Shown here in pieces: positions 1 through 64,000 of a stretch of DNA of 64,000 nucleotides; within the stretch, counting starts at the first letter, position 1; every line of letters begins with the position of its first letter. Under the pieces are notes generated by a model, which was not told the origin of the DNA, made no database searches, and saw nothing but the letters and a program-made list of their open reading frames with translations. The stretch lies in contig NZ_FNTJ01000001.1 in assembly GCF_900105185.1 (NCBI RefSeq), positions 2,128,501 to 2,192,500 of the forward strand. The letters are read 5' to 3'. This stretch comes from Pseudomonas saponiphila (GTDB lineage: Bacteria; Pseudomonadota; Gammaproteobacteria; Pseudomonadales; Pseudomonadaceae). A program made the position numbers and the translations under genes.

Positions 1-32
1 GTGCGCATCGTTCCCCTGGAAGGAGAACCCTC

Positions 33-326
33 ATGAGCAAGATCCAATGGCACTGCACCCAAATCGGCGTTGACGGCTGGCTGCTGATCGCCGCCGACCA
101 AGACCTGACCGGGCCCAACGACCCCGAAAGCATGCTCGGCCACCGCCGGGCATTCCACCCGTTCCAGCTCGACGAAGACCCCCAGGCGCTCGCAAGGGCC
201 ATCGGGGAAATGAGCGAAGTCATGGCACGGGTTCAGCTCCCACTCATGCAATTCGACCCTGAAACAGGGGAGATCAGCATAGTTCAAGCCCTGCCTGCCT
301 CGCGTGCGCACGCGTTTGGGGGCTGA
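33..326 (+). CDS. Hypothetical phage protein, 97 aa
   Basis: A small acidic protein with no family I recognise. A strong ribosome binding site (AAGGAGAA, positions 20-27) stands before the ATG. It ends 2 bases before the next start, so the two genes are probably translated together. It lies in the late-control position just left of the lysis cassette. Function unknown. Confidence 0.7.
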   Translation: MSKIQWHCTQIGVDGWLLIAADQDLTGPNDPESMLGHRRAFHPFQLDEDPQALARAIGEMSEVMARVQLPLMQFDPETGEISIVQALPASRAHAFGG

Positions 327-328
327 CC

Positions 329-682
329 ATGAAGCCGTCCGCACCTGAGCAAATCCCGCTGTTCGCGGAGCCGCCCCGGGTGTCCATCGCGCAGCTGGTC
401 CTGCACACACCGGCGGCGCCTGCGCGGCCAGGGCCGAAGCGCATCGACTGGTTCAAGGTGATCACCGAGGTTCTGCGCTCCGGCGAATACTCGATCCAGG
501 GCGCAGCGGACGAAATCGGCGTGGCGCGCACCACGCTGATTGGCTGGAAGCAGGGCGCCGAGCCGCGCTACAGCGAAGGCGAGCGCCTGGTGCTGCTCTG
601 GTGCAAGATCACAGGCGAAAGCCGCGACACGCTGCCCATGGTCGCCGCCCGCGACTGGTGGGCGTATCACTCCAAGACCTGA
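329..682 (+). CDS. Small HTH DNA-binding protein, possible late regulator
   Basis: A 117-residue protein. Residues about 44-77 read as a helix-turn-helix: a helix around WFKVITEVLRSG, then AADEIGVARTTLIGWKQG typical of an HTH with the recognition helix at ARTTLIGW. The stop codon overlaps the first base of motif copy 1, and an intrinsic terminator and the holin follow. This is the place a late-gene activator or antiterminator would occupy in other temperate phages. That role is inferred from position only; it could equally be a Cro-like or terminase-type HTH protein. Confidence 0.7.
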   Translation: MKPSAPEQIPLFAEPPRVSIAQLVLHTPAAPARPGPKRIDWFKVITEVLRSGEYSIQGAADEIGVARTTLIGWKQGAEPRYSEGERLVLLWCKITGESRDTLPMVAARDWWAYHSKT

Positions 683-700
683 AATAGTCAGGATTCCGAC
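682..700 (+). promoter_or_regulatory. Phage 19-base motif, copy 1
   Basis: AAATAGTCAGGATTCCGAC. It differs from copy 2 by one base (A for G at position 10), which breaks the internal GTCGG/CCGAC stem. It begins at the stop codon of the HTH gene and is followed 39 bases later by an intrinsic terminator. Confidence 0.6.
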
Positions 701-739
701 ACCCAACCCCGCCGATGCTTCCCTCGTCGATCAATACGA

Positions 740-766
740 CCCCGCCCATGTGCGGGGTTTTCTTTT
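740..766 (+). terminator. Intrinsic terminator before the lysis cassette
   Basis: CCCCGC (740-745), loop CCATGT, GCGGGG (752-757), then a T-rich run interrupted by one C. It lies between motif copy 1 and the holin, so transcription started at the motif would meet it before any gene. Confidence 0.75.
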
Positions 767-791
767 CCAGCCCCGGCGAGGGGATATCGAG

Positions 792-1127
792 ATGCCGAAC
801 ATGCCAGACAAACCTGACACCTGGGCGATCCTGCTGGCGTGGCTAAGCCAGCACGCCCCCTTGCTATATGCGGCGCTGCTGTCGTTCCTGATGGCCGCGG
901 TGCGGATCATTTACGGAGGCGGTACGCGGCGACAGGCTGGGCTTGAGGCCTGCTTGTGTGCGCTGTTCACCGCGGGGGCATTCCCACTGCTCGAGTATTT
1001 CGGGCTGCCCCAGAACCTGGCCGCAGCACTTGGCGGTGGCATTGGCTTCATCGGCGTGAAGAAAATTGCCGACCTAGCCGACCGCTTCGCCGACTTCAAG
1101 CTGCCACGCCGGGGGGCCGGCCAATGA
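792..1127 (+). CDS. Holin, 111 aa
   Basis: A small membrane protein with three hydrophobic stretches: about residues 9-38 (ILLAWLSQHAPLLYAALL onward), 48-66 (ACLCALFTAGAFPLLEYFG) and 70-88. The C-terminus is charged (RFADFKLPRRGAGQ). It permeabilises the inner membrane so the endolysin can reach the wall. The ATG at 792 was chosen because GAGGGGAT precedes it and it gives a compact membrane protein; the frame stays open upstream but overlaps the HTH gene. Its stop overlaps the endolysin start (ATGA). Confidence 0.82.
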   Translation: MPNMPDKPDTWAILLAWLSQHAPLLYAALLSFLMAAVRIIYGGGTRRQAGLEACLCALFTAGAFPLLEYFGLPQNLAAALGGGIGFIGVKKIADLADRFADFKLPRRGAGQ

Positions 1128-1561
1128 CCATTGCCCGCGGCGTCCGCAACCACAACCCCGGAAACATCGACTACAACCCCCGTAACAACTGGGAAGGCCA
1201 GCTCGGCAAGGAGCCGAACGGCAGGTTCGCTATCTTTGATACCGCCGAGAACGGCATCCGAGCCCTGGGCAGGCTGTTGCTCAACTACCGCGGCAAGGAC
1301 GGCATGCCCGGGGTTGGTGGCCCAGGCATCGATACCCCTCGCGAGTTCATCACCCGCTGGGCGCCCGGGAACGAGAACGACACCGAGGCCTACATCGCCG
1401 CTATCGCTAAGCGTCTGGGCGTGAAGGCGAACGACGTGATCAATATCAAGAACCCGGTAACCCTGCGCGCAGTGATGCTGGGAATCATCGTTCATGAGAA
1501 CGGCGGCAACCCTTACCCGGACGCTGTGCTCGATGAAGGTCTGCGCAGGGCCCTCAAGTGA
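1124..1561 (+). CDS. Endolysin, lytic transglycosylase-like (145 aa)
   Basis: It begins RGVRNHNPGNI and contains FDTAENGIRALGRLL, the pattern of phage and virion-associated peptidoglycan hydrolases annotated as structural protein P5 or lytic transglycosylase. There is no signal peptide, so export would depend on the holin just upstream, with which it shares an ATGA overlap. It acts on the peptidoglycan sugar backbone if the family assignment holds; I cannot name the catalytic residue with confidence. The next gene overlaps by GTGA. Confidence 0.82.
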   Translation: MTIARGVRNHNPGNIDYNPRNNWEGQLGKEPNGRFAIFDTAENGIRALGRLLLNYRGKDGMPGVGGPGIDTPREFITRWAPGNENDTEAYIAAIAKRLGVKANDVINIKNPVTLRAVMLGIIVHENGGNPYPDAVLDEGLRRALK

Positions 1562-1998
1562 CCCGCTATATCGTGTTTGGGCTGTCTGTGGCTTTGATCC
1601 TGGCGTTTTGGCGGCTCGACCATATCAGCACCAGCCTCGATGCATCATCGCAGCGTGTGCGCGATCTGGAGAGCCAAGCCGAAGCGCACCAGCAGGCGAT
1701 CACCGTTCGCGATTCCATCGACAGTCAGTTTCAGGAGGAAATCCGCAATGCCGAAGACTCCAAGCCTCAGCTTGTTGCTGACCTCAACTCTGGCGCTCGC
1801 GTCGTGTACGTCCGCGCCGCCTGCATGCCAACCAATCCCAACCCCACCGGCAGCACTGATGCAGCCGCCCCCCAACTTGCAGCAGATGCTCGACAGGATT
1901 ATGCCGACCTCGTTGCAGCCAACCGCAAAGTGACTGCCCAGGTCGCCGGCCTGCAGCAGTTCATCCTCTCCGCGTGCGTTCGCGCCGCTTCGAAATAG
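1558..1998 (+). CDS. i-spanin (Rz-like), 146 aa
   Basis: An N-terminal membrane anchor (residues about 4-20, IVFGLSVALILAFW) is followed by a periplasmic coiled-coil-prone region, as in Rz proteins that bridge to an outer-membrane lipoprotein and disrupt the outer membrane at lysis. The GTG start overlaps the endolysin stop. The stop codon TAG lies inside motif copy 2. A complete Rz1 gene is embedded in another frame. Confidence 0.85.
   Translation: MTRYIVFGLSVALILAFWRLDHISTSLDASSQRVRDLESQAEAHQQAITVRDSIDSQFQEEIRNAEDSKPQLVADLNSGARVVYVRAACMPTNPNPTGSTDAAAPQLAADARQDYADLVAANRKVTAQVAGLQQFILSACVRAASK
1748..1933 (+). CDS. o-spanin (Rz1-like lipoprotein), nested in Rz
   Basis: A 61-aa frame wholly inside the Rz gene. 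It has a lipoprotein signal peptide (LLLTSTLALAS before Cys20, lipobox LAS-C) and a proline-rich mature part (PPACQPIPTPPAALMQPPP), the hallmarks of Rz1. AGGAGG stands 8 bases before the ATG at 1748, so an internal start is used rather than the longer open frame from 1640. It would pair with Rz to fuse inner and outer membranes at the last lysis step. Confidence 0.85.
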   Translation: MPKTPSLSLLLTSTLALASCTSAPPACQPIPTPPAALMQPPPNLQQMLDRIMPTSLQPTAK

Positions 1999-2011
1999 TC
2001 GGGATTCCGAC
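1993..2011 (+). promoter_or_regulatory. Phage 19-base motif, copy 2
   Basis: AAATAGTCGGGATTCCGAC, with a perfect GTCGG/CCGAC stem and GATT loop. It supplies the Rz stop codon. A 7-bp hairpin (AAGCCTC 2032-2038, GAGGCTT 2054-2060) follows and ends just before the next gene. Confidence 0.65.
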
Positions 2012-2065
2012 GCCTTCCCCCCGCGATGCTGAAGCCTCTTTGATCAACTCACTGAGGCTTTACCC

Positions 2066-2284
2066 ATGCCAGTAGCAACCCCACGCCGCGTTAGTCGCGA
2101 AGACCTTGACCAGGCCACCCAACTGACCGACGCCATGTCGCGCCTGATTGCCGCGCTCCCTGGTTCGAACAGTGCCGAAGTGCAGGCCGCCACCAACAGC
2201 CTGCTGGTGGATATGGCGGCGTTCGCCAAAGAGCTGATCAAGACCGAGGTTCCCAGTCTTCCAGCCCCGCCAGTCGCCCAGTAG
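2066..2284 (+). CDS. Hypothetical phage protein, 72 aa
   Basis: First gene after motif copy 2. Mostly helical by eye (LTDAMSRLIAALPG, SLLVDMAAFAKELI), with no recognised domain. The upstream hairpin may occlude its start region. A role in head assembly is only suggested by its place before the portal gene. Confidence 0.65.
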   Translation: MPVATPRRVSREDLDQATQLTDAMSRLIAALPGSNSAEVQAATNSLLVDMAAFAKELIKTEVPSLPAPPVAQ

Positions 2285-2332
2285 TCCCCAAGCCCCGGGC
2301 GCGCTTTGTGCGCCCACCACCGGAGAAACTCC

Positions 2333-2758
2333 ATGTCAGCCCCTGACCTGATCGTTCAAACCCCAGGCGTACCTGTCGCCAACCAGGCGCCGGTTGCGTC
2401 CGCTGCCGACGGCTCTGCCAGCCAGCAGCCCCCAGCAGCACCAGCTCCAGCAGCAGTGCCCTACGCCGCCAAGCACAACGGCGGCGGGCGCTGGATTGTG
2501 ATCACCAACGACGACAAGGCCACCCGCATCGGTGATTTCGTCGGCGACCGGGACTCGATCGTTCCCGAGGTCGAGCGCATGAATGCCGGCGGCGAACCCT
2601 TCGTTGCGCCGGCCCCGACCGTGACCAGCCAGGCCCAAGCGCCCCAGGCGCTCCAGCGGCAGCAGCCCGGCGAGGCCATCGACCCCACAACCATCAAGCA
2701 AGCGGTCATGACCAGCGAAGGCTGGCTCTGCCCTGAGCCCAAGGCAGCGAAGGAGTAA
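2333..2758 (+). CDS. Hypothetical phage protein, 141 aa
   Basis: An Ala/Pro/Gln-rich N-terminus (residues 10-40) leads to a compact section around GGGRWIVITNDDKATRIGDFVGD. The ATG at 2333 has a good ribosome binding site (GGAGAAA) 6 bases upstream; the open frame reaches 2306 but lacks one there. No family recognised. It lies in the head-gene block. Confidence 0.65.
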   Translation: MSAPDLIVQTPGVPVANQAPVASAADGSASQQPPAAPAPAAVPYAAKHNGGGRWIVITNDDKATRIGDFVGDRDSIVPEVERMNAGGEPFVAPAPTVTSQAQAPQALQRQQPGEAIDPTTIKQAVMTSEGWLCPEPKAAKE

Positions 2759-2763
2759 GACCC

Positions 2764-2970
2764 ATGGGAAGTAAGCCAAAGGCGCCGAAGGTGGTCCCGC
2801 CACCAGACCCGGCCATTGAAGCCCAGAAGGCCGCCGATGCCGCGGCCATCAAGGCCAACGAAGAAACCGCCACCCGCAAGAAGCGCAAGGCCGAGAGCAG
2901 CCTGCTCACGTCTGGCGCCCAAGGCTCTGGCTCTGTTCTCTCATCCGGTAAGAGCACCCTCGGGCAATGA
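2764..2970 (+). CDS. Small phage protein upstream of portal, 68 aa
   Basis: A Lys/Ala-rich protein with a short proline run (KVVPPPDP) and a Ser/Gly-rich tail, probably disordered or helical. Its stop overlaps the portal start (ATGA at 2967-2970), showing translational coupling. Similar short genes precede the portal in related podoviruses; function unknown. Confidence 0.68.
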   Translation: MGSKPKAPKVVPPPDPAIEAQKAADAAAIKANEETATRKKRKAESSLLTSGAQGSGSVLSSGKSTLGQ

Positions 2971-4571
2971 ACGCATCCCAGATCTGCACAACGTTGAGCA
3001 CCCTGAAGTCTCTGCGCTCGCCGCATGAGCAGGTCTGGCGCGACTGCTATGACCACAGCTACCCGATCCGGGGTAGCGGCTTCTGCTCCGAGCAAATCAC
3101 CGCCATCGAGGCGCAAATGCGCAAGGCGCGGATGCTGGACGGCACCACAACGGACGCAGCCCGCATTCTGTCGTCGAGCATCATGTCGGGCCTGACCCCG
3201 GCCAACTCTCTCTGGTTCGGCATGGACGTCGGCCAGGAAACCGAGGACGAACGCCGGTGGCTCGACGACTCGGCCGACATCCTCTGGCAGAACATCCACG
3301 CTTCGAACTTCGACGCCGCAGCCTTCGAGGGCATGCTCGACGAGGTGTGCGCCGGCTGGTTCGCCCTGTACATCGATAGCGACAAGGAGCGGGGCGGCTT
3401 CACGTTCGATCTGTGGCCAATCGCGAGCGTCTACTGCTCGGCATCAAAGGCTGGCGGGAAGATCGACACCGTTTACCGCGAGTACCAGCTCACTGCCCAG
3501 CAGGCGGTAAACGAGTTCGGCGAGGCCAATGTCAGCGAGAACACCCGCAAACTGGCCCAGGACAAGCCGCAGGAAATGGTGCGGTTCATCCACGCAATCT
3601 ATCCGCGCAGCACATACATGGTCGGCGCCCGCCTGGCCAAGAACATGCCGATTGCGTCATGCAAGGTCGAGGTCGAGGCCAAGCGCATGGTCAGCGAGTC
3701 GGGCTACCACGAAATGCCGGTGGTGGTTCCGCGCTGGATGATGATTCCGAACAGCGTCTATGCCGTGGGCCCGGTGTTCGATGCGCTGCCGGATGCGCGC
3801 ACGCTGAATGACCTGTGCCGGATGGACCTCGCCGCCGGGGATCTGGCCATTGCCGGTATGTGGATTGCCGAGGATGACGGCGTACTGAACCCGCGAACGG
3901 TGAAGGTCGGCCCCCGCAAGATCATTGTGGCCAACAGCGTGGACAGCATGAAGCCCCTGCAAAGCGGCTCCAACTTCCAGTACGCCGAAACCAAGATCCA
4001 GCGCTTGCAGGCGTCGATCCGCAAGATCCTGATGGCCGACCAGCTCCAGGCCCAGGACGGCCCGGCGATGACCGCGACCGAGGTGCATGTGCGGGTGAAC
4101 CTGATCCGTCAGCTGCTGGGCCCCGTCTATGGCCGCCTGCAAACCGAGTACCTGCAACCCCTGATCGAGCGGTGCTTCGGCATCGCCTACCGCGCCGGCA
4201 TCCTGGGGCAGGCACCGGAAAGCCTGGCTGGCCGCAACTTCACAGTGCGCTACCTGTCGCCCCTGGCGCGCGCCCAGAAGCTGGAAGAGGTAAACGCCAT
4301 TGACCAGTTCGTGGCCGGTGCCCTGGGCATCGTTTCTGCCACGCAAGACCCTTCGATTCTGGACAACATCGACCTGGACGAGGCCCAGCGCTTCAAGGGC
4401 GAGGCCCTGGGCGTACCGAACTCCATCATTCGCAGCAAGGCCGACAGGGACAAGATCAGGGCAGACCGTGCCCAGGCACAGCAGGACGCCCAGGAGCAGG
4501 CGCAGCAGCAAATGATGATGCAACAGGCCGGCGAGGCCGCAATGAGGCAACAGCCAGGAGCTGCAGCATGA
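2967..4571 (+). CDS. Portal (head-to-tail connector) protein, 534 aa
   Basis: Length nearly equals T7 gp8 (536 aa). The N-terminal region has LKSLRSPHEQVWRDCYD and RMLDGTTTDAARILSSSIMSGLTPANSLWF, characteristic of T7-type portals. The C-terminus is Gln/Ala-rich and low complexity. Portals form a dodecameric ring at one capsid vertex through which DNA is packaged and ejected. It is followed by an ATGA overlap with the next small gene and then scaffold and capsid, as expected. Confidence 0.93.
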   Translation: MNASQICTTLSTLKSLRSPHEQVWRDCYDHSYPIRGSGFCSEQITAIEAQMRKARMLDGTTTDAARILSSSIMSGLTPANSLWFGMDVGQETEDERRWLDDSADILWQNIHASNFDAAAFEGMLDEVCAGWFALYIDSDKERGGFTFDLWPIASVYCSASKAGGKIDTVYREYQLTAQQAVNEFGEANVSENTRKLAQDKPQEMVRFIHAIYPRSTYMVGARLAKNMPIASCKVEVEAKRMVSESGYHEMPVVVPRWMMIPNSVYAVGPVFDALPDARTLNDLCRMDLAAGDLAIAGMWIAEDDGVLNPRTVKVGPRKIIVANSVDSMKPLQSGSNFQYAETKIQRLQASIRKILMADQLQAQDGPAMTATEVHVRVNLIRQLLGPVYGRLQTEYLQPLIERCFGIAYRAGILGQAPESLAGRNFTVRYLSPLARAQKLEEVNAIDQFVAGALGIVSATQDPSILDNIDLDEAQRFKGEALGVPNSIIRSKADRDKIRADRAQAQQDAQEQAQQQMMMQQAGEAAMRQQPGAAA

Positions 4572-4816
4572 CCCCATACACCCCAGAGCAGCTGGACGAC
4601 ATGTTCAAGCGTGTGTTCGAGCAGCACGCCGAGGGCGCGATTGTTCTTGAACACCTGATCCAGCGCTTCAGCAAGAACGCTGTAACCGTGGGCGGCATTG
4701 ACGCCGTTCTGCGTACCTACCTGCAGGCCGGCCACCGCGAAGTGCTGGACCACATCCTGCTCCGAATCAATCGCGCCAATGGCGTGGAAGACCAACCTGA
4801 AGAGGATTCCCAATGA
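4568..4816 (+). CDS. Hypothetical phage protein, 82 aa
   Basis: A small acidic helical protein (YTPEQLDDMFKRVFEQ at the start) tied to its neighbours by ATGA overlaps at both ends, so it is surely translated. No family recognised; position between portal and scaffold suggests a head-assembly role. Confidence 0.72.
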   Translation: MTPYTPEQLDDMFKRVFEQHAEGAIVLEHLIQRFSKNAVTVGGIDAVLRTYLQAGHREVLDHILLRINRANGVEDQPEEDSQ

Positions 4817-5664
4817 ACTGGTTCATTCACAACCGCCTGGGTCACTACCTGTGCAACGAGGCCGGCGCCGATGGCGGTGATGGCGGCGGCGGTGCAACTC
4901 CACCAGCAGCTACCCCGCCAGCAGGCTCTGTGCTTAACAGCGGTGCCACCCATGACTGGATGCCCGAGAAGTACCGCACCAGCAAGGAAGATGGTTCGCT
5001 CGACCTGGACGCATCCAGCCGCAAGATGGCCGAGGCATACCGCCATCTGGAATCCCGCATGGGTTCCGGCGATGCGCCGCCCAAGTCGGCAGACGACTAC
5101 ACCGTCAAGCTGGAAGGGGTCGAGGGCTTCAACTGGGATGAGTTCAAGGCCGACGAGAGCACCCAGTCATTCCTGAAGGGGGCGCATGCCAAGGGCCTGA
5201 CCAACGACCAGGTGCAGTACGTGATTGGCGAGTACATGAAGGCGGCCCCGGGCCTGATCGAAGGCGGCGTGCAGCTGACCCAGCAGGACTGCACTGCGGC
5301 GCTCAAGTCGGTTTGGACTGACGATCAGACCATGCGGACCAACGTCACCGCCTCTTTCCGTGCCGCCGAGGCTTTCGCCAACCCAGAGGGCCAGCCCGGT
5401 AGCTTCCAGAACCTGGCGGCCAAGTACGGCAACGACCCGGATTTCATCGCCTTCACAGCAAACATCGGCAAGGAGCTGCGCGAAGACAGCCAGATCAACG
5501 GCGGGGCGCCGGTCAGCGAGGCCGACTTCAACGTCAAGGCGGCAGAGCTGCGGCAGTTGCTGGTGGAGCTGCCCCCGCACGATCCGAAGCGCAAAGGCGT
5601 ACAGGCCCAGCTGGACGAAATGTACAACCGCCGATTCGGCAAGCCCCAATCCCGCCTGGGCTGA
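4813..5664 (+). CDS. Capsid scaffolding protein, 283 aa
   Basis: Comparable to T7 gp9 (about 307 aa) in size, acidity and position. After a Gly/Pro/Ala-rich N-terminus (residues 18-40), it has the motifs WMPEKYRTSKEDGSLDLDAS and MAEAYRHLESRMG shared by podovirus scaffolds. It would direct coat-protein assembly and leave before the capsid matures. A 200-base gap with motif copy 3 separates it from the capsid gene. Confidence 0.88.
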   Translation: MNWFIHNRLGHYLCNEAGADGGDGGGGATPPAATPPAGSVLNSGATHDWMPEKYRTSKEDGSLDLDASSRKMAEAYRHLESRMGSGDAPPKSADDYTVKLEGVEGFNWDEFKADESTQSFLKGAHAKGLTNDQVQYVIGEYMKAAPGLIEGGVQLTQQDCTAALKSVWTDDQTMRTNVTASFRAAEAFANPEGQPGSFQNLAAKYGNDPDFIAFTANIGKELREDSQINGGAPVSEADFNVKAAELRQLLVELPPHDPKRKGVQAQLDEMYNRRFGKPQSRLG

Positions 5665-5673
5665 CTCCCGCCC

Positions 5674-5692
5674 AAATAGTCGGGAAACCGAC
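5674..5692 (+). promoter_or_regulatory. Phage 19-base motif, copy 3
   Basis: AAATAGTCGGGAAACCGAC: perfect stem GTCGG/CCGAC with a GAAA loop. It lies in the 200-base scaffold-capsid gap. A second hairpin (CCCGGTA, GCAA loop, TACCGGG; 5720-5737) follows 27 bases later. I see no gene in the rest of the gap. Confidence 0.68.
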
Positions 5693-5865
5693 ACCCCACA
5701 ACTCCGACTATCACAGGCACCCGGTAGCAATACCGGGCCGGCCTGCGATGGCACGCAGATACCCGGACAGCCCCAGGCGCAGCAAAGCCGATGCACGCCA
5801 GGAACCCCGGCCCGCGCAGCGGACACCCGGCCAGGCAATCCCAAATCTGCATTGGAGTGCATCAG

Positions 5866-6732
5866 ATGTCTTTTCAAATTACCGAAGCTTTCATCCAGCA
5901 ATTCGCGGACAACTTCAAGCACGTTGCCCAGCAGACGCAATCGCGTCTTGAGCGCTGCGTGACCCCCGAGCCCAACATCGTGGGCATGTCGAAGTCCGTG
6001 AACCGCATGGGCCAACGCACCGCACAGCGTCGCACCCAGCGCCACGCCGACACCCCAATCAACGACCAGCCACACTCGACCCGGTTCGTTGACCTGTTCG
6101 ACTGGGACGACGGCGACATGCTCGACGACCAGGACAAGATCCGCATGCTTGTCGATCCGACCTCTGACTATGTCAAGGCGATGGTTGCCGCTCTGAACCG
6201 CGCCAAAGACGACGTGATTATCGAGGCCTTCGGAGGTGTATCGCGTGCTACCGCCGGCGGCATTCTCCTGCCCACCTCCCAGAAGATCGCAGTAGGCGGC
6301 TCCGGTCTGACCAAGGCCAAGATCCTCCAGACGCGCAAGATGTTTCGTAAGAACGAGGCGGACAACCACAACGGTGAAGAGTTGTTCATCACCTACAGCG
6401 CCCAGGCCGCCGCCGACATCCTGGCCGATCCGCAACTCACCAGCGCCGACTACCTGGCCGGCAAGTTCCTCCAAGATGGTGACATCGAGGGCAAATGGAT
6501 GGGCTTCACCTGGATTCCAAGTGAGCGCACCCCGTGGGATGGCGCCACCCGCCGCCTGTACGCCTGGACCAAGTCCGGCGTGGTCTTGGGCACAGGCCAA
6601 GAAATCAAAACCAAGGTCGGCGAAGACCCGAGCAAGGCCTTTAACACCCGCGTCTATGCCAAGCAGTCGATCGGCTCGGTTCGGGTTGAAGAAGAGAAAG
6701 TCGTCGAGATCGCCGTCGCCGAGGCCGCGTAA
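5866..6732 (+). CDS. Major capsid protein, 288 aa
   Basis: Position after scaffold and a length near that of T7-like coat proteins support this call. It begins SFQITEAFIQQFADNFKH and contains FVDLFDWDDGDMLDDQDKI and WMGFTWIPSERTPWD, typical of podovirus major capsid proteins. The ATG at 5866 has TTGGAG upstream; the open frame begins at 5791 but would add an unlikely Arg/Pro-rich leader. Preceded by motif copy 3, in keeping with a need for high expression. Confidence 0.9.
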   Translation: MSFQITEAFIQQFADNFKHVAQQTQSRLERCVTPEPNIVGMSKSVNRMGQRTAQRRTQRHADTPINDQPHSTRFVDLFDWDDGDMLDDQDKIRMLVDPTSDYVKAMVAALNRAKDDVIIEAFGGVSRATAGGILLPTSQKIAVGGSGLTKAKILQTRKMFRKNEADNHNGEELFITYSAQAAADILADPQLTSADYLAGKFLQDGDIEGKWMGFTWIPSERTPWDGATRRLYAWTKSGVVLGTGQEIKTKVGEDPSKAFNTRVYAKQSIGSVRVEEEKVVEIAVAEAA

Positions 6733-6773
6733 GCGGCTTTGGTCATCCACTTTCACGAAAGGAGCCAATCACC

Positions 6774-7235
6774 ATGGCAACTGTAAATGCTTCCGTGGCT
6801 GCCGCTCGGGCAGCTCTCCCACAGCAACTGGTCAAGCCGAGCCAGCAGGGCGCCGACGTGCAGGTGCTGGTCAGTACCTACGCCGTGCCAGCTGGCGGCG
6901 TAGCCGTCGGCGACAGGATCAAATGGGGCCAGATCCCGTTCGGTACGCGCCTCATGCCGAGCACGCGCCTGTACTTCAGCGCCGGCGCGGCGTCTTCCAC
7001 CCTCAACCTGGGCGACGTCGCCAGCCAGGCCCGCTACCTGGCGGCGACCTCGGTAGCTGCTGCTGGTAGCGCGACTGCCGAGGCGGTCTATGCAAACGGT
7101 GGTCTGTTCGAGGTCGCGGTCGTTGCCCCGGGCCAGCCCACCGACCAGAGCGAGCTGTTTTCCATCGTCGCGGGTGCTGCGCTCCAGGCCGGCCAGGTGA
7201 TCACCCTGGTGGCGCAGTACGCCGGCCAGAACTGA
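6774..7235 (+). CDS. Probable capsid decoration or minor virion protein, 153 aa
   Basis: Ala/Val/Gly-rich with predicted beta structure and no signal peptide. A strong ribosome binding site (AAAGGAG) precedes the ATG. It sits directly behind the capsid gene and before the terminator at 7265, so it would share the high transcription level of the coat gene. Decoration function is inferred from position; no motif proves it. Confidence 0.6.
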   Translation: MATVNASVAAARAALPQQLVKPSQQGADVQVLVSTYAVPAGGVAVGDRIKWGQIPFGTRLMPSTRLYFSAGAASSTLNLGDVASQARYLAATSVAAAGSATAEAVYANGGLFEVAVVAPGQPTDQSELFSIVAGAALQAGQVITLVAQYAGQN

Positions 7236-7264
7236 TAGCGGTTGCCATGGATGGCGAACAACTT

Positions 7265-7291
7265 ACCGGGGCCGCGTGCCCCGGTCTTTTT
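7265..7291 (+). terminator. Intrinsic terminator after capsid module
   Basis: ACCGGGGC (7265-7272), loop CGCGT, GCCCCGGT (7278-7285), then CTTTTT. This matches the place of the T7 Tphi terminator, which also lies just downstream of the coat gene. Confidence 0.85.
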
Positions 7292-7306
7292 ATCTGGAGG
7301 TTTTAG

Positions 7307-7888
7307 ATGAGCATGGCCACCGGGGTATCGATCTGTTCCAACGCCCTGCTGATGCTTGGCGCCAAGAGCATCAATGACTTCAACGAACCCGTGGACCGGG
7401 CGAAGATCGCCGCGAACTTGTATCCCACCGTCCGCAATGACTTGCTGCGCACCCATCCCTGGAACTGCACGATCAAGCGCGTTCTGCTGGCGCCGGATGC
7501 AACGCCACCTGCTTTCGGTTATGCCAACCAGTTCGAGTTGCCTGCGGACTTCCTGCGCGTCCTGGAGGTTGGCCAGGCCGGCCTGCAGGTCGACTACTTG
7601 GTCGAGGGCCGGCAAATCCTGGCGAACGCCACTTCGCTGGAACTGCGCTACGTCTACCTCAACGAGATAGAAAACACCTGGGACGCAAACCTTGTCGCGC
7701 TGTTGACTCTGGCAATGGCGGCAGCGATGGCCTACGCCATCACCCAGTCCGCTGCTGTTCGTGACAGCCTCAAGCAAGACCTGGAGATGGCGAAGAAAGT
7801 GGCCCGAGCCGTGGACGGCCAGGAGGACCCGCCACAGACGCTGGGTGACGAGCACCTGTATGCCTCCCGGTTTGGAGCGCGCGGATAA
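7307..7888 (+). CDS. Tail tubular protein A, 193 aa
   Basis: Matches T7 gp11 in length (196 aa) and in its N-terminal pattern: ICSNALLMLGAKSINDF followed by NLYPTVRNDLLRTHPWNC. It forms a ring joining the portal to the tail nozzle. Good ribosome binding site (TGGAGG). The stop shares one base with the start of the tubular B gene (TAATG). Confidence 0.93.
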   Translation: MSMATGVSICSNALLMLGAKSINDFNEPVDRAKIAANLYPTVRNDLLRTHPWNCTIKRVLLAPDATPPAFGYANQFELPADFLRVLEVGQAGLQVDYLVEGRQILANATSLELRYVYLNEIENTWDANLVALLTLAMAAAMAYAITQSAAVRDSLKQDLEMAKKVARAVDGQEDPPQTLGDEHLYASRFGARG

Positions 7889-10038
7889 TGGCCCGGCCAA
7901 CGATCAACCAGACCAACTTTACAGCCGGCGAAATATCGCCGCGCATGCTTGGGCGTGTGGACATTGCCCGATACCAGAACGGCGCGGAGATAATCGAGAA
8001 CGCGTGGCCATTGGTTCACGGTGGATGCGTTCGCCGCGACGGTACCCTGTTCACCGGGGTGACCAAGTTTCCAGCCAAGCGCTGCCGCTTGATCCCGTAT
8101 GTGTTCAATGAATCGCAGGCGTACATGTGCGAGTTTGGCGACTCGTATGTGCGGATATTCTTTTCCGACGGCACCTATAGCGGTGTCGAACTGGCCAGTC
8201 CTTACACCGAGGCCATGCTGTTTTCGATGGAGTATGTGCAGGGCGCGGATACGATGTTCCTGTTCCATACCAGGGTTCCGATTTACCGCCTGCGGCGATC
8301 CAGTAATACCGAATGGACCTTAGCCGCAGCCCCGTTTGTGACCCGGCCATTCGACGAGAAGGGCATCAGTTTCGCCACGGCGCTGACTCTGGGTGCATCA
8401 ACGGTCGGCCCTGGTCGTGCGGCAACATCTGCTGTCGCTGCTTTCATGGCGGCTGATGTTGGACGGGAGATCTGGGCGGGCGGTGGAGTAGCAAAAGTCA
8501 CGTCTGTCACGAACTCAACTGTGGCCACCGTTGAAGTCCTCAACGCCTTTTCTACCACCACGCTGGCGGCCTGGGCGCTCAAAGGATCGCCGCAAACCAC
8601 CAATACCCTGAGCGCCTTTTCTCCAGTCGGGGCGGTTGTGACAATGACGCTTGGCGCTGCCGGCTGGCGGCCAGACGATGTAGGCAAGTTCGTCAAGATA
8701 AACGGCGGATTACTGGAGATCACAGTCTATTCCTCCGCTACAGCGGTAAACGGAATCATCCGTTCTGCTCCCACCTCTGCCGTTCCTGCGCCTGCCAACG
8801 CCTGGTCGCTGGAGGGCTCCGTCTGGAACGATATTGATGGCTACCCCCGGGCCGGAACGCTGTACATGCAGCGCCTGGCCGTTGCCGGTTCACCCAATTA
8901 CCCGCAAACCATCTGGCTATCGCGCATCGGCGAGTACCTGAACTTCGAGCTGGGCACTAAGGACGACGACGCGCTGACCTACAACTTGACCAGTGACCAG
9001 ATCAACCCGGTCCTGCACATGGCACAGATCAACGCCCTGATTCCGTTGACCTACGGCGGCGAGTTCACAGCTACCGGCGGCGTGGAGAAGCCGATCACCC
9101 CGACCAACATTCAGACCAAGAACCCCTCGGCGTATGGCTGCAACAGCGTGCGCCCGGTTCGGATCGGCAACGAGCTGTACTTCGTGCAGAAGGCCGGTCG
9201 CAAACTGCGTGCCATGGCCTACAAATACGACTCGGACAGCTACGGGTCGCCCGATATGTCGGTGCTGTCAGAGCACGCCACTACCAGCGGTGTGGTCGAT
9301 ATGGCCTATCAGCAGGAGCCGGAGTCGATCCTGTTTATGGTTCGCAATGACGGTGTGCTGGCCACCATGACAGTGGACCGGGACCAGGACGTTATCGGCT
9401 GGGCCCGCCAGATCACTGATGGCAGGTTCGAGTCGGTCGCGGCCATCCCGGTGGCTGGAGGGGAGCAGGTGTGGACTGTCGTCAATCGGACTGTGAACGG
9501 CGTGCAGACCCGCTACATCGAGCGCTTTGCTCAGGGTGTCCAGGTCGACGGCGGCATTCAGGGCTCCAGTGAATTGGGCAGTGCCGCCTGGTCTGGCTTG
9601 GGTCACCTGGAAGGCAAGACCGTCGATGTTGTCGCCGATGGCGTCGTAATGCAGCAGCAGGTCGTCGTCGAGGGATCGGTAACCCTGAGCCGCAAAGCCC
9701 ACACCGTGCAGATCGGCCTGCCCTACAAGACCAGAATCAAGACCTTGACCCCAGAAGTTCAAGGCGCCACAGGCAGCGCACAGGGCAACAGCATGCGCGT
9801 TGGCGAAATCGCGCTGCGATTCCTCGAAACCATCGGCTGCAAGATCAATGACCAGCCAATCGCGTTCCGTGATTTGGGTTCGAACACGCTCGACAAGCCG
9901 CCGGCGCCATTCACTGGCGTTCACCGTATGGAGAATCTTGGATGGGAGCGGGGCGAGGCCTCCCTTGTGATCGAGCAAGACCAGCCCCTGCCGTTCCATC
10001 TGCTCAACGTCATCAAAAAAATGACCATCAACGATTGA
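7888..10038 (+). CDS. Tail tubular protein B (nozzle), 716 aa
   Basis: Begins with INQTNFTAGEISPRMLGR and VHGGCVRRDGTLF, typical of T7 gp12-type nozzle proteins (T7 794 aa). It forms the hexameric nozzle of the short tail through which DNA leaves. The gene is intact and overlaps tubular A by one base. Confidence 0.93.
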   Translation: MARPTINQTNFTAGEISPRMLGRVDIARYQNGAEIIENAWPLVHGGCVRRDGTLFTGVTKFPAKRCRLIPYVFNESQAYMCEFGDSYVRIFFSDGTYSGVELASPYTEAMLFSMEYVQGADTMFLFHTRVPIYRLRRSSNTEWTLAAAPFVTRPFDEKGISFATALTLGASTVGPGRAATSAVAAFMAADVGREIWAGGGVAKVTSVTNSTVATVEVLNAFSTTTLAAWALKGSPQTTNTLSAFSPVGAVVTMTLGAAGWRPDDVGKFVKINGGLLEITVYSSATAVNGIIRSAPTSAVPAPANAWSLEGSVWNDIDGYPRAGTLYMQRLAVAGSPNYPQTIWLSRIGEYLNFELGTKDDDALTYNLTSDQINPVLHMAQINALIPLTYGGEFTATGGVEKPITPTNIQTKNPSAYGCNSVRPVRIGNELYFVQKAGRKLRAMAYKYDSDSYGSPDMSVLSEHATTSGVVDMAYQQEPESILFMVRNDGVLATMTVDRDQDVIGWARQITDGRFESVAAIPVAGGEQVWTVVNRTVNGVQTRYIERFAQGVQVDGGIQGSSELGSAAWSGLGHLEGKTVDVVADGVVMQQQVVVEGSVTLSRKAHTVQIGLPYKTRIKTLTPEVQGATGSAQGNSMRVGEIALRFLETIGCKINDQPIAFRDLGSNTLDKPPAPFTGVHRMENLGWERGEASLVIEQDQPLPFHLLNVIKKMTIND

Positions 10039-10049
10039 GGTAACCCCAA

Positions 10050-10493
10050 ATGATCAGGGCCGCAAAGCATTCTGACGTTCCCCGGCTGATCGAGCTGGGC
10101 ACCATGCTGCATGAGATCAGCAGCTATTCATCGATGGCTTTTTCTCCGGAGAAGTCCGCGGCCTTCCTGCATGAGCTGATCAACGGCGCCGGGGTCGTGT
10201 TCGTTGCAGAGGTCAATGGCGAGGTAGTCGGTGGCATGGCCGGCGGAATCATTGACCAGTGGTTCAGCGATGACCTGATTGCCTACGACTATTCGCTGTT
10301 TGTCGAGCCCTCCAAGCGCAATGGCGTGGTCGCTGTTCGCCTGATCCGTGCCTTCCAGGAGTGGGCCAAGATCAAGGGGGCGAAGCAGATTTACATGGGC
10401 ATCGGGACCGGCGTCAACGTCGAAGGAACTACCCGGCTTTATGAGTCTCAGGGCCTGCGGAATGTCGGCCCGCTTTTGATGATGGAGATCTGA
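10050..10493 (+). CDS. GNAT-family acetyltransferase within the virion module
   Basis: A 147-aa GNAT fold: N-terminal RAAKHSDVPRLIELG, beta strand FVAEVNGEVVGGMAGG, a VEPSKRNGVVAVRLIRAF acetyl-CoA-binding segment in place of the classical Q-x-x-G-x-G/A loop, and an end motif TTRLYESQGLRNVG. Such genes recur between tail and internal-core genes of T7-like phages. Substrate unknown; it may modify a host or virion protein. It has a ribosome binding site (GAGGTAA) and sits 11 bases after the nozzle gene. Confidence 0.85.
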   Translation: MIRAAKHSDVPRLIELGTMLHEISSYSSMAFSPEKSAAFLHELINGAGVVFVAEVNGEVVGGMAGGIIDQWFSDDLIAYDYSLFVEPSKRNGVVAVRLIRAFQEWAKIKGAKQIYMGIGTGVNVEGTTRLYESQGLRNVGPLLMMEI

Positions 10494-10494
10494 A

Positions 10495-11007
10495 ATGACA
10501 GGTGCAATGGCTTATGCCGCTTATGCGGCCATGGCAGCAGCCACAATGTACTCGGTCTACTCGACGCAGCAGTCCGGCAAGCAGGCCAGCTTAAACGCGA
10601 ACTCACAGGCGGAGCAGGCCCAGGCGGACGCAGACGCCGCAGCCAGCGCCGCGACTGTTCAGGCTGACCGTATCCGCCGCCTTGCCCGTAACCAGGCCGG
10701 CGAGGCCAATGCGGCGCTTGCGGCATCTGGCGTGGAGGTGGGCGAGGGGACGGCGATCAACATCAACAAGGAGATTTACGCCAACGCTGAAGAGGACGCG
10801 ACGCTGACATTCCTCAATGGGCAATCGCAGAAAGCCCGGGGCCAGGTTGATGCAAGCAACTACCGGCTCGCAGGGGCGCAGGCCAGGTCGCAGGCCAATG
10901 CCCAGTCCATCGGTACAGTGCTTTCTACGGGCGCCCAAATGGGGATGTCCTGGAAGGCCTCGGCCGCTGGGCGCAATGGCTCTGCCGCTGCTGTAGGGGG
11001 AGCGTAA
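10495..11007 (+). CDS. Internal virion protein, gp14-like (170 aa)
   Basis: Ala-rich, with a hydrophobic N-terminus (residues 4-23) and a long helical section containing RRLARNQAGEANAALAASGVEV, a pattern common in gp14-type ejection proteins (T7 196 aa). Such proteins form a pore in the outer envelope during DNA entry. The start lies 1 base after the acetyltransferase stop; assignment rests on size, order and composition. Confidence 0.75.
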   Translation: MTGAMAYAAYAAMAAATMYSVYSTQQSGKQASLNANSQAEQAQADADAAASAATVQADRIRRLARNQAGEANAALAASGVEVGEGTAININKEIYANAEEDATLTFLNGQSQKARGQVDASNYRLAGAQARSQANAQSIGTVLSTGAQMGMSWKASAAGRNGSAAAVGGA

Positions 11008-11010
11008 CCG

Positions 11011-13029
11011 ATGGCACAGATCCCGCTTGGAAGCTTCGGGCGCGCCAATGTGCTACCAGAGGCTGCCCAGAACCGCGTTATCGCGGCGAACCCGGAAGCA
11101 CAGGCCCGCGCTACGCAGCAGGCCACTGGCGCCGTGATGGGCGCTGCAACTGACTTTCTCCAGCAGCAGCGGCGCGAGGACGAGGCCCTGGCGCGGGTCA
11201 AGGCCAGTACGGCGCTTATCGATCGCGAGTCGCAGATCAAGACGATTTCCAGCGACCTGCATGACCAGGTCCGCACTGGCGCGCTCAGTTACGACAAGCT
11301 GGAGGAAGCCTATACCGGCGCTGTGTCGAAGCTCGACCCGCTGGAAACACCAGGCTTGAATCCTGCCCAGCAGGGCGAGGTCGGAAACTCGCTGAAGCGC
11401 ATCCAGAACAGTGGCCTTGACCAGATCAAGGCCATTGCCGTGGGGGCCCGTACCGATGCAGCCAAAGGCGAGCTGGCCACCCGCATGGATTTGCTCGCCA
11501 AGGATGCCGCACTGCCGGGGGCAAACGTCGATCAGATCAACGCCAGGATGGATGCCAAAGACGTGGATGTCGCCGGGCACCTTGCTTATGGCGAGATGTG
11601 GGCATCCCGAAAGCAGCAGTTCAAGGACGACAATTGGACCACGCAGGCGACCCAGCGGGTTGTGCAGGCGCGGGATGGCTTGGGCGAGCTACATAAAATC
11701 GAGCACGACCTCACCGCCGAAGACGGTTTCTACTCCCGCAAGTTGGACCCGGAGAAGCGTAACCAGCTGCTGAACACCGTAACCGGGCGGATCTATCAGG
11801 TGAAGGAGCACCAGCAGCGCCAGGCCGAAATGCGTGAAATGAAGGCGGAGCGCACCCTGAATGCGATGGATCGACAGGCCGCCACCGGGGTTCCCCCACC
11901 ACCAGCACTACAGCAGAAGTGGGCGGCAGCCCTGGCCGGCACGTCCGCGGCTGATGAGTTCAAGCCACGCATGGCCGAAATGATGGAAGTACAAGGCCTG
12001 TTGCGCAAACCGATCCTGGAACAGCAGCAGTACCTGGACACCAAGCGTCAGCAGATGGCCGCGAATGGCGGATCTGCCGCCCAGGTTGCGAACCTGAGCC
12101 GCCTGCAAACCGCAGTCGACAGCAACGTCAAGATGATGCGAGAGGACCCGCTGACCTTCAATGCCATGCGCACCGGGCAGGATGTTGAACCGCTCGACGT
12201 TAGCGGTATTGCCACGCCTGAAGGGCAGGCCCGCCTGGCTGACCAGTTGGCCCACCGCTATGACGTTGTGAACTCTGTTCGCAAGGCCTATGGCCCTGAA
12301 GTGGCACGCAGCCCCTGGAAGCCCGGCGAGCAGGCCATGCTGACCGCAATGCTGGCCCAGGCGGACGACGCCACCAAGCTGCAACTGTTCGGCAGCCTCG
12401 CCAAGGCCGCACCAACCGGGGCGGACTATGCCGCATCTATCAAACCCCTGGCAGCCGATCAGCCAATCACTGTGATGGCCGGCATGGCTCAGTTCCGCGA
12501 CCTGAAAGGCGAGGATGGGGCGAGCGTTCCCAAGATGCTGCTGCAAGGCCAGAAGATCCTGGCGGACAAGTCCGTGCTCATGCCGAAGGAGAACCTGCTG
12601 CGGGCCGCCTTCGATGAAAAGGTCGGCCAGTCCATTGCCCCCGGCACCCCGCAGCGGGAGCAGGCCTACCAGGGCTTCAAGGCTCTGTATGCCAGTACCG
12701 CCAGCGCCGCAGGCAAGACCTATGAGCAAGGCGACGATCTGGACAAGTCCACTACCCAGAAAGCCATCGACATGATCACGGGCGGAATTGCAGAGCATGC
12801 AAAGCAGAAGGTCGTTAAGCCCTACGGCATGAGCGACAAGATGTTCAGCAAAACGGTGGACATCGAACTTGAGGGCCTGGCCAAGCGCACCGAGTTTCCG
12901 CTCGGACAGCTCGAAGACATGCCGCTGTCGCCGGTACCAGGCAAGGAGGGGCTGTATTACCTGCTGAACGCTGGCCGGGTCCAGGTGGACCCCAAGACCA
13001 ATGAACCGATGATAGTGAGGGTTAAATGA
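11011..13029 (+). CDS. Internal virion protein, gp15-like (672 aa)
   Basis: A long, largely helical, Gln/Ala/Lys-rich protein with no membrane segment, next after the gp14-like gene and near T7 gp15 in length (747 aa). The N-terminus, PLGSFGRANVLPEAAQNRV, is typical of internal core proteins of this phage type. Its stop overlaps the next start (ATGA at 13026). Likely part of the ejected core stack. Confidence 0.75.
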   Translation: MAQIPLGSFGRANVLPEAAQNRVIAANPEAQARATQQATGAVMGAATDFLQQQRREDEALARVKASTALIDRESQIKTISSDLHDQVRTGALSYDKLEEAYTGAVSKLDPLETPGLNPAQQGEVGNSLKRIQNSGLDQIKAIAVGARTDAAKGELATRMDLLAKDAALPGANVDQINARMDAKDVDVAGHLAYGEMWASRKQQFKDDNWTTQATQRVVQARDGLGELHKIEHDLTAEDGFYSRKLDPEKRNQLLNTVTGRIYQVKEHQQRQAEMREMKAERTLNAMDRQAATGVPPPPALQQKWAAALAGTSAADEFKPRMAEMMEVQGLLRKPILEQQQYLDTKRQQMAANGGSAAQVANLSRLQTAVDSNVKMMREDPLTFNAMRTGQDVEPLDVSGIATPEGQARLADQLAHRYDVVNSVRKAYGPEVARSPWKPGEQAMLTAMLAQADDATKLQLFGSLAKAAPTGADYAASIKPLAADQPITVMAGMAQFRDLKGEDGASVPKMLLQGQKILADKSVLMPKENLLRAAFDEKVGQSIAPGTPQREQAYQGFKALYASTASAAGKTYEQGDDLDKSTTQKAIDMITGGIAEHAKQKVVKPYGMSDKMFSKTVDIELEGLAKRTEFPLGQLEDMPLSPVPGKEGLYYLLNAGRVQVDPKTNEPMIVRVK

Positions 13030-14927
13030 GCTGGCTTGATGGGATGGTCGACGAAGGGGAAGTGGCCAGCCAGGAACAGCGGCTGGATCGGACAACTGAC
13101 CGGCTTGCCCCGGGCGCCTTCACTGGCGCCCTCAGCACGATAGGGCCCGGCCTGCTGCGTGGTGCCATCGAGGCGGGGCGAACTGTTCAGACCACAGCCC
13201 TGCAGCTGGGTAGCGCGGCCATCGAGTCGGATCTGTCGATGGGCGCCTCGTACTTCCCTGAGTTCGAAGACGGCCAGGTCCAGGCGCAGCGGGAGTTCGG
13301 CGAGGGGGAGGCCCGGCGCATAGGTGAGGAAACGGCAAAGTCTGTGATGGATCTGCGGCCAGATCCGACCGAGGTCGGCATGGTGGGCCAAATCCTGGGC
13401 GAGGCTGCCGCCGTCTTGCCTCGCGCTGTGGCCGGTACTTTTGCTGCTGGGCCGGTTGGCGCGGCAGTAGCTGCAGGTGCGCCAGCAGGGTACAGCGGTA
13501 AGCAGGTGGCCATGGCCGAGGGCATCGACGAAACCACCGCCACCCTCAAGGGCTTGATCGATGCCAGTACCGTGGGGGTTGGTGCAGTGATGCCGGCGGC
13601 GCGGTTCGTCGGTCCGGTGATCGGGGATGCAGCAATTGCCGTTGGCGCAAACGTCGGCCTTGGCATGACTGGGCGCGGCGCCACTGGGGCGCTTCTGGAG
13701 AGCAACGGCTACCACCTGCAGGCCGAGCAGTACAAGGCCATGGACGGCACGGCCATCTTGACCGACGCGGTGCTGGGTGCCGCGTTCTTCGGCATCGGTC
13801 GGGCGGGGATGCGCCGGCCCACGACCGAGCACGTCGACGCAGCGTTGACCGAGCGCACCATTCAGCACGCCGACGTCGACACAGCCCCGGGCGCGCCGAT
13901 CAACCCACGTTCTGCCGTGGCTCACCAGGATGCCCTGCGCACGGCTATCGATCAGTTGCAGCGCGGGGAGCCGGTGGTGCTGCCTGAAAGCATCCACTCT
14001 GCCCAGTTCCTGCGTGCCGCTGACGAGTCGCCGGTCGCGGCCCCAAGCCGTGATATGGCGCTGGCCACCGCCCGCCAGGACCTGGAGCCGACTGTGCGCC
14101 TGGAACTGGAACAGGAGGCCGCCGGCATTCTGCCGAACGTGCGCGACGTGAAGACCGAACTGGCTTCGATTGGCCGGAGCCTGGATGCCTTGGACGATTC
14201 GTTCAAGGCACGGGCAAAGGAATTCCAGCAGCAGGGCCAGGGCCGCAAGCGAGCCGAGCAGTCAGCCCGGGAGGCCATCGAGGCAGAGCGCCTGGAGCTG
14301 AACGACCGGCAGACCTCATTGAACGATGCGCTGAACGGCAACCGTAGCGCCGAGCTGGCCCGCGCCGAGCTGGCCGCCCTGAACCGTGGTGAGACACCGA
14401 ATCGCTTGCAAGACCGCATGGATGTCAGGGCCGACGCCATTGCGAAGGGCTTCGAGCGCTCCCCATTGGCCGCAGGCGTTGCCGAGGGCAACACCAAGCT
14501 GACCATGGCCCAGATTGCCCGCCAGGAGATAACGCGCATCCTCGACGATATCGAGCGCGCCGAACCCACGCTGCAGGCCAAGCCGCTGGAAATCGGAGTA
14601 CCAAGGCAGGCCGGCAAGCCTGATGTTGTTGCAGCGGAAGGTGCCAAACCTGCAACGGATGCAGGTCATCCCGCAACGGATACCCAGGAATCTGCATCAG
14701 CACCTGGCAAAGCCGCAACAGATCCAGAGATCGCTGTCGCCGACGAGATCCTGGCCCGGGCCGAAGATATGCAGCTTCCAACCGGCGCCACGGATGCCGA
14801 CGGCAATGCGGTCACCGTGTCTGCCCGCGAGCTACTGGCCCAGGCTGATGCCGACATCCAGGCAGCCCACCAGGATGCCCGGGGCTTCGCTGCAGCTGCC
14901 GCCTGCTTCCTTCAGCGGGGTTTTTAA
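13026..14927 (+). CDS. Internal virion protein, first half of a gp16-like pair (633 aa)
   Basis: A large virion-type protein with a Gly/Ala-rich hydrophobic region (residues about 125-215, including AAVLPRAVAGTFAAGPVGAAV) and a charged helical C-terminal half. Together with the next gene it fills the place of T7 gp16 (1,318 aa), the inner-membrane-spanning ejection protein. It ends ACFLQRGF, a type of tail I associate with intact phage proteins rather than truncations. No transglycosylase motif was found in it. Confidence 0.7.
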   Translation: MSWLDGMVDEGEVASQEQRLDRTTDRLAPGAFTGALSTIGPGLLRGAIEAGRTVQTTALQLGSAAIESDLSMGASYFPEFEDGQVQAQREFGEGEARRIGEETAKSVMDLRPDPTEVGMVGQILGEAAAVLPRAVAGTFAAGPVGAAVAAGAPAGYSGKQVAMAEGIDETTATLKGLIDASTVGVGAVMPAARFVGPVIGDAAIAVGANVGLGMTGRGATGALLESNGYHLQAEQYKAMDGTAILTDAVLGAAFFGIGRAGMRRPTTEHVDAALTERTIQHADVDTAPGAPINPRSAVAHQDALRTAIDQLQRGEPVVLPESIHSAQFLRAADESPVAAPSRDMALATARQDLEPTVRLELEQEAAGILPNVRDVKTELASIGRSLDALDDSFKARAKEFQQQGQGRKRAEQSAREAIEAERLELNDRQTSLNDALNGNRSAELARAELAALNRGETPNRLQDRMDVRADAIAKGFERSPLAAGVAEGNTKLTMAQIARQEITRILDDIERAEPTLQAKPLEIGVPRQAGKPDVVAAEGAKPATDAGHPATDTQESASAPGKAATDPEIAVADEILARAEDMQLPTGATDADGNAVTVSARELLAQADADIQAAHQDARGFAAAAACFLQRGF

Positions 14928-14947
14928 TGTGGGGGAAAATCACTTTT

Positions 14948-14966
14948 AAATAGTCGGGAAACCGTC
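14948..14966 (+). promoter_or_regulatory. Phage 19-base motif, copy 4
   Basis: AAATAGTCGGGAAACCGTC. It differs from copy 3 only at position 18 (T for A), which breaks the stem with no compensating change. It lies in the 85-base gap between the two gp16-like genes. Confidence 0.62.
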
Positions 14967-14981
14967 TATCTCCCACCAATA

Positions 14982-15011
14982 GGCTTGCTCCATCCCCAGA
15001 AGGAGCAAGCC
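14982..15011 (+). promoter_or_regulatory. Hairpin covering the ribosome binding site of the 854-aa gene
   Basis: GGCTTGCTCC (14982-14991), 10-base loop, GGAGCAAGCC (15002-15011): a perfect 10-bp stem ending 1 base before the ATG at 15013. The likely Shine-Dalgarno bases (AGGAG) are at the loop-stem junction and in the 3' arm, so translation should be limited unless the stem is opened. Confidence 0.65.
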
Positions 15012-15012
15012 C

Positions 15013-17577
15013 ATGCGCCCCGAATGCATCCAGGCCGTCACGCAGGCGATTGGCCGAACCCTCACCCAGCCCGAGATCAAGGGCATCGAAGACCGAGTGC
15101 GCCGCAATATGCGGCAACTGGCCCAGACCGACGCTACCTGGCAGTCGAAAACAGCCGCTGACCGCTTGAACGAAGCCGCCGCCAAGTCGGCGCAGGACCT
15201 CGTAGCCGAGGCCAACCTCAAGAAAAAGCGCGTGGCGCTGACCATCATGGCTCACGACCGCATCAAGAGTTACATGGCGCGATTCCCGGACCAGCCGCTG
15301 GAAGGCCTGGACCGGCTTCTGGCGTTCTCCAGCGACGGGAAAAGCGGCATCCAGTCAATCGAGTCGGCTACCCGAGCCATCCGCGACGACGCTCTGTCGC
15401 GGATGCTCGACGTGATCGACCAGACCAAGGGCAAGTTCCTGGGCCTACTCCAGGACCAGCAGGGCAATCTGGCGCTGGTGCGCGAGCTGCACGGCCAGGA
15501 CAGTGGCAGCGCCGCGGCAAAGGCTGCGGCCAAGTCGTTCAGCGATATCGCCGAGCAGCTGCGCCAGCGCTTCAACCGTGCAGGTGGGGACGTTGGTTTG
15601 CTCGATGACTGGGCCATGCCCCGGGACCATTCCCAGGTGAAGGTCGCTCAGAACCGGGCGAAGTGGGTCAACGACCATATCCAGTGGGCAAACCGTTCGA
15701 AGTATATGAACGAGGACGGTTCGCCGATGAACGACGTGCAGCTTGCGGACTTCCTCGGCCACGCCTGGCAAACCCTGGCCACTGGCGGCCTGAACAAGCT
15801 GCAGCCCGGGGCCGTCGCTGGCAACGGAATGCGGGCCAACCGTGGCAGCGAGTCGCGCCAGATCCACTACAAGGACGCTGAGAGCTTCATCGCCGCGCAG
15901 CAGGCCTACGGCGACAAGAACCTGCTGGAACTGCTGATCGGGCACGTAGATCGGGCCGCTCGTGACATTGCCCTGGTAGAGGCCCTGGGCCCAAACCCCA
16001 ACCACCAGATGCGCTACTGGCTGGAGGAAGGCCAGAAACAGCAGGCGGACAAGGCTCTGGCAATCCCAGGCAAGAAGGGCGAGAAGGCCCGGGGGGCAGT
16101 CGAGAAACAGCGCAAGCACATTGAAAGCCTGTATGAGGAAGTGGCCGGCACCCGGGAGCCGCCGGTATCTGCTGCGCTGGCCAACGGGTTTGACACCTAC
16201 CGCGCCTTGAACGTCGCCAGCCGCCTGGGCTCTGCGGTGATCACATCGATCACCGACCAGGGCACCCTGGGCCTTACAGCTTCAATGAACGGAATGCCGG
16301 TAATGCAGGTGTTCGCAAATGAGCTGCGCATGCTCAACCCGGCCAACGCTGCCGACCGTCGCCTGGCGCAGCGTGCCGGCCTGGGCCTGAATCAGCTGAT
16401 TGGGAGCCTGAACCGCTACGGGGCCGACGGCCTGGGCACCAATGAAGCAATCGCCGGCAGGGTGGCGAAATTCAGCCAGACCACCGCGAGCAAGGTTTTG
16501 CAGGCCTCTGGTATGAACGCCTTGACCGCCGGCACGCAGCGGGCTTTCGGCGCGACCATGATGGATACCCTCGGGGATATGTCCCGCCGGCACCAGAGCC
16601 TGGCGGCCATGGACGCGGCGGACAGCAAGCGCCTGATCGGCCAGGGGGTCACCGAGACGGACTGGTCAGTCTGGCGCCTGGCCCAGCCCGAGGACTGGCG
16701 CGGGGCCGGCGATACTGTCCTGACTGCTGGCAGCATCTACCGCATCAAGGACGCAGACCTGGTGCCGCTGGCAAAGCAGCTCAAGACCACGCCGCAACGC
16801 CTCAAGGACCAGGCCGCCACCAAGCTGCTGGGCACCGTGCTGGACGAAACCAACATGGCGATCATCGAGCCCGGCGCCCGAGAGAAGGCGCTGATGCACG
16901 GCGGGGTCGAGCGCGGAACCTGGAAAGGCGAGCTGGTGCGCTCGTTCTGGCAGTTCAAGAGCTTCTCCATAGCCATGATGATGCGGCATGCCCGGCGCGG
17001 AATGGCCCAGGAAGGCTGGGGCAAGGCCGGGTATCTGGCTGCGCTCACCGCCACCACCACGGTGCTGGGTGGTATGGCCATTCAGCTGGGCGAAATTGTG
17101 ATGGGCCGAGATCCGAAGGACATCACCAGCGACAAGACCCTTGGCGTCCCGGGCCTGCAGTTCGGCCTGGCCGCATTTCTCAAGGGTGGTTCACTGGGGC
17201 TCTACGGCGACTTCCTGTTCTCCAACACCACCCAGGGCGGCCGGTCGTTCGTGGCATCCCTGGGGGGGCCGATAGCGAGTGACATCGATGCATTGTCGCA
17301 GCTGAAGGGTAATGCTGCAGAAGGCGACGGCGACAAGGTCGGGGGGAACCTGGTTGCGTTCGCCAAGTCGCACATCCCTGGTGCCAACCTCTGGTACACC
17401 AAGGCAGCCACCGACCACCTCATCTTTAACCAGCTGCAGGAATACTTCTCGCCTGGCTACCTGCGGCGAATGAAGCAGCGCGCCCGGAAGGAGTTCGGCC
17501 AGTCGTTCTGGTGGGAGCCGGGCGATACCTCGCCAGATCGGGCGCCGAGCTTTGGCGCCGCAGTAGGGGGACGCTGA
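15013..17577 (+). CDS. Large internal virion protein, second half of a gp16-like pair (854 aa)
   Basis: Mostly helical and charged, with one hydrophobic stretch near residues 675-695 (LAALTATTTVLGGMAIQLG) and another Gly-rich one after it. Size, position before the terminase genes and composition suggest the membrane-penetrating part of the ejection machinery. It has its own motif copy and a ribosome-binding-site hairpin upstream, so it is regulated apart from the preceding gene. No enzymatic motif recognised. Confidence 0.72.
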   Translation: MRPECIQAVTQAIGRTLTQPEIKGIEDRVRRNMRQLAQTDATWQSKTAADRLNEAAAKSAQDLVAEANLKKKRVALTIMAHDRIKSYMARFPDQPLEGLDRLLAFSSDGKSGIQSIESATRAIRDDALSRMLDVIDQTKGKFLGLLQDQQGNLALVRELHGQDSGSAAAKAAAKSFSDIAEQLRQRFNRAGGDVGLLDDWAMPRDHSQVKVAQNRAKWVNDHIQWANRSKYMNEDGSPMNDVQLADFLGHAWQTLATGGLNKLQPGAVAGNGMRANRGSESRQIHYKDAESFIAAQQAYGDKNLLELLIGHVDRAARDIALVEALGPNPNHQMRYWLEEGQKQQADKALAIPGKKGEKARGAVEKQRKHIESLYEEVAGTREPPVSAALANGFDTYRALNVASRLGSAVITSITDQGTLGLTASMNGMPVMQVFANELRMLNPANAADRRLAQRAGLGLNQLIGSLNRYGADGLGTNEAIAGRVAKFSQTTASKVLQASGMNALTAGTQRAFGATMMDTLGDMSRRHQSLAAMDAADSKRLIGQGVTETDWSVWRLAQPEDWRGAGDTVLTAGSIYRIKDADLVPLAKQLKTTPQRLKDQAATKLLGTVLDETNMAIIEPGAREKALMHGGVERGTWKGELVRSFWQFKSFSIAMMMRHARRGMAQEGWGKAGYLAALTATTTVLGGMAIQLGEIVMGRDPKDITSDKTLGVPGLQFGLAAFLKGGSLGLYGDFLFSNTTQGGRSFVASLGGPIASDIDALSQLKGNAAEGDGDKVGGNLVAFAKSHIPGANLWYTKAATDHLIFNQLQEYFSPGYLRRMKQRARKEFGQSFWWEPGDTSPDRAPSFGAAVGGR

Positions 17578-17578
17578 T

Positions 17579-17914
17579 ATGCGAAGCGATCAACTGGACC
17601 GCATGCAGAACCTGGCCGAGGACTTGGCCGAAGTTGTGATTCAAGAGGCTGACCCAAAGCAATGGCCTGGGGCAGGAAAACTCCTGGCGGATTTGACCAA
17701 AGATGAACGGGGCGACCGCTATTGGTGCAAGAAGAACGCTGCAGCGACCATGACGCTGCTGGTCAAGGTCATGAACATTTGCGGCACGCTGAATCGTGCC
17801 GGCGCCCCAGCGCCCAACGAGGAAGAGGAGGGCATGGACAAAGACATTGCCCGAGCCGAGCAGGAAGCCGTCGCGCTGCTGGAGAAGGCGCAGCAGGGTG
17901 GTCATGTCCACTGA
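17579..17914 (+). CDS. Terminase small subunit (gp18-like), 111 aa
   Basis: A small acidic helical protein directly before the large terminase, overlapping its start by 11 bases. T7 gp18 (89 aa) holds the same place. It contains LADLTKDERGDRYWCKKNAAAT and a helical Glu-rich C-terminus. It would recognise phage DNA and regulate the packaging motor. Assignment depends on context and general composition. Confidence 0.72.
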   Translation: MRSDQLDRMQNLAEDLAEVVIQEADPKQWPGAGKLLADLTKDERGDRYWCKKNAAATMTLLVKVMNICGTLNRAGAPAPNEEEEGMDKDIARAEQEAVALLEKAQQGGHVH

Positions 17915-19529
17915 GCCCAAGCGCCCGTATATCTCCCTGCTGGCGTTCTTCCTCATGTGGGCCCGCCGCATGGGCTGGAAAGTCCCGAACGTGCATGTCC
18001 GGGCGTGCCATTGGCTGGAGCACCGTGGAAACCTTGCGGTGCTTCGCTGTTTCCGGGGGTTCGGCAAGTCCACCATCCTGGCCGTGTACAACGCCTGGCG
18101 GTACTACCTCGACCCAGCCTATCGAATCCTGCATCAGTCGGAGTCAGACCCTACGGCCTACAAGACCAGCCGCGACACGCAGAATGTGCTTCGCAATCAC
18201 CCTCTTACTAAGCACCTGCTGCCCGCCGGCCAAGGAACCGTTGAACAATGGTGGGTATTGGGCGCTACGGACCATCGAAATGCCAGCATGTTCGCGAAAG
18301 GTATTCTGTCGAACGTCACGTCGGCCCGAGCGGATGAGTGCCAGAACGACGACGTCGAGGTGCCGCGCAATATCCAGACGCCCGAGGCTCGGGAGAAAAT
18401 GCGATATCGCCTGGGCGAGCAGGTCCACATCATGGTGCCAGGTGCCCGCCAGCTCTACATTGGTACACCCCACACCCATGACAGTCTTTACGACGAGGTC
18501 GAGAGCCTAGGGGCTGATTGCCTGACCATCCGCATGTTCGGTCAGGAGCATCGAATTGAGGACGCCAAACTTACCGTCTATGACGTACCGTTCATCCCTG
18601 AAATCGTGTTCCAGGGCATTGGCAAAAACTCCCGGCTGATGGTTGCCGGCACCGACTACCAGATCACCAAGACTGGCATAGCCTTCTTCTCTCCACCTGG
18701 TGGACTGGTGGACTGCTACGCCGGGTGTGCCTGGCCAGACCGTTTCGACGCTCGGGAATTGGCCGATCGCAGGAAGAAGACCCGCACCATCAACGAATGG
18801 GATTCGCAGTACCAGCTGCACTCGAAGCCTGTAACGGAGGTTCGTTTGGACCCTGCCCGCATCATCCCCTACGACGTGCAGCCGACCATGCGCTACGCCA
18901 ACAACGCGGCGGCCATGTACCTGGGTAGCACGCAGATCGTCGGCGCCGTGGCCTATTGGGACTGTTCCCTGGGCAAGATCAAGTCGGATGCCTCGGCCTT
19001 CTCGCTGATCCTCACCGACGCCCGGGGCCAGCTGTACTGGCACCTGGCCGTTGGCCTCACTGGCGAAATCGCAGAGTTCGACGACCGGGACCGGATCATC
19101 GGTGGCCAGGTCCACCAGATACGCGAACTGGTCATCAATCATCAGATCCCGCGGGTGATCATCGAGACGAACGGCCCGGGCGGCTTCGCGCCGTCGATCC
19201 TCAAGCAAGCCTTGAAGGGCACCGGCTGCGGGGTAGGTGAGGAGCATTCAAGCGCGAACAAGCAGAAGCGCATCCTGGATGCCTTCGAGTCTCCACTGTC
19301 GGCCAGGTTCCTGTGGGCCCACGTCGATGTCCTGCGCACGATTTGGGACCAGATGCGCGACTTCAACCCAGCGCTGACCAACCAGGACGACGATTACATC
19401 GACTCCGGCGCCGGCGCGATTGCCCAGACCCCAGTGCGGATAGGCCGGATAGTCGGGAAACCGACAGAGGTGCGGCGCGACGATTGGCGACCAAGCGCGG
19501 GCACACATGACGTTCAGGTCGACTACTAG
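17904..19529 (+). CDS. Terminase large subunit, 541 aa
   Basis: Walker A FRGFGKST at residues 50-57 and a Walker B-like acidic segment ADECQNDDVEVP follow the layout of T7 gp19 (586 aa). The C-terminal half carries an RNase H-like nuclease core (AYWDCSLGKIKSDASAFSLI, then the VIIETNG segment). It drives ATP-dependent packaging and cuts concatemers. The ATG at 17904 was chosen over the longer frame from 17796 because it fits the conserved N-terminus and overlaps the small subunit only slightly. Motif copy 5 lies in its 3' end. Confidence 0.93.
   Translation: MSTEPKRPYISLLAFFLMWARRMGWKVPNVHVRACHWLEHRGNLAVLRCFRGFGKSTILAVYNAWRYYLDPAYRILHQSESDPTAYKTSRDTQNVLRNHPLTKHLLPAGQGTVEQWWVLGATDHRNASMFAKGILSNVTSARADECQNDDVEVPRNIQTPEAREKMRYRLGEQVHIMVPGARQLYIGTPHTHDSLYDEVESLGADCLTIRMFGQEHRIEDAKLTVYDVPFIPEIVFQGIGKNSRLMVAGTDYQITKTGIAFFSPPGGLVDCYAGCAWPDRFDARELADRRKKTRTINEWDSQYQLHSKPVTEVRLDPARIIPYDVQPTMRYANNAAAMYLGSTQIVGAVAYWDCSLGKIKSDASAFSLILTDARGQLYWHLAVGLTGEIAEFDDRDRIIGGQVHQIRELVINHQIPRVIIETNGPGGFAPSILKQALKGTGCGVGEEHSSANKQKRILDAFESPLSARFLWAHVDVLRTIWDQMRDFNPALTNQDDDYIDSGAGAIAQTPVRIGRIVGKPTEVRRDDWRPSAGTHDVQVDY
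19447..19465 (+). promoter_or_regulatory. Phage 19-base motif, copy 5 (inside terminase gene)
   Basis: GGATAGTCGGGAAACCGAC, identical to copy 3 after the first two bases. It lies within the terminase coding sequence, 87 bases before the tail fiber start, so it is kept in spite of coding constraint. Confidence 0.62.
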
Positions 19530-19551
19530 CCCGCCTGCACCAGGGGGCAGC

Positions 19552-21174
19552 ATGTCAGTACAACCAGGACCAACCTTCAAACGCTACGCCGCCAATGGCG
19601 TAGCCACCGTCTACGCCATTCCTTTCTTGCTGCTCGATGCGGCAGACCTGCGGATCACCCTCAATGGAGCGCCTGTTACTTCAGGGTTCACCCTGACCGG
19701 AGTCGGCAATCCCACCAGTTCATGCACATTCTCCGCGGCTCCAAACGGGGATTTGTTATTCCAGCAGGTTATGACCTTTCAGCGCCTGGCCGATTACCAG
19801 ATGAACGGCGATTTTCTTTCGAAGACGATTAACCACGACTTCGACCGGCTATGGCTCGCTGTCAAGCAGTTGAATCGAGATAGCGGTCGAGCGCTAACCG
19901 TCGGAGTCCTTGAGCCAGAGGGCATTCCTTCAATTCCGCTCAAGGCGCTACGCAGCCAGAAGCTTCTGGGGTTCAGTGCTGCGGGCGATCCTGTCGCCTC
20001 CAGCTTGACGATCGAGCAGATCGAGCAGCAGCCGGCCCTGGCCCTGGAGTCTGCTGCTGCTGCAAAGGCCTCCGCTGATGCCGCATGGGTAGAAGCGAAC
20101 AATGCTGCGGGCTCGGCCTCAAGCGCGAACGCTTCGAAGAATGCGGCGGCTGGGTCGGCAAGTGCTGCTGCAGCGTCGGCGAAATCGGCGGCAGACGCCG
20201 GCCTGCAGCTCGGCATGTCGGCCTGGGGCTATCGCTTACAGCCGTTTGCAGGGTTTGCCCTTGATGATGGGCAGGAGTTGGACAGGGCGCTGTACCCGGA
20301 TTTTGCTGCTGCAATCGACTCTGGCCTGTGGCCGCGGGTAACCGAAGCACAGTGGCAGGCCGACCCGAGCGTGCGCGGCTGCTACGTCGCGAACTCAAGC
20401 CCGGGCAAGTTCCGCATGCGGGATCTGAACGGCATGAGCCCCGGCAGCGTCGGTGCGACGTTTCTGCGTGGGGGCGGTGCAGCCGGGAATGGCGTTATCC
20501 GCCGTGATCAAATCCAGGATCACGACCACGCTGCAACAGCTGGATGGTTTCTTGCTGAGCACCCGCAGTATCCTGCGGCATCGGGCGGCTCCAGTAACCT
20601 GAGGGGGGCGTACTTCGCAAACGTGGACCCATCGTCAGGCGCCCTACGCACGTCTCCCGCCCAGGGCAAGACCGGTGGCGCCGTGCGGTTTGGAAGCGAG
20701 ACTTTCCCTACCCACGCGCAGGGCGGCTGGATGACCCGCCTATTCGGCGTTATCACGCCGCTGGGGGCCGCTGAGGCGAATTCCCTTGCCACTTCCTACG
20801 CCGCGATGAAGTCGGATATCGACAACAAGCTGACCCCTCTGTGGAACAACCGACTGAAAACGAAGCGATATGGCATATACACGCTGTGGACTGGAAGCTC
20901 CGGCAACGGCAGTCTGATCGCCCTGAATGATGACGTGTGGAACTATGAAACGTTCGTAACGGTTTATTCCGGGGGGTCAAACCTGATGACTGTCAACGGC
21001 CTCCGAGAGCTGGCTGAGTTCCCGGCAGGAACCACTATGTATATCGGGTCCAGCACTGGAAATTGGACCGTCTGCAAGTTCGAGGACACGGGTGCCACGC
21101 GCCGCCTTCTACGTGCTGTGCAATACAGTGGCAATGGTTGGATCAACTTGTACGGCACTAAGCTCACAGAGTGA
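19552..21174 (+). CDS. Tail fiber protein, 540 aa
   Basis: The N-terminal 150 residues match the T7 gp17-type virion-attachment domain (KRYAANGVATVYAIPF, LRITLNGAPV, RLADYQMNGDFLSKTINHDFDRLW). An Ala/Ser-rich coiled linker (residues about 175-235) follows, then a collar-like region (FRMRDLNGMSPGS, QIQDHDHA) and a distinct receptor-binding end. It decides host range. The start at 19552 (after CAGGGGGCAGC) fits the family; the frame is open from 19507, inside the terminase gene. Confidence 0.9.
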   Translation: MSVQPGPTFKRYAANGVATVYAIPFLLLDAADLRITLNGAPVTSGFTLTGVGNPTSSCTFSAAPNGDLLFQQVMTFQRLADYQMNGDFLSKTINHDFDRLWLAVKQLNRDSGRALTVGVLEPEGIPSIPLKALRSQKLLGFSAAGDPVASSLTIEQIEQQPALALESAAAAKASADAAWVEANNAAGSASSANASKNAAAGSASAAAASAKSAADAGLQLGMSAWGYRLQPFAGFALDDGQELDRALYPDFAAAIDSGLWPRVTEAQWQADPSVRGCYVANSSPGKFRMRDLNGMSPGSVGATFLRGGGAAGNGVIRRDQIQDHDHAATAGWFLAEHPQYPAASGGSSNLRGAYFANVDPSSGALRTSPAQGKTGGAVRFGSETFPTHAQGGWMTRLFGVITPLGAAEANSLATSYAAMKSDIDNKLTPLWNNRLKTKRYGIYTLWTGSSGNGSLIALNDDVWNYETFVTVYSGGSNLMTVNGLRELAEFPAGTTMYIGSSTGNWTVCKFEDTGATRRLLRAVQYSGNGWINLYGTKLTE

Positions 21175-21175
21175 G

Positions 21176-21499
21176 TCACCTGGCCCGGGCCGGCGGTTGT
21201 ATCTGCTTGCGCAGATCCTCGTTGGCCCTGTCCTTTGCTCTGCCCAGCAGTTCCAGGTCGCGGACCTGCTGACGCAGTCGCGCCGCTTCTCCCGAGCGCT
21301 CACGAAGCCGGCCCAGGGCTTCGTCGCGGTCCCGCTCTGTCTGGGCCTGCATGTTGACCAGTTTGAAAATGTTCTCACGGGCGGCGCGGAGCTGCTGATT
21401 CAGCTCAGCAATTTCGTTTTCGAGCAGCAGGATGTGCTGCTTGCTGGTTTCAAGGGGCGTTGGTATGCCCAGCCAATCGTCGGCGTCTTCAGTGTGCAC
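21176..21499 (-). CDS. LexA-box-linked coiled-coil protein, 107 aa, unknown function
   Basis: The only well supported reverse-strand gene in this part of the prophage. Nearly the whole length after residue 20 is coiled-coil (LLLENEIAELNQQLRAARE, LRERSGEAARLRQQVRDL), ending in a basic tail. The GTG at 21499 is favoured: GAGG lies 7 bases before it and a LexA-type palindrome sits just upstream, whereas the ATG at 21532 lies inside the palindrome. A DNA-damage-induced regulator or antirepressor is possible but unproved. A lysis or spanin-like role is the alternative. Confidence 0.65.
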   Translation of the reverse strand: MHTEDADDWLGIPTPLETSKQHILLLENEIAELNQQLRAARENIFKLVNMQAQTERDRDEALGRLRERSGEAARLRQQVRDLELLGRAKDRANEDLRKQIQPPARAR

Positions 21500-21520
21500 G
21501 GTACTACCTCGAATCCAATG

Positions 21521-21536
21521 CTGTATGTACATACAG
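21521..21536 (-). promoter_or_regulatory. LexA (SOS) box
   Basis: CTGTATGTACATACAG is a perfect 16-base palindrome that fits the gamma-proteobacterial LexA consensus CTGT-N8-ACAG. It lies 22 bases upstream of the GTG start of the reverse-strand gene at 21499. I could not place clear -35 and -10 hexamers. Confidence 0.75.
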
Positions 21537-21792
21537 TAATCGAGGTTTCGAGGGGCGGCGATTCAAGGCGACGAGCTGCAGCCGCATAATCGGCGAGCTG
21601 TCGGGCGGGGTAGGTCATTGATCAGGAAGGCAAAAAATGCGAGCGCCAGATTCGAAGCCGTGTAGAATCGCGCCAAGTTTGAGCGTTGTTGCTCTGGTCC
21701 AGCGTCAGCAAATCAGTACAGCAGGTAGTACGCTGGCCAGTGTCGCTTTCTACTAAGCCTTGTGTGGCAAGGGTTTCGAGCCTAGATTCGGT

Positions 21793-21809
21793 TCTCTTCG
21801 TCCGCACCA
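21793..21809 (+). repeat. Prophage attachment site (tRNA-Leu 3' end)
   Basis: TCTCTTCGTCCGCACCA equals the T-arm end, acceptor 3' strand and CCA of a Pseudomonas tRNA-Leu (from memory, the GCGGACG-acceptor type). No matching 5' half (GCGGACG) lies within 90 bases to the left; identity stops abruptly there. This is what an attR looks like when phage integration splits a tRNA gene, the complete copy being restored at the far left end. Confidence 0.7.
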
Positions 21810-21836
21810 TTAAAGTAGCTAGTTAATAGCAGATCA

Positions 21837-21869
21837 CGGCGCAGCACCTGAAAGGGGCTGCGCCGTTTT
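21837..21869 (+). terminator. Intrinsic terminator of the interrupted tRNA locus
   Basis: CGGCGCAGC (21837-21845), 11-base loop, GCTGCGCCG (21857-21865), then TTTT. Together with the att site this is the host sequence that originally ended the tRNA transcript. Confidence 0.75.
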
Positions 21870-22217
21870 CGTTTCTGGATTCGATGCTGTGTTTGGTCGC
21901 ATTGTAGTGGGCTGGCCGGTGGTGCCAGATCCGCTCTTGGTCGTCAGGTGTTTGAATTCGGCTGTTGGCTGGTGTCTGTCAGTGGTGGTCTGGTCGATCC
22001 CTTCTATATATAGAAGGATTGGTTTAGAGCACCTGGCTGGATTTGTAGTAATTGCTCTCATGGCGAGGCTCAACCTTTTGTCCCCGCCTTCACATTGTCG
22101 GTCGTATTTCACCCTTTTTCAGTATGGTGACTTCTTGAGTTTGACCCACTAGAATGCATGCCCTTGATTCTGGGGTCGGAAAACGGCCGGCTAACGTCTG
22201 TGCAACGAGGAATATCC
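21870..22217 (+). other. Intergenic region upstream of tig
   Basis: 348 bases with no supported gene; the frame 21889-22152 lacks a ribosome binding site and family features. It is more AT-rich than the surroundings and contains an 18-base perfect palindrome, CCTTCTATATATAGAAGG (22000-22017), about 200 bases before tig. The tig promoter should be here but I cannot fix it. Confidence 0.5.
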
Positions 22218-23528
22218 ATGCAAGTTTCTGTTGAAAATACTTCTGCTCTTGAGCGCCGCATGAGCATCACCGTGCCGGCTGAGCGCATCGAGAGCCAGGT
22301 CAACAAGCGTCTGCAGCAGACTGCCCAAAAGGCCAAAATCCCAGGCTTCCGTCCTGGCAAGGTTCCAATGAGCGTGATTCGTCAGCGTTATGAGGCTGAC
22401 GCGCGTCAAGAAGCAGTAGGTGACGTGATCCAGGCTTCTTTCTATGAAGCTGTTGTTGAGCAGAAGCTGAACCCAGCCGGCGCTCCTTCGGTCGAGCCTA
22501 AAGTGCTGGAGAAGGGCAAGGATCTGGAATACGTTGCCACTTTCGAAGTTTTCCCAGAGTTCACCGTTGCCGGTTTCGAAAACATCGCTGTTGAGCGCCT
22601 GAGCGCTGAAGTGGCTGATGCCGACCTGGACAACATGCTGGAAATCCTGCGCAAGCAGAATGTTCGCTTTGAAGTGGTTGATCGCGCTGCGCAGAACGAT
22701 GATCAACTGAACATCGATTTCGTTGGCAAGGTCGACGGCGAAGCTTTCGCAGGTGGCTCGGCTAAGGGCACTCAGCTGGTGTTGGGTTCCGGTCGCATGA
22801 TTCCTGGTTTCGAAGACGGTCTGGTTGGCGCTAAAGCTGGCGAAGAGCGTGTTCTGAACCTGACCTTCCCTGAGAACTATCAGAACCTGGATCTGGCCAA
22901 CAAAGCCGCCGAGTTCACTGTTACTGTCAACAGCGTTTCCGAGCCTAAGCTGCCTGAGCTGACCGAAGAGTTCTTCGCTCAATTCGGGATCAAGGAAGCA
23001 GGTCTGGATGGTTTCCGTGCCGAAGTTCGCAAGAACATGGAGCGCGAACTGCGTCAGGCTATCAAGTCCAAAGTGAAGAATCAGGTTATGGACGGTCTGT
23101 TGGCCTCCAACCCGATCGAAGTGCCGAAAGCGCTGCTGGACAACGAAGTTAATCGTCTGCGCGTTCAAGCTGTTCAGCAATTCGGTGGCAACATCAAGCC
23201 TGATCAATTGCCGGCTGAGCTGTTCGAAGAGCAGGCTAAGCGCCGTGTGGTGTTGGGTCTGATCGTCGCTGAAGTGGTTAAGCAATTCGACCTCAAGCCT
23301 GATGAAGCCCGCGTTCGCGAGCTGATCCAGGAAATGGCTTCGGCTTATCAGGAGCCTGAGCAAGTCGTGTCCTGGTACTACAAGAACGAGCAGCAGTTGA
23401 ACGAAGTCCGTTCTGTTGTGCTGGAAGAGCAAGTTGTGGATACTGTTCTGCAGAAAGCTAGCGTGACCGACAAATCGGTCTCTTACGAAGAAGCGGTCAA
23501 GCCGGTAGAAGCACCTCAAGCCGACTGA
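22218..23528 (+). CDS. tig: Trigger factor, ribosome-associated chaperone
   Basis: 436 aa, the usual length. The ribosome-binding N-terminal domain includes the signature [16 protein letters not shown] (residues about 45-60, key loop FRxGKxP). An FKBP-type prolyl isomerase domain lies at about 155-240 ([18 protein letters not shown]) and the helical cradle follows. It binds nascent chains at the ribosome exit. The ATG at 22218 has GAGGAA upstream; the 20 extra codons from 22158 are not conserved in character. Confidence 0.98.
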
Positions 23529-23553
23529 TCCTTTTTTCGTTCGAAGCACACAC

Positions 23554-23581
23554 CATAAGCCAGCCTTCGTGCTGGCTTATG
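23554..23581 (+). promoter_or_regulatory. tig-clpP intergenic hairpin
   Basis: CATAAGCCAGC, 6-base loop, GCTGGCTTATG: an 11-bp perfect stem with no T-run after it. It could be a weak terminator or an mRNA processing or stabilising element between tig and clpP. Confidence 0.55.
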
Positions 23582-23620
23582 CGTATTCAAGACATGACTA
23601 TTTGGGAGTGACTGCAGGAC

Positions 23621-24262
23621 ATGTCCCGCAATTCTTATTATCAGCAGAGCTCTGACATCCAGGCCGCAGGCGGCCTGGTCCCGATGGTTATCGAGCAGTC
23701 CGCCCGTGGCGAACGCGCCTATGACATTTATTCGCGCCTCCTGAAGGAGCGAGTGATCTTTCTGATTGGCCCGGTAGAGGACTACATGGCCAACCTGGTT
23801 GCGGCGCAACTGCTGTTCCTTGAAGCGGAAAACCCGGACAAGGACATCCATCTCTACATCAACTCGCCAGGTGGCTCGGTGACTGCTGGCATGTCGATCT
23901 ACGACACCATGCAATTCATCAAGCCTGACGTTTCGACGATCTGCATCGGTCAGGCATGTAGTATGGGGGCGTTCCTGCTCGCTGGCGGTGCCGCGGGCAA
24001 GCGCCATTGCCTGCCTAACTCGCGGATGATGATTCACCAACCGCTCGGCGGTTTCCAAGGCCAGGCGTCGGATATCGACATTCATGCCAAGGAAATCCTG
24101 CACATTCGTTCGCGCCTGAACTCGCTGCTGGCTCACCATACTGGTCAGACCCTTGAAACCATTGAGCGTGACACTGAGCGTGACAACTTCATGAGCGCCG
24201 AGCGCGCCGCGGAGTACGGTCTGATCGACTCCGTGATCAACAAGCGTCAAATGCCTGCCTAA
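23621..24262 (+). CDS. clpP: ATP-dependent Clp protease, proteolytic subunit
   Basis: 213 aa. The catalytic triad is visible: Ser114 in [11 protein letters not shown], His139 in [10 protein letters not shown] and Asp188 in ERDTERDNF. It forms the 14-subunit peptidase chamber that works with ClpX, encoded next. The N-terminal residues before LVPMVIEQS look like the usual propeptide. Cytoplasmic. Confidence 0.98.
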
Positions 24263-24305
24263 GCAACTCAAATGTAGGCGGCTTATTTAACTGGCCGCCT
24301 GCGGA

Positions 24306-24334
24306 CTTGAAAAAGCCCGCAATTGCCTTCATCT
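24306..24334 (+). promoter_or_regulatory. Possible sigma-32 promoter of clpX
   Basis: CTTGAAA at 24306-24312, 14-base spacer, CTTCATCT at 24327-24334. The -35 is a full match and the -10 matches CCCCATNT in 6 of 8 positions. A 7-bp hairpin (AGGCGGC/GCCGCCT, 24276-24300) lies just upstream. Confidence 0.4.
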
Positions 24335-24368
24335 TGTGTTGCAAGCCTATCGGATTTGGATCGATCGA

Positions 24369-25652
24369 ATGACTGACACCCGCAACGGCGAGGACAACGG
24401 CAAACTGCTTTATTGCTCCTTCTGTGGCAAAAGCCAGCATGAAGTACGCAAATTGATTGCCGGCCCCTCGGTCTTTATCTGCGACGAGTGCGTCGACTTG
24501 TGCAATGACATCATCCGTGAGGAGGTGCAGGAGGCACAGGCCGAAAGCAGCGCGCATAAATTGCCTTCGCCTAAAGAAATCAGCGGCATCCTTGATCAGT
24601 ATGTGATTGGTCAGGAGCGTGCGAAAAAGGTTCTGGCGGTAGCGGTATACAACCACTACAAGCGTCTGAATCAGCGTGACAAAAAGAACGACGATGTCGA
24701 ACTCGGCAAGAGCAATATCTTGCTGATCGGGCCTACAGGTTCGGGTAAGACGCTTTTGGCGGAAACCCTGGCTCGTCTGTTGAATGTGCCTTTCACCATT
24801 GCCGACGCAACCACCCTGACCGAAGCCGGTTATGTAGGTGAGGACGTTGAGAACATCATTCAGAAATTGCTGCAGAAGTGCGATTACGACGTAGAAAAAG
24901 CTCAGATGGGCATTGTCTACATCGATGAGATCGACAAAATTTCCCGCAAGTCTGATAACCCTTCGATTACTCGGGATGTTTCCGGCGAGGGCGTTCAGCA
25001 GGCTCTGTTGAAGTTGATCGAGGGTACGGTCGCTTCCGTTCCTCCTCAAGGTGGTCGTAAGCATCCGCAGCAGGAGTTCCTGCAAGTCGACACTCGCAAC
25101 ATCCTGTTTATCTGCGGCGGCGCTTTCTCGGGTCTGGAGAAGGTTATCCAAAACCGCTCTACCCGTGGCGGCATTGGCTTCAACGCCGAAGTTCGCAGCA
25201 AGGAAGAGGGCAAGAAGGTCGGTGAGTCCCTGCGTGAAGTTGAACCTGACGATCTGGTCAAGTTCGGTCTGATCCCGGAGTTCGTCGGTCGTCTGCCGGT
25301 TCTTGCGACGCTGGATGAGCTGGACGAGGCTGCCTTGATTCAGATTCTTACTGAACCGAAGAACGCCCTGACCAAGCAGTATGCAAAGTTGTTCGAGATG
25401 GAAGGTGTGGACCTGGAGTTCCGTACTGACGCATTGAAGTCGGTCGCCAAGCGAGCACTTGAGCGTAAGACTGGTGCGCGTGGTCTGCGCTCGATTCTCG
25501 AAGGTGTTCTACTCGATACTATGTATGAGATCCCCTCGCAATCCGAGGTGAGTAAAGTAGTGATCGATGAAAGCGTTATTGAAGGCAAGTCCCAGCCACT
25601 GTACATCTATGAGAACAGTGAGCCGACGGCCAAGGCTGCTCCAGACGCGTAA
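24369..25652 (+). CDS. clpX: ClpX ATPase, unfoldase of ClpXP
   Basis: 427 aa. The N-terminal zinc-binding domain has Cys16, Cys19, Cys38 and Cys41. The AAA+ core has Walker A GPTGSGKT (121-128), Walker [11 protein letters not shown] and the family features [20 protein letters not shown] and IGFNAEV. It unfolds tagged proteins and feeds them to ClpP. The ATG at 24369 ([10 protein letters not shown]) is the family start; 11 upstream codons are open but not used in homologues. Confidence 0.98.
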
Positions 25653-25674
25653 GTGTCGTGGTGTTGCTTAAAAG

Positions 25675-25699
25675 AAGGGGCCTTCGGGCCCCTTTCCTT
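25675..25699 (+). terminator. Intrinsic terminator after clpX
   Basis: AAGGGGCC, TTCG tetraloop, GGCCCCTT (25675-25694) followed by a T-rich tract. It separates clpPX transcription from lon. Confidence 0.85.
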
Positions 25700-25727
25700 T
25701 TAGCGTCTTTAAAGTGCTGTCTTTAAG

Positions 25728-25756
25728 CTTGTTTTTTTTGCAGGCAGCCCCCATCT
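25728..25756 (+). promoter_or_regulatory. Probable heat-shock (sigma-32) promoter of lon
   Basis: CTTGTTT (25728-25734), 14-base spacer, CCCCATCT (25749-25756). The -10 fully fits CCCCATNT and the -35 has the CTTG core. It is placed about 60 bases before the lon start and after the clpX terminator, as expected for an independently heat-induced lon. Confidence 0.6.
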
Positions 25757-25814
25757 TGGTTTCAAGCTTACTTCCATCTGTTTACGGCCGTACGGCCGCC
25801 GTAGAGGCGAAATC

Positions 25815-28211
25815 ATGAAGACAACCATCGAATTGCCTCTCCTGCCATTGCGTGATGTCGTGGTTTATCCGCACATGGTTATCCCGCTGTTCGTGGGGCG
25901 CGAGAAGTCGATCGAAGCCCTTGAGGCAGCGATGACGGGCGACAAGCAGATTCTTCTGCTGGCACAGAGAAACCCTGCTGATGATGATCCCGGTGAAGAT
26001 GCACTCTATCGCGTAGGTACCATTGCGACTGTCTTGCAGTTGCTCAAATTGCCTGATGGCACCGTCAAGGTGCTGGTCGAAGGCGAACAGCGCGGCGCTG
26101 TGGAGCGCTTCAGTGAAGTTGATGGTCACTGCCGTGCTGAAGTCTCTCTGATTGAAGAGGTCGACGCTCCTGATCGTGAGTCAGAAGTGTTCGTCCGCAG
26201 TTTGCTGTCCCAGTTCGAGCAGTATGTGCAACTGGGCAAGAAAGTCCCGGCCGAGGTGTTGTCTTCTCTCAACAGCATCGACGAGCCAAGTCGCCTGGTA
26301 GATACCATGGCGGCGCACATGGCTTTGAAGATCGAGCAGAAGCAGGAAATCCTCGAGATCATTGATCTGTCAGCCCGAGTCGAGCATGTCCTGGCATTGC
26401 TGGACGCCGAGATTGATCTGCTGCAAGTGGAAAAGCGCATTCGTGGCCGCGTCAAGAAGCAAATGGAGCGCAGCCAGCGTGAGTACTACCTGAACGAGCA
26501 GATGAAGGCCATTCAGAAAGAGTTGGGTGATGGTGACGAAGGCCACAATGAAATCGAAGAGCTGAAGAAGCGCATCGATGCCGCCGGCCTACCCAAAGAT
26601 GCCATGACCAAGGCTCAGGCCGAGCTGAACAAGCTCAAGCAGATGTCACCGATGTCTGCCGAAGCCACTGTGGTTCGCTCCTACATCGACTGGTTGGTGC
26701 AGGTGCCGTGGAAGGCTCAGAGCAAGGTGCGTCTGGACCTGGCTCGTGCCGAAGATATCCTCGATGCCGACCACTATGGTCTGGAAGAAGTCAAAGAGCG
26801 GATTCTCGAATACCTCGCCGTACAAAAGCGGGTTAAGAAGATCCGTGGTCCGGTGTTGTGCCTTGTCGGGCCTCCAGGGGTGGGCAAAACCTCCCTGGCC
26901 GAATCGATCGCCAACGCAACCAATCGCAAGTTTGTGCGCATGGCCCTGGGTGGTGTTCGGGATGAAGCGGAAATCCGTGGACACCGTCGGACTTACATCG
27001 GTTCGATGCCGGGAAGATTGATTCAAAAAATGACAAAGGTGGGTGTACGCAACCCACTGTTCCTGCTTGATGAAATCGACAAGATGGGCAGTGATATGCG
27101 CGGTGATCCAGCCTCTGCCTTGCTTGAGGTTCTGGATCCCGAGCAGAACCATAATTTCAACGACCACTATCTGGAAGTCGATTACGACCTTTCCGATGTG
27201 ATGTTCCTGTGCACCTCCAACTCGATGAATATCCCTCCGGCGTTGCTGGACCGGATGGAGGTGATTCGTCTGCCGGGCTATACCGAGGACGAGAAGATCA
27301 ACATTGCGATCAAGTACCTGTCGCCCAAGCAAATCCAGGCCAACGGTCTGAAGAAGGGCGAGCTGGAATTCGATCCGGATGCGATCCGCGACATCATTCG
27401 TTACTACACCCGCGAAGCCGGTGTGCGTGGGCTGGAGCGCCAGATTGCCAAGGTCTGCCGCAAGGCGGTGAAAGAGCATGCAATGGAAAAACGCTTCTCG
27501 GTGAAAGTGACTTCCGAGTTGCTGGAACACTTCCTTGGTGTGCGTAAATTCCGCTACGGCTTGGCAGAGCAGCAAGATCAGATCGGCCAGGTAACGGGGC
27601 TGGCCTGGACTCAGGTCGGCGGCGAACTGCTGACCATCGAAGCTGCTGTGGTGCCGGGCAAGGGCCAGTTGATCAAGACTGGTTCCCTGGGCGATGTCAT
27701 GGTCGAGTCGATCACCGCAGCATTGACCGTGGTACGCAGCCGGGCGAAGAGTTTGGGCATTCCCCTGGACTTCCACGAGAAGCGCGATACCCATATCCAT
27801 ATGCCTGAAGGGGCAACCCCCAAAGACGGCCCTAGCGCAGGCATAGGCATGTGCACGGCGCTGGTTTCCGCATTGACCGGGATCCCGGTACGGGCTGATG
27901 TGGCGATGACTGGTGAAATCACTCTGCGTGGTCAGGTGTTGGCCATCGGTGGTCTGAAAGAGAAACTACTCGCAGCTCATCGGGGTGGAATCAAGACAGT
28001 GATCATTCCTGAAGAGAATGTTCGCGATTTGAAAGAAATTCCTGACAATATCAAGCAGGATCTGCAGATTAAACCGGTTAAATGGATTGACGAAGTCCTG
28101 CAAATTGCGCTGCAATACGCGCCGGAGCCCTTGCCGGATGTGGCTCCCGAGATAGTTGCAAAGGACGAAAAACGCGAGTCTGACTCTAAGGAAAGAATTA
28201 GCACGCATTAG
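25815..28211 (+). CDS. lon: ATP-dependent protease La
   Basis: 798 aa, one chain with the N-terminal substrate domain ([23 protein letters not shown]), AAA+ module with Walker A GPPGVGKT (352-359), and C-terminal protease with Ser674 in [11 protein letters not shown] and Lys717 in [14 protein letters not shown], the 43-residue spacing of the Ser-Lys dyad. It degrades misfolded and regulatory proteins in the cytoplasm. Pseudomonads often carry a second lon; this is the copy in the clpPX-hupB context. Confidence 0.98.
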
Positions 28212-28359
28212 TACGCATTAGCCTGGGGGGCTTCCTTGACAGCTTTTTAGAGCCCTTGTTATAAAGCGGCTCTTAAGTGTCTGTAGGCCATTCAGCACTC
28301 GTTTTTGCTTTCACCAAAAAACTTAGAATCATACTCATAGATATATAAGGGGACTTAGA

Positions 28360-28632
28360 GTGAACAAGTCGGAACTGATTGATGCTATCGCTGCATCTGC
28401 TGATCTCCCGAAAGCTGCTGCTGGCCGTGCGCTGGACGCAGTAATCGAATCCGTTACCGGCGCTCTGAAGGCCGGTGACTCTGTTGTTCTGGTTGGTTTC
28501 GGTACCTTCTCCGTAACTGATCGTCCAGCTCGTATCGGCCGTAACCCACAGACCGGTAAGACTCTGGAAATCGCCGCTGCTAAAAAGCCAGGTTTCAAAG
28601 CCGGTAAAGCACTGAAAGAAGCCGTTAACTAA
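28360..28632 (+). CDS. hupB: DNA-binding protein HU-beta
   Basis: 90 aa, with the HU fold: N-terminal [20 protein letters not shown] and the DNA-binding arm segment [26 protein letters not shown]. Dimeric nucleoid protein. It starts with GTG after GGGGACTTAGA. The codons are highly biased, in keeping with high expression. Confidence 0.97.
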
Positions 28633-28680
28633 GTTTCTTCAGGGTCTTTGCCCATCCGGGTCGGGGTCATGCCTGATCTG

Positions 28681-28757
28681 GCAGCGGGGCGCCAGTTGAC
28701 CGATGCACCATCGGTTTACGCAGAGGGTTGCAGATTCGACTCTCGTCCGCTCCGCCA
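28681..28757 (+). pseudogene. Decayed tRNA-Asp-like sequence
   Basis: 77 bases that align without a gap to a Pseudomonas tRNA-Asp (remembered sequence). The acceptor stem keeps 6 of 7 pairs (GCAGCGG with CCGCTCC), then GCCA. The T loop TTCGA survives, but the T stem, D arm and anticodon stem no longer pair and the anticodon position no longer reads GUC. In other pseudomonads I recall tRNA genes in this hupB-ppiD interval. An old att remnant is the alternative. Not functional as seen. Confidence 0.55.
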
Positions 28758-28858
28758 GTTACGAGAAGGCGCATCCTCGGATGCGCCTTTCTTCTATCCG
28801 GATTCTACCCACGCTCCACGGCTGCTCAAATTGAATTACGGCCGTTTTTGGGGGACGT

Positions 28859-30730
28859 ATGCTGCAGAATATCAGGGACAATTCACAAGGCTGGATTGCC
28901 AAAACCATCATCGGGGTCATCGTCGCGCTTCTGGCGTTGACCGGTTTCGATGCCATTTTCAAGGCCACTACCCATAACCAGGACGCGGCCAAGGTCAACG
29001 GCGAGGAAATCACTCAGAACGAGTTGAGCCAAGCCGTCGACATGCAACGCCGTCAGTTGATGCAACAGTTGGGCAAAGACTTCGATGCCTCCCTGCTGGA
29101 TGAGAAGATGCTGCGTGAAGCCGCTCTGAAAGGGCTGATCGATCGCAAGCTGTTGCTGCAAGGGGCGAAGGATTCCAAGTTCGCATTTTCCGAAGGCGCA
29201 CTGGATCAAGTGATCCTGCAGACACCTGAGTTCCAGGTGGACGGCAAATTCAGCCCCGAGCGTTTCGACCAGGTCATCCGTCAACTGGGTTACACCCGTC
29301 TGCAATTCCGCCAGATGCTGGCTCAGGAAATGCTGATCGGCCAGGTACGTGCCGGTCTTGCCGGCAGCGGTTTTGTGACCGACGCCCAGGTGCTGGCCTT
29401 CGCACGTCTGGAAAAGCAGACCCGTGATTTCGCCTCCCTGACCATCAAGGCCGATCCGGCGGCAGTCAAGCTGACCGACGAAGAGGTCAAGGCCTACTAC
29501 GATCAGCACGCCAAGGAGTTCATGACTCCTGACCAGGTGGTCATCGATTACATCGAGTTGAAGAAGGCCGCATTCTTCGACCAGGTCAGCGTCAAGGACG
29601 AAGACCTGCAAGCGCTGTATCAGAAAGAAGTCGCCAACCTGTCCGAGCAACGTCGTGCCGCGCACATCCTGATCGAAGTCAACGACAAGGTGAACGAGGC
29701 TCAGGCCAAGGCCAAGATCGAAGAAATCCAGGCTCGTCTGGCCAAGGGTGAAAGCTTCGAGGCACTGGCCAAGGAGTTCTCCCAGGATCCAGGTTCGGCC
29801 AATAACGGCGGTGACCTGGGCTACGCCGGCCCAGGTGTTTATGACCCGATCTTCGAAAAAGCGCTGTATGCGCTGAACAAGGATCAGGTTTCGGCGCCGG
29901 TACGTACCGACTTTGGTTTCCACCTGATCAAGCTGCTGGGCATCGAGGCACCGCAAGTGCCGAGCTTCGCCAGCCTCAAGGACAAGCTGACCCGCGATCT
30001 GAAAACTCAGCAGGTCGAGCAGCGTTTTGTCGAGGCCACCAAGCAGCTTGAGGATTCGTCGTTCGAGGCATCCGATCTGGCTCAGCCGGCTCAGGATTTG
30101 AAACTGACTGTTCACACCTCCGCGCCGTTCGGCCGCGAGGGCGGTGATGGCATCGCCGCCAACCGTAACGTGGTGCAGGCTGCTTTCAGTACCGAGGTTC
30201 TCGATGAGGGTGCCAACAGCACCGCTATCGAACTGGATCCAGAAACCGTCGTGGTGCTGCGTGTCAAAGAGCACCACAAGCCCGAGCAACTGCCGCTGGA
30301 AGGTGTTGCCACTGCCATTCGCGCGCAATTGGCCAAGGAGCACGCCAGTGCTGCGGCCAAGACCAAGGCCGAAGAACTGATCGCCAGCTTGCGTGATGGC
30401 AAGACCGCGCTGAACAAGCCGGTGGACGGTCAGAGCTGGAAAGTCATGCAAGCCGTGACTCGTGGCCAGGACGGTGTCGATCCGACCGTACTGCAGGCGC
30501 TGTTCCGCATGAGCAAGCCCGAGTCCAAAGACAAGCCGACCTTCACCAGCGTGACTCTGCCCAACGGCAACTTGCTGGTGCTGCAACTCAACAGCGTCAA
30601 CGAAGCTGCCGCGCCGACCGAGGAAGAGAAGGTTCAATACCGTCGCTTCCTGGCCTCGCGTATCGGCCAGCAGGACTTCTCTGCTTATCGCAAGCAGTTG
30701 GAAAACCAGGCGGACATCAAGCGTTACTGA
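28859..30730 (+). CDS. ppiD: PpiD, periplasmic folding chaperone
   Basis: 623 aa. An N-terminal inner-membrane anchor lies at residues about 13-34 (IAKTIIGVIVALLALTGFDAIF). The periplasmic part has a SurA-like region and one parvulin domain (about 264-362: AAHILIEVND, FSQDPGSANNGGDLGYAGPG, FGFHLIKLLG). It helps newly exported proteins fold near the Sec translocon. Same order after hupB as in other pseudomonads. Confidence 0.96.
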   Translation: MLQNIRDNSQGWIAKTIIGVIVALLALTGFDAIFKATTHNQDAAKVNGEEITQNELSQAVDMQRRQLMQQLGKDFDASLLDEKMLREAALKGLIDRKLLLQGAKDSKFAFSEGALDQVILQTPEFQVDGKFSPERFDQVIRQLGYTRLQFRQMLAQEMLIGQVRAGLAGSGFVTDAQVLAFARLEKQTRDFASLTIKADPAAVKLTDEEVKAYYDQHAKEFMTPDQVVIDYIELKKAAFFDQVSVKDEDLQALYQKEVANLSEQRRAAHILIEVNDKVNEAQAKAKIEEIQARLAKGESFEALAKEFSQDPGSANNGGDLGYAGPGVYDPIFEKALYALNKDQVSAPVRTDFGFHLIKLLGIEAPQVPSFASLKDKLTRDLKTQQVEQRFVEATKQLEDSSFEASDLAQPAQDLKLTVHTSAPFGREGGDGIAANRNVVQAAFSTEVLDEGANSTAIELDPETVVVLRVKEHHKPEQLPLEGVATAIRAQLAKEHASAAAKTKAEELIASLRDGKTALNKPVDGQSWKVMQAVTRGQDGVDPTVLQALFRMSKPESKDKPTFTSVTLPNGNLLVLQLNSVNEAAAPTEEEKVQYRRFLASRIGQQDFSAYRKQLENQADIKRY

Positions 30731-30751
30731 TGCCTGATCTGCTGTGTTGAA

Positions 30752-30786
30752 AAAGACCCCGTCCGCAAGGCCGGGGTCTTTTTTTT
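30752..30786 (+). terminator. Intrinsic terminator after ppiD
   Basis: AAAGACCCCG, 10-base loop, CGGGGTCTTT and a run of T. It closes the proteostasis block. Confidence 0.9.
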
Positions 30787-30896
30787 GGGGCGGATCAATC
30801 TTGGGTGACGACGGTTTTCCAGCAGTTGCGCGTATGCCGGTTACCACCAGCGGCCACTCCTAGTGAGCCGGCGGTCGTGAGCGCGATGAACCCCTT

Positions 30897-32102
30897 TCAA
30901 GAGCTGGCTGGAAATCCGTGGCGCCGGGCGTTCACCACCACCCACAGGGTCAGCAGCAACAGGGTGGCGATCACCCAGGGGAACGTCGCCACCCCCGGTC
31001 CCTGCAGCAGCAAGGCGCCACCCACGCCGCCGCCGGCCATCGCCAGGTTCCACAGGGTGACCAGCATCGACTGCGCGGTGTCGGCGTGCTCGCCTGCTGT
31101 CTTGGCCAGTGCGGTTTGCAGCAGGGTGGCCATGCCACCAAAGGACAACCCCCAAGTTGCGGTGGCCCCATAGATCGCCAGCGGTTGATCGCCGAGCAGC
31201 CCCAATACCAGGGTGGCGCCGATAAACAGCAGGCAACCAAGGAGCACCAGCTTACGCAACCAGCGGTCAATCAAAAGACCTACCAGCCAGATGCTCAGCA
31301 AGGCTGCCAGGCCGAACACCAGCAGCACCCGCTCAATCTGCTTGCCAAGACCGGCCGACTCAAGAAAGGGCGCGATGTAGGTGTAGAGAATGTTGTGTCC
31401 CAGCACATAGGCGAAAGTCACGAACAGCACCGAGCGGACTCCTGGCAAGGTCAGGACCCGAGTCAGCGACAGGCGCTTGTGCATCCGAACTCCAGGGAAG
31501 TCCGGTACCTGAACCAGCACCCAGCCGATCAGTCCCAGGGTCAGCAGCGTCATGCAGGCGAAGCTCATGCGCCAGCCCAGCAAGCCGCCCAGCCAGGTTC
31601 CGGCGGGCATCCCCACGGACAACGCCAGCGGCGCGCCGAGCATGGCCAGGGTTATCGCCCGTCCCTGCTGGTGCGGCGCCGCCATTCGGCTGGCGTACCC
31701 GGCCAGCAGGGCCCAGAGCAGGCCGGCGAAGACCCCGGCACACCAGCGCGCCACAAGAATCAGGCTGTAGTTGGTGGAAAGGGCGGTAACGCTGTTAACC
31801 AGGGCGAAGCCGCCGATGGCGATCAACAACAGCGGTCGCCGCCGCCAGCCTTGGGTCAGGAGGATCAGGGGGATGGCGGCCAGCAGCGATCCCAGGGCGT
31901 AGAAGGTCACCAGCTGGCCGATCAGGGCGGGTGAAACGCCCAGGTCGACGCTCATCAGTGGCAGCAGGCCGGCGGGTAGCGTCTCGGTCATCAAGGTGAT
32001 GAACCCGGCAGTCGCCAGGGCCAATAGGCCGCCGACAGGCAGTCGCTCGCGGGTTTCGCCAGGCGCTTGCAACAGCTCGCAGGCATTGACGGAATTGTTC
32101 AT
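30897..32102 (-). CDS. MFS efflux transporter, 401 aa
   Basis: Twelve hydrophobic segments of a drug or sugar efflux-type MFS protein (AraJ/SotB-like). The first includes LLALATAGFITLMTETLPAGLLP, and the loop 2-3 motif region reads LTQGWRRRPLLL. Inner membrane, proton-driven; substrate unknown. The ATG at 32102 begins MNNSVNACELLQ. It is transcribed away from a LysR regulator 123 bases off, which probably controls it. Confidence 0.85.
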   Translation of the reverse strand: MNNSVNACELLQAPGETRERLPVGGLLALATAGFITLMTETLPAGLLPLMSVDLGVSPALIGQLVTFYALGSLLAAIPLILLTQGWRRRPLLLIAIGGFALVNSVTALSTNYSLILVARWCAGVFAGLLWALLAGYASRMAAPHQQGRAITLAMLGAPLALSVGMPAGTWLGGLLGWRMSFACMTLLTLGLIGWVLVQVPDFPGVRMHKRLSLTRVLTLPGVRSVLFVTFAYVLGHNILYTYIAPFLESAGLGKQIERVLLVFGLAALLSIWLVGLLIDRWLRKLVLLGCLLFIGATLVLGLLGDQPLAIYGATATWGLSFGGMATLLQTALAKTAGEHADTAQSMLVTLWNLAMAGGGVGGALLLQGPGVATFPWVIATLLLLTLWVVVNARRHGFPASS

Positions 32103-32225
32103 GGGCAGGTCCCGTTGGGTTGGCTCAAAGGTGAGGGGCCTAGGGTAGGGCGCTGTGCATGGCGGAAAAATGGGCTAAGGTTCCGAACTTATCGGACGCA
32201 GATGTCCTTAATTCGGGAGTGCAGA

Positions 32226-33125
32226 ATGGACTGGCTGGGCAGTATCCCGGTGTTTGTGCAGGTGGCGGAAACCCGCAGCTTCACCGAGGCAGGGCGGCTA
32301 TTGGGGGTGTCGTCCTCGGCGGTGGGCAAAAGCATCGCCCGCCTGGAGGAGCGCCTGAAGACTCGGCTGTTCCATCGAACGACCCGCAGTATCAGCCTCA
32401 CCGCCGAAGGCGCGGGCTTGCTTGAGCGTTGCCGGCGGATTGCTGCCGAGGTCGAGGCCGCCGAGTTCCAGCTGTGCGATTCCTCCAGTGCACCGGTGGG
32501 CAAATTGCGCATCAGTGCGCCGCAGGTCCATGGCCTGCTGATGCCCGTGCTGGCCGAGTTCATGCAGCGCTATCCGCAGATCGAACTGGATGTGGACCTT
32601 TCCGATCGCATGGTGGATGTGGTGGAGGAAGGCTTCGATCTGGTGGTGCGTACCGGTCAACCCAAGGATTCCCGGCTCCTGGCCCGGCAACTGGGGCGCT
32701 TTCGCATGCAGTTGGTGGGCAGCCCCGGGTATTTCGAGCGGCGCGGCTTGCCCCGCAGCCCCCAGGACCTGCGGGAGCACGCCTGCCTGCGACACACCTT
32801 TCACCACACCGGCAAACTCGAGCCTTGGCCTTTCAAGCCCCAGGTCCAGCAGCCGGAGCCGTTGTTGCCTACGCGCTTTACCAGCAGTTCCATCGAAGCT
32901 GTGGAGCATGCAGCCCGCAGTGGGCTGGGTATCGCCTGCCTGCCGGACTTCATGGTTCAGGCCGCGGTAGGCCGGGGAGAGTTGCAGGTCGTGCTCGACG
33001 ATTTTCTGCTGCACAACGGGACATTCTGGGTGCTGTGGCCATCAAGCCGGCACACGGCGGCCAAGCTGCGGGTGCTGATCGAGCATTTGAGTGAGCGACT
33101 TTTTCCGGCAAACAGCGGTCATTAG
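32226..33125 (+). CDS. LysR-family regulator, 299 aa
   Basis: An N-terminal winged HTH (FVQVAETRSFTEAGRLLGVSSSAVGKSIARLEERL, residues about 8-42) and a LysR substrate domain with the CrgA/DmlR-like features FDLVVRTG and RKARQLG-type loop. The ATG at 32226 gives the standard length. Divergent to the MFS gene, so it is a likely regulator of that pump; the effector is unknown. Confidence 0.88.
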   Translation: MDWLGSIPVFVQVAETRSFTEAGRLLGVSSSAVGKSIARLEERLKTRLFHRTTRSISLTAEGAGLLERCRRIAAEVEAAEFQLCDSSSAPVGKLRISAPQVHGLLMPVLAEFMQRYPQIELDVDLSDRMVDVVEEGFDLVVRTGQPKDSRLLARQLGRFRMQLVGSPGYFERRGLPRSPQDLREHACLRHTFHHTGKLEPWPFKPQVQQPEPLLPTRFTSSSIEAVEHAARSGLGIACLPDFMVQAAVGRGELQVVLDDFLLHNGTFWVLWPSSRHTAAKLRVLIEHLSERLFPANSGH

Positions 33126-33479
33126 ACTTATGTGAAATTTAAGACACCAATTACCTGCGCTGCGGGGCATTGATCTGTTGCACAATACGCGCCGGAGCGT
33201 TTTCCTCAGGATTCTCGATGTATAAATCATTTCATCTGCGCACCATGGCCGGGGTGCGGATTTCGGAGCACCGTGACCGGCCGTTTCGGTTGATCGTGAC
33301 CGGTCATTTCGCTAACGCGTGACCGCTCATTTCGGTAGCAACGTGACCGATTTTCCGCCTGTTCCGAAACAGGTGGTCACGGCTTACCGAAATCGCCGGT
33401 CACGACTTAGCGAAAGCCTTCCCCTTCGTTGCGCATGACCTGATGCGCCGCCATCCTCGACCGATTTCGGGAGAGGAAG

Positions 33480-35165
33480 ATGGCGGCGCCGCGAGTAGCC
33501 ATGCGAAACATCAAAGAATGTCTGCGCCTCAAGTTTGAGGCCGGCTTGTCCCACGAGAAGATTGCCCGTGCCTTGCAGCTGTCCAAGGGCGTGGTTAGCA
33601 AGTACATCGCGGCGGCGCGGGTGGCCGGGCTGGACTGGCCGGCGCTGGTGGCCATGGACGAGGCCGCGCTGGCGGCCGCCTTGTTTGCACCGACGTCGAC
33701 GAACAAGCCGCGCGGTGAGCGAGTGCTGCCCGATGTGCTGAGCATCCACCGCGAGTTGCGACGCAAGGGCGTGACCTTGCAGCTGCTGTGGGAGGAATAT
33801 CTCGCCGCGCATGCGGGCCAGCCGACCTACCGCTACACCCAGTTCGTCGAGCACTACCGGCGCTACGCCCAGACGCTCAAACGTTCGATGCGTCAGCTGC
33901 ACCGTGCGGGCGAGAAGCTATTCATCGACTATGCCGGGCCGACGCTGCCGGTGGTCGACCCGGCCACCGGCGAAGTGCGCCGGGCGCACATCTTCGTCGC
34001 CGCCCTGGGCGCCTCGAATTACACCTATGCCTGCGCGACGCCAGGCGAAACCCAGGTGGACTGGCTGACCTCGCTGGGCCAGGCTCTGACCTACTTTGGC
34101 GGCGTGCCGGAAATGGTTGTGCCGGACAATCCGCGCGCCCTGGTCGCCCAGCCGGATCGCTACGAGCCGGGCCTGAACCGGGCCACGCTGGAGTGCGCGC
34201 GTCATTACCAGACGGTGATCCTGCCGGCACGGCCACGCAAGCCTCAGGACAAGGCCAAGGCCGAGGTGGCGGTGCAGGTGGTCGAGCGCTGGATCATGGC
34301 GCGGCTGCGCCATCGGCAGTTCTTCAGCCTGCATGCGCTTAACCAGGCCATCGCCGAGCTGCTGGAGGATCTGAATCGGCGCCCGTTCAAGCGGCTCGAT
34401 GGCTGCCGGCGCGACTGGTTCGAGCGCCTGGATCGCCCGGCCTTGCGAGCGCTGCCGGTGCATCCCTACGAGGTCGCCACCTTCAAGCGCTGCAAGGTCA
34501 GCATCGACTACCACATCGAGGTCAATGGCAGCTTCTACAGCGTGCCCTCCGCCCTGGCCCGGCAGAACGTGGACGTGCGACTGACGGCACACACCCTGGA
34601 AGTGCTGCATGGCAACCGGCGGGTGGCCAGCCACCTGCTGCTGGGGCGACGCGGCGCTTACAGTACCCAGCGCGAGCACATGCCCGCGGCGCACCAGGCG
34701 CATCGCGAATGGACGCCACAACGCCTGCTCGACTGGGGCGCGCGGATCGGCCCCTACACGCGCCAACTGATCGATCACCAACTGACCCACAAGCCGCACC
34801 CGGAGATGGGCTACCGCGCCTGCCTCGGCCTGCTCTCGCTGGCCCGGCGCTATGGCAATGCACGCCTGGAAGCCGCTGCCGAACGTGCCGTACACCTGCG
34901 CGCCTTCACCGGGCGCAGCGTGCGCAACCTGCTCCAGCAAGGCCTGGATCAACAGCCGCTGCCCCAGCGTGCCGCCGAAACGACCTTACCCGGCGACCAC
35001 GAGAACGTCCGTGGCGCCGACTACTACCAACCCCCGCAACAGGAGCTGTTCGATGATGCCGCAACACACCCTGAATCAACTGCACCAGCTACGCCTGGAC
35101 GGCATGGCCCGCGCCCTGGAAGAGCAATGGACGCTGCCGGCCAGCCACAGCCTGAGCTTCGATGA
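33480..35165 (+). CDS. istA: IS21 transposase IstA, 561 aa
   Basis: An N-terminal HTH ([29 protein letters not shown]) and a DDE integrase core: Asp in [14 protein letters not shown], Asp in [11 protein letters not shown], and Glu in the [15 protein letters not shown] segment. The C-terminus is a beta-rich DNA-binding part. It catalyses element joining and strand transfer. It overlaps istB by 113 bases. Confidence 0.95.
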
Positions 35166-35802
35166 ACGCCTCGGCCTACTGCTCGACCGCGAACTGGCCT
35201 GGCGTGACAACCAGCGCCTGGTACGGCTGCGCAAGAAGGCCAAGCTCAAGTACGCCAACGCCTGCCTGGAAGATCTCGACCGCCGCACCGGACGCGCCCT
35301 GGACGAGCGTCTGATCGCCACCCTGGCCAGTGGCGACTGGATCCGCCAGCAGCACAACCTGCTGCTGACCGGCCCGACCGGTGCCGGCAAAACCTGGCTG
35401 GCCTGCGCCCTGGGCAACCAGGCCTGCCGCCAGGGCTATAGCACCCTGTACCTGCGCACCCCGCGCCTGCTGGAACAACTGCGCATCGCTCATGGCGACG
35501 GCAGCTTCGGCCGTACCCTGCAACAGCTGGCAAAGGTCGACGTCCTGGTGCTGGACGACTGGGCGCTAGCCCCGCTGGAGGAAGGAGCCCGGCATGACCT
35601 GCTGGAGGTGATCGACGACCGCGCTGGCAGCCGCTCCACCATCCTGACGAGCCAACTGCCCATCGAGCACTGGCACGGCTGGATCAACGACCCGACCCTG
35701 GCCGATGCCATCCTCGACCGCCTGGTGCACAACGCCTACCGACTGACGATGAAAGGCGAGTCGCTGCGCCGAAAAAAAGCCGAGGAACAAGCCGCATCGT
35801 GA
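35053..35802 (+). CDS. istB: IS21 helper ATPase IstB, 249 aa
   Basis: DnaA/DnaC-like AAA+ ATPase: Walker [10 protein letters not shown] near residue 106, Walker [12 protein letters not shown], and the family N-terminus MARALEEQ with [18 protein letters not shown]. It assembles on target DNA and activates IstA. The ATG at 35053 has AGGAG upstream; the frame is open further left inside istA. Confidence 0.95.
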
Positions 35803-36726
35803 CCGATGCGATTACAATCCAGAACCCGCGCAACCGGGGTGGAAGCACCGGTCACGTATTAGCGAAACGCTCGGTCACGTTCACCGAAATCCGCAGCCGG
35901 GGTGTTGCTGCTGACTGCGGTGGCCGGCTGTTCGTCGCACAAGACCGCCATCTACGAGCATGAAAGCTTCGATGATTCCGGCACTTTTTCGCGCAATTAT
36001 CCGGTCAGCGATGCGGCCTCCTGTGAAGCCGCGCGCCGCGCGCTGCTGAGCCAGGGTTACATCATCACCAGCAACGATCCGAAACTGGTCAGCGGGCACA
36101 AGAGCTTCCAGCAGACTGGCGAGACCCACATGGAAATCAGCTTCAACGTGGTCTGCGCCCGTGACGGCAGCGGCGACCAGCGCTCGACGGTATTCGCCAA
36201 TGCCCTGCAGGACCGCTATGCATTGAAGAAGGTCAACAACTCGGCCAGCCTCGGCGTTGGCGTGTTGGGCTCGGTATCGATGCCGATCGGTTCCACCGAT
36301 GACTCCATGGTCAAGGTGGCCAGCGAGACGGTGTCTTCGGCCAAGTTCTATGAGCGCTACTTCGCGCTGGTCGAGCTGTTCCTGCCGCCTGAGGCCAAGA
36401 AGGCCGCGCATATCGAAGAGAAACCCAAGGCCGACCTCGGAGTTCCCGAGAGCAAGTCCGAGCCGCAAGCCAAGCCGGAAACCAAGCCCGAGCCCAAGAC
36501 TTCGCAGCCAGTGGTCGAGCCTGCCGCGCTGGCCGCGCCGGCTGCCGTCGCTGAACCGGAGCCTGCTGTTTCGCAACCGCTGGCGCCGCCAGCCGAGGCC
36601 GCGCCGATCGTGCCGGCCGCCAGCAGTGAACCAGCGCCCGTCAGTGAAACCATCACGCCGCCGCCGGCCAGCCACTTGCCACCGCCGAGCGAGCCGATTC
36701 CGGCCTTGCCGGGCAGCGGTTACTAA

Positions 36727-37078
36727 GACGCCTACACCGAACTCGGATCGGCTTTTTCAGTGTCGATCCGATAACGTTTCAAGGCGTCGCTGATCTGCCT
36801 GTAAGGGAACTCCCCGTCATCGACCAGCGCTTTCAACGCTGCCAAGGCAATGAAGTGTTGGCGGCAATGCCGAGCAATGCCTGCAGGTTTTCCCGATTAG
36901 TGGATGGGCCGAAAACGTCGGTATCAGGCGGAAGCTGAATTGCTCATGTGCTGTTACGTTTCCATTGCAGAAATCCTGACCGAAGGGGTAGTATTTTTTC
37001 TGTCATCCCGGCACTTTATGCTGGTGCCGACGGTCAATGGACACAGAGTTATTCAATCAACCGAGAAAGGAGTCCGCG
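36727..37078. other. Intergenic region with a possible gene remnant
   Basis: 352 bases after the split lipoprotein gene. On the reverse strand, 36732-36896 is an open stretch with Pseudomonas-like codon choice, ending in KALVDDGEFPYRQISDALK and RIDTEKADPSSV. It has no start codon with a ribosome binding site. It may be the 3' end of a lost gene. The rest should contain the promoter of the 28-aa gene. Confidence 0.35.
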
Positions 37079-37165
37079 ATGGACGAATACCAAGAGGAAC
37101 TGCTGGAGTATCAAGCTTTCGAGCTCGATCCTCTGGAACCAGCAGAAGACGCCACCGAGCTGTAA
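37079..37165 (+). CDS. Small protein, 28 aa
   Basis: A short acidic frame with a strong ribosome binding site (GAAAGGAG, 8 bases before the ATG). It starts MDEYQEELLEYQAFELD and ends ATEL. The 5' arm of an intrinsic terminator lies in the last codons, so message and gene end together. Ribosome site, codon choice and terminator all favour a real small gene. No function known to me; acidic and without membrane segment. Confidence 0.7.
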   Translation: MDEYQEELLEYQAFELDPLEPAEDATEL

Positions 37166-37184
37166 CGCCGGTGGCGTTTTTTTT
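37150..37184 (+). terminator. Intrinsic terminator overlapping the small gene
   Basis: CGCCACCG (37150-37157), loop containing the stop codon, CGGTGGCG (37169-37176), then eight T. The T run reaches the end of the convergent AraC gene. Confidence 0.88.
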
Positions 37185-38223
37185 AGCCGAACTGCCGATG
37201 GCTGCGGCGGAACTCTCCCGGAGTCTGGCCGTTCCAGCGTTTGAAAGCTCGTTGAAACGCCTCGGCTGAGGCAAAGCCCAACAGATAGGCAATCTCGCCG
37301 AACGCCAGTTCGGTATCGCGGATGTAGGTCATGGCCAGGTCGCGCCGGGTGTCATTGAGAATCGCCCGGAACTGCGTCCCTTCTTCCGCCAGCTTGCGCC
37401 GCAAGGTCCAGGTCGGCAGCTTCAGGCGCATCGCCACTTCTTCCAGGTCGGGCTCACGGCCCCCATTGAGCAAAGGTCCCAGCAATTGAATGATGCGCTC
37501 GCGCAGGCTGCGAGTGCGGGTCAGTTGTTCCAGCTCCCTTTCGCACAACTGCAGCAGATGACGCCAGGTACTCGGGCAATGCTCCGGGTTGCGCAGGGCC
37601 AGGCTGGCTTGGCTCAGGCGCAGCTGGTTCTGCTCGACGCCAAATTGAATGGGCGTGGGGCCGAGTACAGCGTAGGCATCGTGATAGTCCGGGCGTTCGA
37701 ACTCGATTTCGATCTGTTCAGCGTGGATCGGCTGAGCGGCGACGCTGGACAGTTGCTGTAGCCAGCCGGCAATCACCGAGTCCACCACGAAGCGGTTGTA
37801 GGCGTTGTATGGGCTGATGGAGTAGAAGCGCAGCCAGGCGCCGCTGGCATCCTCGTGAAAGCTCGACTGGCCACGATAATTGGAGCCGTGCAAGGCTTCG
37901 AAACGGGTCAGGCAGCGGGCCGCTTCACGCACGCTGGGCGCCTGCGCCGCAGTGACCCCGGCCAGGCCCACCTGACTCAGGCGGCTCAGGCGGCCCATGC
38001 GCAGGCCCAGGGCCGGGTCGCCGGTGAGCTGGATCGCTGCATGGCCCAGGCGCATGTAACGTGGAATCGACAGCCGCGCCCCGGCTTCCGCCAGGCGTGC
38101 GCTGTCCAGGGCATATTGTTCGAGCAGCGGGGCGGGGTCCTGGCCGTGGCTGCGCACCGCATCGGCCAGGCTATGGACGAAGCCCACCGACAAGTCGCCC
38201 AGGCGCATCGGTGTGTTCTTCAT
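37183..38223 (-). CDS. AraC-family regulator, 346 aa
   Basis: An N-terminal ligand-binding domain of the Arabinose_bd type (VGLAGVTAAQAPSVREAARCL, LHGSNYRGQSSFHEDASG). A C-terminal double HTH follows, with the signature AMTYIRDTELAFGEIAYLLGFASAEAFQRAFKRWNGQTPGEFR written here by its key parts (GEIAYLLGF, AFQRAFKRW, TPGEFRR). It starts 4 bases after the stop of the nitrilase-like gene, so both are probably in one transcript. Target unknown. Confidence 0.9.
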   Translation of the reverse strand: MKNTPMRLGDLSVGFVHSLADAVRSHGQDPAPLLEQYALDSARLAEAGARLSIPRYMRLGHAAIQLTGDPALGLRMGRLSRLSQVGLAGVTAAQAPSVREAARCLTRFEALHGSNYRGQSSFHEDASGAWLRFYSISPYNAYNRFVVDSVIAGWLQQLSSVAAQPIHAEQIEIEFERPDYHDAYAVLGPTPIQFGVEQNQLRLSQASLALRNPEHCPSTWRHLLQLCERELEQLTRTRSLRERIIQLLGPLLNGGREPDLEEVAMRLKLPTWTLRRKLAEEGTQFRAILNDTRRDLAMTYIRDTELAFGEIAYLLGFASAEAFQRAFKRWNGQTPGEFRRSHRQFG

Positions 38224-38227
38224 CGCG

Positions 38228-39352
38228 CTACAGCCAGAGGTTCAGTAGGCGGGCGCCATGGTTGCCCTGGTCGACGAAGGTTTGGCCGTTGCTGCAGACA
38301 AAGCTCTGGCCGCTGCTGCCCTGGTCCCAGAACTGGCCGCGCAGGAACACGTTGACCCCGGCGCTGGCCTGGCTCTGGGGCGCGCGGGAAGTGAGGGTCA
38401 GGCGCTGCCAGGCTTCGCCCAGGCTTTGGGCCTCGGGTTGCAGGTTGGCTGCCGGGGGCATGTCACGCTCGCGGCGCAAAGGTTGTTTCCAGCTATCGCG
38501 ACCCTTGATGAAGGCTGGCGCCACCACCAGTTGCACACCCTGCCGGTCGAGTTGTCGATAGTTGTCGGGGTACCAGCTGTCACTGCCGATCAGCACCCCG
38601 AGGCGGCCGGCCGGGGTATCGATCACCTGCAGCCCTTGCCGGGTATCGCCGCGCACGAAGCCACCTGTGGCCCTTTCGGGAAAGATCTGCCGCTGCGGCT
38701 GGCCGATCGGCAAGCCATCGCTGCCGAACACCAGGCTGCTGTTGTACAGGGCGCCGCTGCCGATCTGCAGCTGGCCCTGGTTGACGCTGGGGTCGGGCAG
38801 GATGATCGAGCCGGCCACCAGGGTCACCTGGAATTCCCTGGCCAGGCCGCCAAACAGCAGTTGGTAGTCCTTGGCCATTTTCTTCGCCTTCATGCGCAGG
38901 TAGGCGTCGTCCAGACGGCTTTGCCCCTTGGCGCCGAGCAGCGCCTTGAGGAAGGGCAGAGGGTTGCTCACCGCCAGCCAGTTCATGGCTTCGCGTTGCG
39001 TTCGAGCCTGGTACAGCTCGTTCTTCTCGCCGCCGACCATCAGCCAGGTGCCGATGTGTTCCGGCAGCACCACCACGGTCTTGGCATTCACCAGGCCCTG
39101 GTCGCGAGCCTGTTGCAGGTAGGCCGCGAGCTTGCGGTGCAGGCGCTCGGTGCTCTGGTAGTCGGTGGGAAAGAGTTCCGCCTGAATCGCCAGCAGGTTG
39201 CCATGGTCGCCAGGGGTGCCCTGATCCACCGCCAGCTGGATTCGCAGATCCGACAGGTAGTGCGCGCCCGGCCGTTCGCGGGTCCATAGGGCATAGCTGC
39301 CGAGCGCTGCGATCAGCGCCGAGAACAGGCAGAGATAGAGGAATTTGCGCAT
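38228..39352 (-). CDS. Carbon-nitrogen hydrolase-fold protein, apparently inactive
   Basis: 374 aa with an N-terminal membrane anchor (KFLYLCLFSALIAALGSYAL) and a nitrilase-like domain. The catalytic Glu seems present (VVVLPEHIGTW). The expected Lys lies in a segment reading GQPQRQIFPE, and the expected Cys falls at VLIGSDSWYPDNYR, where Gly-Ser replaces Cys-Tyr. The triad therefore looks incomplete and the protein may bind rather than hydrolyse. The start at 39352 was chosen to place the membrane segment first; 16 upstream codons are open. Confidence 0.75.
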   Translation of the reverse strand: MRKFLYLCLFSALIAALGSYALWTRERPGAHYLSDLRIQLAVDQGTPGDHGNLLAIQAELFPTDYQSTERLHRKLAAYLQQARDQGLVNAKTVVVLPEHIGTWLMVGGEKNELYQARTQREAMNWLAVSNPLPFLKALLGAKGQSRLDDAYLRMKAKKMAKDYQLLFGGLAREFQVTLVAGSIILPDPSVNQGQLQIGSGALYNSSLVFGSDGLPIGQPQRQIFPERATGGFVRGDTRQGLQVIDTPAGRLGVLIGSDSWYPDNYRQLDRQGVQLVVAPAFIKGRDSWKQPLRRERDMPPAANLQPEAQSLGEAWQRLTLTSRAPQSQASAGVNVFLRGQFWDQGSSGQSFVCSNGQTFVDQGNHGARLLNLWL

Positions 39353-39537
39353 GGGGATGCAGTCAGCGACCGTGTGCAGGAAGCGGCGATTTTCGCTCAA
39401 ATTGCCGTTGGAAGATATGCAAAATTAATGGGTTACTGAAAGCCGCTGCCGATTGAGCAAGGCCTGCTCCTGGTGTCGACGGCTGGTTTCCGGGCGGCTG
39501 AGGGCCTGCCAAGGGCGGATTCGCCTGCCTGGCTTCC

Positions 39538-40383
39538 TCACGGCTCGGCCAGGGGCGCGACCTGTTCGCGCCATAGTCGGGCCCAGTCCTGAGCCCAGCA
39601 GCAATGGTGGTCATAGCCGGAAATCACCCTGAGGCGGGTGTTGCTCGCTATTGGATGGTCAGCGATGAATGCTTTGGCCAGTTGCGCAGGCATGACGCTG
39701 TCCGCCTCGCCCACCAGGTGCAACTGCGGCACATGGGCCAGCGCCGGGTACAGGGCGGCCGGATTCAGCGAAGCCCCGAGTGGCGCGACCCGGTGATAGC
39801 GCGTCCAGGCTGCAGGATCGAGGTTGCCGGCCACCGTAACGATTCGCTCCACATCACTGCGACGTGCCGCCAGTAGCAGGGCCAGGGCGCCGCCGCCCGA
39901 GTAACCGACGATGATCAGCCGTTGTGCGCCGGCGCGCGCTTTCAGCTGGTCGAGCGCCTGATCAAGGCTTGTAACCACCTCTTCGGAAAACCGCGCATCC
40001 GTCCAGTAGCGTGCATGGCAGGGCGCGGTGGTGCCCAGGTATTGGCAAGGGCGGCCCAGGTAGGCAGCGTTGCCTGTCGGCTGCGCCATGGCCAGGCGCA
40101 GCGCCATGGGGTCCAGCGGGGTCGGGTCAGGGGAGGGCTGGCGGGTGTTGAGCCAGGCCAGGCCGTCGCCCTCGATATAGAGCGTGAGCATCTGGCTTGG
40201 GGCGTAATTGTGCGGCTCATAGGCTTGCAGTCGAAAAGCTCCGGCCTGCAACTCTAGCGCCCGCCAGTGGTGTGTGTCTGCCAGGGTCGTGATTTGCTCC
40301 CGGCGTTGATCCGGCGATGGAAGTGAAGTGCAAGCCACCAGCAAGGCGCTGATGGCCAGCAGCAATGACCGTTGCAGTCGCAT
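39538..40383 (-). CDS. Lipoprotein alpha/beta-hydrolase, 281 aa
   Basis: A lipoprotein signal peptide with Cys18 (SALLVAC). An alpha/beta-hydrolase follows, with nucleophile elbow GYSGGG (Ser162), a likely acid in LVGEADSVMP and His in SGYDHHCCW. Probably anchored in a membrane facing the periplasm. Substrate unknown. The ATG at 40383 has AAGGAG upstream; the longer frame to 40560 overlaps the autotransporter end and has no signal. Confidence 0.82.
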   Translation of the reverse strand: MRLQRSLLLAISALLVACTSLPSPDQRREQITTLADTHHWRALELQAGAFRLQAYEPHNYAPSQMLTLYIEGDGLAWLNTRQPSPDPTPLDPMALRLAMAQPTGNAAYLGRPCQYLGTTAPCHARYWTDARFSEEVVTSLDQALDQLKARAGAQRLIIVGYSGGGALALLLAARRSDVERIVTVAGNLDPAAWTRYHRVAPLGASLNPAALYPALAHVPQLHLVGEADSVMPAQLAKAFIADHPIASNTRLRVISGYDHHCCWAQDWARLWREQVAPLAEP

Positions 40384-40495
40384 GGGCGGGAGCTCCTTGA
40401 GTGGGCGCGTGTTGTCCCTGGTCGCGGGGAGTTGCCGATCGGGCCTTGTCTGCGCCGCGCCCAGGGACGCGGCAGAGCCTGGACCGGGGCAGGTT

Positions 40496-43363
40496 CTAGA
40501 ACGCCCAGCGGGCCTTGATTGAGGCGCCTTGATGGGTGAAGCCGCTGCGCAGTTCGGCATCGTAACGCAGGCCCAATTCGCTGCCGTTGTCCAGGGTATG
40601 GGTCAGGCCCAGGCCCCCGCGGGCCAGCCATGGTTCGAGGTCCAGGCCCCTGGTGTGAAATGTCGCACCAGGCGCGCCGGCATAGGCTGAGGTGATGGCG
40701 CCGCCATCGTCGAGCACATCGTAGCCGGCGCCCAGATTGACACTGGCCACCGTGGTCTGGCTCAGGGCGTAGTTGAGCTTGCCGTCGAGGCTCAGCAGCA
40801 GTTCCTCGCTGGTGTTGCGGTCGACCTTCAGGTTGAGCGCAGCGGCGCCTTTCTCCTGATAGGCGTCGCTGCCGATCCAGGTGTAGTCGGCGCGGGCCGA
40901 AGGCACGAACGTCAGTTGTTCGCTCAGGCGCAGGTTGTGGCCGATGCCCACGCCGGCATGCAGGTTGTAGCCGTCATGGTTGCCCTTGGCGGTGGCATCG
41001 GCGAATGGCATGTGGCGGGTGCTCCTGGAACGGTTCTGGCCGCCGTCGAGCTGGTAGTTCAGCTCGGTTTCGGGAGCCAGGGCGTAGCTGCCGTAACCGA
41101 TCAACTGGTAGGTGTCGATCTTCACGTTCTGCGGGGCGATGCGCGAATCGTTGCTCAGGTCGGTGCGGGCATAGGCGAATGCCAGGCCCAGGCGCGCGTA
41201 CTCGGAGGTGGCGGCATCGGCGCCGATTGCCAGGCCCTGAGTGTTGGCGTCGTAGCCGGAGACACCCCCTCGTGCGTCCTGTTCGGCCCAGGAGCCGAAT
41301 GTCTTGATCCACAGGTTGTTCTCGGCCTGCACGGCGTCGCCGGAGGACAGCCCGCTGTTGCTTTCCTGGCGGGCCTGGATCACCCGGTTGATGCCGGCCA
41401 GGGTGCTGCTGGTGGCGTTCCGGGCGTTACCGGCGGCTGTTGGCAGGGTTTGCGAAACGGCGTTGGAGACGTCCCTTTCGCTGCTCAGGCCGACGAAGTG
41501 CCTGGCCAGCTCGCCAGTGGGGTTGGCGCTGAAGGCCTGGTCGAGTACCCGGGCGGCGCCCAGCGCAGGGCTGTTGCCCAGGTTGCGCACGCTTTGTTCC
41601 ACCAGCCCGCCAGGGCTGCCATCGGAGCCGCCCGCGGCGGCCAGGGTCAAGTCCACTGCATTGCCGTTCTTGATCGCGCCGAAGTTGAACAGCAGGGAGT
41701 TGTCGGTGACGGCAAAGGTGCCATCGCTGACCAGGGTTCCAGCGCTGAGAATGCCCTGCAGGCTCTTGCTGTTGAAGCGATAGCCGGGGTCGGTCACATC
41801 GACGTCGATCCTGGCGTTGCTGGGCAGGCTGGCGACGCCATCGACCCGCAGTTGGGCGTAGCTGCTGTCATTCGCCACGCCAATCTTCAGGGTGCCGCTG
41901 GCGCTCTGCGAATAGTCGCCGTGCACGGTGCCGGTCACATCGCTGGCCAGGGCCAGGGTGCCGCTGTTGTGCAGGCCGTTGCTCAGGCTCAGGCCATTGG
42001 CCATGGCGCTGGTGGATGGGCTGTTGCGCAGATTGAAGAGGGCGCCCTGTTCCACGTTGAAGCTTCGTACCTGGAAGGCATTGCTGCTGCTGAACACCGC
42101 GCCGGATTTGACGCTGACATCGCTGGTGCTGGCACGCACATCGCCCTGGAAGGCCGCCGTGTCATTGCCGCTGATGTCGATGTTGGCCAGGCTCGCGCCG
42201 CTGTCGGAGGCAACATAGACGGCATACTTGCCGCCCTGGATGAGCCCGCTGTTGCTGAGCCTGTCGACCGTGGAGTGGCTACCGATGTTCAAACCGATGT
42301 CGCCGCCCTTGAGGGTTGCCGTGGATTCGTTGGCAATGCTGTTCAGGGTGCTGGCCTGCAGCTGCAGCCCGGTCAGCTTGCCCTGCAGGATGCCTGAGTT
42401 GACCAGGCCGGCGAGATTGCTTTGCTCAAGCAGAACGCTTGCCGTGGTGCCACGGCCATTGAGCAGGCCCTGGTTCCACAAGGTGCCGGCGATGCTGCTG
42501 CCCGTCAGCTGGATCGCCCCGGCCGAGCCATCGATCACACCCAGGCTGCTGTTGCTGAAGTTGCCGCCGATGGTGAAGCCGTTCAACTCCACCGCTGCAT
42601 GTTCGTCGCTGCCCTGGTTGCTGATCTGGCCGTTGTTGAGCAGGTCGCCGTCGATGGTGCTCGAAGCACCACGAATGGCTGCGGCGCCGCCGTTGCTGGT
42701 GATGCTGCCGTCGTTGATCAGATCGCCGTTGATCGAGGCGTTGTTGAGCAGCTGTATGGCGTTGCCGGCTGCCGCGTTGTAGATGGAGCCCGAAGCCTGG
42801 TTGTGCAGTACGCCGATGCTCGCGTTATTGACCGATACCCCGGCCCCGTTGACGTTGTAGCCACTGATGCTGCCCGCATTGATCAACGAACCCAGGCGGA
42901 AGCCATTGGCGACGGCGACCCCGTTGTTGCCGCCCTGGATCGTCGAATCCTGCTGGTTCAACAAGGCCCTGCCATTGTAGTTGCCCGACAGGTTGACCCC
43001 GTTGCCGATGCTGGTGCCAATCACTGTGCCGTTGTTGGTGATTCGCACGAAGCCCTTGGGCGCGGTGATGGCATCGCCGTAGATCTTCATCAGCGTCGCG
43101 TTGACCTCCAGGCTGCCCTGGCCGGAGGAGTGCAGGGTGCAGCTGTCGTTACCGCTGCCGTCGTCGGCGATCTCCACCTCAATGGTGTTGCAGCGCTCCT
43201 GAGCCTGCACCATGCCCGGGCTGGCCAGGGCCAGGCAGCCGCTGCCCGCCGCAGCCAGCAACAGGCGCGAGCGACCGCGCGTGCCGCAGGTAGCGGTGGG
43301 TTCGTCGGTGGCCAGCGATGCCAGGCGGGCATGGCTGCAGATAATACGGAAAGCGCGCTTCAT
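40496..43363 (-). CDS. Type Va autotransporter, 955 aa
   Basis: An extended signal peptide with an ESPR-like start (MKRAFRIICSHARLASLATD) and cleavage near MVQAQ. The passenger is rich in Asn-Gly/Ser repeats of the NSGxxxGxxxGVxV type (about residues 70-500), read as a beta-helix. The C-terminal barrel (about 690-955) begins near NNLWIKTFGSW and ends ASIKARWAF with terminal Phe. GAGGAG precedes the ATG at 43363. Surface protein, possibly an adhesin; no protease triad seen. Confidence 0.88.
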   Translation of the reverse strand: MKRAFRIICSHARLASLATDEPTATCGTRGRSRLLLAAAGSGCLALASPGMVQAQERCNTIEVEIADDGSGNDSCTLHSSGQGSLEVNATLMKIYGDAITAPKGFVRITNNGTVIGTSIGNGVNLSGNYNGRALLNQQDSTIQGGNNGVAVANGFRLGSLINAGSISGYNVNGAGVSVNNASIGVLHNQASGSIYNAAAGNAIQLLNNASINGDLINDGSITSNGGAAAIRGASSTIDGDLLNNGQISNQGSDEHAAVELNGFTIGGNFSNSSLGVIDGSAGAIQLTGSSIAGTLWNQGLLNGRGTTASVLLEQSNLAGLVNSGILQGKLTGLQLQASTLNSIANESTATLKGGDIGLNIGSHSTVDRLSNSGLIQGGKYAVYVASDSGASLANIDISGNDTAAFQGDVRASTSDVSVKSGAVFSSSNAFQVRSFNVEQGALFNLRNSPSTSAMANGLSLSNGLHNSGTLALASDVTGTVHGDYSQSASGTLKIGVANDSSYAQLRVDGVASLPSNARIDVDVTDPGYRFNSKSLQGILSAGTLVSDGTFAVTDNSLLFNFGAIKNGNAVDLTLAAAGGSDGSPGGLVEQSVRNLGNSPALGAARVLDQAFSANPTGELARHFVGLSSERDVSNAVSQTLPTAAGNARNATSSTLAGINRVIQARQESNSGLSSGDAVQAENNLWIKTFGSWAEQDARGGVSGYDANTQGLAIGADAATSEYARLGLAFAYARTDLSNDSRIAPQNVKIDTYQLIGYGSYALAPETELNYQLDGGQNRSRSTRHMPFADATAKGNHDGYNLHAGVGIGHNLRLSEQLTFVPSARADYTWIGSDAYQEKGAAALNLKVDRNTSEELLLSLDGKLNYALSQTTVASVNLGAGYDVLDDGGAITSAYAGAPGATFHTRGLDLEPWLARGGLGLTHTLDNGSELGLRYDAELRSGFTHQGASIKARWAF

Positions 43364-43482
43364 ACTGCTCCTCGGGGTGGCTGTGCAGGCCGGGTGAGAA
43401 ATGACGCGCGAATCTAACAGGCTGAAACGTTCTAAAACTGAGCAAATCTGAGCGATTGTCGAATAAGTGCTGCGCGATTTGA

Positions 43483-45645
<2,163 letters not shown>

Positions 45646-45717
45646 CCCCCTGCGGCGCAGTCTGCCAGCGTGTCGAGCTGGTAGACTGCGCTCCCTTGCT
45701 TGCCGAACCCGCTGCCG

Positions 45718-46647
45718 ATGTCCTTTCCTGAATCCTTCGACTGGTTACCCCAGGCTCCGTTGCAACGCCTGGAGCTGGACTGGCTGACCCGGGCCGGGGT
45801 CGAGGTGGCGGTATTGCGCCTGGACCTGATTGATCCGCTGATCAGCGGCAACAAGTGGTTCAAGCTCACCGAGCACCTGGCGGCGGCCCGCAGCCTGGGC
45901 GCCCAAGGCGTCATCAGCCTCGGCGGCGCCCATTCCAATCACTTGCATGCGCTGGCCGCAGCCGGCCGGCGTTTTGCCTTTCCCACGGTCGGGCTGTTGC
46001 GCGGCCATCCTCAAGACACCCCGACGGTCCTCGACCTGCAAGCCTTTGGCATGCACCTGCATTGGCTGGGCTACGCCGGTTACCGCGAACGCCACGCTCC
46101 CGGCTTCTGGGCGCCATGGCAGGCCCAGTACCCGGAGTTGTACCCGGTGCCTGAAGGCGGCGGAGGGCTGGCCGGTGCAGCGGGCTGCATGACCTTGCGC
46201 GATCAGGTACAGCGGCAGTTGCCGAGCCTGGGCTGGAACGACTATCACGCCTGGTGGCTGGCTGCCGGCACCGGCACTACCTTGGCCGGGCTGGTGCTGG
46301 CGGAGGCCGGGGCACGTCCGGTGTACGGCGCGCTGGCGGTGCCCGAGGATCACGGCGTGACGCAGCAGGTCGAGAGCATTTTGCAGCAGGCCGGACAGGG
46401 GCACGGCGGTTACCAGCTGCTGGACAGCAGCCGTGGCGGTTTTGCCCGGGTTGACGATGCGTTACGCGGGTTCATCCAGCTCACCGAGCAGCAGTGCGCG
46501 CTGCCCTTGGAGCCGTTGTACACCGGCAAGGCCTTGCTGGCCTTGCAGGAGCAGGTAATGGCCGGGCGCTTTGCTCCGGGTTACCGATTGGTCTTCGTGC
46601 ACACCGGCGGCTTGCAGGGCCGCCGCGCGCTGCTGGCTCAGGCCTGA
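45718..46647 (+). CDS. PLP-dependent D-cysteine desulfhydrase / ACC deaminase family protein
   Basis: 309 aa, fold type II PLP enzyme. The Schiff-base Lys46 lies in SGNKWFKLTEHL, followed by the phosphate-site segment SLGGAHSNHLHALA and the later WWLAAGTGTTLAGLVLAE. Family members act on D-cysteine or 1-aminocyclopropane-1-carboxylate; residues deciding between the two cannot be judged here. At 309 aa it is a little shorter than typical ACC deaminases (about 338). Starts at 45718, closest ATG to the conserved N-terminus. Confidence 0.85.
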   Translation: MSFPESFDWLPQAPLQRLELDWLTRAGVEVAVLRLDLIDPLISGNKWFKLTEHLAAARSLGAQGVISLGGAHSNHLHALAAAGRRFAFPTVGLLRGHPQDTPTVLDLQAFGMHLHWLGYAGYRERHAPGFWAPWQAQYPELYPVPEGGGGLAGAAGCMTLRDQVQRQLPSLGWNDYHAWWLAAGTGTTLAGLVLAEAGARPVYGALAVPEDHGVTQQVESILQQAGQGHGGYQLLDSSRGGFARVDDALRGFIQLTEQQCALPLEPLYTGKALLALQEQVMAGRFAPGYRLVFVHTGGLQGRRALLAQA

Positions 46648-47192
46648 CCGCGCTGGCGCCACATGCGTTGCAGGGTGTTGTCGCGCATCACGTAGTGGTG
46701 ATAGAGCCCAGCCAGGGCATGCAGGCCGATCAGCCAGTAACCGATGCTGCCCAGCAGCTCGTGCCAGCCCTGGAACTGCTTGGCCAGGGCCTTGTCCTCT
46801 TGCACCAGCAGCGGCAGGTCGAAACCGTAGAACATCACTTGATGGCCCTTGGCGCTGGTGGTCAGCCAGCCGAGGATCGGCATGGCGATCATGAACAGGT
46901 ACAGCGCCCAATGCATCAGAGTCGACAAGACGCGTTGCCACTGCGGCGGGGTGGGCAGGATCTTCGGTGCCACGCCCTGGGCGCGGGCGAACAGACGCAG
47001 CCAGACCAGCGCAAACACGGTCAGGCCGAGCATGAAGTGAGCTTCGACAATCAGCGTGCGACCACCGCTGCCTTTGGGAAAGATGCCGCGAAATTCGATA
47101 CAGGCGTAAACCACCGCCAAGAGCACCAGCATCAGCCAGTGCAAGGTGATTGTCATGGTGCTGTAGCGAGACTCAGTGTTCTTCCAGGGCAT
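46638..47192 (-). CDS. Cytochrome b561, 184 aa
   Basis: Four membrane helices with haem-ligand histidines in LHWLMLVLLAVV, VEAHFMLGLTVFALVWLRL, LMHWALYLFMIAMP and IGLHALAGLYHHYV. Inner-membrane b-type cytochrome of the prokaryotic b561 family, moving electrons from quinol. The start at 47192 has GAGGA upstream. Its 3' end overlaps the convergent PLP gene by 10 bases. Confidence 0.9.
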   Translation of the reverse strand: MPWKNTESRYSTMTITLHWLMLVLLAVVYACIEFRGIFPKGSGGRTLIVEAHFMLGLTVFALVWLRLFARAQGVAPKILPTPPQWQRVLSTLMHWALYLFMIAMPILGWLTTSAKGHQVMFYGFDLPLLVQEDKALAKQFQGWHELLGSIGYWLIGLHALAGLYHHYVMRDNTLQRMWRQRGQA

Positions 47193-47334
47193 ACGGGACA
47201 TCCTCGGTCATCAGGTCTGAAGCCTCCGTTCTTGAATGACGGAGTGGTTTAACTGTAATCCGCTTTCCCCGGGTTTGCCTGAGCCGCTTGTGGCTTTTAT
47301 CGCCCGTGCCAGAGCTTTGGCGCGGATATGACCG

Positions 47335-47367
47335 AAAAAAACGGCGATGCTTCCTGGCAGCGCCGTC
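47335..47367 (-). terminator. Intrinsic terminator after phnX
   Basis: Read on the reverse strand: ACGGCG, loop, CGCCGT, then a run of T (the A run at 47335-47340 on the plus strand). Confidence 0.7.
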
Positions 47368-47388
47368 TTTGCCCCACCCAGCTCCTGA

Positions 47389-48216
47389 TCAATGGTTCTG
47401 GGGCATCTCCCCCCGGGCCAGGCGCCGGTTGATATCGGCGATGACCTCGGGCAGGTCGGCGATGCTGTCGATCATGTAGTGCGGGCGCGAGCTTTCGAAC
47501 AGCGCGTGGATGCGCCGGCGCTCGCTGGCCAGGGTATCGCTGGCCAGGGCCCGGTAGGCTTCGTAGCTCAGGCCCAGGGCGTTGCCCGAGCAGATCAGGG
47601 CCACGGTCCACATGCCGGCGCGGCGACCTTCGAGAATGCCTGGCACGGTGTCGTCGATCTTCACGCAGGCGCCGACGTCGTCGATCCCCAAGGCGATCAC
47701 GTTGGCCAGGGCCTGGGCCGGCCAGGGGCGACCGTTGGGCACTTCGTCGGTGGCCACTACATGGTCGGCGACGTAGCCGTTGCTGGCGGCCAGGGCCACC
47801 ACCCTGTCCATCACTTGCTTGGGGTAACCGGAGCAGGAGCCGATCTTGATGCCTTGCGCGCGCAACTGGGCAATCACTTCCAGGGCGCCGGGGATCAATG
47901 CCGAATGCTCGGCGATTTTCTCGATCTGCAAGGGCATGAAGCGCTCGTAGATGGCGGTGACGTCAGCATCGGTGGGCGTACGACCGAAGACTTTGCGGTA
48001 GCGCTCGGCCACCTCCGGCAGGTCGCACAGGGTGCGGATATGGTCCCACTTGCCCATGCCCATGGGGCCGCGGGCTTCTTCAATGGACACCTGCACATCG
48101 AATTCGGCAAAGGCTTCGACAAAGATCTGCGTCGGAGCGAAGGAGCCGAAGTCGACCACGGTGCCGGCCCAGTCGAGGATCGCCGCTTGCAGCTGGTTGG
48201 GGTTGCTGTAGTTCAT
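47389..48216 (-). CDS. phnX: Phosphonoacetaldehyde hydrolase
   Basis: 275 aa HAD-family phosphonatase. The nucleophile Asp15 lies in [15 protein letters not shown], and the Schiff-base Lys56 in [13 protein letters not shown] is the residue unique to this enzyme. Conserved [11 protein letters not shown] and [13 protein letters not shown] follow. It cleaves phosphonoacetaldehyde to acetaldehyde and phosphate, the second step of 2-aminoethylphosphonate use. Downstream of phnW with a 103-base gap that holds a REP pair. Confidence 0.95.
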
Positions 48217-48231
48217 GCTTGCAGTGCCTGT

Positions 48232-48306
48232 TGTAGGAGCGAGCTTGCTCGCGAAAAAAGGTTCGTGGATCGCAGCGCCTGATTCGCGAGCAAGCTCGCT
48301 CCTGCA
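48232..48306. repeat. REP inverted pair between phnW and phnX
   Basis: TGTAGGAGCGAGC...GCGAA (48232-48255) and its near-perfect inverse TTCGCGAGC...CCTGCA (48283-48306), a typical Pseudomonas REP doublet. In RNA it would form a long hairpin inside the operon. Confidence 0.88.
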
Positions 48307-48319
48307 GGGGCACGGGGGG

Positions 48320-49414
48320 TCAGAGTTCCCGCAGGGCTTCGCCTATGGCGCTCACCGCGGCCTGCATGTCGCGGCGGTCGACGTGGCCGATGCAGCCCAC
48401 GCGGAAGGTGTCGACCTGGGTCAGCTTGCCCGGGTAGAGGATGTAGCCCTTGGCCTTGACCCGCTCGTAGAAGTCCTGGAACTGGTAGCGCGGGTCTTTC
48501 GGGGCATGGAAGGTGACGATGATCGGCGCCTGGATCGCCTCTGGCAGGAAGCTCTGCAGGCCCAGTTCGCCCATGCCCTGCAGCAGCGCCCGACAGTTGT
48601 CGGCATAGCGTGCATGGCGCGCCGGCAGGCCGCCTTGCTCGTTGTATTGCAGCAGGGCTTCATGTAACGCAGCGACTACGTGGGTCGGCGGGGTGAAGCG
48701 CCACTGGCCGGTGCTGGCCATGTAGTTGTACTGGTCGTGCAAGTCCATGGCCAGGGAATGGGCGTTGCCCGCAGCCTGGGCCAGGGAGTGTTTGTCGGCC
48801 AGGACAAAACCCATGCCGGGCACGCCTTCCAGGCATTTGCCGGAGGCGGCGATCAGCGCCTCGAAGGGGATTTCCCGGGCATCGATGGGCAGCGCGCCAA
48901 AAGAGCTCATGGCGTCGATGATCAGGCGCTTGCCGTGGTCGGCCACCACCCGGGCGATCTCCGGCAGCGGGTTGAGGATGCCGGTGCTGGTTTCGCAGTG
49001 GATCAGCGCCACGTGGCTGATGGCGCGGTCGGCCTGGAGCAGGCGCTCGACGTCGGCGGCGGTGGTGGGCTGGTCTTCGGCGGTTTCAAAGGTGCTGAAA
49101 TCCCGGCCCAGCACTTCGCAGATCTTCGCCAGGCGCTTGCCGTAGGCACCGTTGATCAGCACCAGGACCTTGCCGGTCCGGGGCACCAGGGTGCCGATGG
49201 CCGCCTCCACGGCGAAGGTGCCACTGCCTTGCAGGGGCACGCAGCAGTGGCTGTCGGCGCCGTTGACGATGGCCAGCAGTTGCCGGCACAGGCTGGCCGT
49301 CAGTTGGTTGAAGCGCTCATCCCATGAGCCCCAGTCCACCAGCATCGCCTGGCGGGTGCGGGCGGAGGTGGTCAGGGGGCCGGGGGTAAGCAGGATGGGC
49401 TCGGCGACGCTCAT
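48320..49414 (-). CDS. phnW: 2-aminoethylphosphonate--pyruvate transaminase
   Basis: 364 aa, class V aminotransferase. The N-terminal [18 protein letters not shown] is the family signature, Asp167 sits in [11 protein letters not shown], and the PLP Lys193 in [16 protein letters not shown]. It converts 2-aminoethylphosphonate and pyruvate to phosphonoacetaldehyde and alanine. The ATG at 49414 has GAGGA upstream. Operon with phnX; divergent LysR gene is the probable activator. Confidence 0.95.
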
Positions 49415-49524
49415 GCGGTGTCCTCGAAAAGATGGGGCTGACGCTACGGGGACTAAATTGCAGTTTGCCTTGTCATCAATCAAATTGTTTATTGTTATGC
49501 CAGCCATCAGTGAGGCCGATAGCT

Positions 49525-50385
49525 ATGAACCTGTTTCAACTCCGCGCATTCGACGCCGTGGCCCGTGAAGGCAGCTTTACCCGGGCCGCCGGACGGCTGT
49601 TCATCAGCCAGCCGGCGGTCACCGGGCATATCAAGGCCCTGGAGGAGCATTACCAGATCACCTTGCTGCGGCGCACCGCGCGCCGGGTGGAACTGACCGA
49701 GGAAGGCATCAAGCTGGCGGCCATCACCCGCGCCCTGTTCGGCCTGGCCGAAGAGGCCCAGGCCATGCTTGAGGCCAACCGGCAATTGCTGACCGGGCGC
49801 CTGGAAGTAGCGGCGGATGGCCCGCATCTGGTGATGCCGATGCTCGCCAGCCTGCGCAAGCAATATCCGGGGGTGACGGTCAACCTGCGCCTGGGCAATG
49901 CCCAGGAAACCCTGGCCGCCTTGCTGTCCGAGCACGCCGACGTGGCGGTGCTGACCGAGGTCGAGCCGCGCAAGGGCCTGCACCTGCAACGCCTGGGCGA
50001 GTCGCGAGTCTGTGCCCTGGTGCCGGCAGGGCACCCATGGCTGGAGCTGGCCGAAGGCATTGCCATCGAACAACTGGACCAGGTGATCATGGTGTTGCGC
50101 GAACCCGGTTCGATTACCCGCCGTACCTTTGATGAAGCCTGCGCGCTGGCCCAGGTCCAGCCACGGGTGCTGCTGGAGCTGGATAGCCGCGAAGCAGTGA
50201 CCGAGGCGGTGGCGGCGCAATTGGGGGTGGGCGTCGTCAGCTCGGCGGAAGTCGGTCACGACCCGCGGGTGCGAACCGTGCCGATTCGCGGCGCGGGCCT
50301 GGTTAACCGGCACATGCTCGGCTGCATCGAGCGACGTCGTGACCTGCGCCTGATCCAGGCTTTTTTTGCCCTGGCCCCCGCCTGA
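49525..50385 (+). CDS. LysR-family regulator of the phn genes, 286 aa
   Basis: A winged HTH at the N-terminus (FDAVAREGSFTRAAGRLFISQPAVTGHIKALEE) and a LysR substrate domain. Divergent from phnW with a 110-base shared control region, so it most probably regulates 2-aminoethylphosphonate use. This is inferred from arrangement; the ligand is not shown by the sequence. Confidence 0.88.
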   Translation: MNLFQLRAFDAVAREGSFTRAAGRLFISQPAVTGHIKALEEHYQITLLRRTARRVELTEEGIKLAAITRALFGLAEEAQAMLEANRQLLTGRLEVAADGPHLVMPMLASLRKQYPGVTVNLRLGNAQETLAALLSEHADVAVLTEVEPRKGLHLQRLGESRVCALVPAGHPWLELAEGIAIEQLDQVIMVLREPGSITRRTFDEACALAQVQPRVLLELDSREAVTEAVAAQLGVGVVSSAEVGHDPRVRTVPIRGAGLVNRHMLGCIERRRDLRLIQAFFALAPA

Positions 50386-50566
50386 CCCGTCCCTCGCGGG
50401 TCGGCACCGGCTCGCCATGACACAGACCCGAGTGATCACCTGCGCCGGCCAGGCCGACCGGCGGCCGGATACTGACTTTTTGGTCGATCAGGGCCTTGAG
50501 GACGTATAAACTTGCCCATCGCGTCGGCCAAATCCAACTCGACGCCATAGATCAAGAGAGTGAGTA

Positions 50567-51271
50567 ATGGGCGCACAGTGGAAGGTTAAACACAAAGAAG
50601 CGGCAGCCAACGCCAAGGGCAAGATTTTCGGCAAGCTGGTGAAAGAGATCACCATCGCCGCACGTAACGGCGCTGACGTCGCCACCAACGCCCACCTGCG
50701 GCTGGTGGTGGAACAGGCGAAAAAGGCTTCGATGCCCCGTGAAACCCTGGAGCGTGCCATCAAGAAAGGCTCGGGCCAGCTCGGCGAAACCGTGCAGTAC
50801 CACCGCGTGACCTACGAAGGTTTTGCCCCGCACCAGGTGCCGCTGATCGTTGAATGCGTGACCGACAACATCAACCGCACCGTGGCGGAAATCCGCGTGG
50901 CGTTCCGCAAGGGCCAGCTGGGCGCTTCGGGTTCGGTGTCCTGGGATTTCAACCACGTGGGCATGATCGAGGCCTCGCCGGACACTCCGGACGCCGATCC
51001 GGAACTGGCGGCCATCGAAGCCGGTGCCCAGGATTTCGAGCCGGGCGAAGAGGGCGCGACCCTGTTCCTCACCGAGCCTGCGGACCTGGATGCGGTGCAG
51101 AAGGCCCTACCTGAGCACGGCTTCACCGTGCTGTCGGCCAAGCTCGGCTACCAGCCGAAGAACCCGGTCAGCGGCCTGAGCGATGAGCAGATGGCCGAAG
51201 TCGAAGCCTTCCTCGAAGGCCTGGACAACCATGACGACGTGCAAGACATGTTCGTCGGCCTGGCGGGCTAA
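50567..51271 (+). CDS. YebC/PmpR-family protein, 234 aa
   Basis: A three-domain YebC-type protein: N-terminal [20 protein letters not shown], middle GAHVATNAHL-like segment reading [23 protein letters not shown], then [19 protein letters not shown]. Closer to the YeeN subgroup than to the RuvC-linked YebC by its start (MGAQWK). Family members relieve ribosome stalling at proline runs or act in transcription. Which role this one has is open. Confidence 0.88.
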
Positions 51272-51279
51272 GACCGCGA

Positions 51280-51333
51280 TTCGCCGGCCAGCCGGCTCCT
51301 GCATACCCCTGTAGGAGCCGGCTGGCCGGCGAA
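51280..51333. repeat. REP inverted pair
   Basis: TTCGCCGGCCAGCCGGCTCC and its perfect inverse around a 12-base loop, lying between the YebC gene and the convergent kinase gene. It may also serve as a two-way transcription end. Confidence 0.88.
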
Positions 51334-51339
51334 GCTGTT

Positions 51340-52653
51340 TTAAAGCCCCGCCAGTTCCTCGCAAACCTGGGCAAAATCCGGTCGTGCCAGTACTTCTGGC
51401 TGACAGCAGCGCTGCACCAGCGCCGTCAGTTTCTGCTGTTGCCCCAGGCTCAGCGAACCATCTCCACGCTCCAGCAATTCCTCCAGCAAGATGCCGAAGG
51501 CCCGCACTTCCAGGCGTTGCAGTGCGCGGCTTTGCGGGGTGTCGTCCTTGGCATGGAAGGAGGCCGCGCCAAAATCCCCCAGCAAGCAGTCGCCTGTTTC
51601 ATTCCACAGGGTGTTGTGGCCGTAGAGGTCACCGTGGGTAATGCCCTGGGCGTGCAGATGGGCGCCCACCGAAGCGATGCCGCGGGCGATACGCAGCATC
51701 ACGCTGGCGCTGTAGTGCGCGTTATCCGGGTAGATATCCCGGGAGCAGGAGTCCAGGCTCGGCAGCGCCGCTAGGTTGCGGTAGCTGGAGTCGATCAGTT
51801 GCATCACCAGCCCGTTCTGGCCTTGGGGGTGATCGACAATGCGACCCTCGACGCGGATCAGGTTCGGGTGCAGCCCGGCACTGATGCAGGCGTTCATTTC
51901 ATGCAGCGGCGAGCCGTCGCTGGTCATCTCGCCCTTGTACAGCTTCACCGCCACCGCCCGCGGCGGTTGCCCGGCGGGTTGCCATTGGGCCTGGTGAATC
52001 ACCCCCGAGGCGCCTTCCCCCAGGCGCTGTTGCAAGCTCAGTTCGCTCCAGGGAATGCTCGGCGTGGAGGCCAGCGCCGTGGCGTCGGCTTCCGATTCCA
52101 GCGGGTTGCCGGCGTAGGCCAGCCAGGTCAGGCGTGGCAGGGCCAGGAGGAAGGGTGGCAGTTCGCTCAGTTGGTTGGCGGCGATCCGCAGCAGCTCCAG
52201 GCGATGGCACTGGCTCAGGCTTTCGGGCAGCCGGGTCAGGCGGTTGCCGGAGAGCATGAGTTTTTGCAGCAGCGGGCGGTTACCCAGCTCTTGCGGCAAT
52301 TCACTGATGCAATTGTCGGTGAGGATCAGCCAGCGCAACTGCGGCGGCAGCGCGGCGGCCGACACCCGTTCGATACGGTTGGCCTTGAAGCCGATCATGC
52401 TCAGTTGCGCGCATTGGCCGACACAGGCCGGCACTTCGCGAAACCGGTTGTCCGAGCAGAACAGAATGCGCAGGCGGGTCAGGCGATGCAGGTCATCGGG
52501 CAGGCTGTCCAGGGCGTTGCCGCTGAGGTTGAGGATTTCCAGGGAATCGGCGAGATCGAAGATCTCCCGGGGGAACTCGGTCAGTCCACAGGACAGGTCC
52601 AGGCGCTTGATTCCGGCCAGCTGGCCGGCCCGCAGTTGAGCAAGGGTATCCAT
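51340..52653 (-). CDS. Leucine-rich-repeat protein kinase fusion, 437 aa
   Basis: Residues about 15-195 form seven or eight LRR units (for example LEILNLSGNALDSLPDDL, LQKLMLSGNRLTRLPESL). A eukaryotic-like kinase domain follows: glycine loop LGEGASGVIHQA, VAVKLYK with the ATP-site Lys, catalytic loop HGDLYGHN and metal-binding DFG in LLGDFGAA. Arg and Lys of the usual HRDLKxxN are replaced by Gly and Tyr, as in atypical kinases. No signal peptide or membrane segment: cytoplasmic. Start at 52653 uncertain by 5 codons. Target unknown. Confidence 0.88.
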   Translation of the reverse strand: MDTLAQLRAGQLAGIKRLDLSCGLTEFPREIFDLADSLEILNLSGNALDSLPDDLHRLTRLRILFCSDNRFREVPACVGQCAQLSMIGFKANRIERVSAAALPPQLRWLILTDNCISELPQELGNRPLLQKLMLSGNRLTRLPESLSQCHRLELLRIAANQLSELPPFLLALPRLTWLAYAGNPLESEADATALASTPSIPWSELSLQQRLGEGASGVIHQAQWQPAGQPPRAVAVKLYKGEMTSDGSPLHEMNACISAGLHPNLIRVEGRIVDHPQGQNGLVMQLIDSSYRNLAALPSLDSCSRDIYPDNAHYSASVMLRIARGIASVGAHLHAQGITHGDLYGHNTLWNETGDCLLGDFGAASFHAKDDTPQSRALQRLEVRAFGILLEELLERGDGSLSLGQQQKLTALVQRCCQPEVLARPDFAQVCEELAGL

Positions 52654-52750
52654 GAACAGCGTCAACACTCGAATGAAGGACAGGGGCGGGGAGGATAAAG
52701 CAGATCGGTTGGTTTTGCTGCCTGGGCGTTGGATTGTCCCAGGGCGAGGG

Positions 52751-53122
52751 TCACTGGGTTTCCAGCAGCCTGAAGGTCAGGGTGGCCTGTCGGTGTTGTT
52801 CCCGGTAGTCGGCAATCAGCGTGAGCTCGGTCTTCTGGCCTCTGGACCACAACTGGCAGGCCACTCTCAGGGTGTGTGGATCGGCCTGCAGCGGGTAAAT
52901 GTCCAGGGCGACCCTACCGGTGCGGTCCGCTTGGCTGACGATCTCAGAAGGAGCCAGCGCCAGCTGCGCAAGCTGTTCCCCCGAGTGTTCCAGCTCTTCG
53001 GTGATCTCCTCATACATGGCCGGGCTGACGCCAAACGCCGACAACCTTGCCGGTTCTCCATCCTGCAGGGCTCGCAAAAGTTCAGTGGCCAGTCGATAGA
53101 GCTCCTCGCGATCAAATGCCAT
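52751..53122 (-). CDS. Unknown protein, 123 aa
   Basis: Small alpha+beta protein with N-terminal helices (FDREELYRLATELLRALQ) and C-terminal strands (LDIYPL, CQLWSRG, ELTLIADY, LTFRLLE). No firm family match, though the alternation recalls DUF7668-type or immunity-like small proteins. The ATG at 53122 overlaps the end of the preceding gene by 11 bases, so both are coexpressed. Confidence 0.68.
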   Translation of the reverse strand: MAFDREELYRLATELLRALQDGEPARLSAFGVSPAMYEEITEELEHSGEQLAQLALAPSEIVSQADRTGRVALDIYPLQADPHTLRVACQLWSRGQKTELTLIADYREQHRQATLTFRLLETQ

Positions 53123-53723
53123 CGTGCATCGCTCCGAGCAGCCTGAGAAATGCACCAGGTTGCCTGGCGTTGCGAGCCTCTTGGCGCATCGATTCCAGGC
53201 TGTGGTGCGCAAAGGCATGTTTGACCGAGCGCGTGGCGGCCTGGCCTAGCGGGTTGCTGGAATCGAAGTCGCTCTCCAGGGTCGCCACCTGATAGGCGCC
53301 CTTGTAGCTCCATTGGTTGAAACGCATGACATGCCGGTCATTGAGGATCACGGCGCCTTCTTTCTTGTCGTCCGAGAAGTACCAGGCCAGGTTCGGGCGG
53401 ATGCCATTGCCTTGTTGCTCCAGGAGTTTGCAGTGCCTGAGCAGGGAGCCAAGGCGTACGCCGCGAACAATGCTGAAGCCACTGCCCAGCCGTTGCTGGT
53501 TGAAGAAGTAGCACTTGAGGATCACTTCCTGCGCTCGTCGGTGGTAAAGCGTCGCGTGGCTTTTTTCGAAGAAGTGAAAGTCCGCCGGATCGCCGATCAG
53601 TTCATAGCCCTTTGCCGCGAGTTCGTCGGCAGAGAACGTCTCCAGGCCGAACGACGACGAATGTTCGAGCGTCGAGTCGTTCAGGTGCTGCTCAAAGAGC
53701 TCGAAAAAGGTGATGGGCAACAT
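53112..53723 (-). CDS. Unknown protein, 203 aa
   Basis: No signal peptide or membrane segment, and no family recognised. Contains LETFSADELAAKGYELIGD, YHRRAQEVILKCYFF and an acidic-aromatic middle. It overlaps the next small gene by 11 bases and begins 23 bases after zapE ends. The ATG at 53723 (after GGCAGGA) was preferred to the longer frame reaching into zapE. Confidence 0.65.
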   Translation of the reverse strand: MLPITFFELFEQHLNDSTLEHSSSFGLETFSADELAAKGYELIGDPADFHFFEKSHATLYHRRAQEVILKCYFFNQQRLGSGFSIVRGVRLGSLLRHCKLLEQQGNGIRPNLAWYFSDDKKEGAVILNDRHVMRFNQWSYKGAYQVATLESDFDSSNPLGQAATRSVKHAFAHHSLESMRQEARNARQPGAFLRLLGAMHDGI

Positions 53724-53745
53724 GGTCCTGCCTGTCTGTGGCGGT

Positions 53746-54864
53746 TCAGCCCAATGCATGTTCGGGACCGATTTTCCGCAGTTGTCCGAGACGACTGCGG
53801 GTGCGTGCCAGGTCAATGGCATGGCCGCCCAGGCTTTCAGCCAGCGGGCGCTGGCCGATCAGCAGCAGGCGTTTGTCCTGGTCGTAGAGCACGTCGATCA
53901 GGTTGATGAAGCGCTGCTGGGCGGCGATCGAGCATTCTCCCAGTTCGGGCAGTTCGTCGATGATCCAGGTATCGAAGCGGCGGCTCAGTTCCAGGTAGTC
54001 CATGACGGCCGTGGGCTGTTCGCACAGGTCGTTGAATTCAAAACGGATGCTGCGCTGCTGGATCTGGCGCACGGTCAGCTGTCGCGCGCCCACGCTCAGT
54101 GGCTGCGCCGGAGCATGGCGTTCCGGCAGTTCCAGGGCCTGGCGCTGGGCCGGGGTGCCGGGCCACACATAGCATCCCTGGGTGAAGACCTGCTGCTCGT
54201 GGGTCCTGGCCTGGCTGCGGTAGTCGTGGGGGCCGCCGACTTCCATGACCTGCATGCGTTGTTTGATCAGCTCGATCACCGGCTTGAAACGGGCGTGGTA
54301 CAGCGGATTGGGCAGCAAGCCTTCGGGAGCGTAGTTGGAGGTGACCAGCAGGGTGATGCCGCGTTTGAACAAGGCCTTGAACAGCCGGGTGATGAGCATG
54401 GCATCGCCGATGTCGTGGACATGGAACTCGTCGAAACACAGCACCCGGCACTGGTTGAGCAGTTCGTCCAGGGTGGTTTCCAGGGCGTCGTCCTGTTGCT
54501 GGTGACGGAACATGCCCTGGTGCAATTGGGTGAAGAAGTCATGGAAGTGCAGGCGCTGTTTTTCCGCGAGAGGCAGGGCGCGGAAGAAGCCGTCCAGCAG
54601 CCAGCTCTTGCCTCGGCCGACGGCACCGTACAAGTACAGGCTCTGGGCCTTGCCGGGTGAGTGCGCCAGGCCTTCGGCCTGCTGGGCCATGCAGTCGATC
54701 ACCCGCAACTGGCTGTGGCTCAGGGTGTAGCCCAGGTCCTGGGCCCTGTGGCGAAAGTAGTCGCGGATGACCGCACCGGCAGCGCTCTGGTGTTGCGCGG
54801 GCCTGGCGAACAGGCGACGCCAGGGAGAGCGGGTCGGTGCAGGTTTTGGCGGTAGAGCGGCCAA
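53746..54864 (-). CDS. zapE: Cell division ATPase ZapE (AFG1 family)
   Basis: 372 aa, P-loop ATPase with Walker A GAVGRGKS (80-87), Walker B VLCFDEFHVHDI, and the family sequence LYLYGAVGRGKSWLLDGFF. It associates with the Z-ring and destabilises FtsZ polymers during late constriction or under stress. Cytoplasmic. Followed by two unknown genes on the same strand. Confidence 0.93.
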   Translation of the reverse strand: MAALPPKPAPTRSPWRRLFARPAQHQSAAGAVIRDYFRHRAQDLGYTLSHSQLRVIDCMAQQAEGLAHSPGKAQSLYLYGAVGRGKSWLLDGFFRALPLAEKQRLHFHDFFTQLHQGMFRHQQQDDALETTLDELLNQCRVLCFDEFHVHDIGDAMLITRLFKALFKRGITLLVTSNYAPEGLLPNPLYHARFKPVIELIKQRMQVMEVGGPHDYRSQARTHEQQVFTQGCYVWPGTPAQRQALELPERHAPAQPLSVGARQLTVRQIQQRSIRFEFNDLCEQPTAVMDYLELSRRFDTWIIDELPELGECSIAAQQRFINLIDVLYDQDKRLLLIGQRPLAESLGGHAIDLARTRSRLGQLRKIGPEHALG

Positions 54865-55053
54865 GAGCGGTTACCTCGATGATTCCGGGCCGCTCACCTT
54901 AGAAGCGGCGCGACAATTTAACCAATAGGAAACCAGTCGACCAGTGATCTCTAAAGAGCATGGCTCGGAGGTGGGGGGCGGATGGGGCGGAATCTGGCCA
55001 ATTAATACACAAACTGGCGGTTTCCCTGCTGCTTGCTAACCTGATGGCAGCGA

Positions 55054-55605
55054 ATGCTTCTCACAAGGATTGAGGCCTTGAATGGATACCAGGGGATGGC
55101 TGTCATGAGCGCGTTGCTCTGTGCGACGGCAGGGGCCGCGGATCTGCAGGTACAGGTCCGGGTCGATGTGTTGCATGGCTGCCAGTTGCTGGGGCAACAG
55201 CGCGAGGCCGGTATCGAGCAGCTCGGCACTCTGGATTTCGGCAGCAGCGCGCGCCTGGATGACGTCGCGGGGCCTTTGACCGCTGCGCTGCCCAGTGGCC
55301 GCCGGCCGCGGCTGGAGTGCAATCCCGATACGCCCTATCAACTGCGTGTCGATGGCGGCCTGCATGGCGGCGTCGGCGACGTGCGCTATTTGGCCAGCAA
55401 CCGCTCGCTGGGCAAACCCATTCCTTATCGTCTGTACCAGGACCCGGCCCGGCGCATACCGTTGCCGGTGAATGTCCCGGTCAGCGGACGCGTGCCGGAT
55501 TCCGGCAGCGTGGATCTGCCTCTGTACGGACGTATCGAGCCCCTGGCCGAGATTCCCCGAGCCGGAGGCTATTCCGATCTATTGAAGGTGACCCTGAGCT
55601 GGTGA
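55054..55605 (+). CDS. Csu-type fimbrial subunit 1 (spore coat U domain)
   Basis: First of four short secreted proteins of the SCPU (spore coat protein U) domain, the pilin fold of Csu or archaic chaperone-usher systems. Hydrophobic start with cleavage near TAGAA. The domain shows LDFGSSARL, LECNPDTPYQLRVDGGL and the end SDLLKVTLSW. About 183 aa; the start is uncertain among 55054, 55078 (TTG) and 55096. Exported to the periplasm and passed to the chaperone encoded downstream. Confidence 0.85.
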   Translation: MLLTRIEALNGYQGMAVMSALLCATAGAADLQVQVRVDVLHGCQLLGQQREAGIEQLGTLDFGSSARLDDVAGPLTAALPSGRRPRLECNPDTPYQLRVDGGLHGGVGDVRYLASNRSLGKPIPYRLYQDPARRIPLPVNVPVSGRVPDSGSVDLPLYGRIEPLAEIPRAGGYSDLLKVTLSW

Positions 55606-55710
55606 AGGCAGGGCCATGACACCTGCTGCGGGGAATCCCGGGCAGAACAGGGAAAGCCGCCGACGATGGACGGCTCAGGTGGGAGTCCTGATGGAACCGG
55701 GATGGCAGCA

Positions 55711-56250
55711 ATGAAGGGCAGGAACTGGACGATCATCGCCTTGGGTTCGTTGTGCCTGCTGGTCGACGATGCCCAGGCGGCGATCAGCGGACAGATTCAG
55801 GCGCGCCTGGTGATCCAGGCCAGTTGCCAGGTGAGCAGCGCCGGCAACGATCCCGCCGCAGGTCCCGTCAGCGACTCGGGCCTGCTCGATTTCGGCCGGC
55901 AAGGTCCGACCTGGGTCAACCCGATCAAGGCCAGCCTTAGCGACAGTGCCGAAGGCCGCTTGCAGGTGGCCTGCAACCCCTCGGTCACCGGGTTCACCGT
56001 GACCATCAATGGCGGCCTCAATGGCGACGGCACGACCAGGCGCCTGAGCAACGGACGCCAGACCATTCCCTATCGATTGTTCGTCGATGCATCCGGTAGC
56101 GACAGCTACAGCATCGACCAGCAGCGCAATTTCGCAGTGAGCAGCGGCAGGCGGATTCCCATTCCGGTGTTCGGCTCGGTGGTCGCGAATACCCGCGCGG
56201 TTCCGGCAGGGGTCTACACCGACACCCTGACCATCACGCTGGATTGGTAA
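55711..56250 (+). CDS. Csu-type fimbrial subunit 2 (spore coat U domain)
   Basis: 179 aa with signal peptide (IIALGSLCLLVDDAQA) and SCPU domain: a first Cys in QASCQVSS, LLDFGRQGP, VACNPSVTGFTVTINGGL, the conserved RTIPYRLF-like RQTIPYRLF, and end DTLTITLDW. Two Cys likely form the usual disulfide. The ATG at 55711 fits; 55702 is possible. Second gene of the operon. Confidence 0.88.
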   Translation: MKGRNWTIIALGSLCLLVDDAQAAISGQIQARLVIQASCQVSSAGNDPAAGPVSDSGLLDFGRQGPTWVNPIKASLSDSAEGRLQVACNPSVTGFTVTINGGLNGDGTTRRLSNGRQTIPYRLFVDASGSDSYSIDQQRNFAVSSGRRIPIPVFGSVVANTRAVPAGVYTDTLTITLDW

Positions 56251-56270
56251 CTCATGAGAGGACGCACATC

Positions 56271-56807
56271 ATGCACCCGCTTGTATCGAGAATCGGCTGG
56301 CCCTTGCTGGGACTGGTCATGGCCTCAACGGCCAACGCCGCGACCACGGTCACCGGGCAGATCAGCTCGACCCTGATTCTGACCAGCAGCTGTCAGGTCA
56401 ATGGCGTCGGCGGCAGCACCGGCCTGAACTTCGGTGCCTTGAACTTCGGCACCACCAACAGCCTGTTCACTACCGCCAGCGGCCAGGTGCTGGGCGGTGG
56501 CGGCGGAGCGCTGTCGATCCTTTGCTCCAGCGGCACCACCCCGAGCCTGACCATCCAGGGCGGCAGCAATGACGGCAAGTCCAGCGGCGGCACCCGGGCG
56601 CTGTACGACGGCGTGGCCAACTACGTGCCCTACGACCTGTACACCGACTCCGGGCATTCGCAGATCGTGGCGATCAATGGGGTGATCAACCTGGCACCGA
56701 GCACCGGGGTGGCGCAGACCGTCAATCTCTATGGCCAGGCAGTGGGCAAGGCCGGGCTACCGGCCGGCACCTACACCGATACGGTGTCCGTACAACTGAC
56801 CTTCTGA
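56271..56807 (+). CDS. Csu-type fimbrial subunit 3 (spore coat U domain)
   Basis: 178 aa with signal peptide ending STANA. The SCPU domain is Gly/Ser/Thr-rich: LTSSCQVNGVGG, FGALNFGTTNS, LCSSGTTPSLTIQGGSN, VPYDLYTDSGH, and end TDTVSVQLTF. Its regular, Thr-rich makeup is like major pilin CsuA/B, so it may be the main shaft subunit. AGAGG before the ATG. Confidence 0.88.
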   Translation: MHPLVSRIGWPLLGLVMASTANAATTVTGQISSTLILTSSCQVNGVGGSTGLNFGALNFGTTNSLFTTASGQVLGGGGGALSILCSSGTTPSLTIQGGSNDGKSSGGTRALYDGVANYVPYDLYTDSGHSQIVAINGVINLAPSTGVAQTVNLYGQAVGKAGLPAGTYTDTVSVQLTF

Positions 56808-56811
56808 TGCC

Positions 56812-57312
56812 ATGGCCCGCCCCGGATGTGCGCTGCTGGCCCTGATCTGTGCCGGTGCCTGGCCGGCGTGGACCAGTGCCGCCACCAGCCAGAGCTTCCA
56901 GGTCAGCGCCACTATTACCGCCGGCTGCCTGGTGGTGGGCGGTGTCAGCAACTACGGGAGTCTGGCGTTCGGCAGCCAGTCGGCGCTGTCCACCAGCACG
57001 GTCAGGGTGGCTCTGACCGGCGGCGTGCAGTTGCAGTGCACCCCGGGGGTGACCCTGAACATGACGGTGGACGGAGGCCAGTACAACAGCAGCGGGCGGC
57101 ACATGAAGATCAACAGCGGCAGCGCCCAGGTCGCCTATCAGCTGTTTCGCGATGCGGGGTACAGCCAGAGCCTGGGGATCGGCCAGAGCGTGGCCGTGGC
57201 TTACAGCGATGCCAATAACATCAGCCTGCCGATCTACGGGCAGGTGCAGTTGCCGGGCAATCAGCCTGGGGGGACATACAGCGACGTGCTGCAGGTGCAG
57301 CTGTCGTGGTGA
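56812..57312 (+). CDS. Csu-type fimbrial subunit 4 (spore coat U domain)
   Basis: 166 aa with signal peptide ending WTSAA. SCPU features: ITAGCLVVGG, YGSLAFGSQSA, LQCTPGVTLNMTVDGGQY, VAYQLFRDAGYSQSL and end SDVLQVQLSW. It starts 4 bases after the previous stop, so the two are tightly coupled. Confidence 0.88.
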   Translation: MARPGCALLALICAGAWPAWTSAATSQSFQVSATITAGCLVVGGVSNYGSLAFGSQSALSTSTVRVALTGGVQLQCTPGVTLNMTVDGGQYNSSGRHMKINSGSAQVAYQLFRDAGYSQSLGIGQSVAVAYSDANNISLPIYGQVQLPGNQPGGTYSDVLQVQLSW

Positions 57313-57358
57313 AGGGGCGAATCGACCATCAGCCGGCAGGCGGACAAGGAGTAGCAGT

Positions 57359-58150
57359 ATGCATTTACTTTTGCGGGGCCTGCAGGCCACCCGTTACTTG
57401 ATACTGGCGGGGCTGTTGTCTGGCGTGCCGGCGGTACAGGGCGCCAGTTCGGTGCTGATCTGGCCGATCGACCCGGTGCTGGAGGCGGATCAGCAGGCCA
57501 GCGCCCTATGGCTGGAAAATCGCGGCACCGAGACTGCCAATCTGCAGATCCGGGTATTTGCCTGGAGTCAGAGCGGCTTTGCCGATCAGTACCAGAACCA
57601 GCGCGAGGTCATCGGCAGCCCGCCGGTGGCGAAGATCGAACCCGGGCAGAAACAACTGGTGCGCCTGACCCGTACCCGTGAAGTACCGCCGGGGCAGGAG
57701 CTGGCGTACCGGATCATCATTGACGAGATTCCCTCGGCCCAACCCATCACCCCGCAGGACGGTGCCAAGAGCGCTGCGGCGATTCGCTTCCAAATGCGCT
57801 ACTCGGTGCCGCTGTTTGCCTATGGCGCAGGACTCTGGAGCAAGGAGGACACCACTCGCCAGCGCGATCCCAAGGGCGCCGGCGTCCCCGACCTGAGCTG
57901 GCGCAAGGTGGCGCAGGATGGCAAGACGTTCCTCGAATTGCGCAATCAGGGCGCGGTGCATGCGCGCCTGACCAACGTCGGGTTCAGCCAGGGGACACAG
58001 ACCCGGCCGTTGGCGCCGGGCCTGCTGGGGTATGTCTTGCCCGGCGCGGTGATGCGCTGGCCGCTGACCGAGCCTCTGGCGGCCGACGCGACCCTGCAGC
58101 TGCGGATCAATGGTGCGTCGCAGGTACAGACCCTGGCGCCTGCACGCTGA
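57359..58150 (+). CDS. Fimbrial periplasmic chaperone (CsuC-like), 263 aa
   Basis: PapD-type chaperone with signal peptide (GVPAVQGA), N-terminal G1-type strand VLIWPIDPVLEADQQASALWLENRGTE, and the conserved subunit-anchoring segment ending RLTRTREVPPGQELAYRIIIDEIP (key parts RLTR and ELAYRI). It caps pilin domains in the periplasm and brings them to the usher. AAGGAG before the ATG. Confidence 0.92.
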   Translation: MHLLLRGLQATRYLILAGLLSGVPAVQGASSVLIWPIDPVLEADQQASALWLENRGTETANLQIRVFAWSQSGFADQYQNQREVIGSPPVAKIEPGQKQLVRLTRTREVPPGQELAYRIIIDEIPSAQPITPQDGAKSAAAIRFQMRYSVPLFAYGAGLWSKEDTTRQRDPKGAGVPDLSWRKVAQDGKTFLELRNQGAVHARLTNVGFSQGTQTRPLAPGLLGYVLPGAVMRWPLTEPLAADATLQLRINGASQVQTLAPAR

Positions 58151-58236
58151 TCCACAGGCGCGGTGAGGCGCTCGGCAAAAGGGCGATCGGGCACAGCTAC
58201 ACACGGATGTGAGCGCGATGGCGCATTTGCCTTGGG

Positions 58237-60627
58237 ATGGAGATGTCCACAGATGGACTTGAATCCGCCATGAGCCGGGAACCGGCTCGTCGTTACTGGC
58301 GCTTGCAAGGGCTGCTGGCCGGTCTGTGGGGCGTGATGCTGAGTGGCCCGCTCCAGGCCGGCGAATTGCCGCCGCCGCCCAGCAGCCTGGAGTCGATGGC
58401 CGATGCGCAGTTGTTTCTGGAGTTGGTGATCAATCGGATGAACACGGGCAAGGTGGTGGCGGTGGAGCAGCGCGCCGGGCGACTGTTCATGCCGCTGCAG
58501 ACGCTGCAGGACGCCGGGATCAAGCTGCCGCAGGGGGTGGGCAGCGAGGTGGATCTGGAGGGCCTGCCGCAGTTGCACAGCGATTACGACAGCCAGGGCC
58601 AGCGCTTGCTGCTGGATGTGCCGGCGGACTGGCTGCCGGAGCAGTTCATCGGCAGCCGCCAGGCCTACCCGCGGACCCCGGCGCTGAGCAGTTTCGGCGC
58701 GCTGCTCAACTATGACCTGTACCTCAATGACACCGACGACGGCGGCACTTACCTGGCGGCCTGGAACGAAGTGCGGCTGTTTGACAGCTGGGGCACCTTG
58801 TCCAATACCGGGCAGTACCGGCGGACCCTGTCCGGGATTGAAAGCGCTTCGCTGAACAATGGCTATCGGCGCTACGACACCACCTGGCGCTTTTCCGATG
58901 AGGAACGCCTGCTGACCTATGAGGCGGGTGACGTGGTGAGCAGCGCCTTGCCCTGGAGCAGTTCGGTGCGCCTGGGCGGGGTCCAGCTGTCACGGGACTT
59001 TGCCGTGCGTCCGGACCTGGTGACCTATCCCTTGCCGCAGTTTGCCGGTGAAGCGGCGGTGCCGTCCTCCCTGGACCTGTTCATCAACGGCTACAAGGCC
59101 AGCAGCAGCGAGTTGCAGCCCGGCCCCTATACCCTGACCAACATTCCCTTCATCAACGGCGCGGGAGAGGCGGTGGTGGTGACCACCGATGCCCTGGGGC
59201 GGCAGGTATCGACCACGGTGCCGTTCTATGTCACCAGCACCTTGCTGCAGAAGGGCCTGACGGACTTCTCGGTGGCCGCAGGCAACCTGCGTCGTGACTA
59301 CGGCTTGCGTGATTTCGGCTATGGCCCGGGCGTTACTTCCGGCAGCCTGCGCCATGGCCTGAGCGATAGCCTGACCCTGGAAGCCCATGCCGAAGCCGCG
59401 GACTCCCTGACGCTGGGCGGAATGGGCGGCAACCTGCGCCTGGGCCACTTCGGCGTGCTCAACACCGCGCTCAGCCAGAGCCGCTTCGACGGCAGTGGCG
59501 GCCAGCAGTTCAGCTTCGGCTACCAGTACAACAATCAGCGCTTCAGCCTGGCCTACCAGCGCATGCAGCGTCGCGACCAGTACGCCGACCTGAGTCTGCT
59601 CGACAGCCCCTACACCCGACTCAGCCAGCGCAGCGAGCAACTGACCCTGAGCCTCAATCTGGAGCGTTATGGCAGCCTGGGAGCCGGTTATTTCGATGTG
59701 CTGGCCGCCGATTCGAGCCGTACCCGCCTGCTCAATCTGACCTGGAGCAAGCCGCTGTGGCACAACAGCAGTTTCTACCTGTCGGCCAACCGGGAAATCG
59801 GCGATAGCCAGTGGGCCATGCAGGCACAACTGGTGATTCCCTTCGATCTGCACGGCAGCCTGAGCCTGAGCAACGAGCGCAGCAAGACCGGGGAAAACCG
59901 CCAGCGGGTCAATTTCAGTCGCTCGGTGCCGCTTGAGGGCGGTGTCGGTTACAACCTGGGTTATGCCACCGGCGCCGGCGCCGACTATCGCCAGGCGGAT
60001 GCCACCTGGCGCCTGCAGTCGGTGCGCCTGCAGGCCGGGGTCTATGGCACTCGCGAAGCCGAGACGCGCTGGGCCGATGCCAGTGGTTCGCTGGTGTGGA
60101 TGGACCGCCAGTTGTTCGCCGCCAACCAGATCGACGACGCCTTCGTGGTGGTCAGCACCGGCGGCTACCCGGACATACCGGTGCGCTATGAGAACCAGCT
60201 GGTGGGCCGGACCGACGCCAGCGGTCATCTGCTGGTGCCCTGGAGCAGCGCCTACTACCGGGGCAAGTACGAGATCGATCCGCTGAACCTGCCGGCCAAC
60301 GTGCAGAGTCCGAGTGTCGAGCAACGGGTGGCGGTTCGCCGCGGTAGCGGCTATCTGCTGGAGTTTCCCCTGGCCCGGGTGATCGCCGCCAGCGTGGTGC
60401 TGGTGGATGCCCAGCAACGGGAATTGCCTCTGGGGAGCAGCGTGACCCATCAGCCGAGCGGAGCTCGGGCAGTGGTCGGCTGGGATGGGCTGGTGTATCT
60501 GGAGAACCTTGCGCAACACAACCGCCTGGAAGTCGGCCTGGCCGATGGCCAGCGCTGTCATGCGCAGTTCGATATGGATCTGCAACAGCAGCAGGTGCCG
60601 CTGATTGGCCCGCTGGTTTGTCAGTAG
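58237..60627 (+). CDS. Outer-membrane usher (CsuD-like), 796 aa
   Basis: Beta-barrel secretion pore of the archaic chaperone-usher class. The barrel begins near SFGALLNYDLYLN, with the plug segment around FINGYKASSSELQPGPYTLTNIPFING, and C-terminal domains contain GYPDIPVRYENQLVGRTDASGHLLVP. Start uncertain (58237, 58243 or 58270); the signal region GLLAGLWGVMLSGPLQAGE fits all. Assembles the fimbria at the surface. Confidence 0.93.
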   Translation: MEMSTDGLESAMSREPARRYWRLQGLLAGLWGVMLSGPLQAGELPPPPSSLESMADAQLFLELVINRMNTGKVVAVEQRAGRLFMPLQTLQDAGIKLPQGVGSEVDLEGLPQLHSDYDSQGQRLLLDVPADWLPEQFIGSRQAYPRTPALSSFGALLNYDLYLNDTDDGGTYLAAWNEVRLFDSWGTLSNTGQYRRTLSGIESASLNNGYRRYDTTWRFSDEERLLTYEAGDVVSSALPWSSSVRLGGVQLSRDFAVRPDLVTYPLPQFAGEAAVPSSLDLFINGYKASSSELQPGPYTLTNIPFINGAGEAVVVTTDALGRQVSTTVPFYVTSTLLQKGLTDFSVAAGNLRRDYGLRDFGYGPGVTSGSLRHGLSDSLTLEAHAEAADSLTLGGMGGNLRLGHFGVLNTALSQSRFDGSGGQQFSFGYQYNNQRFSLAYQRMQRRDQYADLSLLDSPYTRLSQRSEQLTLSLNLERYGSLGAGYFDVLAADSSRTRLLNLTWSKPLWHNSSFYLSANREIGDSQWAMQAQLVIPFDLHGSLSLSNERSKTGENRQRVNFSRSVPLEGGVGYNLGYATGAGADYRQADATWRLQSVRLQAGVYGTREAETRWADASGSLVWMDRQLFAANQIDDAFVVVSTGGYPDIPVRYENQLVGRTDASGHLLVPWSSAYYRGKYEIDPLNLPANVQSPSVEQRVAVRRGSGYLLEFPLARVIAASVVLVDAQQRELPLGSSVTHQPSGARAVVGWDGLVYLENLAQHNRLEVGLADGQRCHAQFDMDLQQQQVPLIGPLVCQ

Positions 60628-60659
60628 CGACAGGGTCAAGGCGCAAGGGAGGGCGAGGC

Positions 60660-61649
60660 ATGGGCAGATTCACGGGCTGGCGACAGGCAATGGCGGGACT
60701 CTTGGCCAGCGTGCTGGCGCTGTCGGCCCAGGCGCTGTGTAACACGGTCAGCACCACGCCGGCGGGGTTCGGCACGCTCAGCTCGATCCTGGTGCGCACC
60801 ACTTCGCAGCCGGCCTCCACCACCAATGCCGGCCTGAGCTGCACCGGCTCGCTGCTGAGCGTGCTGGCCAGCAACGACCATTTCTACGCCACCATCACAT
60901 CCGCCACCAGCGGCATGGTCGGCCCCACTGGCGATGTCATCGGCTACACCCTGTACGCCAACAACAGCACCAGCTACCCGATCACTCGGGGGGTGCAGTT
61001 CGACTTCGCCCGCAACTCGATCATCGATCTGCTCGGTTTGCTGGGCAGCCCCACCGTGGCCAAGACTGTGCCGATCTACATGGGGACCATCACCGGCAGC
61101 AACGTGGCGGCCGGGGTCTATACCGAGAACCTGAGCATCTTCTGGAGCTGGAACTACTGCGCCGGGATCGGCGCCCTGGGAGCCTGCCTGGGCCGTGATA
61201 TCGGCAGCGGCACCCAGGCCCTGACGGTCAACATGACGGTGTCCAACGATTGCGTGATCACCGCGCCCAACATCAGTTTCGGCAGTGCGCCGGTGGTCAG
61301 CGCCTTTGCCACGGTGACCGGGCAGACCATCAACCTGGCCTGCACCAAGGGCAGCGCCTATACCGTGGGTTTGAGCGATGGCCAGCAGCCGGTGAGCGCG
61401 GGTGGTCGGCGGCGGATGATTTCCAGTGGCAACTACCTGGCCTATGACATCTTCAAGAGTGCCGGCAATACCCGTTGGGGCAGTGTCGGCAGTGCCCGGC
61501 GCTCCAGTACCGATGCCGAAGTCAACCCGGGTAACGGCCTGGGCACCGGCAGCCAGATCTTCAACTACAACGCCCGGATCTATACCGACCAGAGCACCCC
61601 GCCGGCCGGTACCTATGTCGACAACGTGGTGCTGGATGTGGGGTTCTAG
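60660..61649 (+). CDS. Two-domain tip adhesin (CsuE-like), 329 aa
   Basis: About twice the length of the pilins: signal peptide (LLASVLALSAQA), an N-terminal adhesin domain with hydrophobic loops (residues about 25-180), and a C-terminal SCPU pilin domain from about 195 (VSNDCVITAPNISFGSAPV to YVDNVVLDVGF). CsuE of Acinetobacter has the same design and ends the fimbria. Last gene of the operon; GGAGGGCGAGG precedes the ATG at 60660. Confidence 0.9.
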   Translation: MGRFTGWRQAMAGLLASVLALSAQALCNTVSTTPAGFGTLSSILVRTTSQPASTTNAGLSCTGSLLSVLASNDHFYATITSATSGMVGPTGDVIGYTLYANNSTSYPITRGVQFDFARNSIIDLLGLLGSPTVAKTVPIYMGTITGSNVAAGVYTENLSIFWSWNYCAGIGALGACLGRDIGSGTQALTVNMTVSNDCVITAPNISFGSAPVVSAFATVTGQTINLACTKGSAYTVGLSDGQQPVSAGGRRRMISSGNYLAYDIFKSAGNTRWGSVGSARRSSTDAEVNPGNGLGTGSQIFNYNARIYTDQSTPPAGTYVDNVVLDVGF

Positions 61650-61785
61650 GAGCCACCGCGCCATTGATTTCGTCTTCCGCCCGAGGCGCTTTTGCTCAGT
61701 CATTCCCTGGCTGGCCGTTCCAGGGCGACGAGCTGCTGCCAGGCAGGCCGCGGGGCTGGGGTTGAAGCACTCTCGGGCGAGCCCG

Positions 61786-63012
61786 CTATGGGCGTGCCGA
61801 GCTGGCGCCGTGCGCGGTGGCCGGGTGTTTTCCGGGGTTCAGGCTCCACAGCCAGTAGGCCAGGGCCACGCCGTTGATGGCGGCGCCCAGCAGGCACACG
61901 CCGGTCCAGCCGGCCCAGGCGTAGGTGGCGGTGGCGGCAATGGAGCCGCCGGCGCTGCCTGCCGAGTAGAACAGCATGTATCCGGCCGCCAGACGGCTCT
62001 GGGCTTGCGGGCGCACGCTGTAGATCAGGCTCTGGCTGGTAACGTGGACCGCCTGCAGGCCCAGGTCGAAAGTGATCACCCCGACGAGCAGGGCCCACAG
62101 GGAGGATTGGGTAAAGGCCAGGGGCAACCAGGACAGCAGCATCAGCGCCAAGGCCAGGCCACTGGTCCATTGCGCCAGCCCGCGATCCGCCAGGTGCCCG
62201 GCCCGTGCCGCGCCCAGTGCGCCTGCGGCGCCGGCCAGGCCAAACAGCCCGATCTCGGTGTGTGACAGCGACAGCGGTGGGGCGCTCAGGGGCAGCACCA
62301 GCGGGGTCCATAAGACCGTGCCGGCAGCGAAGATCAGCATGGCCAGGACCGCCCGGTCGCGCAGGACCTTTTCCTCCTTGAACAACAGCAGCAGCGAGCC
62401 GAGCAGTTGCCCGTAGCGCTGCACCGCTGGCGGCTGTTCAGCAGTCGGCAGCACCTTCCACAGGGCCAGGGCCACCAGCAGGGTCAGCCCGGCCGACAGC
62501 AGGTACACCGAGCGCCAGCCCGCCAGATCGGCCATGGTGCCGGCCACGGTACGGGCCAGGAGGATGCCCACCACGATGCCGCTGGTGACCATGCCCACCA
62601 CCCGTCCGCGCTGGGCGACCGGCGTCAGGTGGGCTGCGTAGGCCACCAGCACCTGGGTCACGACCGCCAGCAGGCCGGTGCAGGCCATGCCCAGTAACAG
62701 CCAGGCGCTGCTGGGGGCCAAAGCCACGGTCAACAGGGCCAGGACCGACAGCAGGGTCTGGCTGACGATCAAGCGCCGGCGATTGAGCAGGTCGCCCAGG
62801 GGCACCAGCAACAGCAGGCCGAGACCGTAACCCACCTGGGTCAGGGTGATGACGATGCCCACCGTGGCCGGTGCCAGGTCGAAGGCCTGGGCCATGGCGT
62901 CCAGCAGCGGTTGGGCGTAGTACACGTTGCCCACCGCCAGCCCGCAGGCCGCGGCGAACAGCAGCACCACCTTGGCTGAAAGTGGCGAGGGGGTTGAGGA
63001 TTCTGATGACAT
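61786..63012 (-). CDS. MFS efflux transporter, 408 aa
   Basis: Twelve-helix MFS exporter. The loop motif GDLLNRRRLIVSQTLL lies between helices 2 and 3, with LLFAAACGLAVGNVYYAQPLLDAMA at the start, a pattern of YgaY-type drug exporters. Substrate unknown. Divergent from an HxlR regulator with a palindromic operator between them, so it is probably induced by that regulator's signal. Confidence 0.87.
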   Translation of the reverse strand: MSSESSTPSPLSAKVVLLFAAACGLAVGNVYYAQPLLDAMAQAFDLAPATVGIVITLTQVGYGLGLLLLVPLGDLLNRRRLIVSQTLLSVLALLTVALAPSSAWLLLGMACTGLLAVVTQVLVAYAAHLTPVAQRGRVVGMVTSGIVVGILLARTVAGTMADLAGWRSVYLLSAGLTLLVALALWKVLPTAEQPPAVQRYGQLLGSLLLLFKEEKVLRDRAVLAMLIFAAGTVLWTPLVLPLSAPPLSLSHTEIGLFGLAGAAGALGAARAGHLADRGLAQWTSGLALALMLLSWLPLAFTQSSLWALLVGVITFDLGLQAVHVTSQSLIYSVRPQAQSRLAAGYMLFYSAGSAGGSIAATATYAWAGWTGVCLLGAAINGVALAYWLWSLNPGKHPATAHGASSARP

Positions 63013-63026
63013 GGCGGACTCCGTAT

Positions 63027-63047
63027 CTGGTTTTGTTATAAAACCAG
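63027..63047. promoter_or_regulatory. Probable HxlR operator
   Basis: CTGGTTTT, 5-base spacer, AAAACCAG: a perfect 8-bp inverted repeat in the 102-base space between the divergent MFS and HxlR genes, 15 bases before the MFS start. Confidence 0.6.
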
Positions 63048-63114
63048 TTGTACGGTAGTGATCGCGGTTTTATATTGCAACCACTTTTCCGCTGCCTGTC
63101 TGGAGAATCCCAAC

Positions 63115-63561
63115 ATGGTCAAACGCACTAGCCTGCAAGATGCTGAGTGCCCGGTGGCTCGCTCCTTGGACGCCATTGGTGACTGGTGGTCGTTACTGAT
63201 CGTGCGTGATGCCTTCGACGGCATCCGCCGCTTTGGCGAATTCCAGCGCAATCTGGGCATGGCCAAGAACATCCTCGCCGCGCGCCTGCGCACCTTGGTG
63301 GAACACGGGGTGCTGGCGGTTGTGCCAGCCTCCGATGGCAGTTCCTATCAGGAGTACGTGCTGACGGAGAAGGGCAGGGGGCTGTTTCCTCTGATCATTG
63401 GTCTGCGCCAATGGGGCGAGGCGTTTTTCTACAAGGAGGGTGAGGCGCATTCGCGGATGGTCGACCGGGAAACCGGGCAACCGCTGCCGGCACTGGAACT
63501 GCGTACGGCGGATGGGCGCTTGCTGGGGCCGGACGATTGCCTGCGGGTGCCGGCGTCGTGA
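63115..63561 (+). CDS. HxlR-family regulator, 148 aa
   Basis: Winged-helix protein of the HxlR type: CPVARSLDAIGDWWSLLIVRDAFDGIRRFGEF is the family start, with the conserved early Cys at position 11, followed by KNILAARLRTLVEHGVL and YVLTEKGRGLFPLI. Such proteins often sense reactive compounds through the N-terminal Cys. It probably represses the divergent MFS gene and itself. TGGAGAA before the ATG. Confidence 0.92.
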   Translation: MVKRTSLQDAECPVARSLDAIGDWWSLLIVRDAFDGIRRFGEFQRNLGMAKNILAARLRTLVEHGVLAVVPASDGSSYQEYVLTEKGRGLFPLIIGLRQWGEAFFYKEGEAHSRMVDRETGQPLPALELRTADGRLLGPDDCLRVPAS

Positions 63562-63606
63562 GCACATGACGACTGCGGGAGCGCTTCCCGCAGTCGTCGG
63601 CATGGC

Positions 63607-64000
63607 TTAGCGCAGGCTGTCCACCAGATCGGCGAGGGTACTCAGCACATCCTTGCCCAGTTGCATGGAGCGCTTGCCGGACCAGCCGGTCAGCGGGTTG
63701 GGGGCATCGTCGTGATCCTTGAAGGGCATCTCCAGGGTCAATGCCAGGCAGTCGTATTTTTCCCCGACGGCGTTGCAGGCCAGGGTCATGTTGGCCTCTC
63801 CGGGATTGTCCCGGGCATAACCGTGGGTGGTCTGGAAATCCCGGGTCTGGTGCTTCAGATGGCTGCGGAAATGCTCCTCGAGTGCCGCCAGCCGTGGCGT
63901 GTAGCCCGGGTTGCCTTCGCAGCCGGCGGTGAACACGTAGGGAATCTCTTCATCGCCGTGCACATCGAGGAACAGGTCGACACCGTACCTTTCCATCTGC
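63607..64000 (-). CDS. M14-type zinc carboxypeptidase, C-terminal part (cut by window edge)
   Basis: Frame open through the right edge of the window, so the start lies beyond 64,000. Contains VDLFLDVHGDEEIPYVFTAG with the zinc-ligand-type His and LALTLEMPFKD, whose Glu fits the catalytic Glu of M14 enzymes. The pattern is that of the bacterial AGBL/CCP-like carboxypeptidase group with an N-terminal beta domain, which would be in the missing part. Cytoplasmic as far as seen. Confidence 0.85.
   Translation of the reverse strand, partial: QMERYGVDLFLDVHGDEEIPYVFTAGCEGNPGYTPRLAALEEHFRSHLKHQTRDFQTTHGYARDNPGEANMTLACNAVGEKYDCLALTLEMPFKDHDDAPNPLTGWSGKRSMQLGKDVLSTLADLVDSLR

Follow-up and report, generated by a model that had tools for sequence, protein, structure and literature searches.

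Putative activator-dependent late promoters with a predicted translational lock in a temperate prophage of Pseudomonas saponiphila

Results

The window examined in the present work, that is, the whole stretch of 64,000 nucleotides of Pseudomonas saponiphila DNA, has its left third within a prophage of about 36 kb. An 18-nt direct repeat marks its boundaries; the repeat takes in the 3′ terminus of a tRNA-Leu gene (L007:5862) and occurs again at window position 21793. Its left part contains a CI-like repressor, a CII-like regulator and a replication protein, together with ORFs that we take from their sequences to encode an integrase, an exonuclease and DnaB. The right part contains the genes for a helix-turn-helix (HTH) protein, lysis, head and tail. 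A gene for a GNAT acetyltransferase (PF00583, window 10050-10493) lies within the structural cluster, and is annotated also in the phages Piluca and TPWB-05.

A 19-nt motif, ending in [G/A]GGA[A/T][A/T]CCG[A/T]C, recurs in the right part (Table 1); positions within each instance are numbered from the start of this 19-mer. Four copies match the stated pattern exactly, and the one at 19447 departs from it at two positions, beginning with GG where the pattern has AA. The five sites compare with 0.01 expected from 100 dinucleotide shuffles, none of which reached five. In the 7.38-Mb genome they are the sole sites with 0-2 mismatches, and five further sites with three mismatches all lie elsewhere. 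Copy 1 is followed by the lysis genes, while the TAG of copy 2 is the stop codon of an Rz-like gene (1558-1998, phrog_13), with the head operon next. The capsid gene after copy 3 belongs to PF19821 and the 854-aa virion protein after copy 4 to phrog_684. A preliminary description of this DNA had claimed five copies, on the coding strand and ahead of lysis, head, capsid, last internal protein and tail-fibre genes; both the number and the placement are confirmed, with the two mismatches at 19447 as the one amendment.

Table 1. Coordinates of the motif copies, promoter elements and leader features (window positions, except for the last two rows)
Feature	Position	Strand	Basis or remark
117-aa HTH protein, candidate late activator	329..682	+	gene ends (last base of stop codon) on first base of copy 1
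Copy 1, putative activator box before lysis genes	682..700	+	pattern match
−10 hexamer GATGCT, copy 1	714..719	+	start inferred near 726
Hairpin and T run resembling a terminator, after copy 1 and before lysis genes	739..768	+	sequence
Copy 2, putative box before head operon	1993..2011	+	pattern match
−10 hexamer GATGCT, copy 2	2025..2030	+	start inferred near 2037
AAGCCTC..GAGGCTT stem, 3′ arm containing SD (GAGG) of ORF at 2066	2032..2060	+	predicted pairing
Copy 3, putative box before capsid gene	5674..5692	+	pattern match
−10 hexamer GACTAT, copy 3	5706..5711	+	start inferred near 5718
Copy 4, putative box before 854-aa virion protein gene	14948..14966	+	pattern match
−10 hexamer TAGGCT, copy 4	14980..14985	+	start inferred near 14992
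GGCTTGCTCC..GGAGCAAGCC stem between −10/+1 (5′ arm) and a 3′ arm containing the SD of gene at 15013	14982..15011	+	predicted pairing
Copy 5, putative box inside ORF 17796-19529, before tail-fibre ORF (start 19552)	19447..19465	+	pattern match, codon test
−10 hexamer GACGAT, copy 5	19479..19484	+	start inferred near 19491
CACCCAACAAACC sites at module starts in Piluca (L155)	7, 19459, 24200		
CACCCAACAAACC sites at module starts in TPWB-05 (L156)	25754, 20860, 11948, 8450, 3475		

We now turn to the level at which the motif is maintained. For copy 5, we collected 23 distinct C-terminal segments of the ORF 17796-19529 protein, chosen by protein similarity regardless of the motif, from loci that had mostly been obtained via the motif, the HTH protein or the portal. 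The residues [ILV]VG.P are retained in 20 of the 23 segments, with the codons GTC, GGG and CCG in 20/20, and the core motif is present in 18 of the 23. Where the first residue is Ile, its codon is the rare ATA in 17 of 18 cases; the Ile codons of ORF 17796-19529 are ATC 25, ATT 6 and ATA 4 (ATA 4/35). By contrast, four different codons are in use for an invariant Pro located six codons further upstream, and five for a neighbouring invariant Arg. The constrained codons next to drifting neighbours support selection on copy 5 at the DNA level, as the preliminary description had proposed for the motif. This similarity-based test supersedes an earlier in-frame codon count, which was partly circular because its instances had been picked by motif score.

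We considered, and rejected, the possibility that the motif acts as a hairpin in RNA. The mismatches in the stems of copies 1 and 4 are real and uncompensated, and the in-frame copies keep their codons. An Rfam 15 search of window 1-22000 gave two matches, with E values of 2.3 and 3.3, far under the gathering score. The preliminary argument for DNA selection instead of an RNA hairpin stands as far as the motif is concerned; RNA structure does matter, however, downstream of it (see below).

The alignment of the family reveals a second conserved element. It comprises 174 instances with at most one mismatch, chosen on the 19-mer alone, of which 173 reach positions 33 and 37. Position 33 is A in 169 of these and position 37 is T in 168. 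The hexamer containing them begins 13 nt past the end of the 19-mer, and the computed distance of 4 nt between the two letters is that of the sigma70 −11A and −7T, which all five copies in the window possess. The family pattern of this −10 hexamer, mostly G-A-n-C/G-A/C-T, is weak. In the 40 nt upstream of the motif almost nothing is conserved among the aligned instances, and no −35 hexamer TTGACA is present 17 nt upstream, where positions 9-14 read GGAWHC. The place of the −35 is occupied instead by the 14-bp dyad GTCGGGA.WWCCGAC, with its centre at about −32 and a span of about −39 to −26, if transcription starts, as we infer, near position 44.

The earlier remark that the motif is not recognisable as a T7, SP6, gh-1 or sigma70 promoter is borne out, in the case of sigma70 for an ordinary promoter, and the conservation of the motif and the −10 across relatives supports a family of phage promoters. 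It had also been suggested that a phage RNA polymerase or an activator from outside the window reads the motif. The polymerase is unneeded, because a conserved −10 hexamer sits 13 nt past each copy, and a candidate activator is encoded inside the window, by ORF 329-682. On sequence grounds, host RNA polymerase together with an activator fits the promoter structure best.

The reader of the five sites is probably this HTH protein. Its family comprises 93 proteins, including the ORF 329-682 product, with a nearly invariant recognition segment. The structure model is confident at residues 41-100, and the best fold matches are mostly XRE proteins, none of them at a Foldseek E value below 0.001 and with Z below 8. 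C proteins of restriction-modification systems are among the closest known systems. Lambda CII is absent among the matches listed, which carries no weight either way.

It is instructive to see how far the HTH protein and the motif occur together. When IMG/VR was searched with nothing but the portal protein, the best 80 of at least 600 stretches have the HTH in 69 cases, the motif in 71 and both in 63; six have the HTH only, eight the motif only and three neither, some of the loci being fragments. All motifs in these loci have the orientation of the coding strand, and a reversed-sequence control gave 0 matches in 1.3 Mb. A second set consists of 85 loci that each have an HTH sequence of their own, after loci without an HTH match and repeated HTH sequences had been dropped. 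It holds 185 forward motif matches, 175 with A33 and T37, and no reverse ones; at least one motif with a −10 is found in 73/85 loci and at least two in 61/85, and 12/85 are without any. A 14-letter motif scan of IMG/VR returned at least 120 stretches. In two further record sets the HTH is found in 17/39 and 32/50, with six HTH-positive records common to both, which gives 43 of 83 distinct records, and many of the HTH-less ones are fragments or weak matches.

Within the genus, the motif occurs in 13 of 398 genomes. The HTH is present in 6/6 sampled genomes with two or more copies, in 0/7 with one copy and in 0/30 motif-less ones. An HTH match was obtained in at least 12 of the 398 genomes, the candidates being partly scored (e.g. 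11/68 in G000). Six of the 12 have the strict motif, and G365 has a diverged one starting just past the HTH ORF. In the remaining five the motif was not found within the 3.1-3.2-kb loci; four of these carry a PRH or PPH variant of the protein and one a truncated gene.

The motif is present at the same module boundaries in related phages, a point on which the preliminary description had let its proposal stand or fall. The Yersinia phage YeP4 has the HTH, and A33 and T37 are present in each of its five copies of the motif. According to PMC6548840, YeP4 was induced and observed to have a very short tail; the phage of the window is taken to be temperate, with short-tailed close relatives. The E. 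coli phage APEC (L157) and HTVC010P (L158) have neither HTH nor motif. The motif-less relatives Piluca (L155) and TPWB-05 (L156) were considered as HTH-less negative controls and rejected, since both have a diverged HTH.

In these two phages another box, CACCCAACAAACC, is present, in most cases where a module begins. With at most two mismatches, it is matched five times in Piluca against 0.9 expected and nine times in TPWB-05 against 0.8, 13 of the 14 on the coding strand, and it is often followed by a hairpin, a T run and an ATG. This suggests that box and HTH may change together. Another variant box, GTCAAGATTTCGAC, lies at two places in L218 (11328 and 14939), where the HTH recognition helix is changed. 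A collection scan for it gave at least 120 stretches; among the 80 listed, L357 is the same contig as L218, and this apparent co-variation comes from one lineage.

The leaders downstream of the boxes were analyzed by pairing 11-nt windows with the next 70 nt, in 113 representatives selected by shared 8-mers from 264 instances with enough flank. The strongest computed peak is at positions 34-38, i.e. −10 to about +1, where −14 kcal/mol is reached by 23-35% of the 113, compared to 2-4% when the partners are shuffled. Two lesser peaks, at −42 to −38 and at 48-50, have a terminator-like look. A start codon with a Shine-Dalgarno sequence (SD), assigned by a simple rule whose first hit was used, is found in 106 of the 113 leaders, and in 57 of these all predicted SD partners fall within positions 32-50. 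The mean unpaired fraction of the SD rises from 0.21 in read-through RNA to 0.34 when the RNA starts at position 44 (p 7e-9), the SD thus being mostly paired even in the initiated RNA. A change of more than 0.3 is seen upwards in 19 leaders and downwards in one. In a swap test, arms paired better with their own leader than with those of other representatives, the result being 0/2000 for all 113, 0/2000 for the head-operon class (17) and 2/2000 for the copy-4 class (10), with 1660/2000 and 197/2000 for control arms. An alifold calculation on 20 leaders, with a poor alignment, gave no structure.

For the individual copies the picture varies. At copy 1, the SD of the gene at 792 is predicted to be buried, in read-through RNA, within a long stem around the terminator-like hairpin, with unpaired fractions of 0.00 in the read-through and 0.49 in the initiated RNA. 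The corresponding values are 0.00 and 0.15 for copy 2, and 0.20 and 0.45 for copy 4. Copy 3 has a weak lock (0.10 and 0.20) and copy 5 has none (0.23 and 0.17).

Discussion

The whole model, which we consider likely, is one of HTH-activated sigma70 late promoters, many with a leader lock, in a temperate phage. An HTH dimer would occupy the dyad (about −39 to −26), which stands where a −35 element is otherwise found, and would recruit the host sigma70 RNA polymerase to the weak −10, 13 nt downstream. The HTH gene is the last of the early operon, and the late operons would therefore have to wait for early transcription to arrive there. A second safeguard is predicted for many leaders, in which the stretch between −10 and +1 also encodes an anti-SD arm. 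Since this stretch is complementary to the downstream SD, read-through RNA would hide the ribosome-binding site and RNA begun at the promoter, lacking the arm, need not, and could be translated. Several observations weigh against the model: the repressor name given to the HTH family by PHROGs, loci and genomes with the HTH or the motif alone, members of the family in phages with a different box, the weak or missing lock of copies 3 and 5, the SD that is mostly paired even in initiated RNA, and the terminator-like stretch at 739-768 after copy 1.

Several other readings were weighed. With its gene immediately upstream of the promoter for lysis, the HTH protein recalls lambda Q, whose gene also is the last early one before the late promoter, and which acts by antitermination at one promoter, pR′. 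The HTH protein might similarly bind the box and mainly load onto RNA polymerase for passage of the copy-1 leader and later terminators. A T run is found 16-71 nt past the inferred start in 37 of the 60 copies following the HTH gene, which leaves room for such activity, although this count covers the T run alone, hairpin excluded. Several copies have no terminator, however, and the five promoters here, against the single one of lambda, are without a −35 and should therefore be silent without an activator. We regard this reading as rather improbable.

It is less probable still that the HTH is a repressor holding the late promoters, or read-through transcription, off. PHROGs names the family 'transcriptional repressor', many XRE proteins repress, and stoperators are also directional, as the motif is. 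Against this, the box replaces the −35 and stands on one side only of a weak −10 at fixed spacing, and the prophage has a separate CI-like repressor. A single-subunit RNA polymerase encoded by the phage would also account for a motif that is repeated, directional and located at module starts, yet we give this reading hardly any credence in view of the two-part structure with a sigma70-type A-11/T-7. No T7-like polymerase was recognized among the part of the prophage ORFs searched; the PF00940 profile had 0 matches in the genome, and likewise 0 in the control genomes.

Among known systems, P2 Ogr and the Delta protein of satellite P4 resemble the proposed one in two respects: a single late activator serves several promoters, and mobile elements that are not related respond to each other, the latter being putative in the present prophage family. 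The proteins and sites are different. The P1 late activator Lpa depends on SspA. According to the part of PMC10695390 available, P1 has a dedicated late activator that reads an inverted repeat at 11 late promoters. The window resembles this in having one inverted repeat common to several late promoters. The repeat sequence differs, and a leader lock is not described in that part of the paper. For T4, PMC3014915 describes a late promoter of gene e (lysozyme) that coincides with the DNA for the 5′ arm of a hairpin sequestering the SD, only the late-initiated RNA being translated; the genes named there as having this lock are e, soc, 49 and I-TevI, under T4 late promoters. A helix of this type is predicted in 57/106 leaders and, in the window, for copies 1, 2 and 4 and not for copy 5; it differs from gene e in belonging to a family of sigma70-type promoters and in an arm that overlaps the −10. 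Our verdict is that the sites are best described as Lpa-type late promoters that have an activator of their own and a T4-like translational lock. The motif letters were not found in the literature searched, nor was a promoter set for this temperate phage group of Pseudomonas and Yersinia, most subscription papers lying outside the search.

Single copies of the promoter also occur apart from the activator. A 61-aa gene is present in 6/398 genomes, with a box and −10 upstream in 6/6; in G050 this box begins ATTTAGTC. The HTH is absent in five of the six, and G050 has no HTH match in the 398-genome search with its partly scored candidates. The 61-aa protein, predicted to have three helices, belongs to a family of 21 proteins; it has no match in PHROGs and none in phage records, and its best PDB fold match has an E value of 3.2. 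In eight loci (L130, L134, L137, L138, L139, L455; L108, L053) an orphan copy before the 61-aa gene adjoins integrase-like ORFs, without the HTH or portal family. One site each is found in the phage records G418, G464 and G435 and in 80 kb around the G261 copy, where neither an HTH (filters off, best E 2.4) nor a portal relative was detected. The copy of G125, one of the seven single-copy genus genomes, has no −10 and is probably due to chance.

In L132, L126, L124, L082 and L071 the orphan copy is followed by a terminator-like hairpin. The tail gene just after it in L132 and L126 is presumably lambda-J-like, and the arrangement in these two looks like that of a moron or small-RNA gene. Conversely, HTH homologues without a nearby motif (PRH/PPH variants, one truncated) are found in L246, L247, L167, L195, L202, L469-L472 and L474. 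L246 and L202 have ORFs that we assume to be integrase-like, and therefore look like integrative islands; a decoy or P4-Delta-like role for such motif-less HTHs is possible.

Conclusion

If the model is correct, it provides a testable late-gene control circuit, with activator and site, for temperate phages of Pseudomonas and Yersinia, and an economical arrangement, with −10, start site and anti-SD sharing the same few nucleotides. The orphan promoters would be natural reporters for prophages sensing each other's late activators. As a tentative proposal, which we think somewhat doubtful, unrelated prophages without the activator or this portal family, with one perfect promoter copy before a 61-aa gene or as a moron, may eavesdrop by firing on the late activator of a competing podophage in the same cell, and islands with an HTH and no box may act on the phage in trans. 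If true, this would be a response of the orphan-carrying prophage that serves as defence, hijack or escape.
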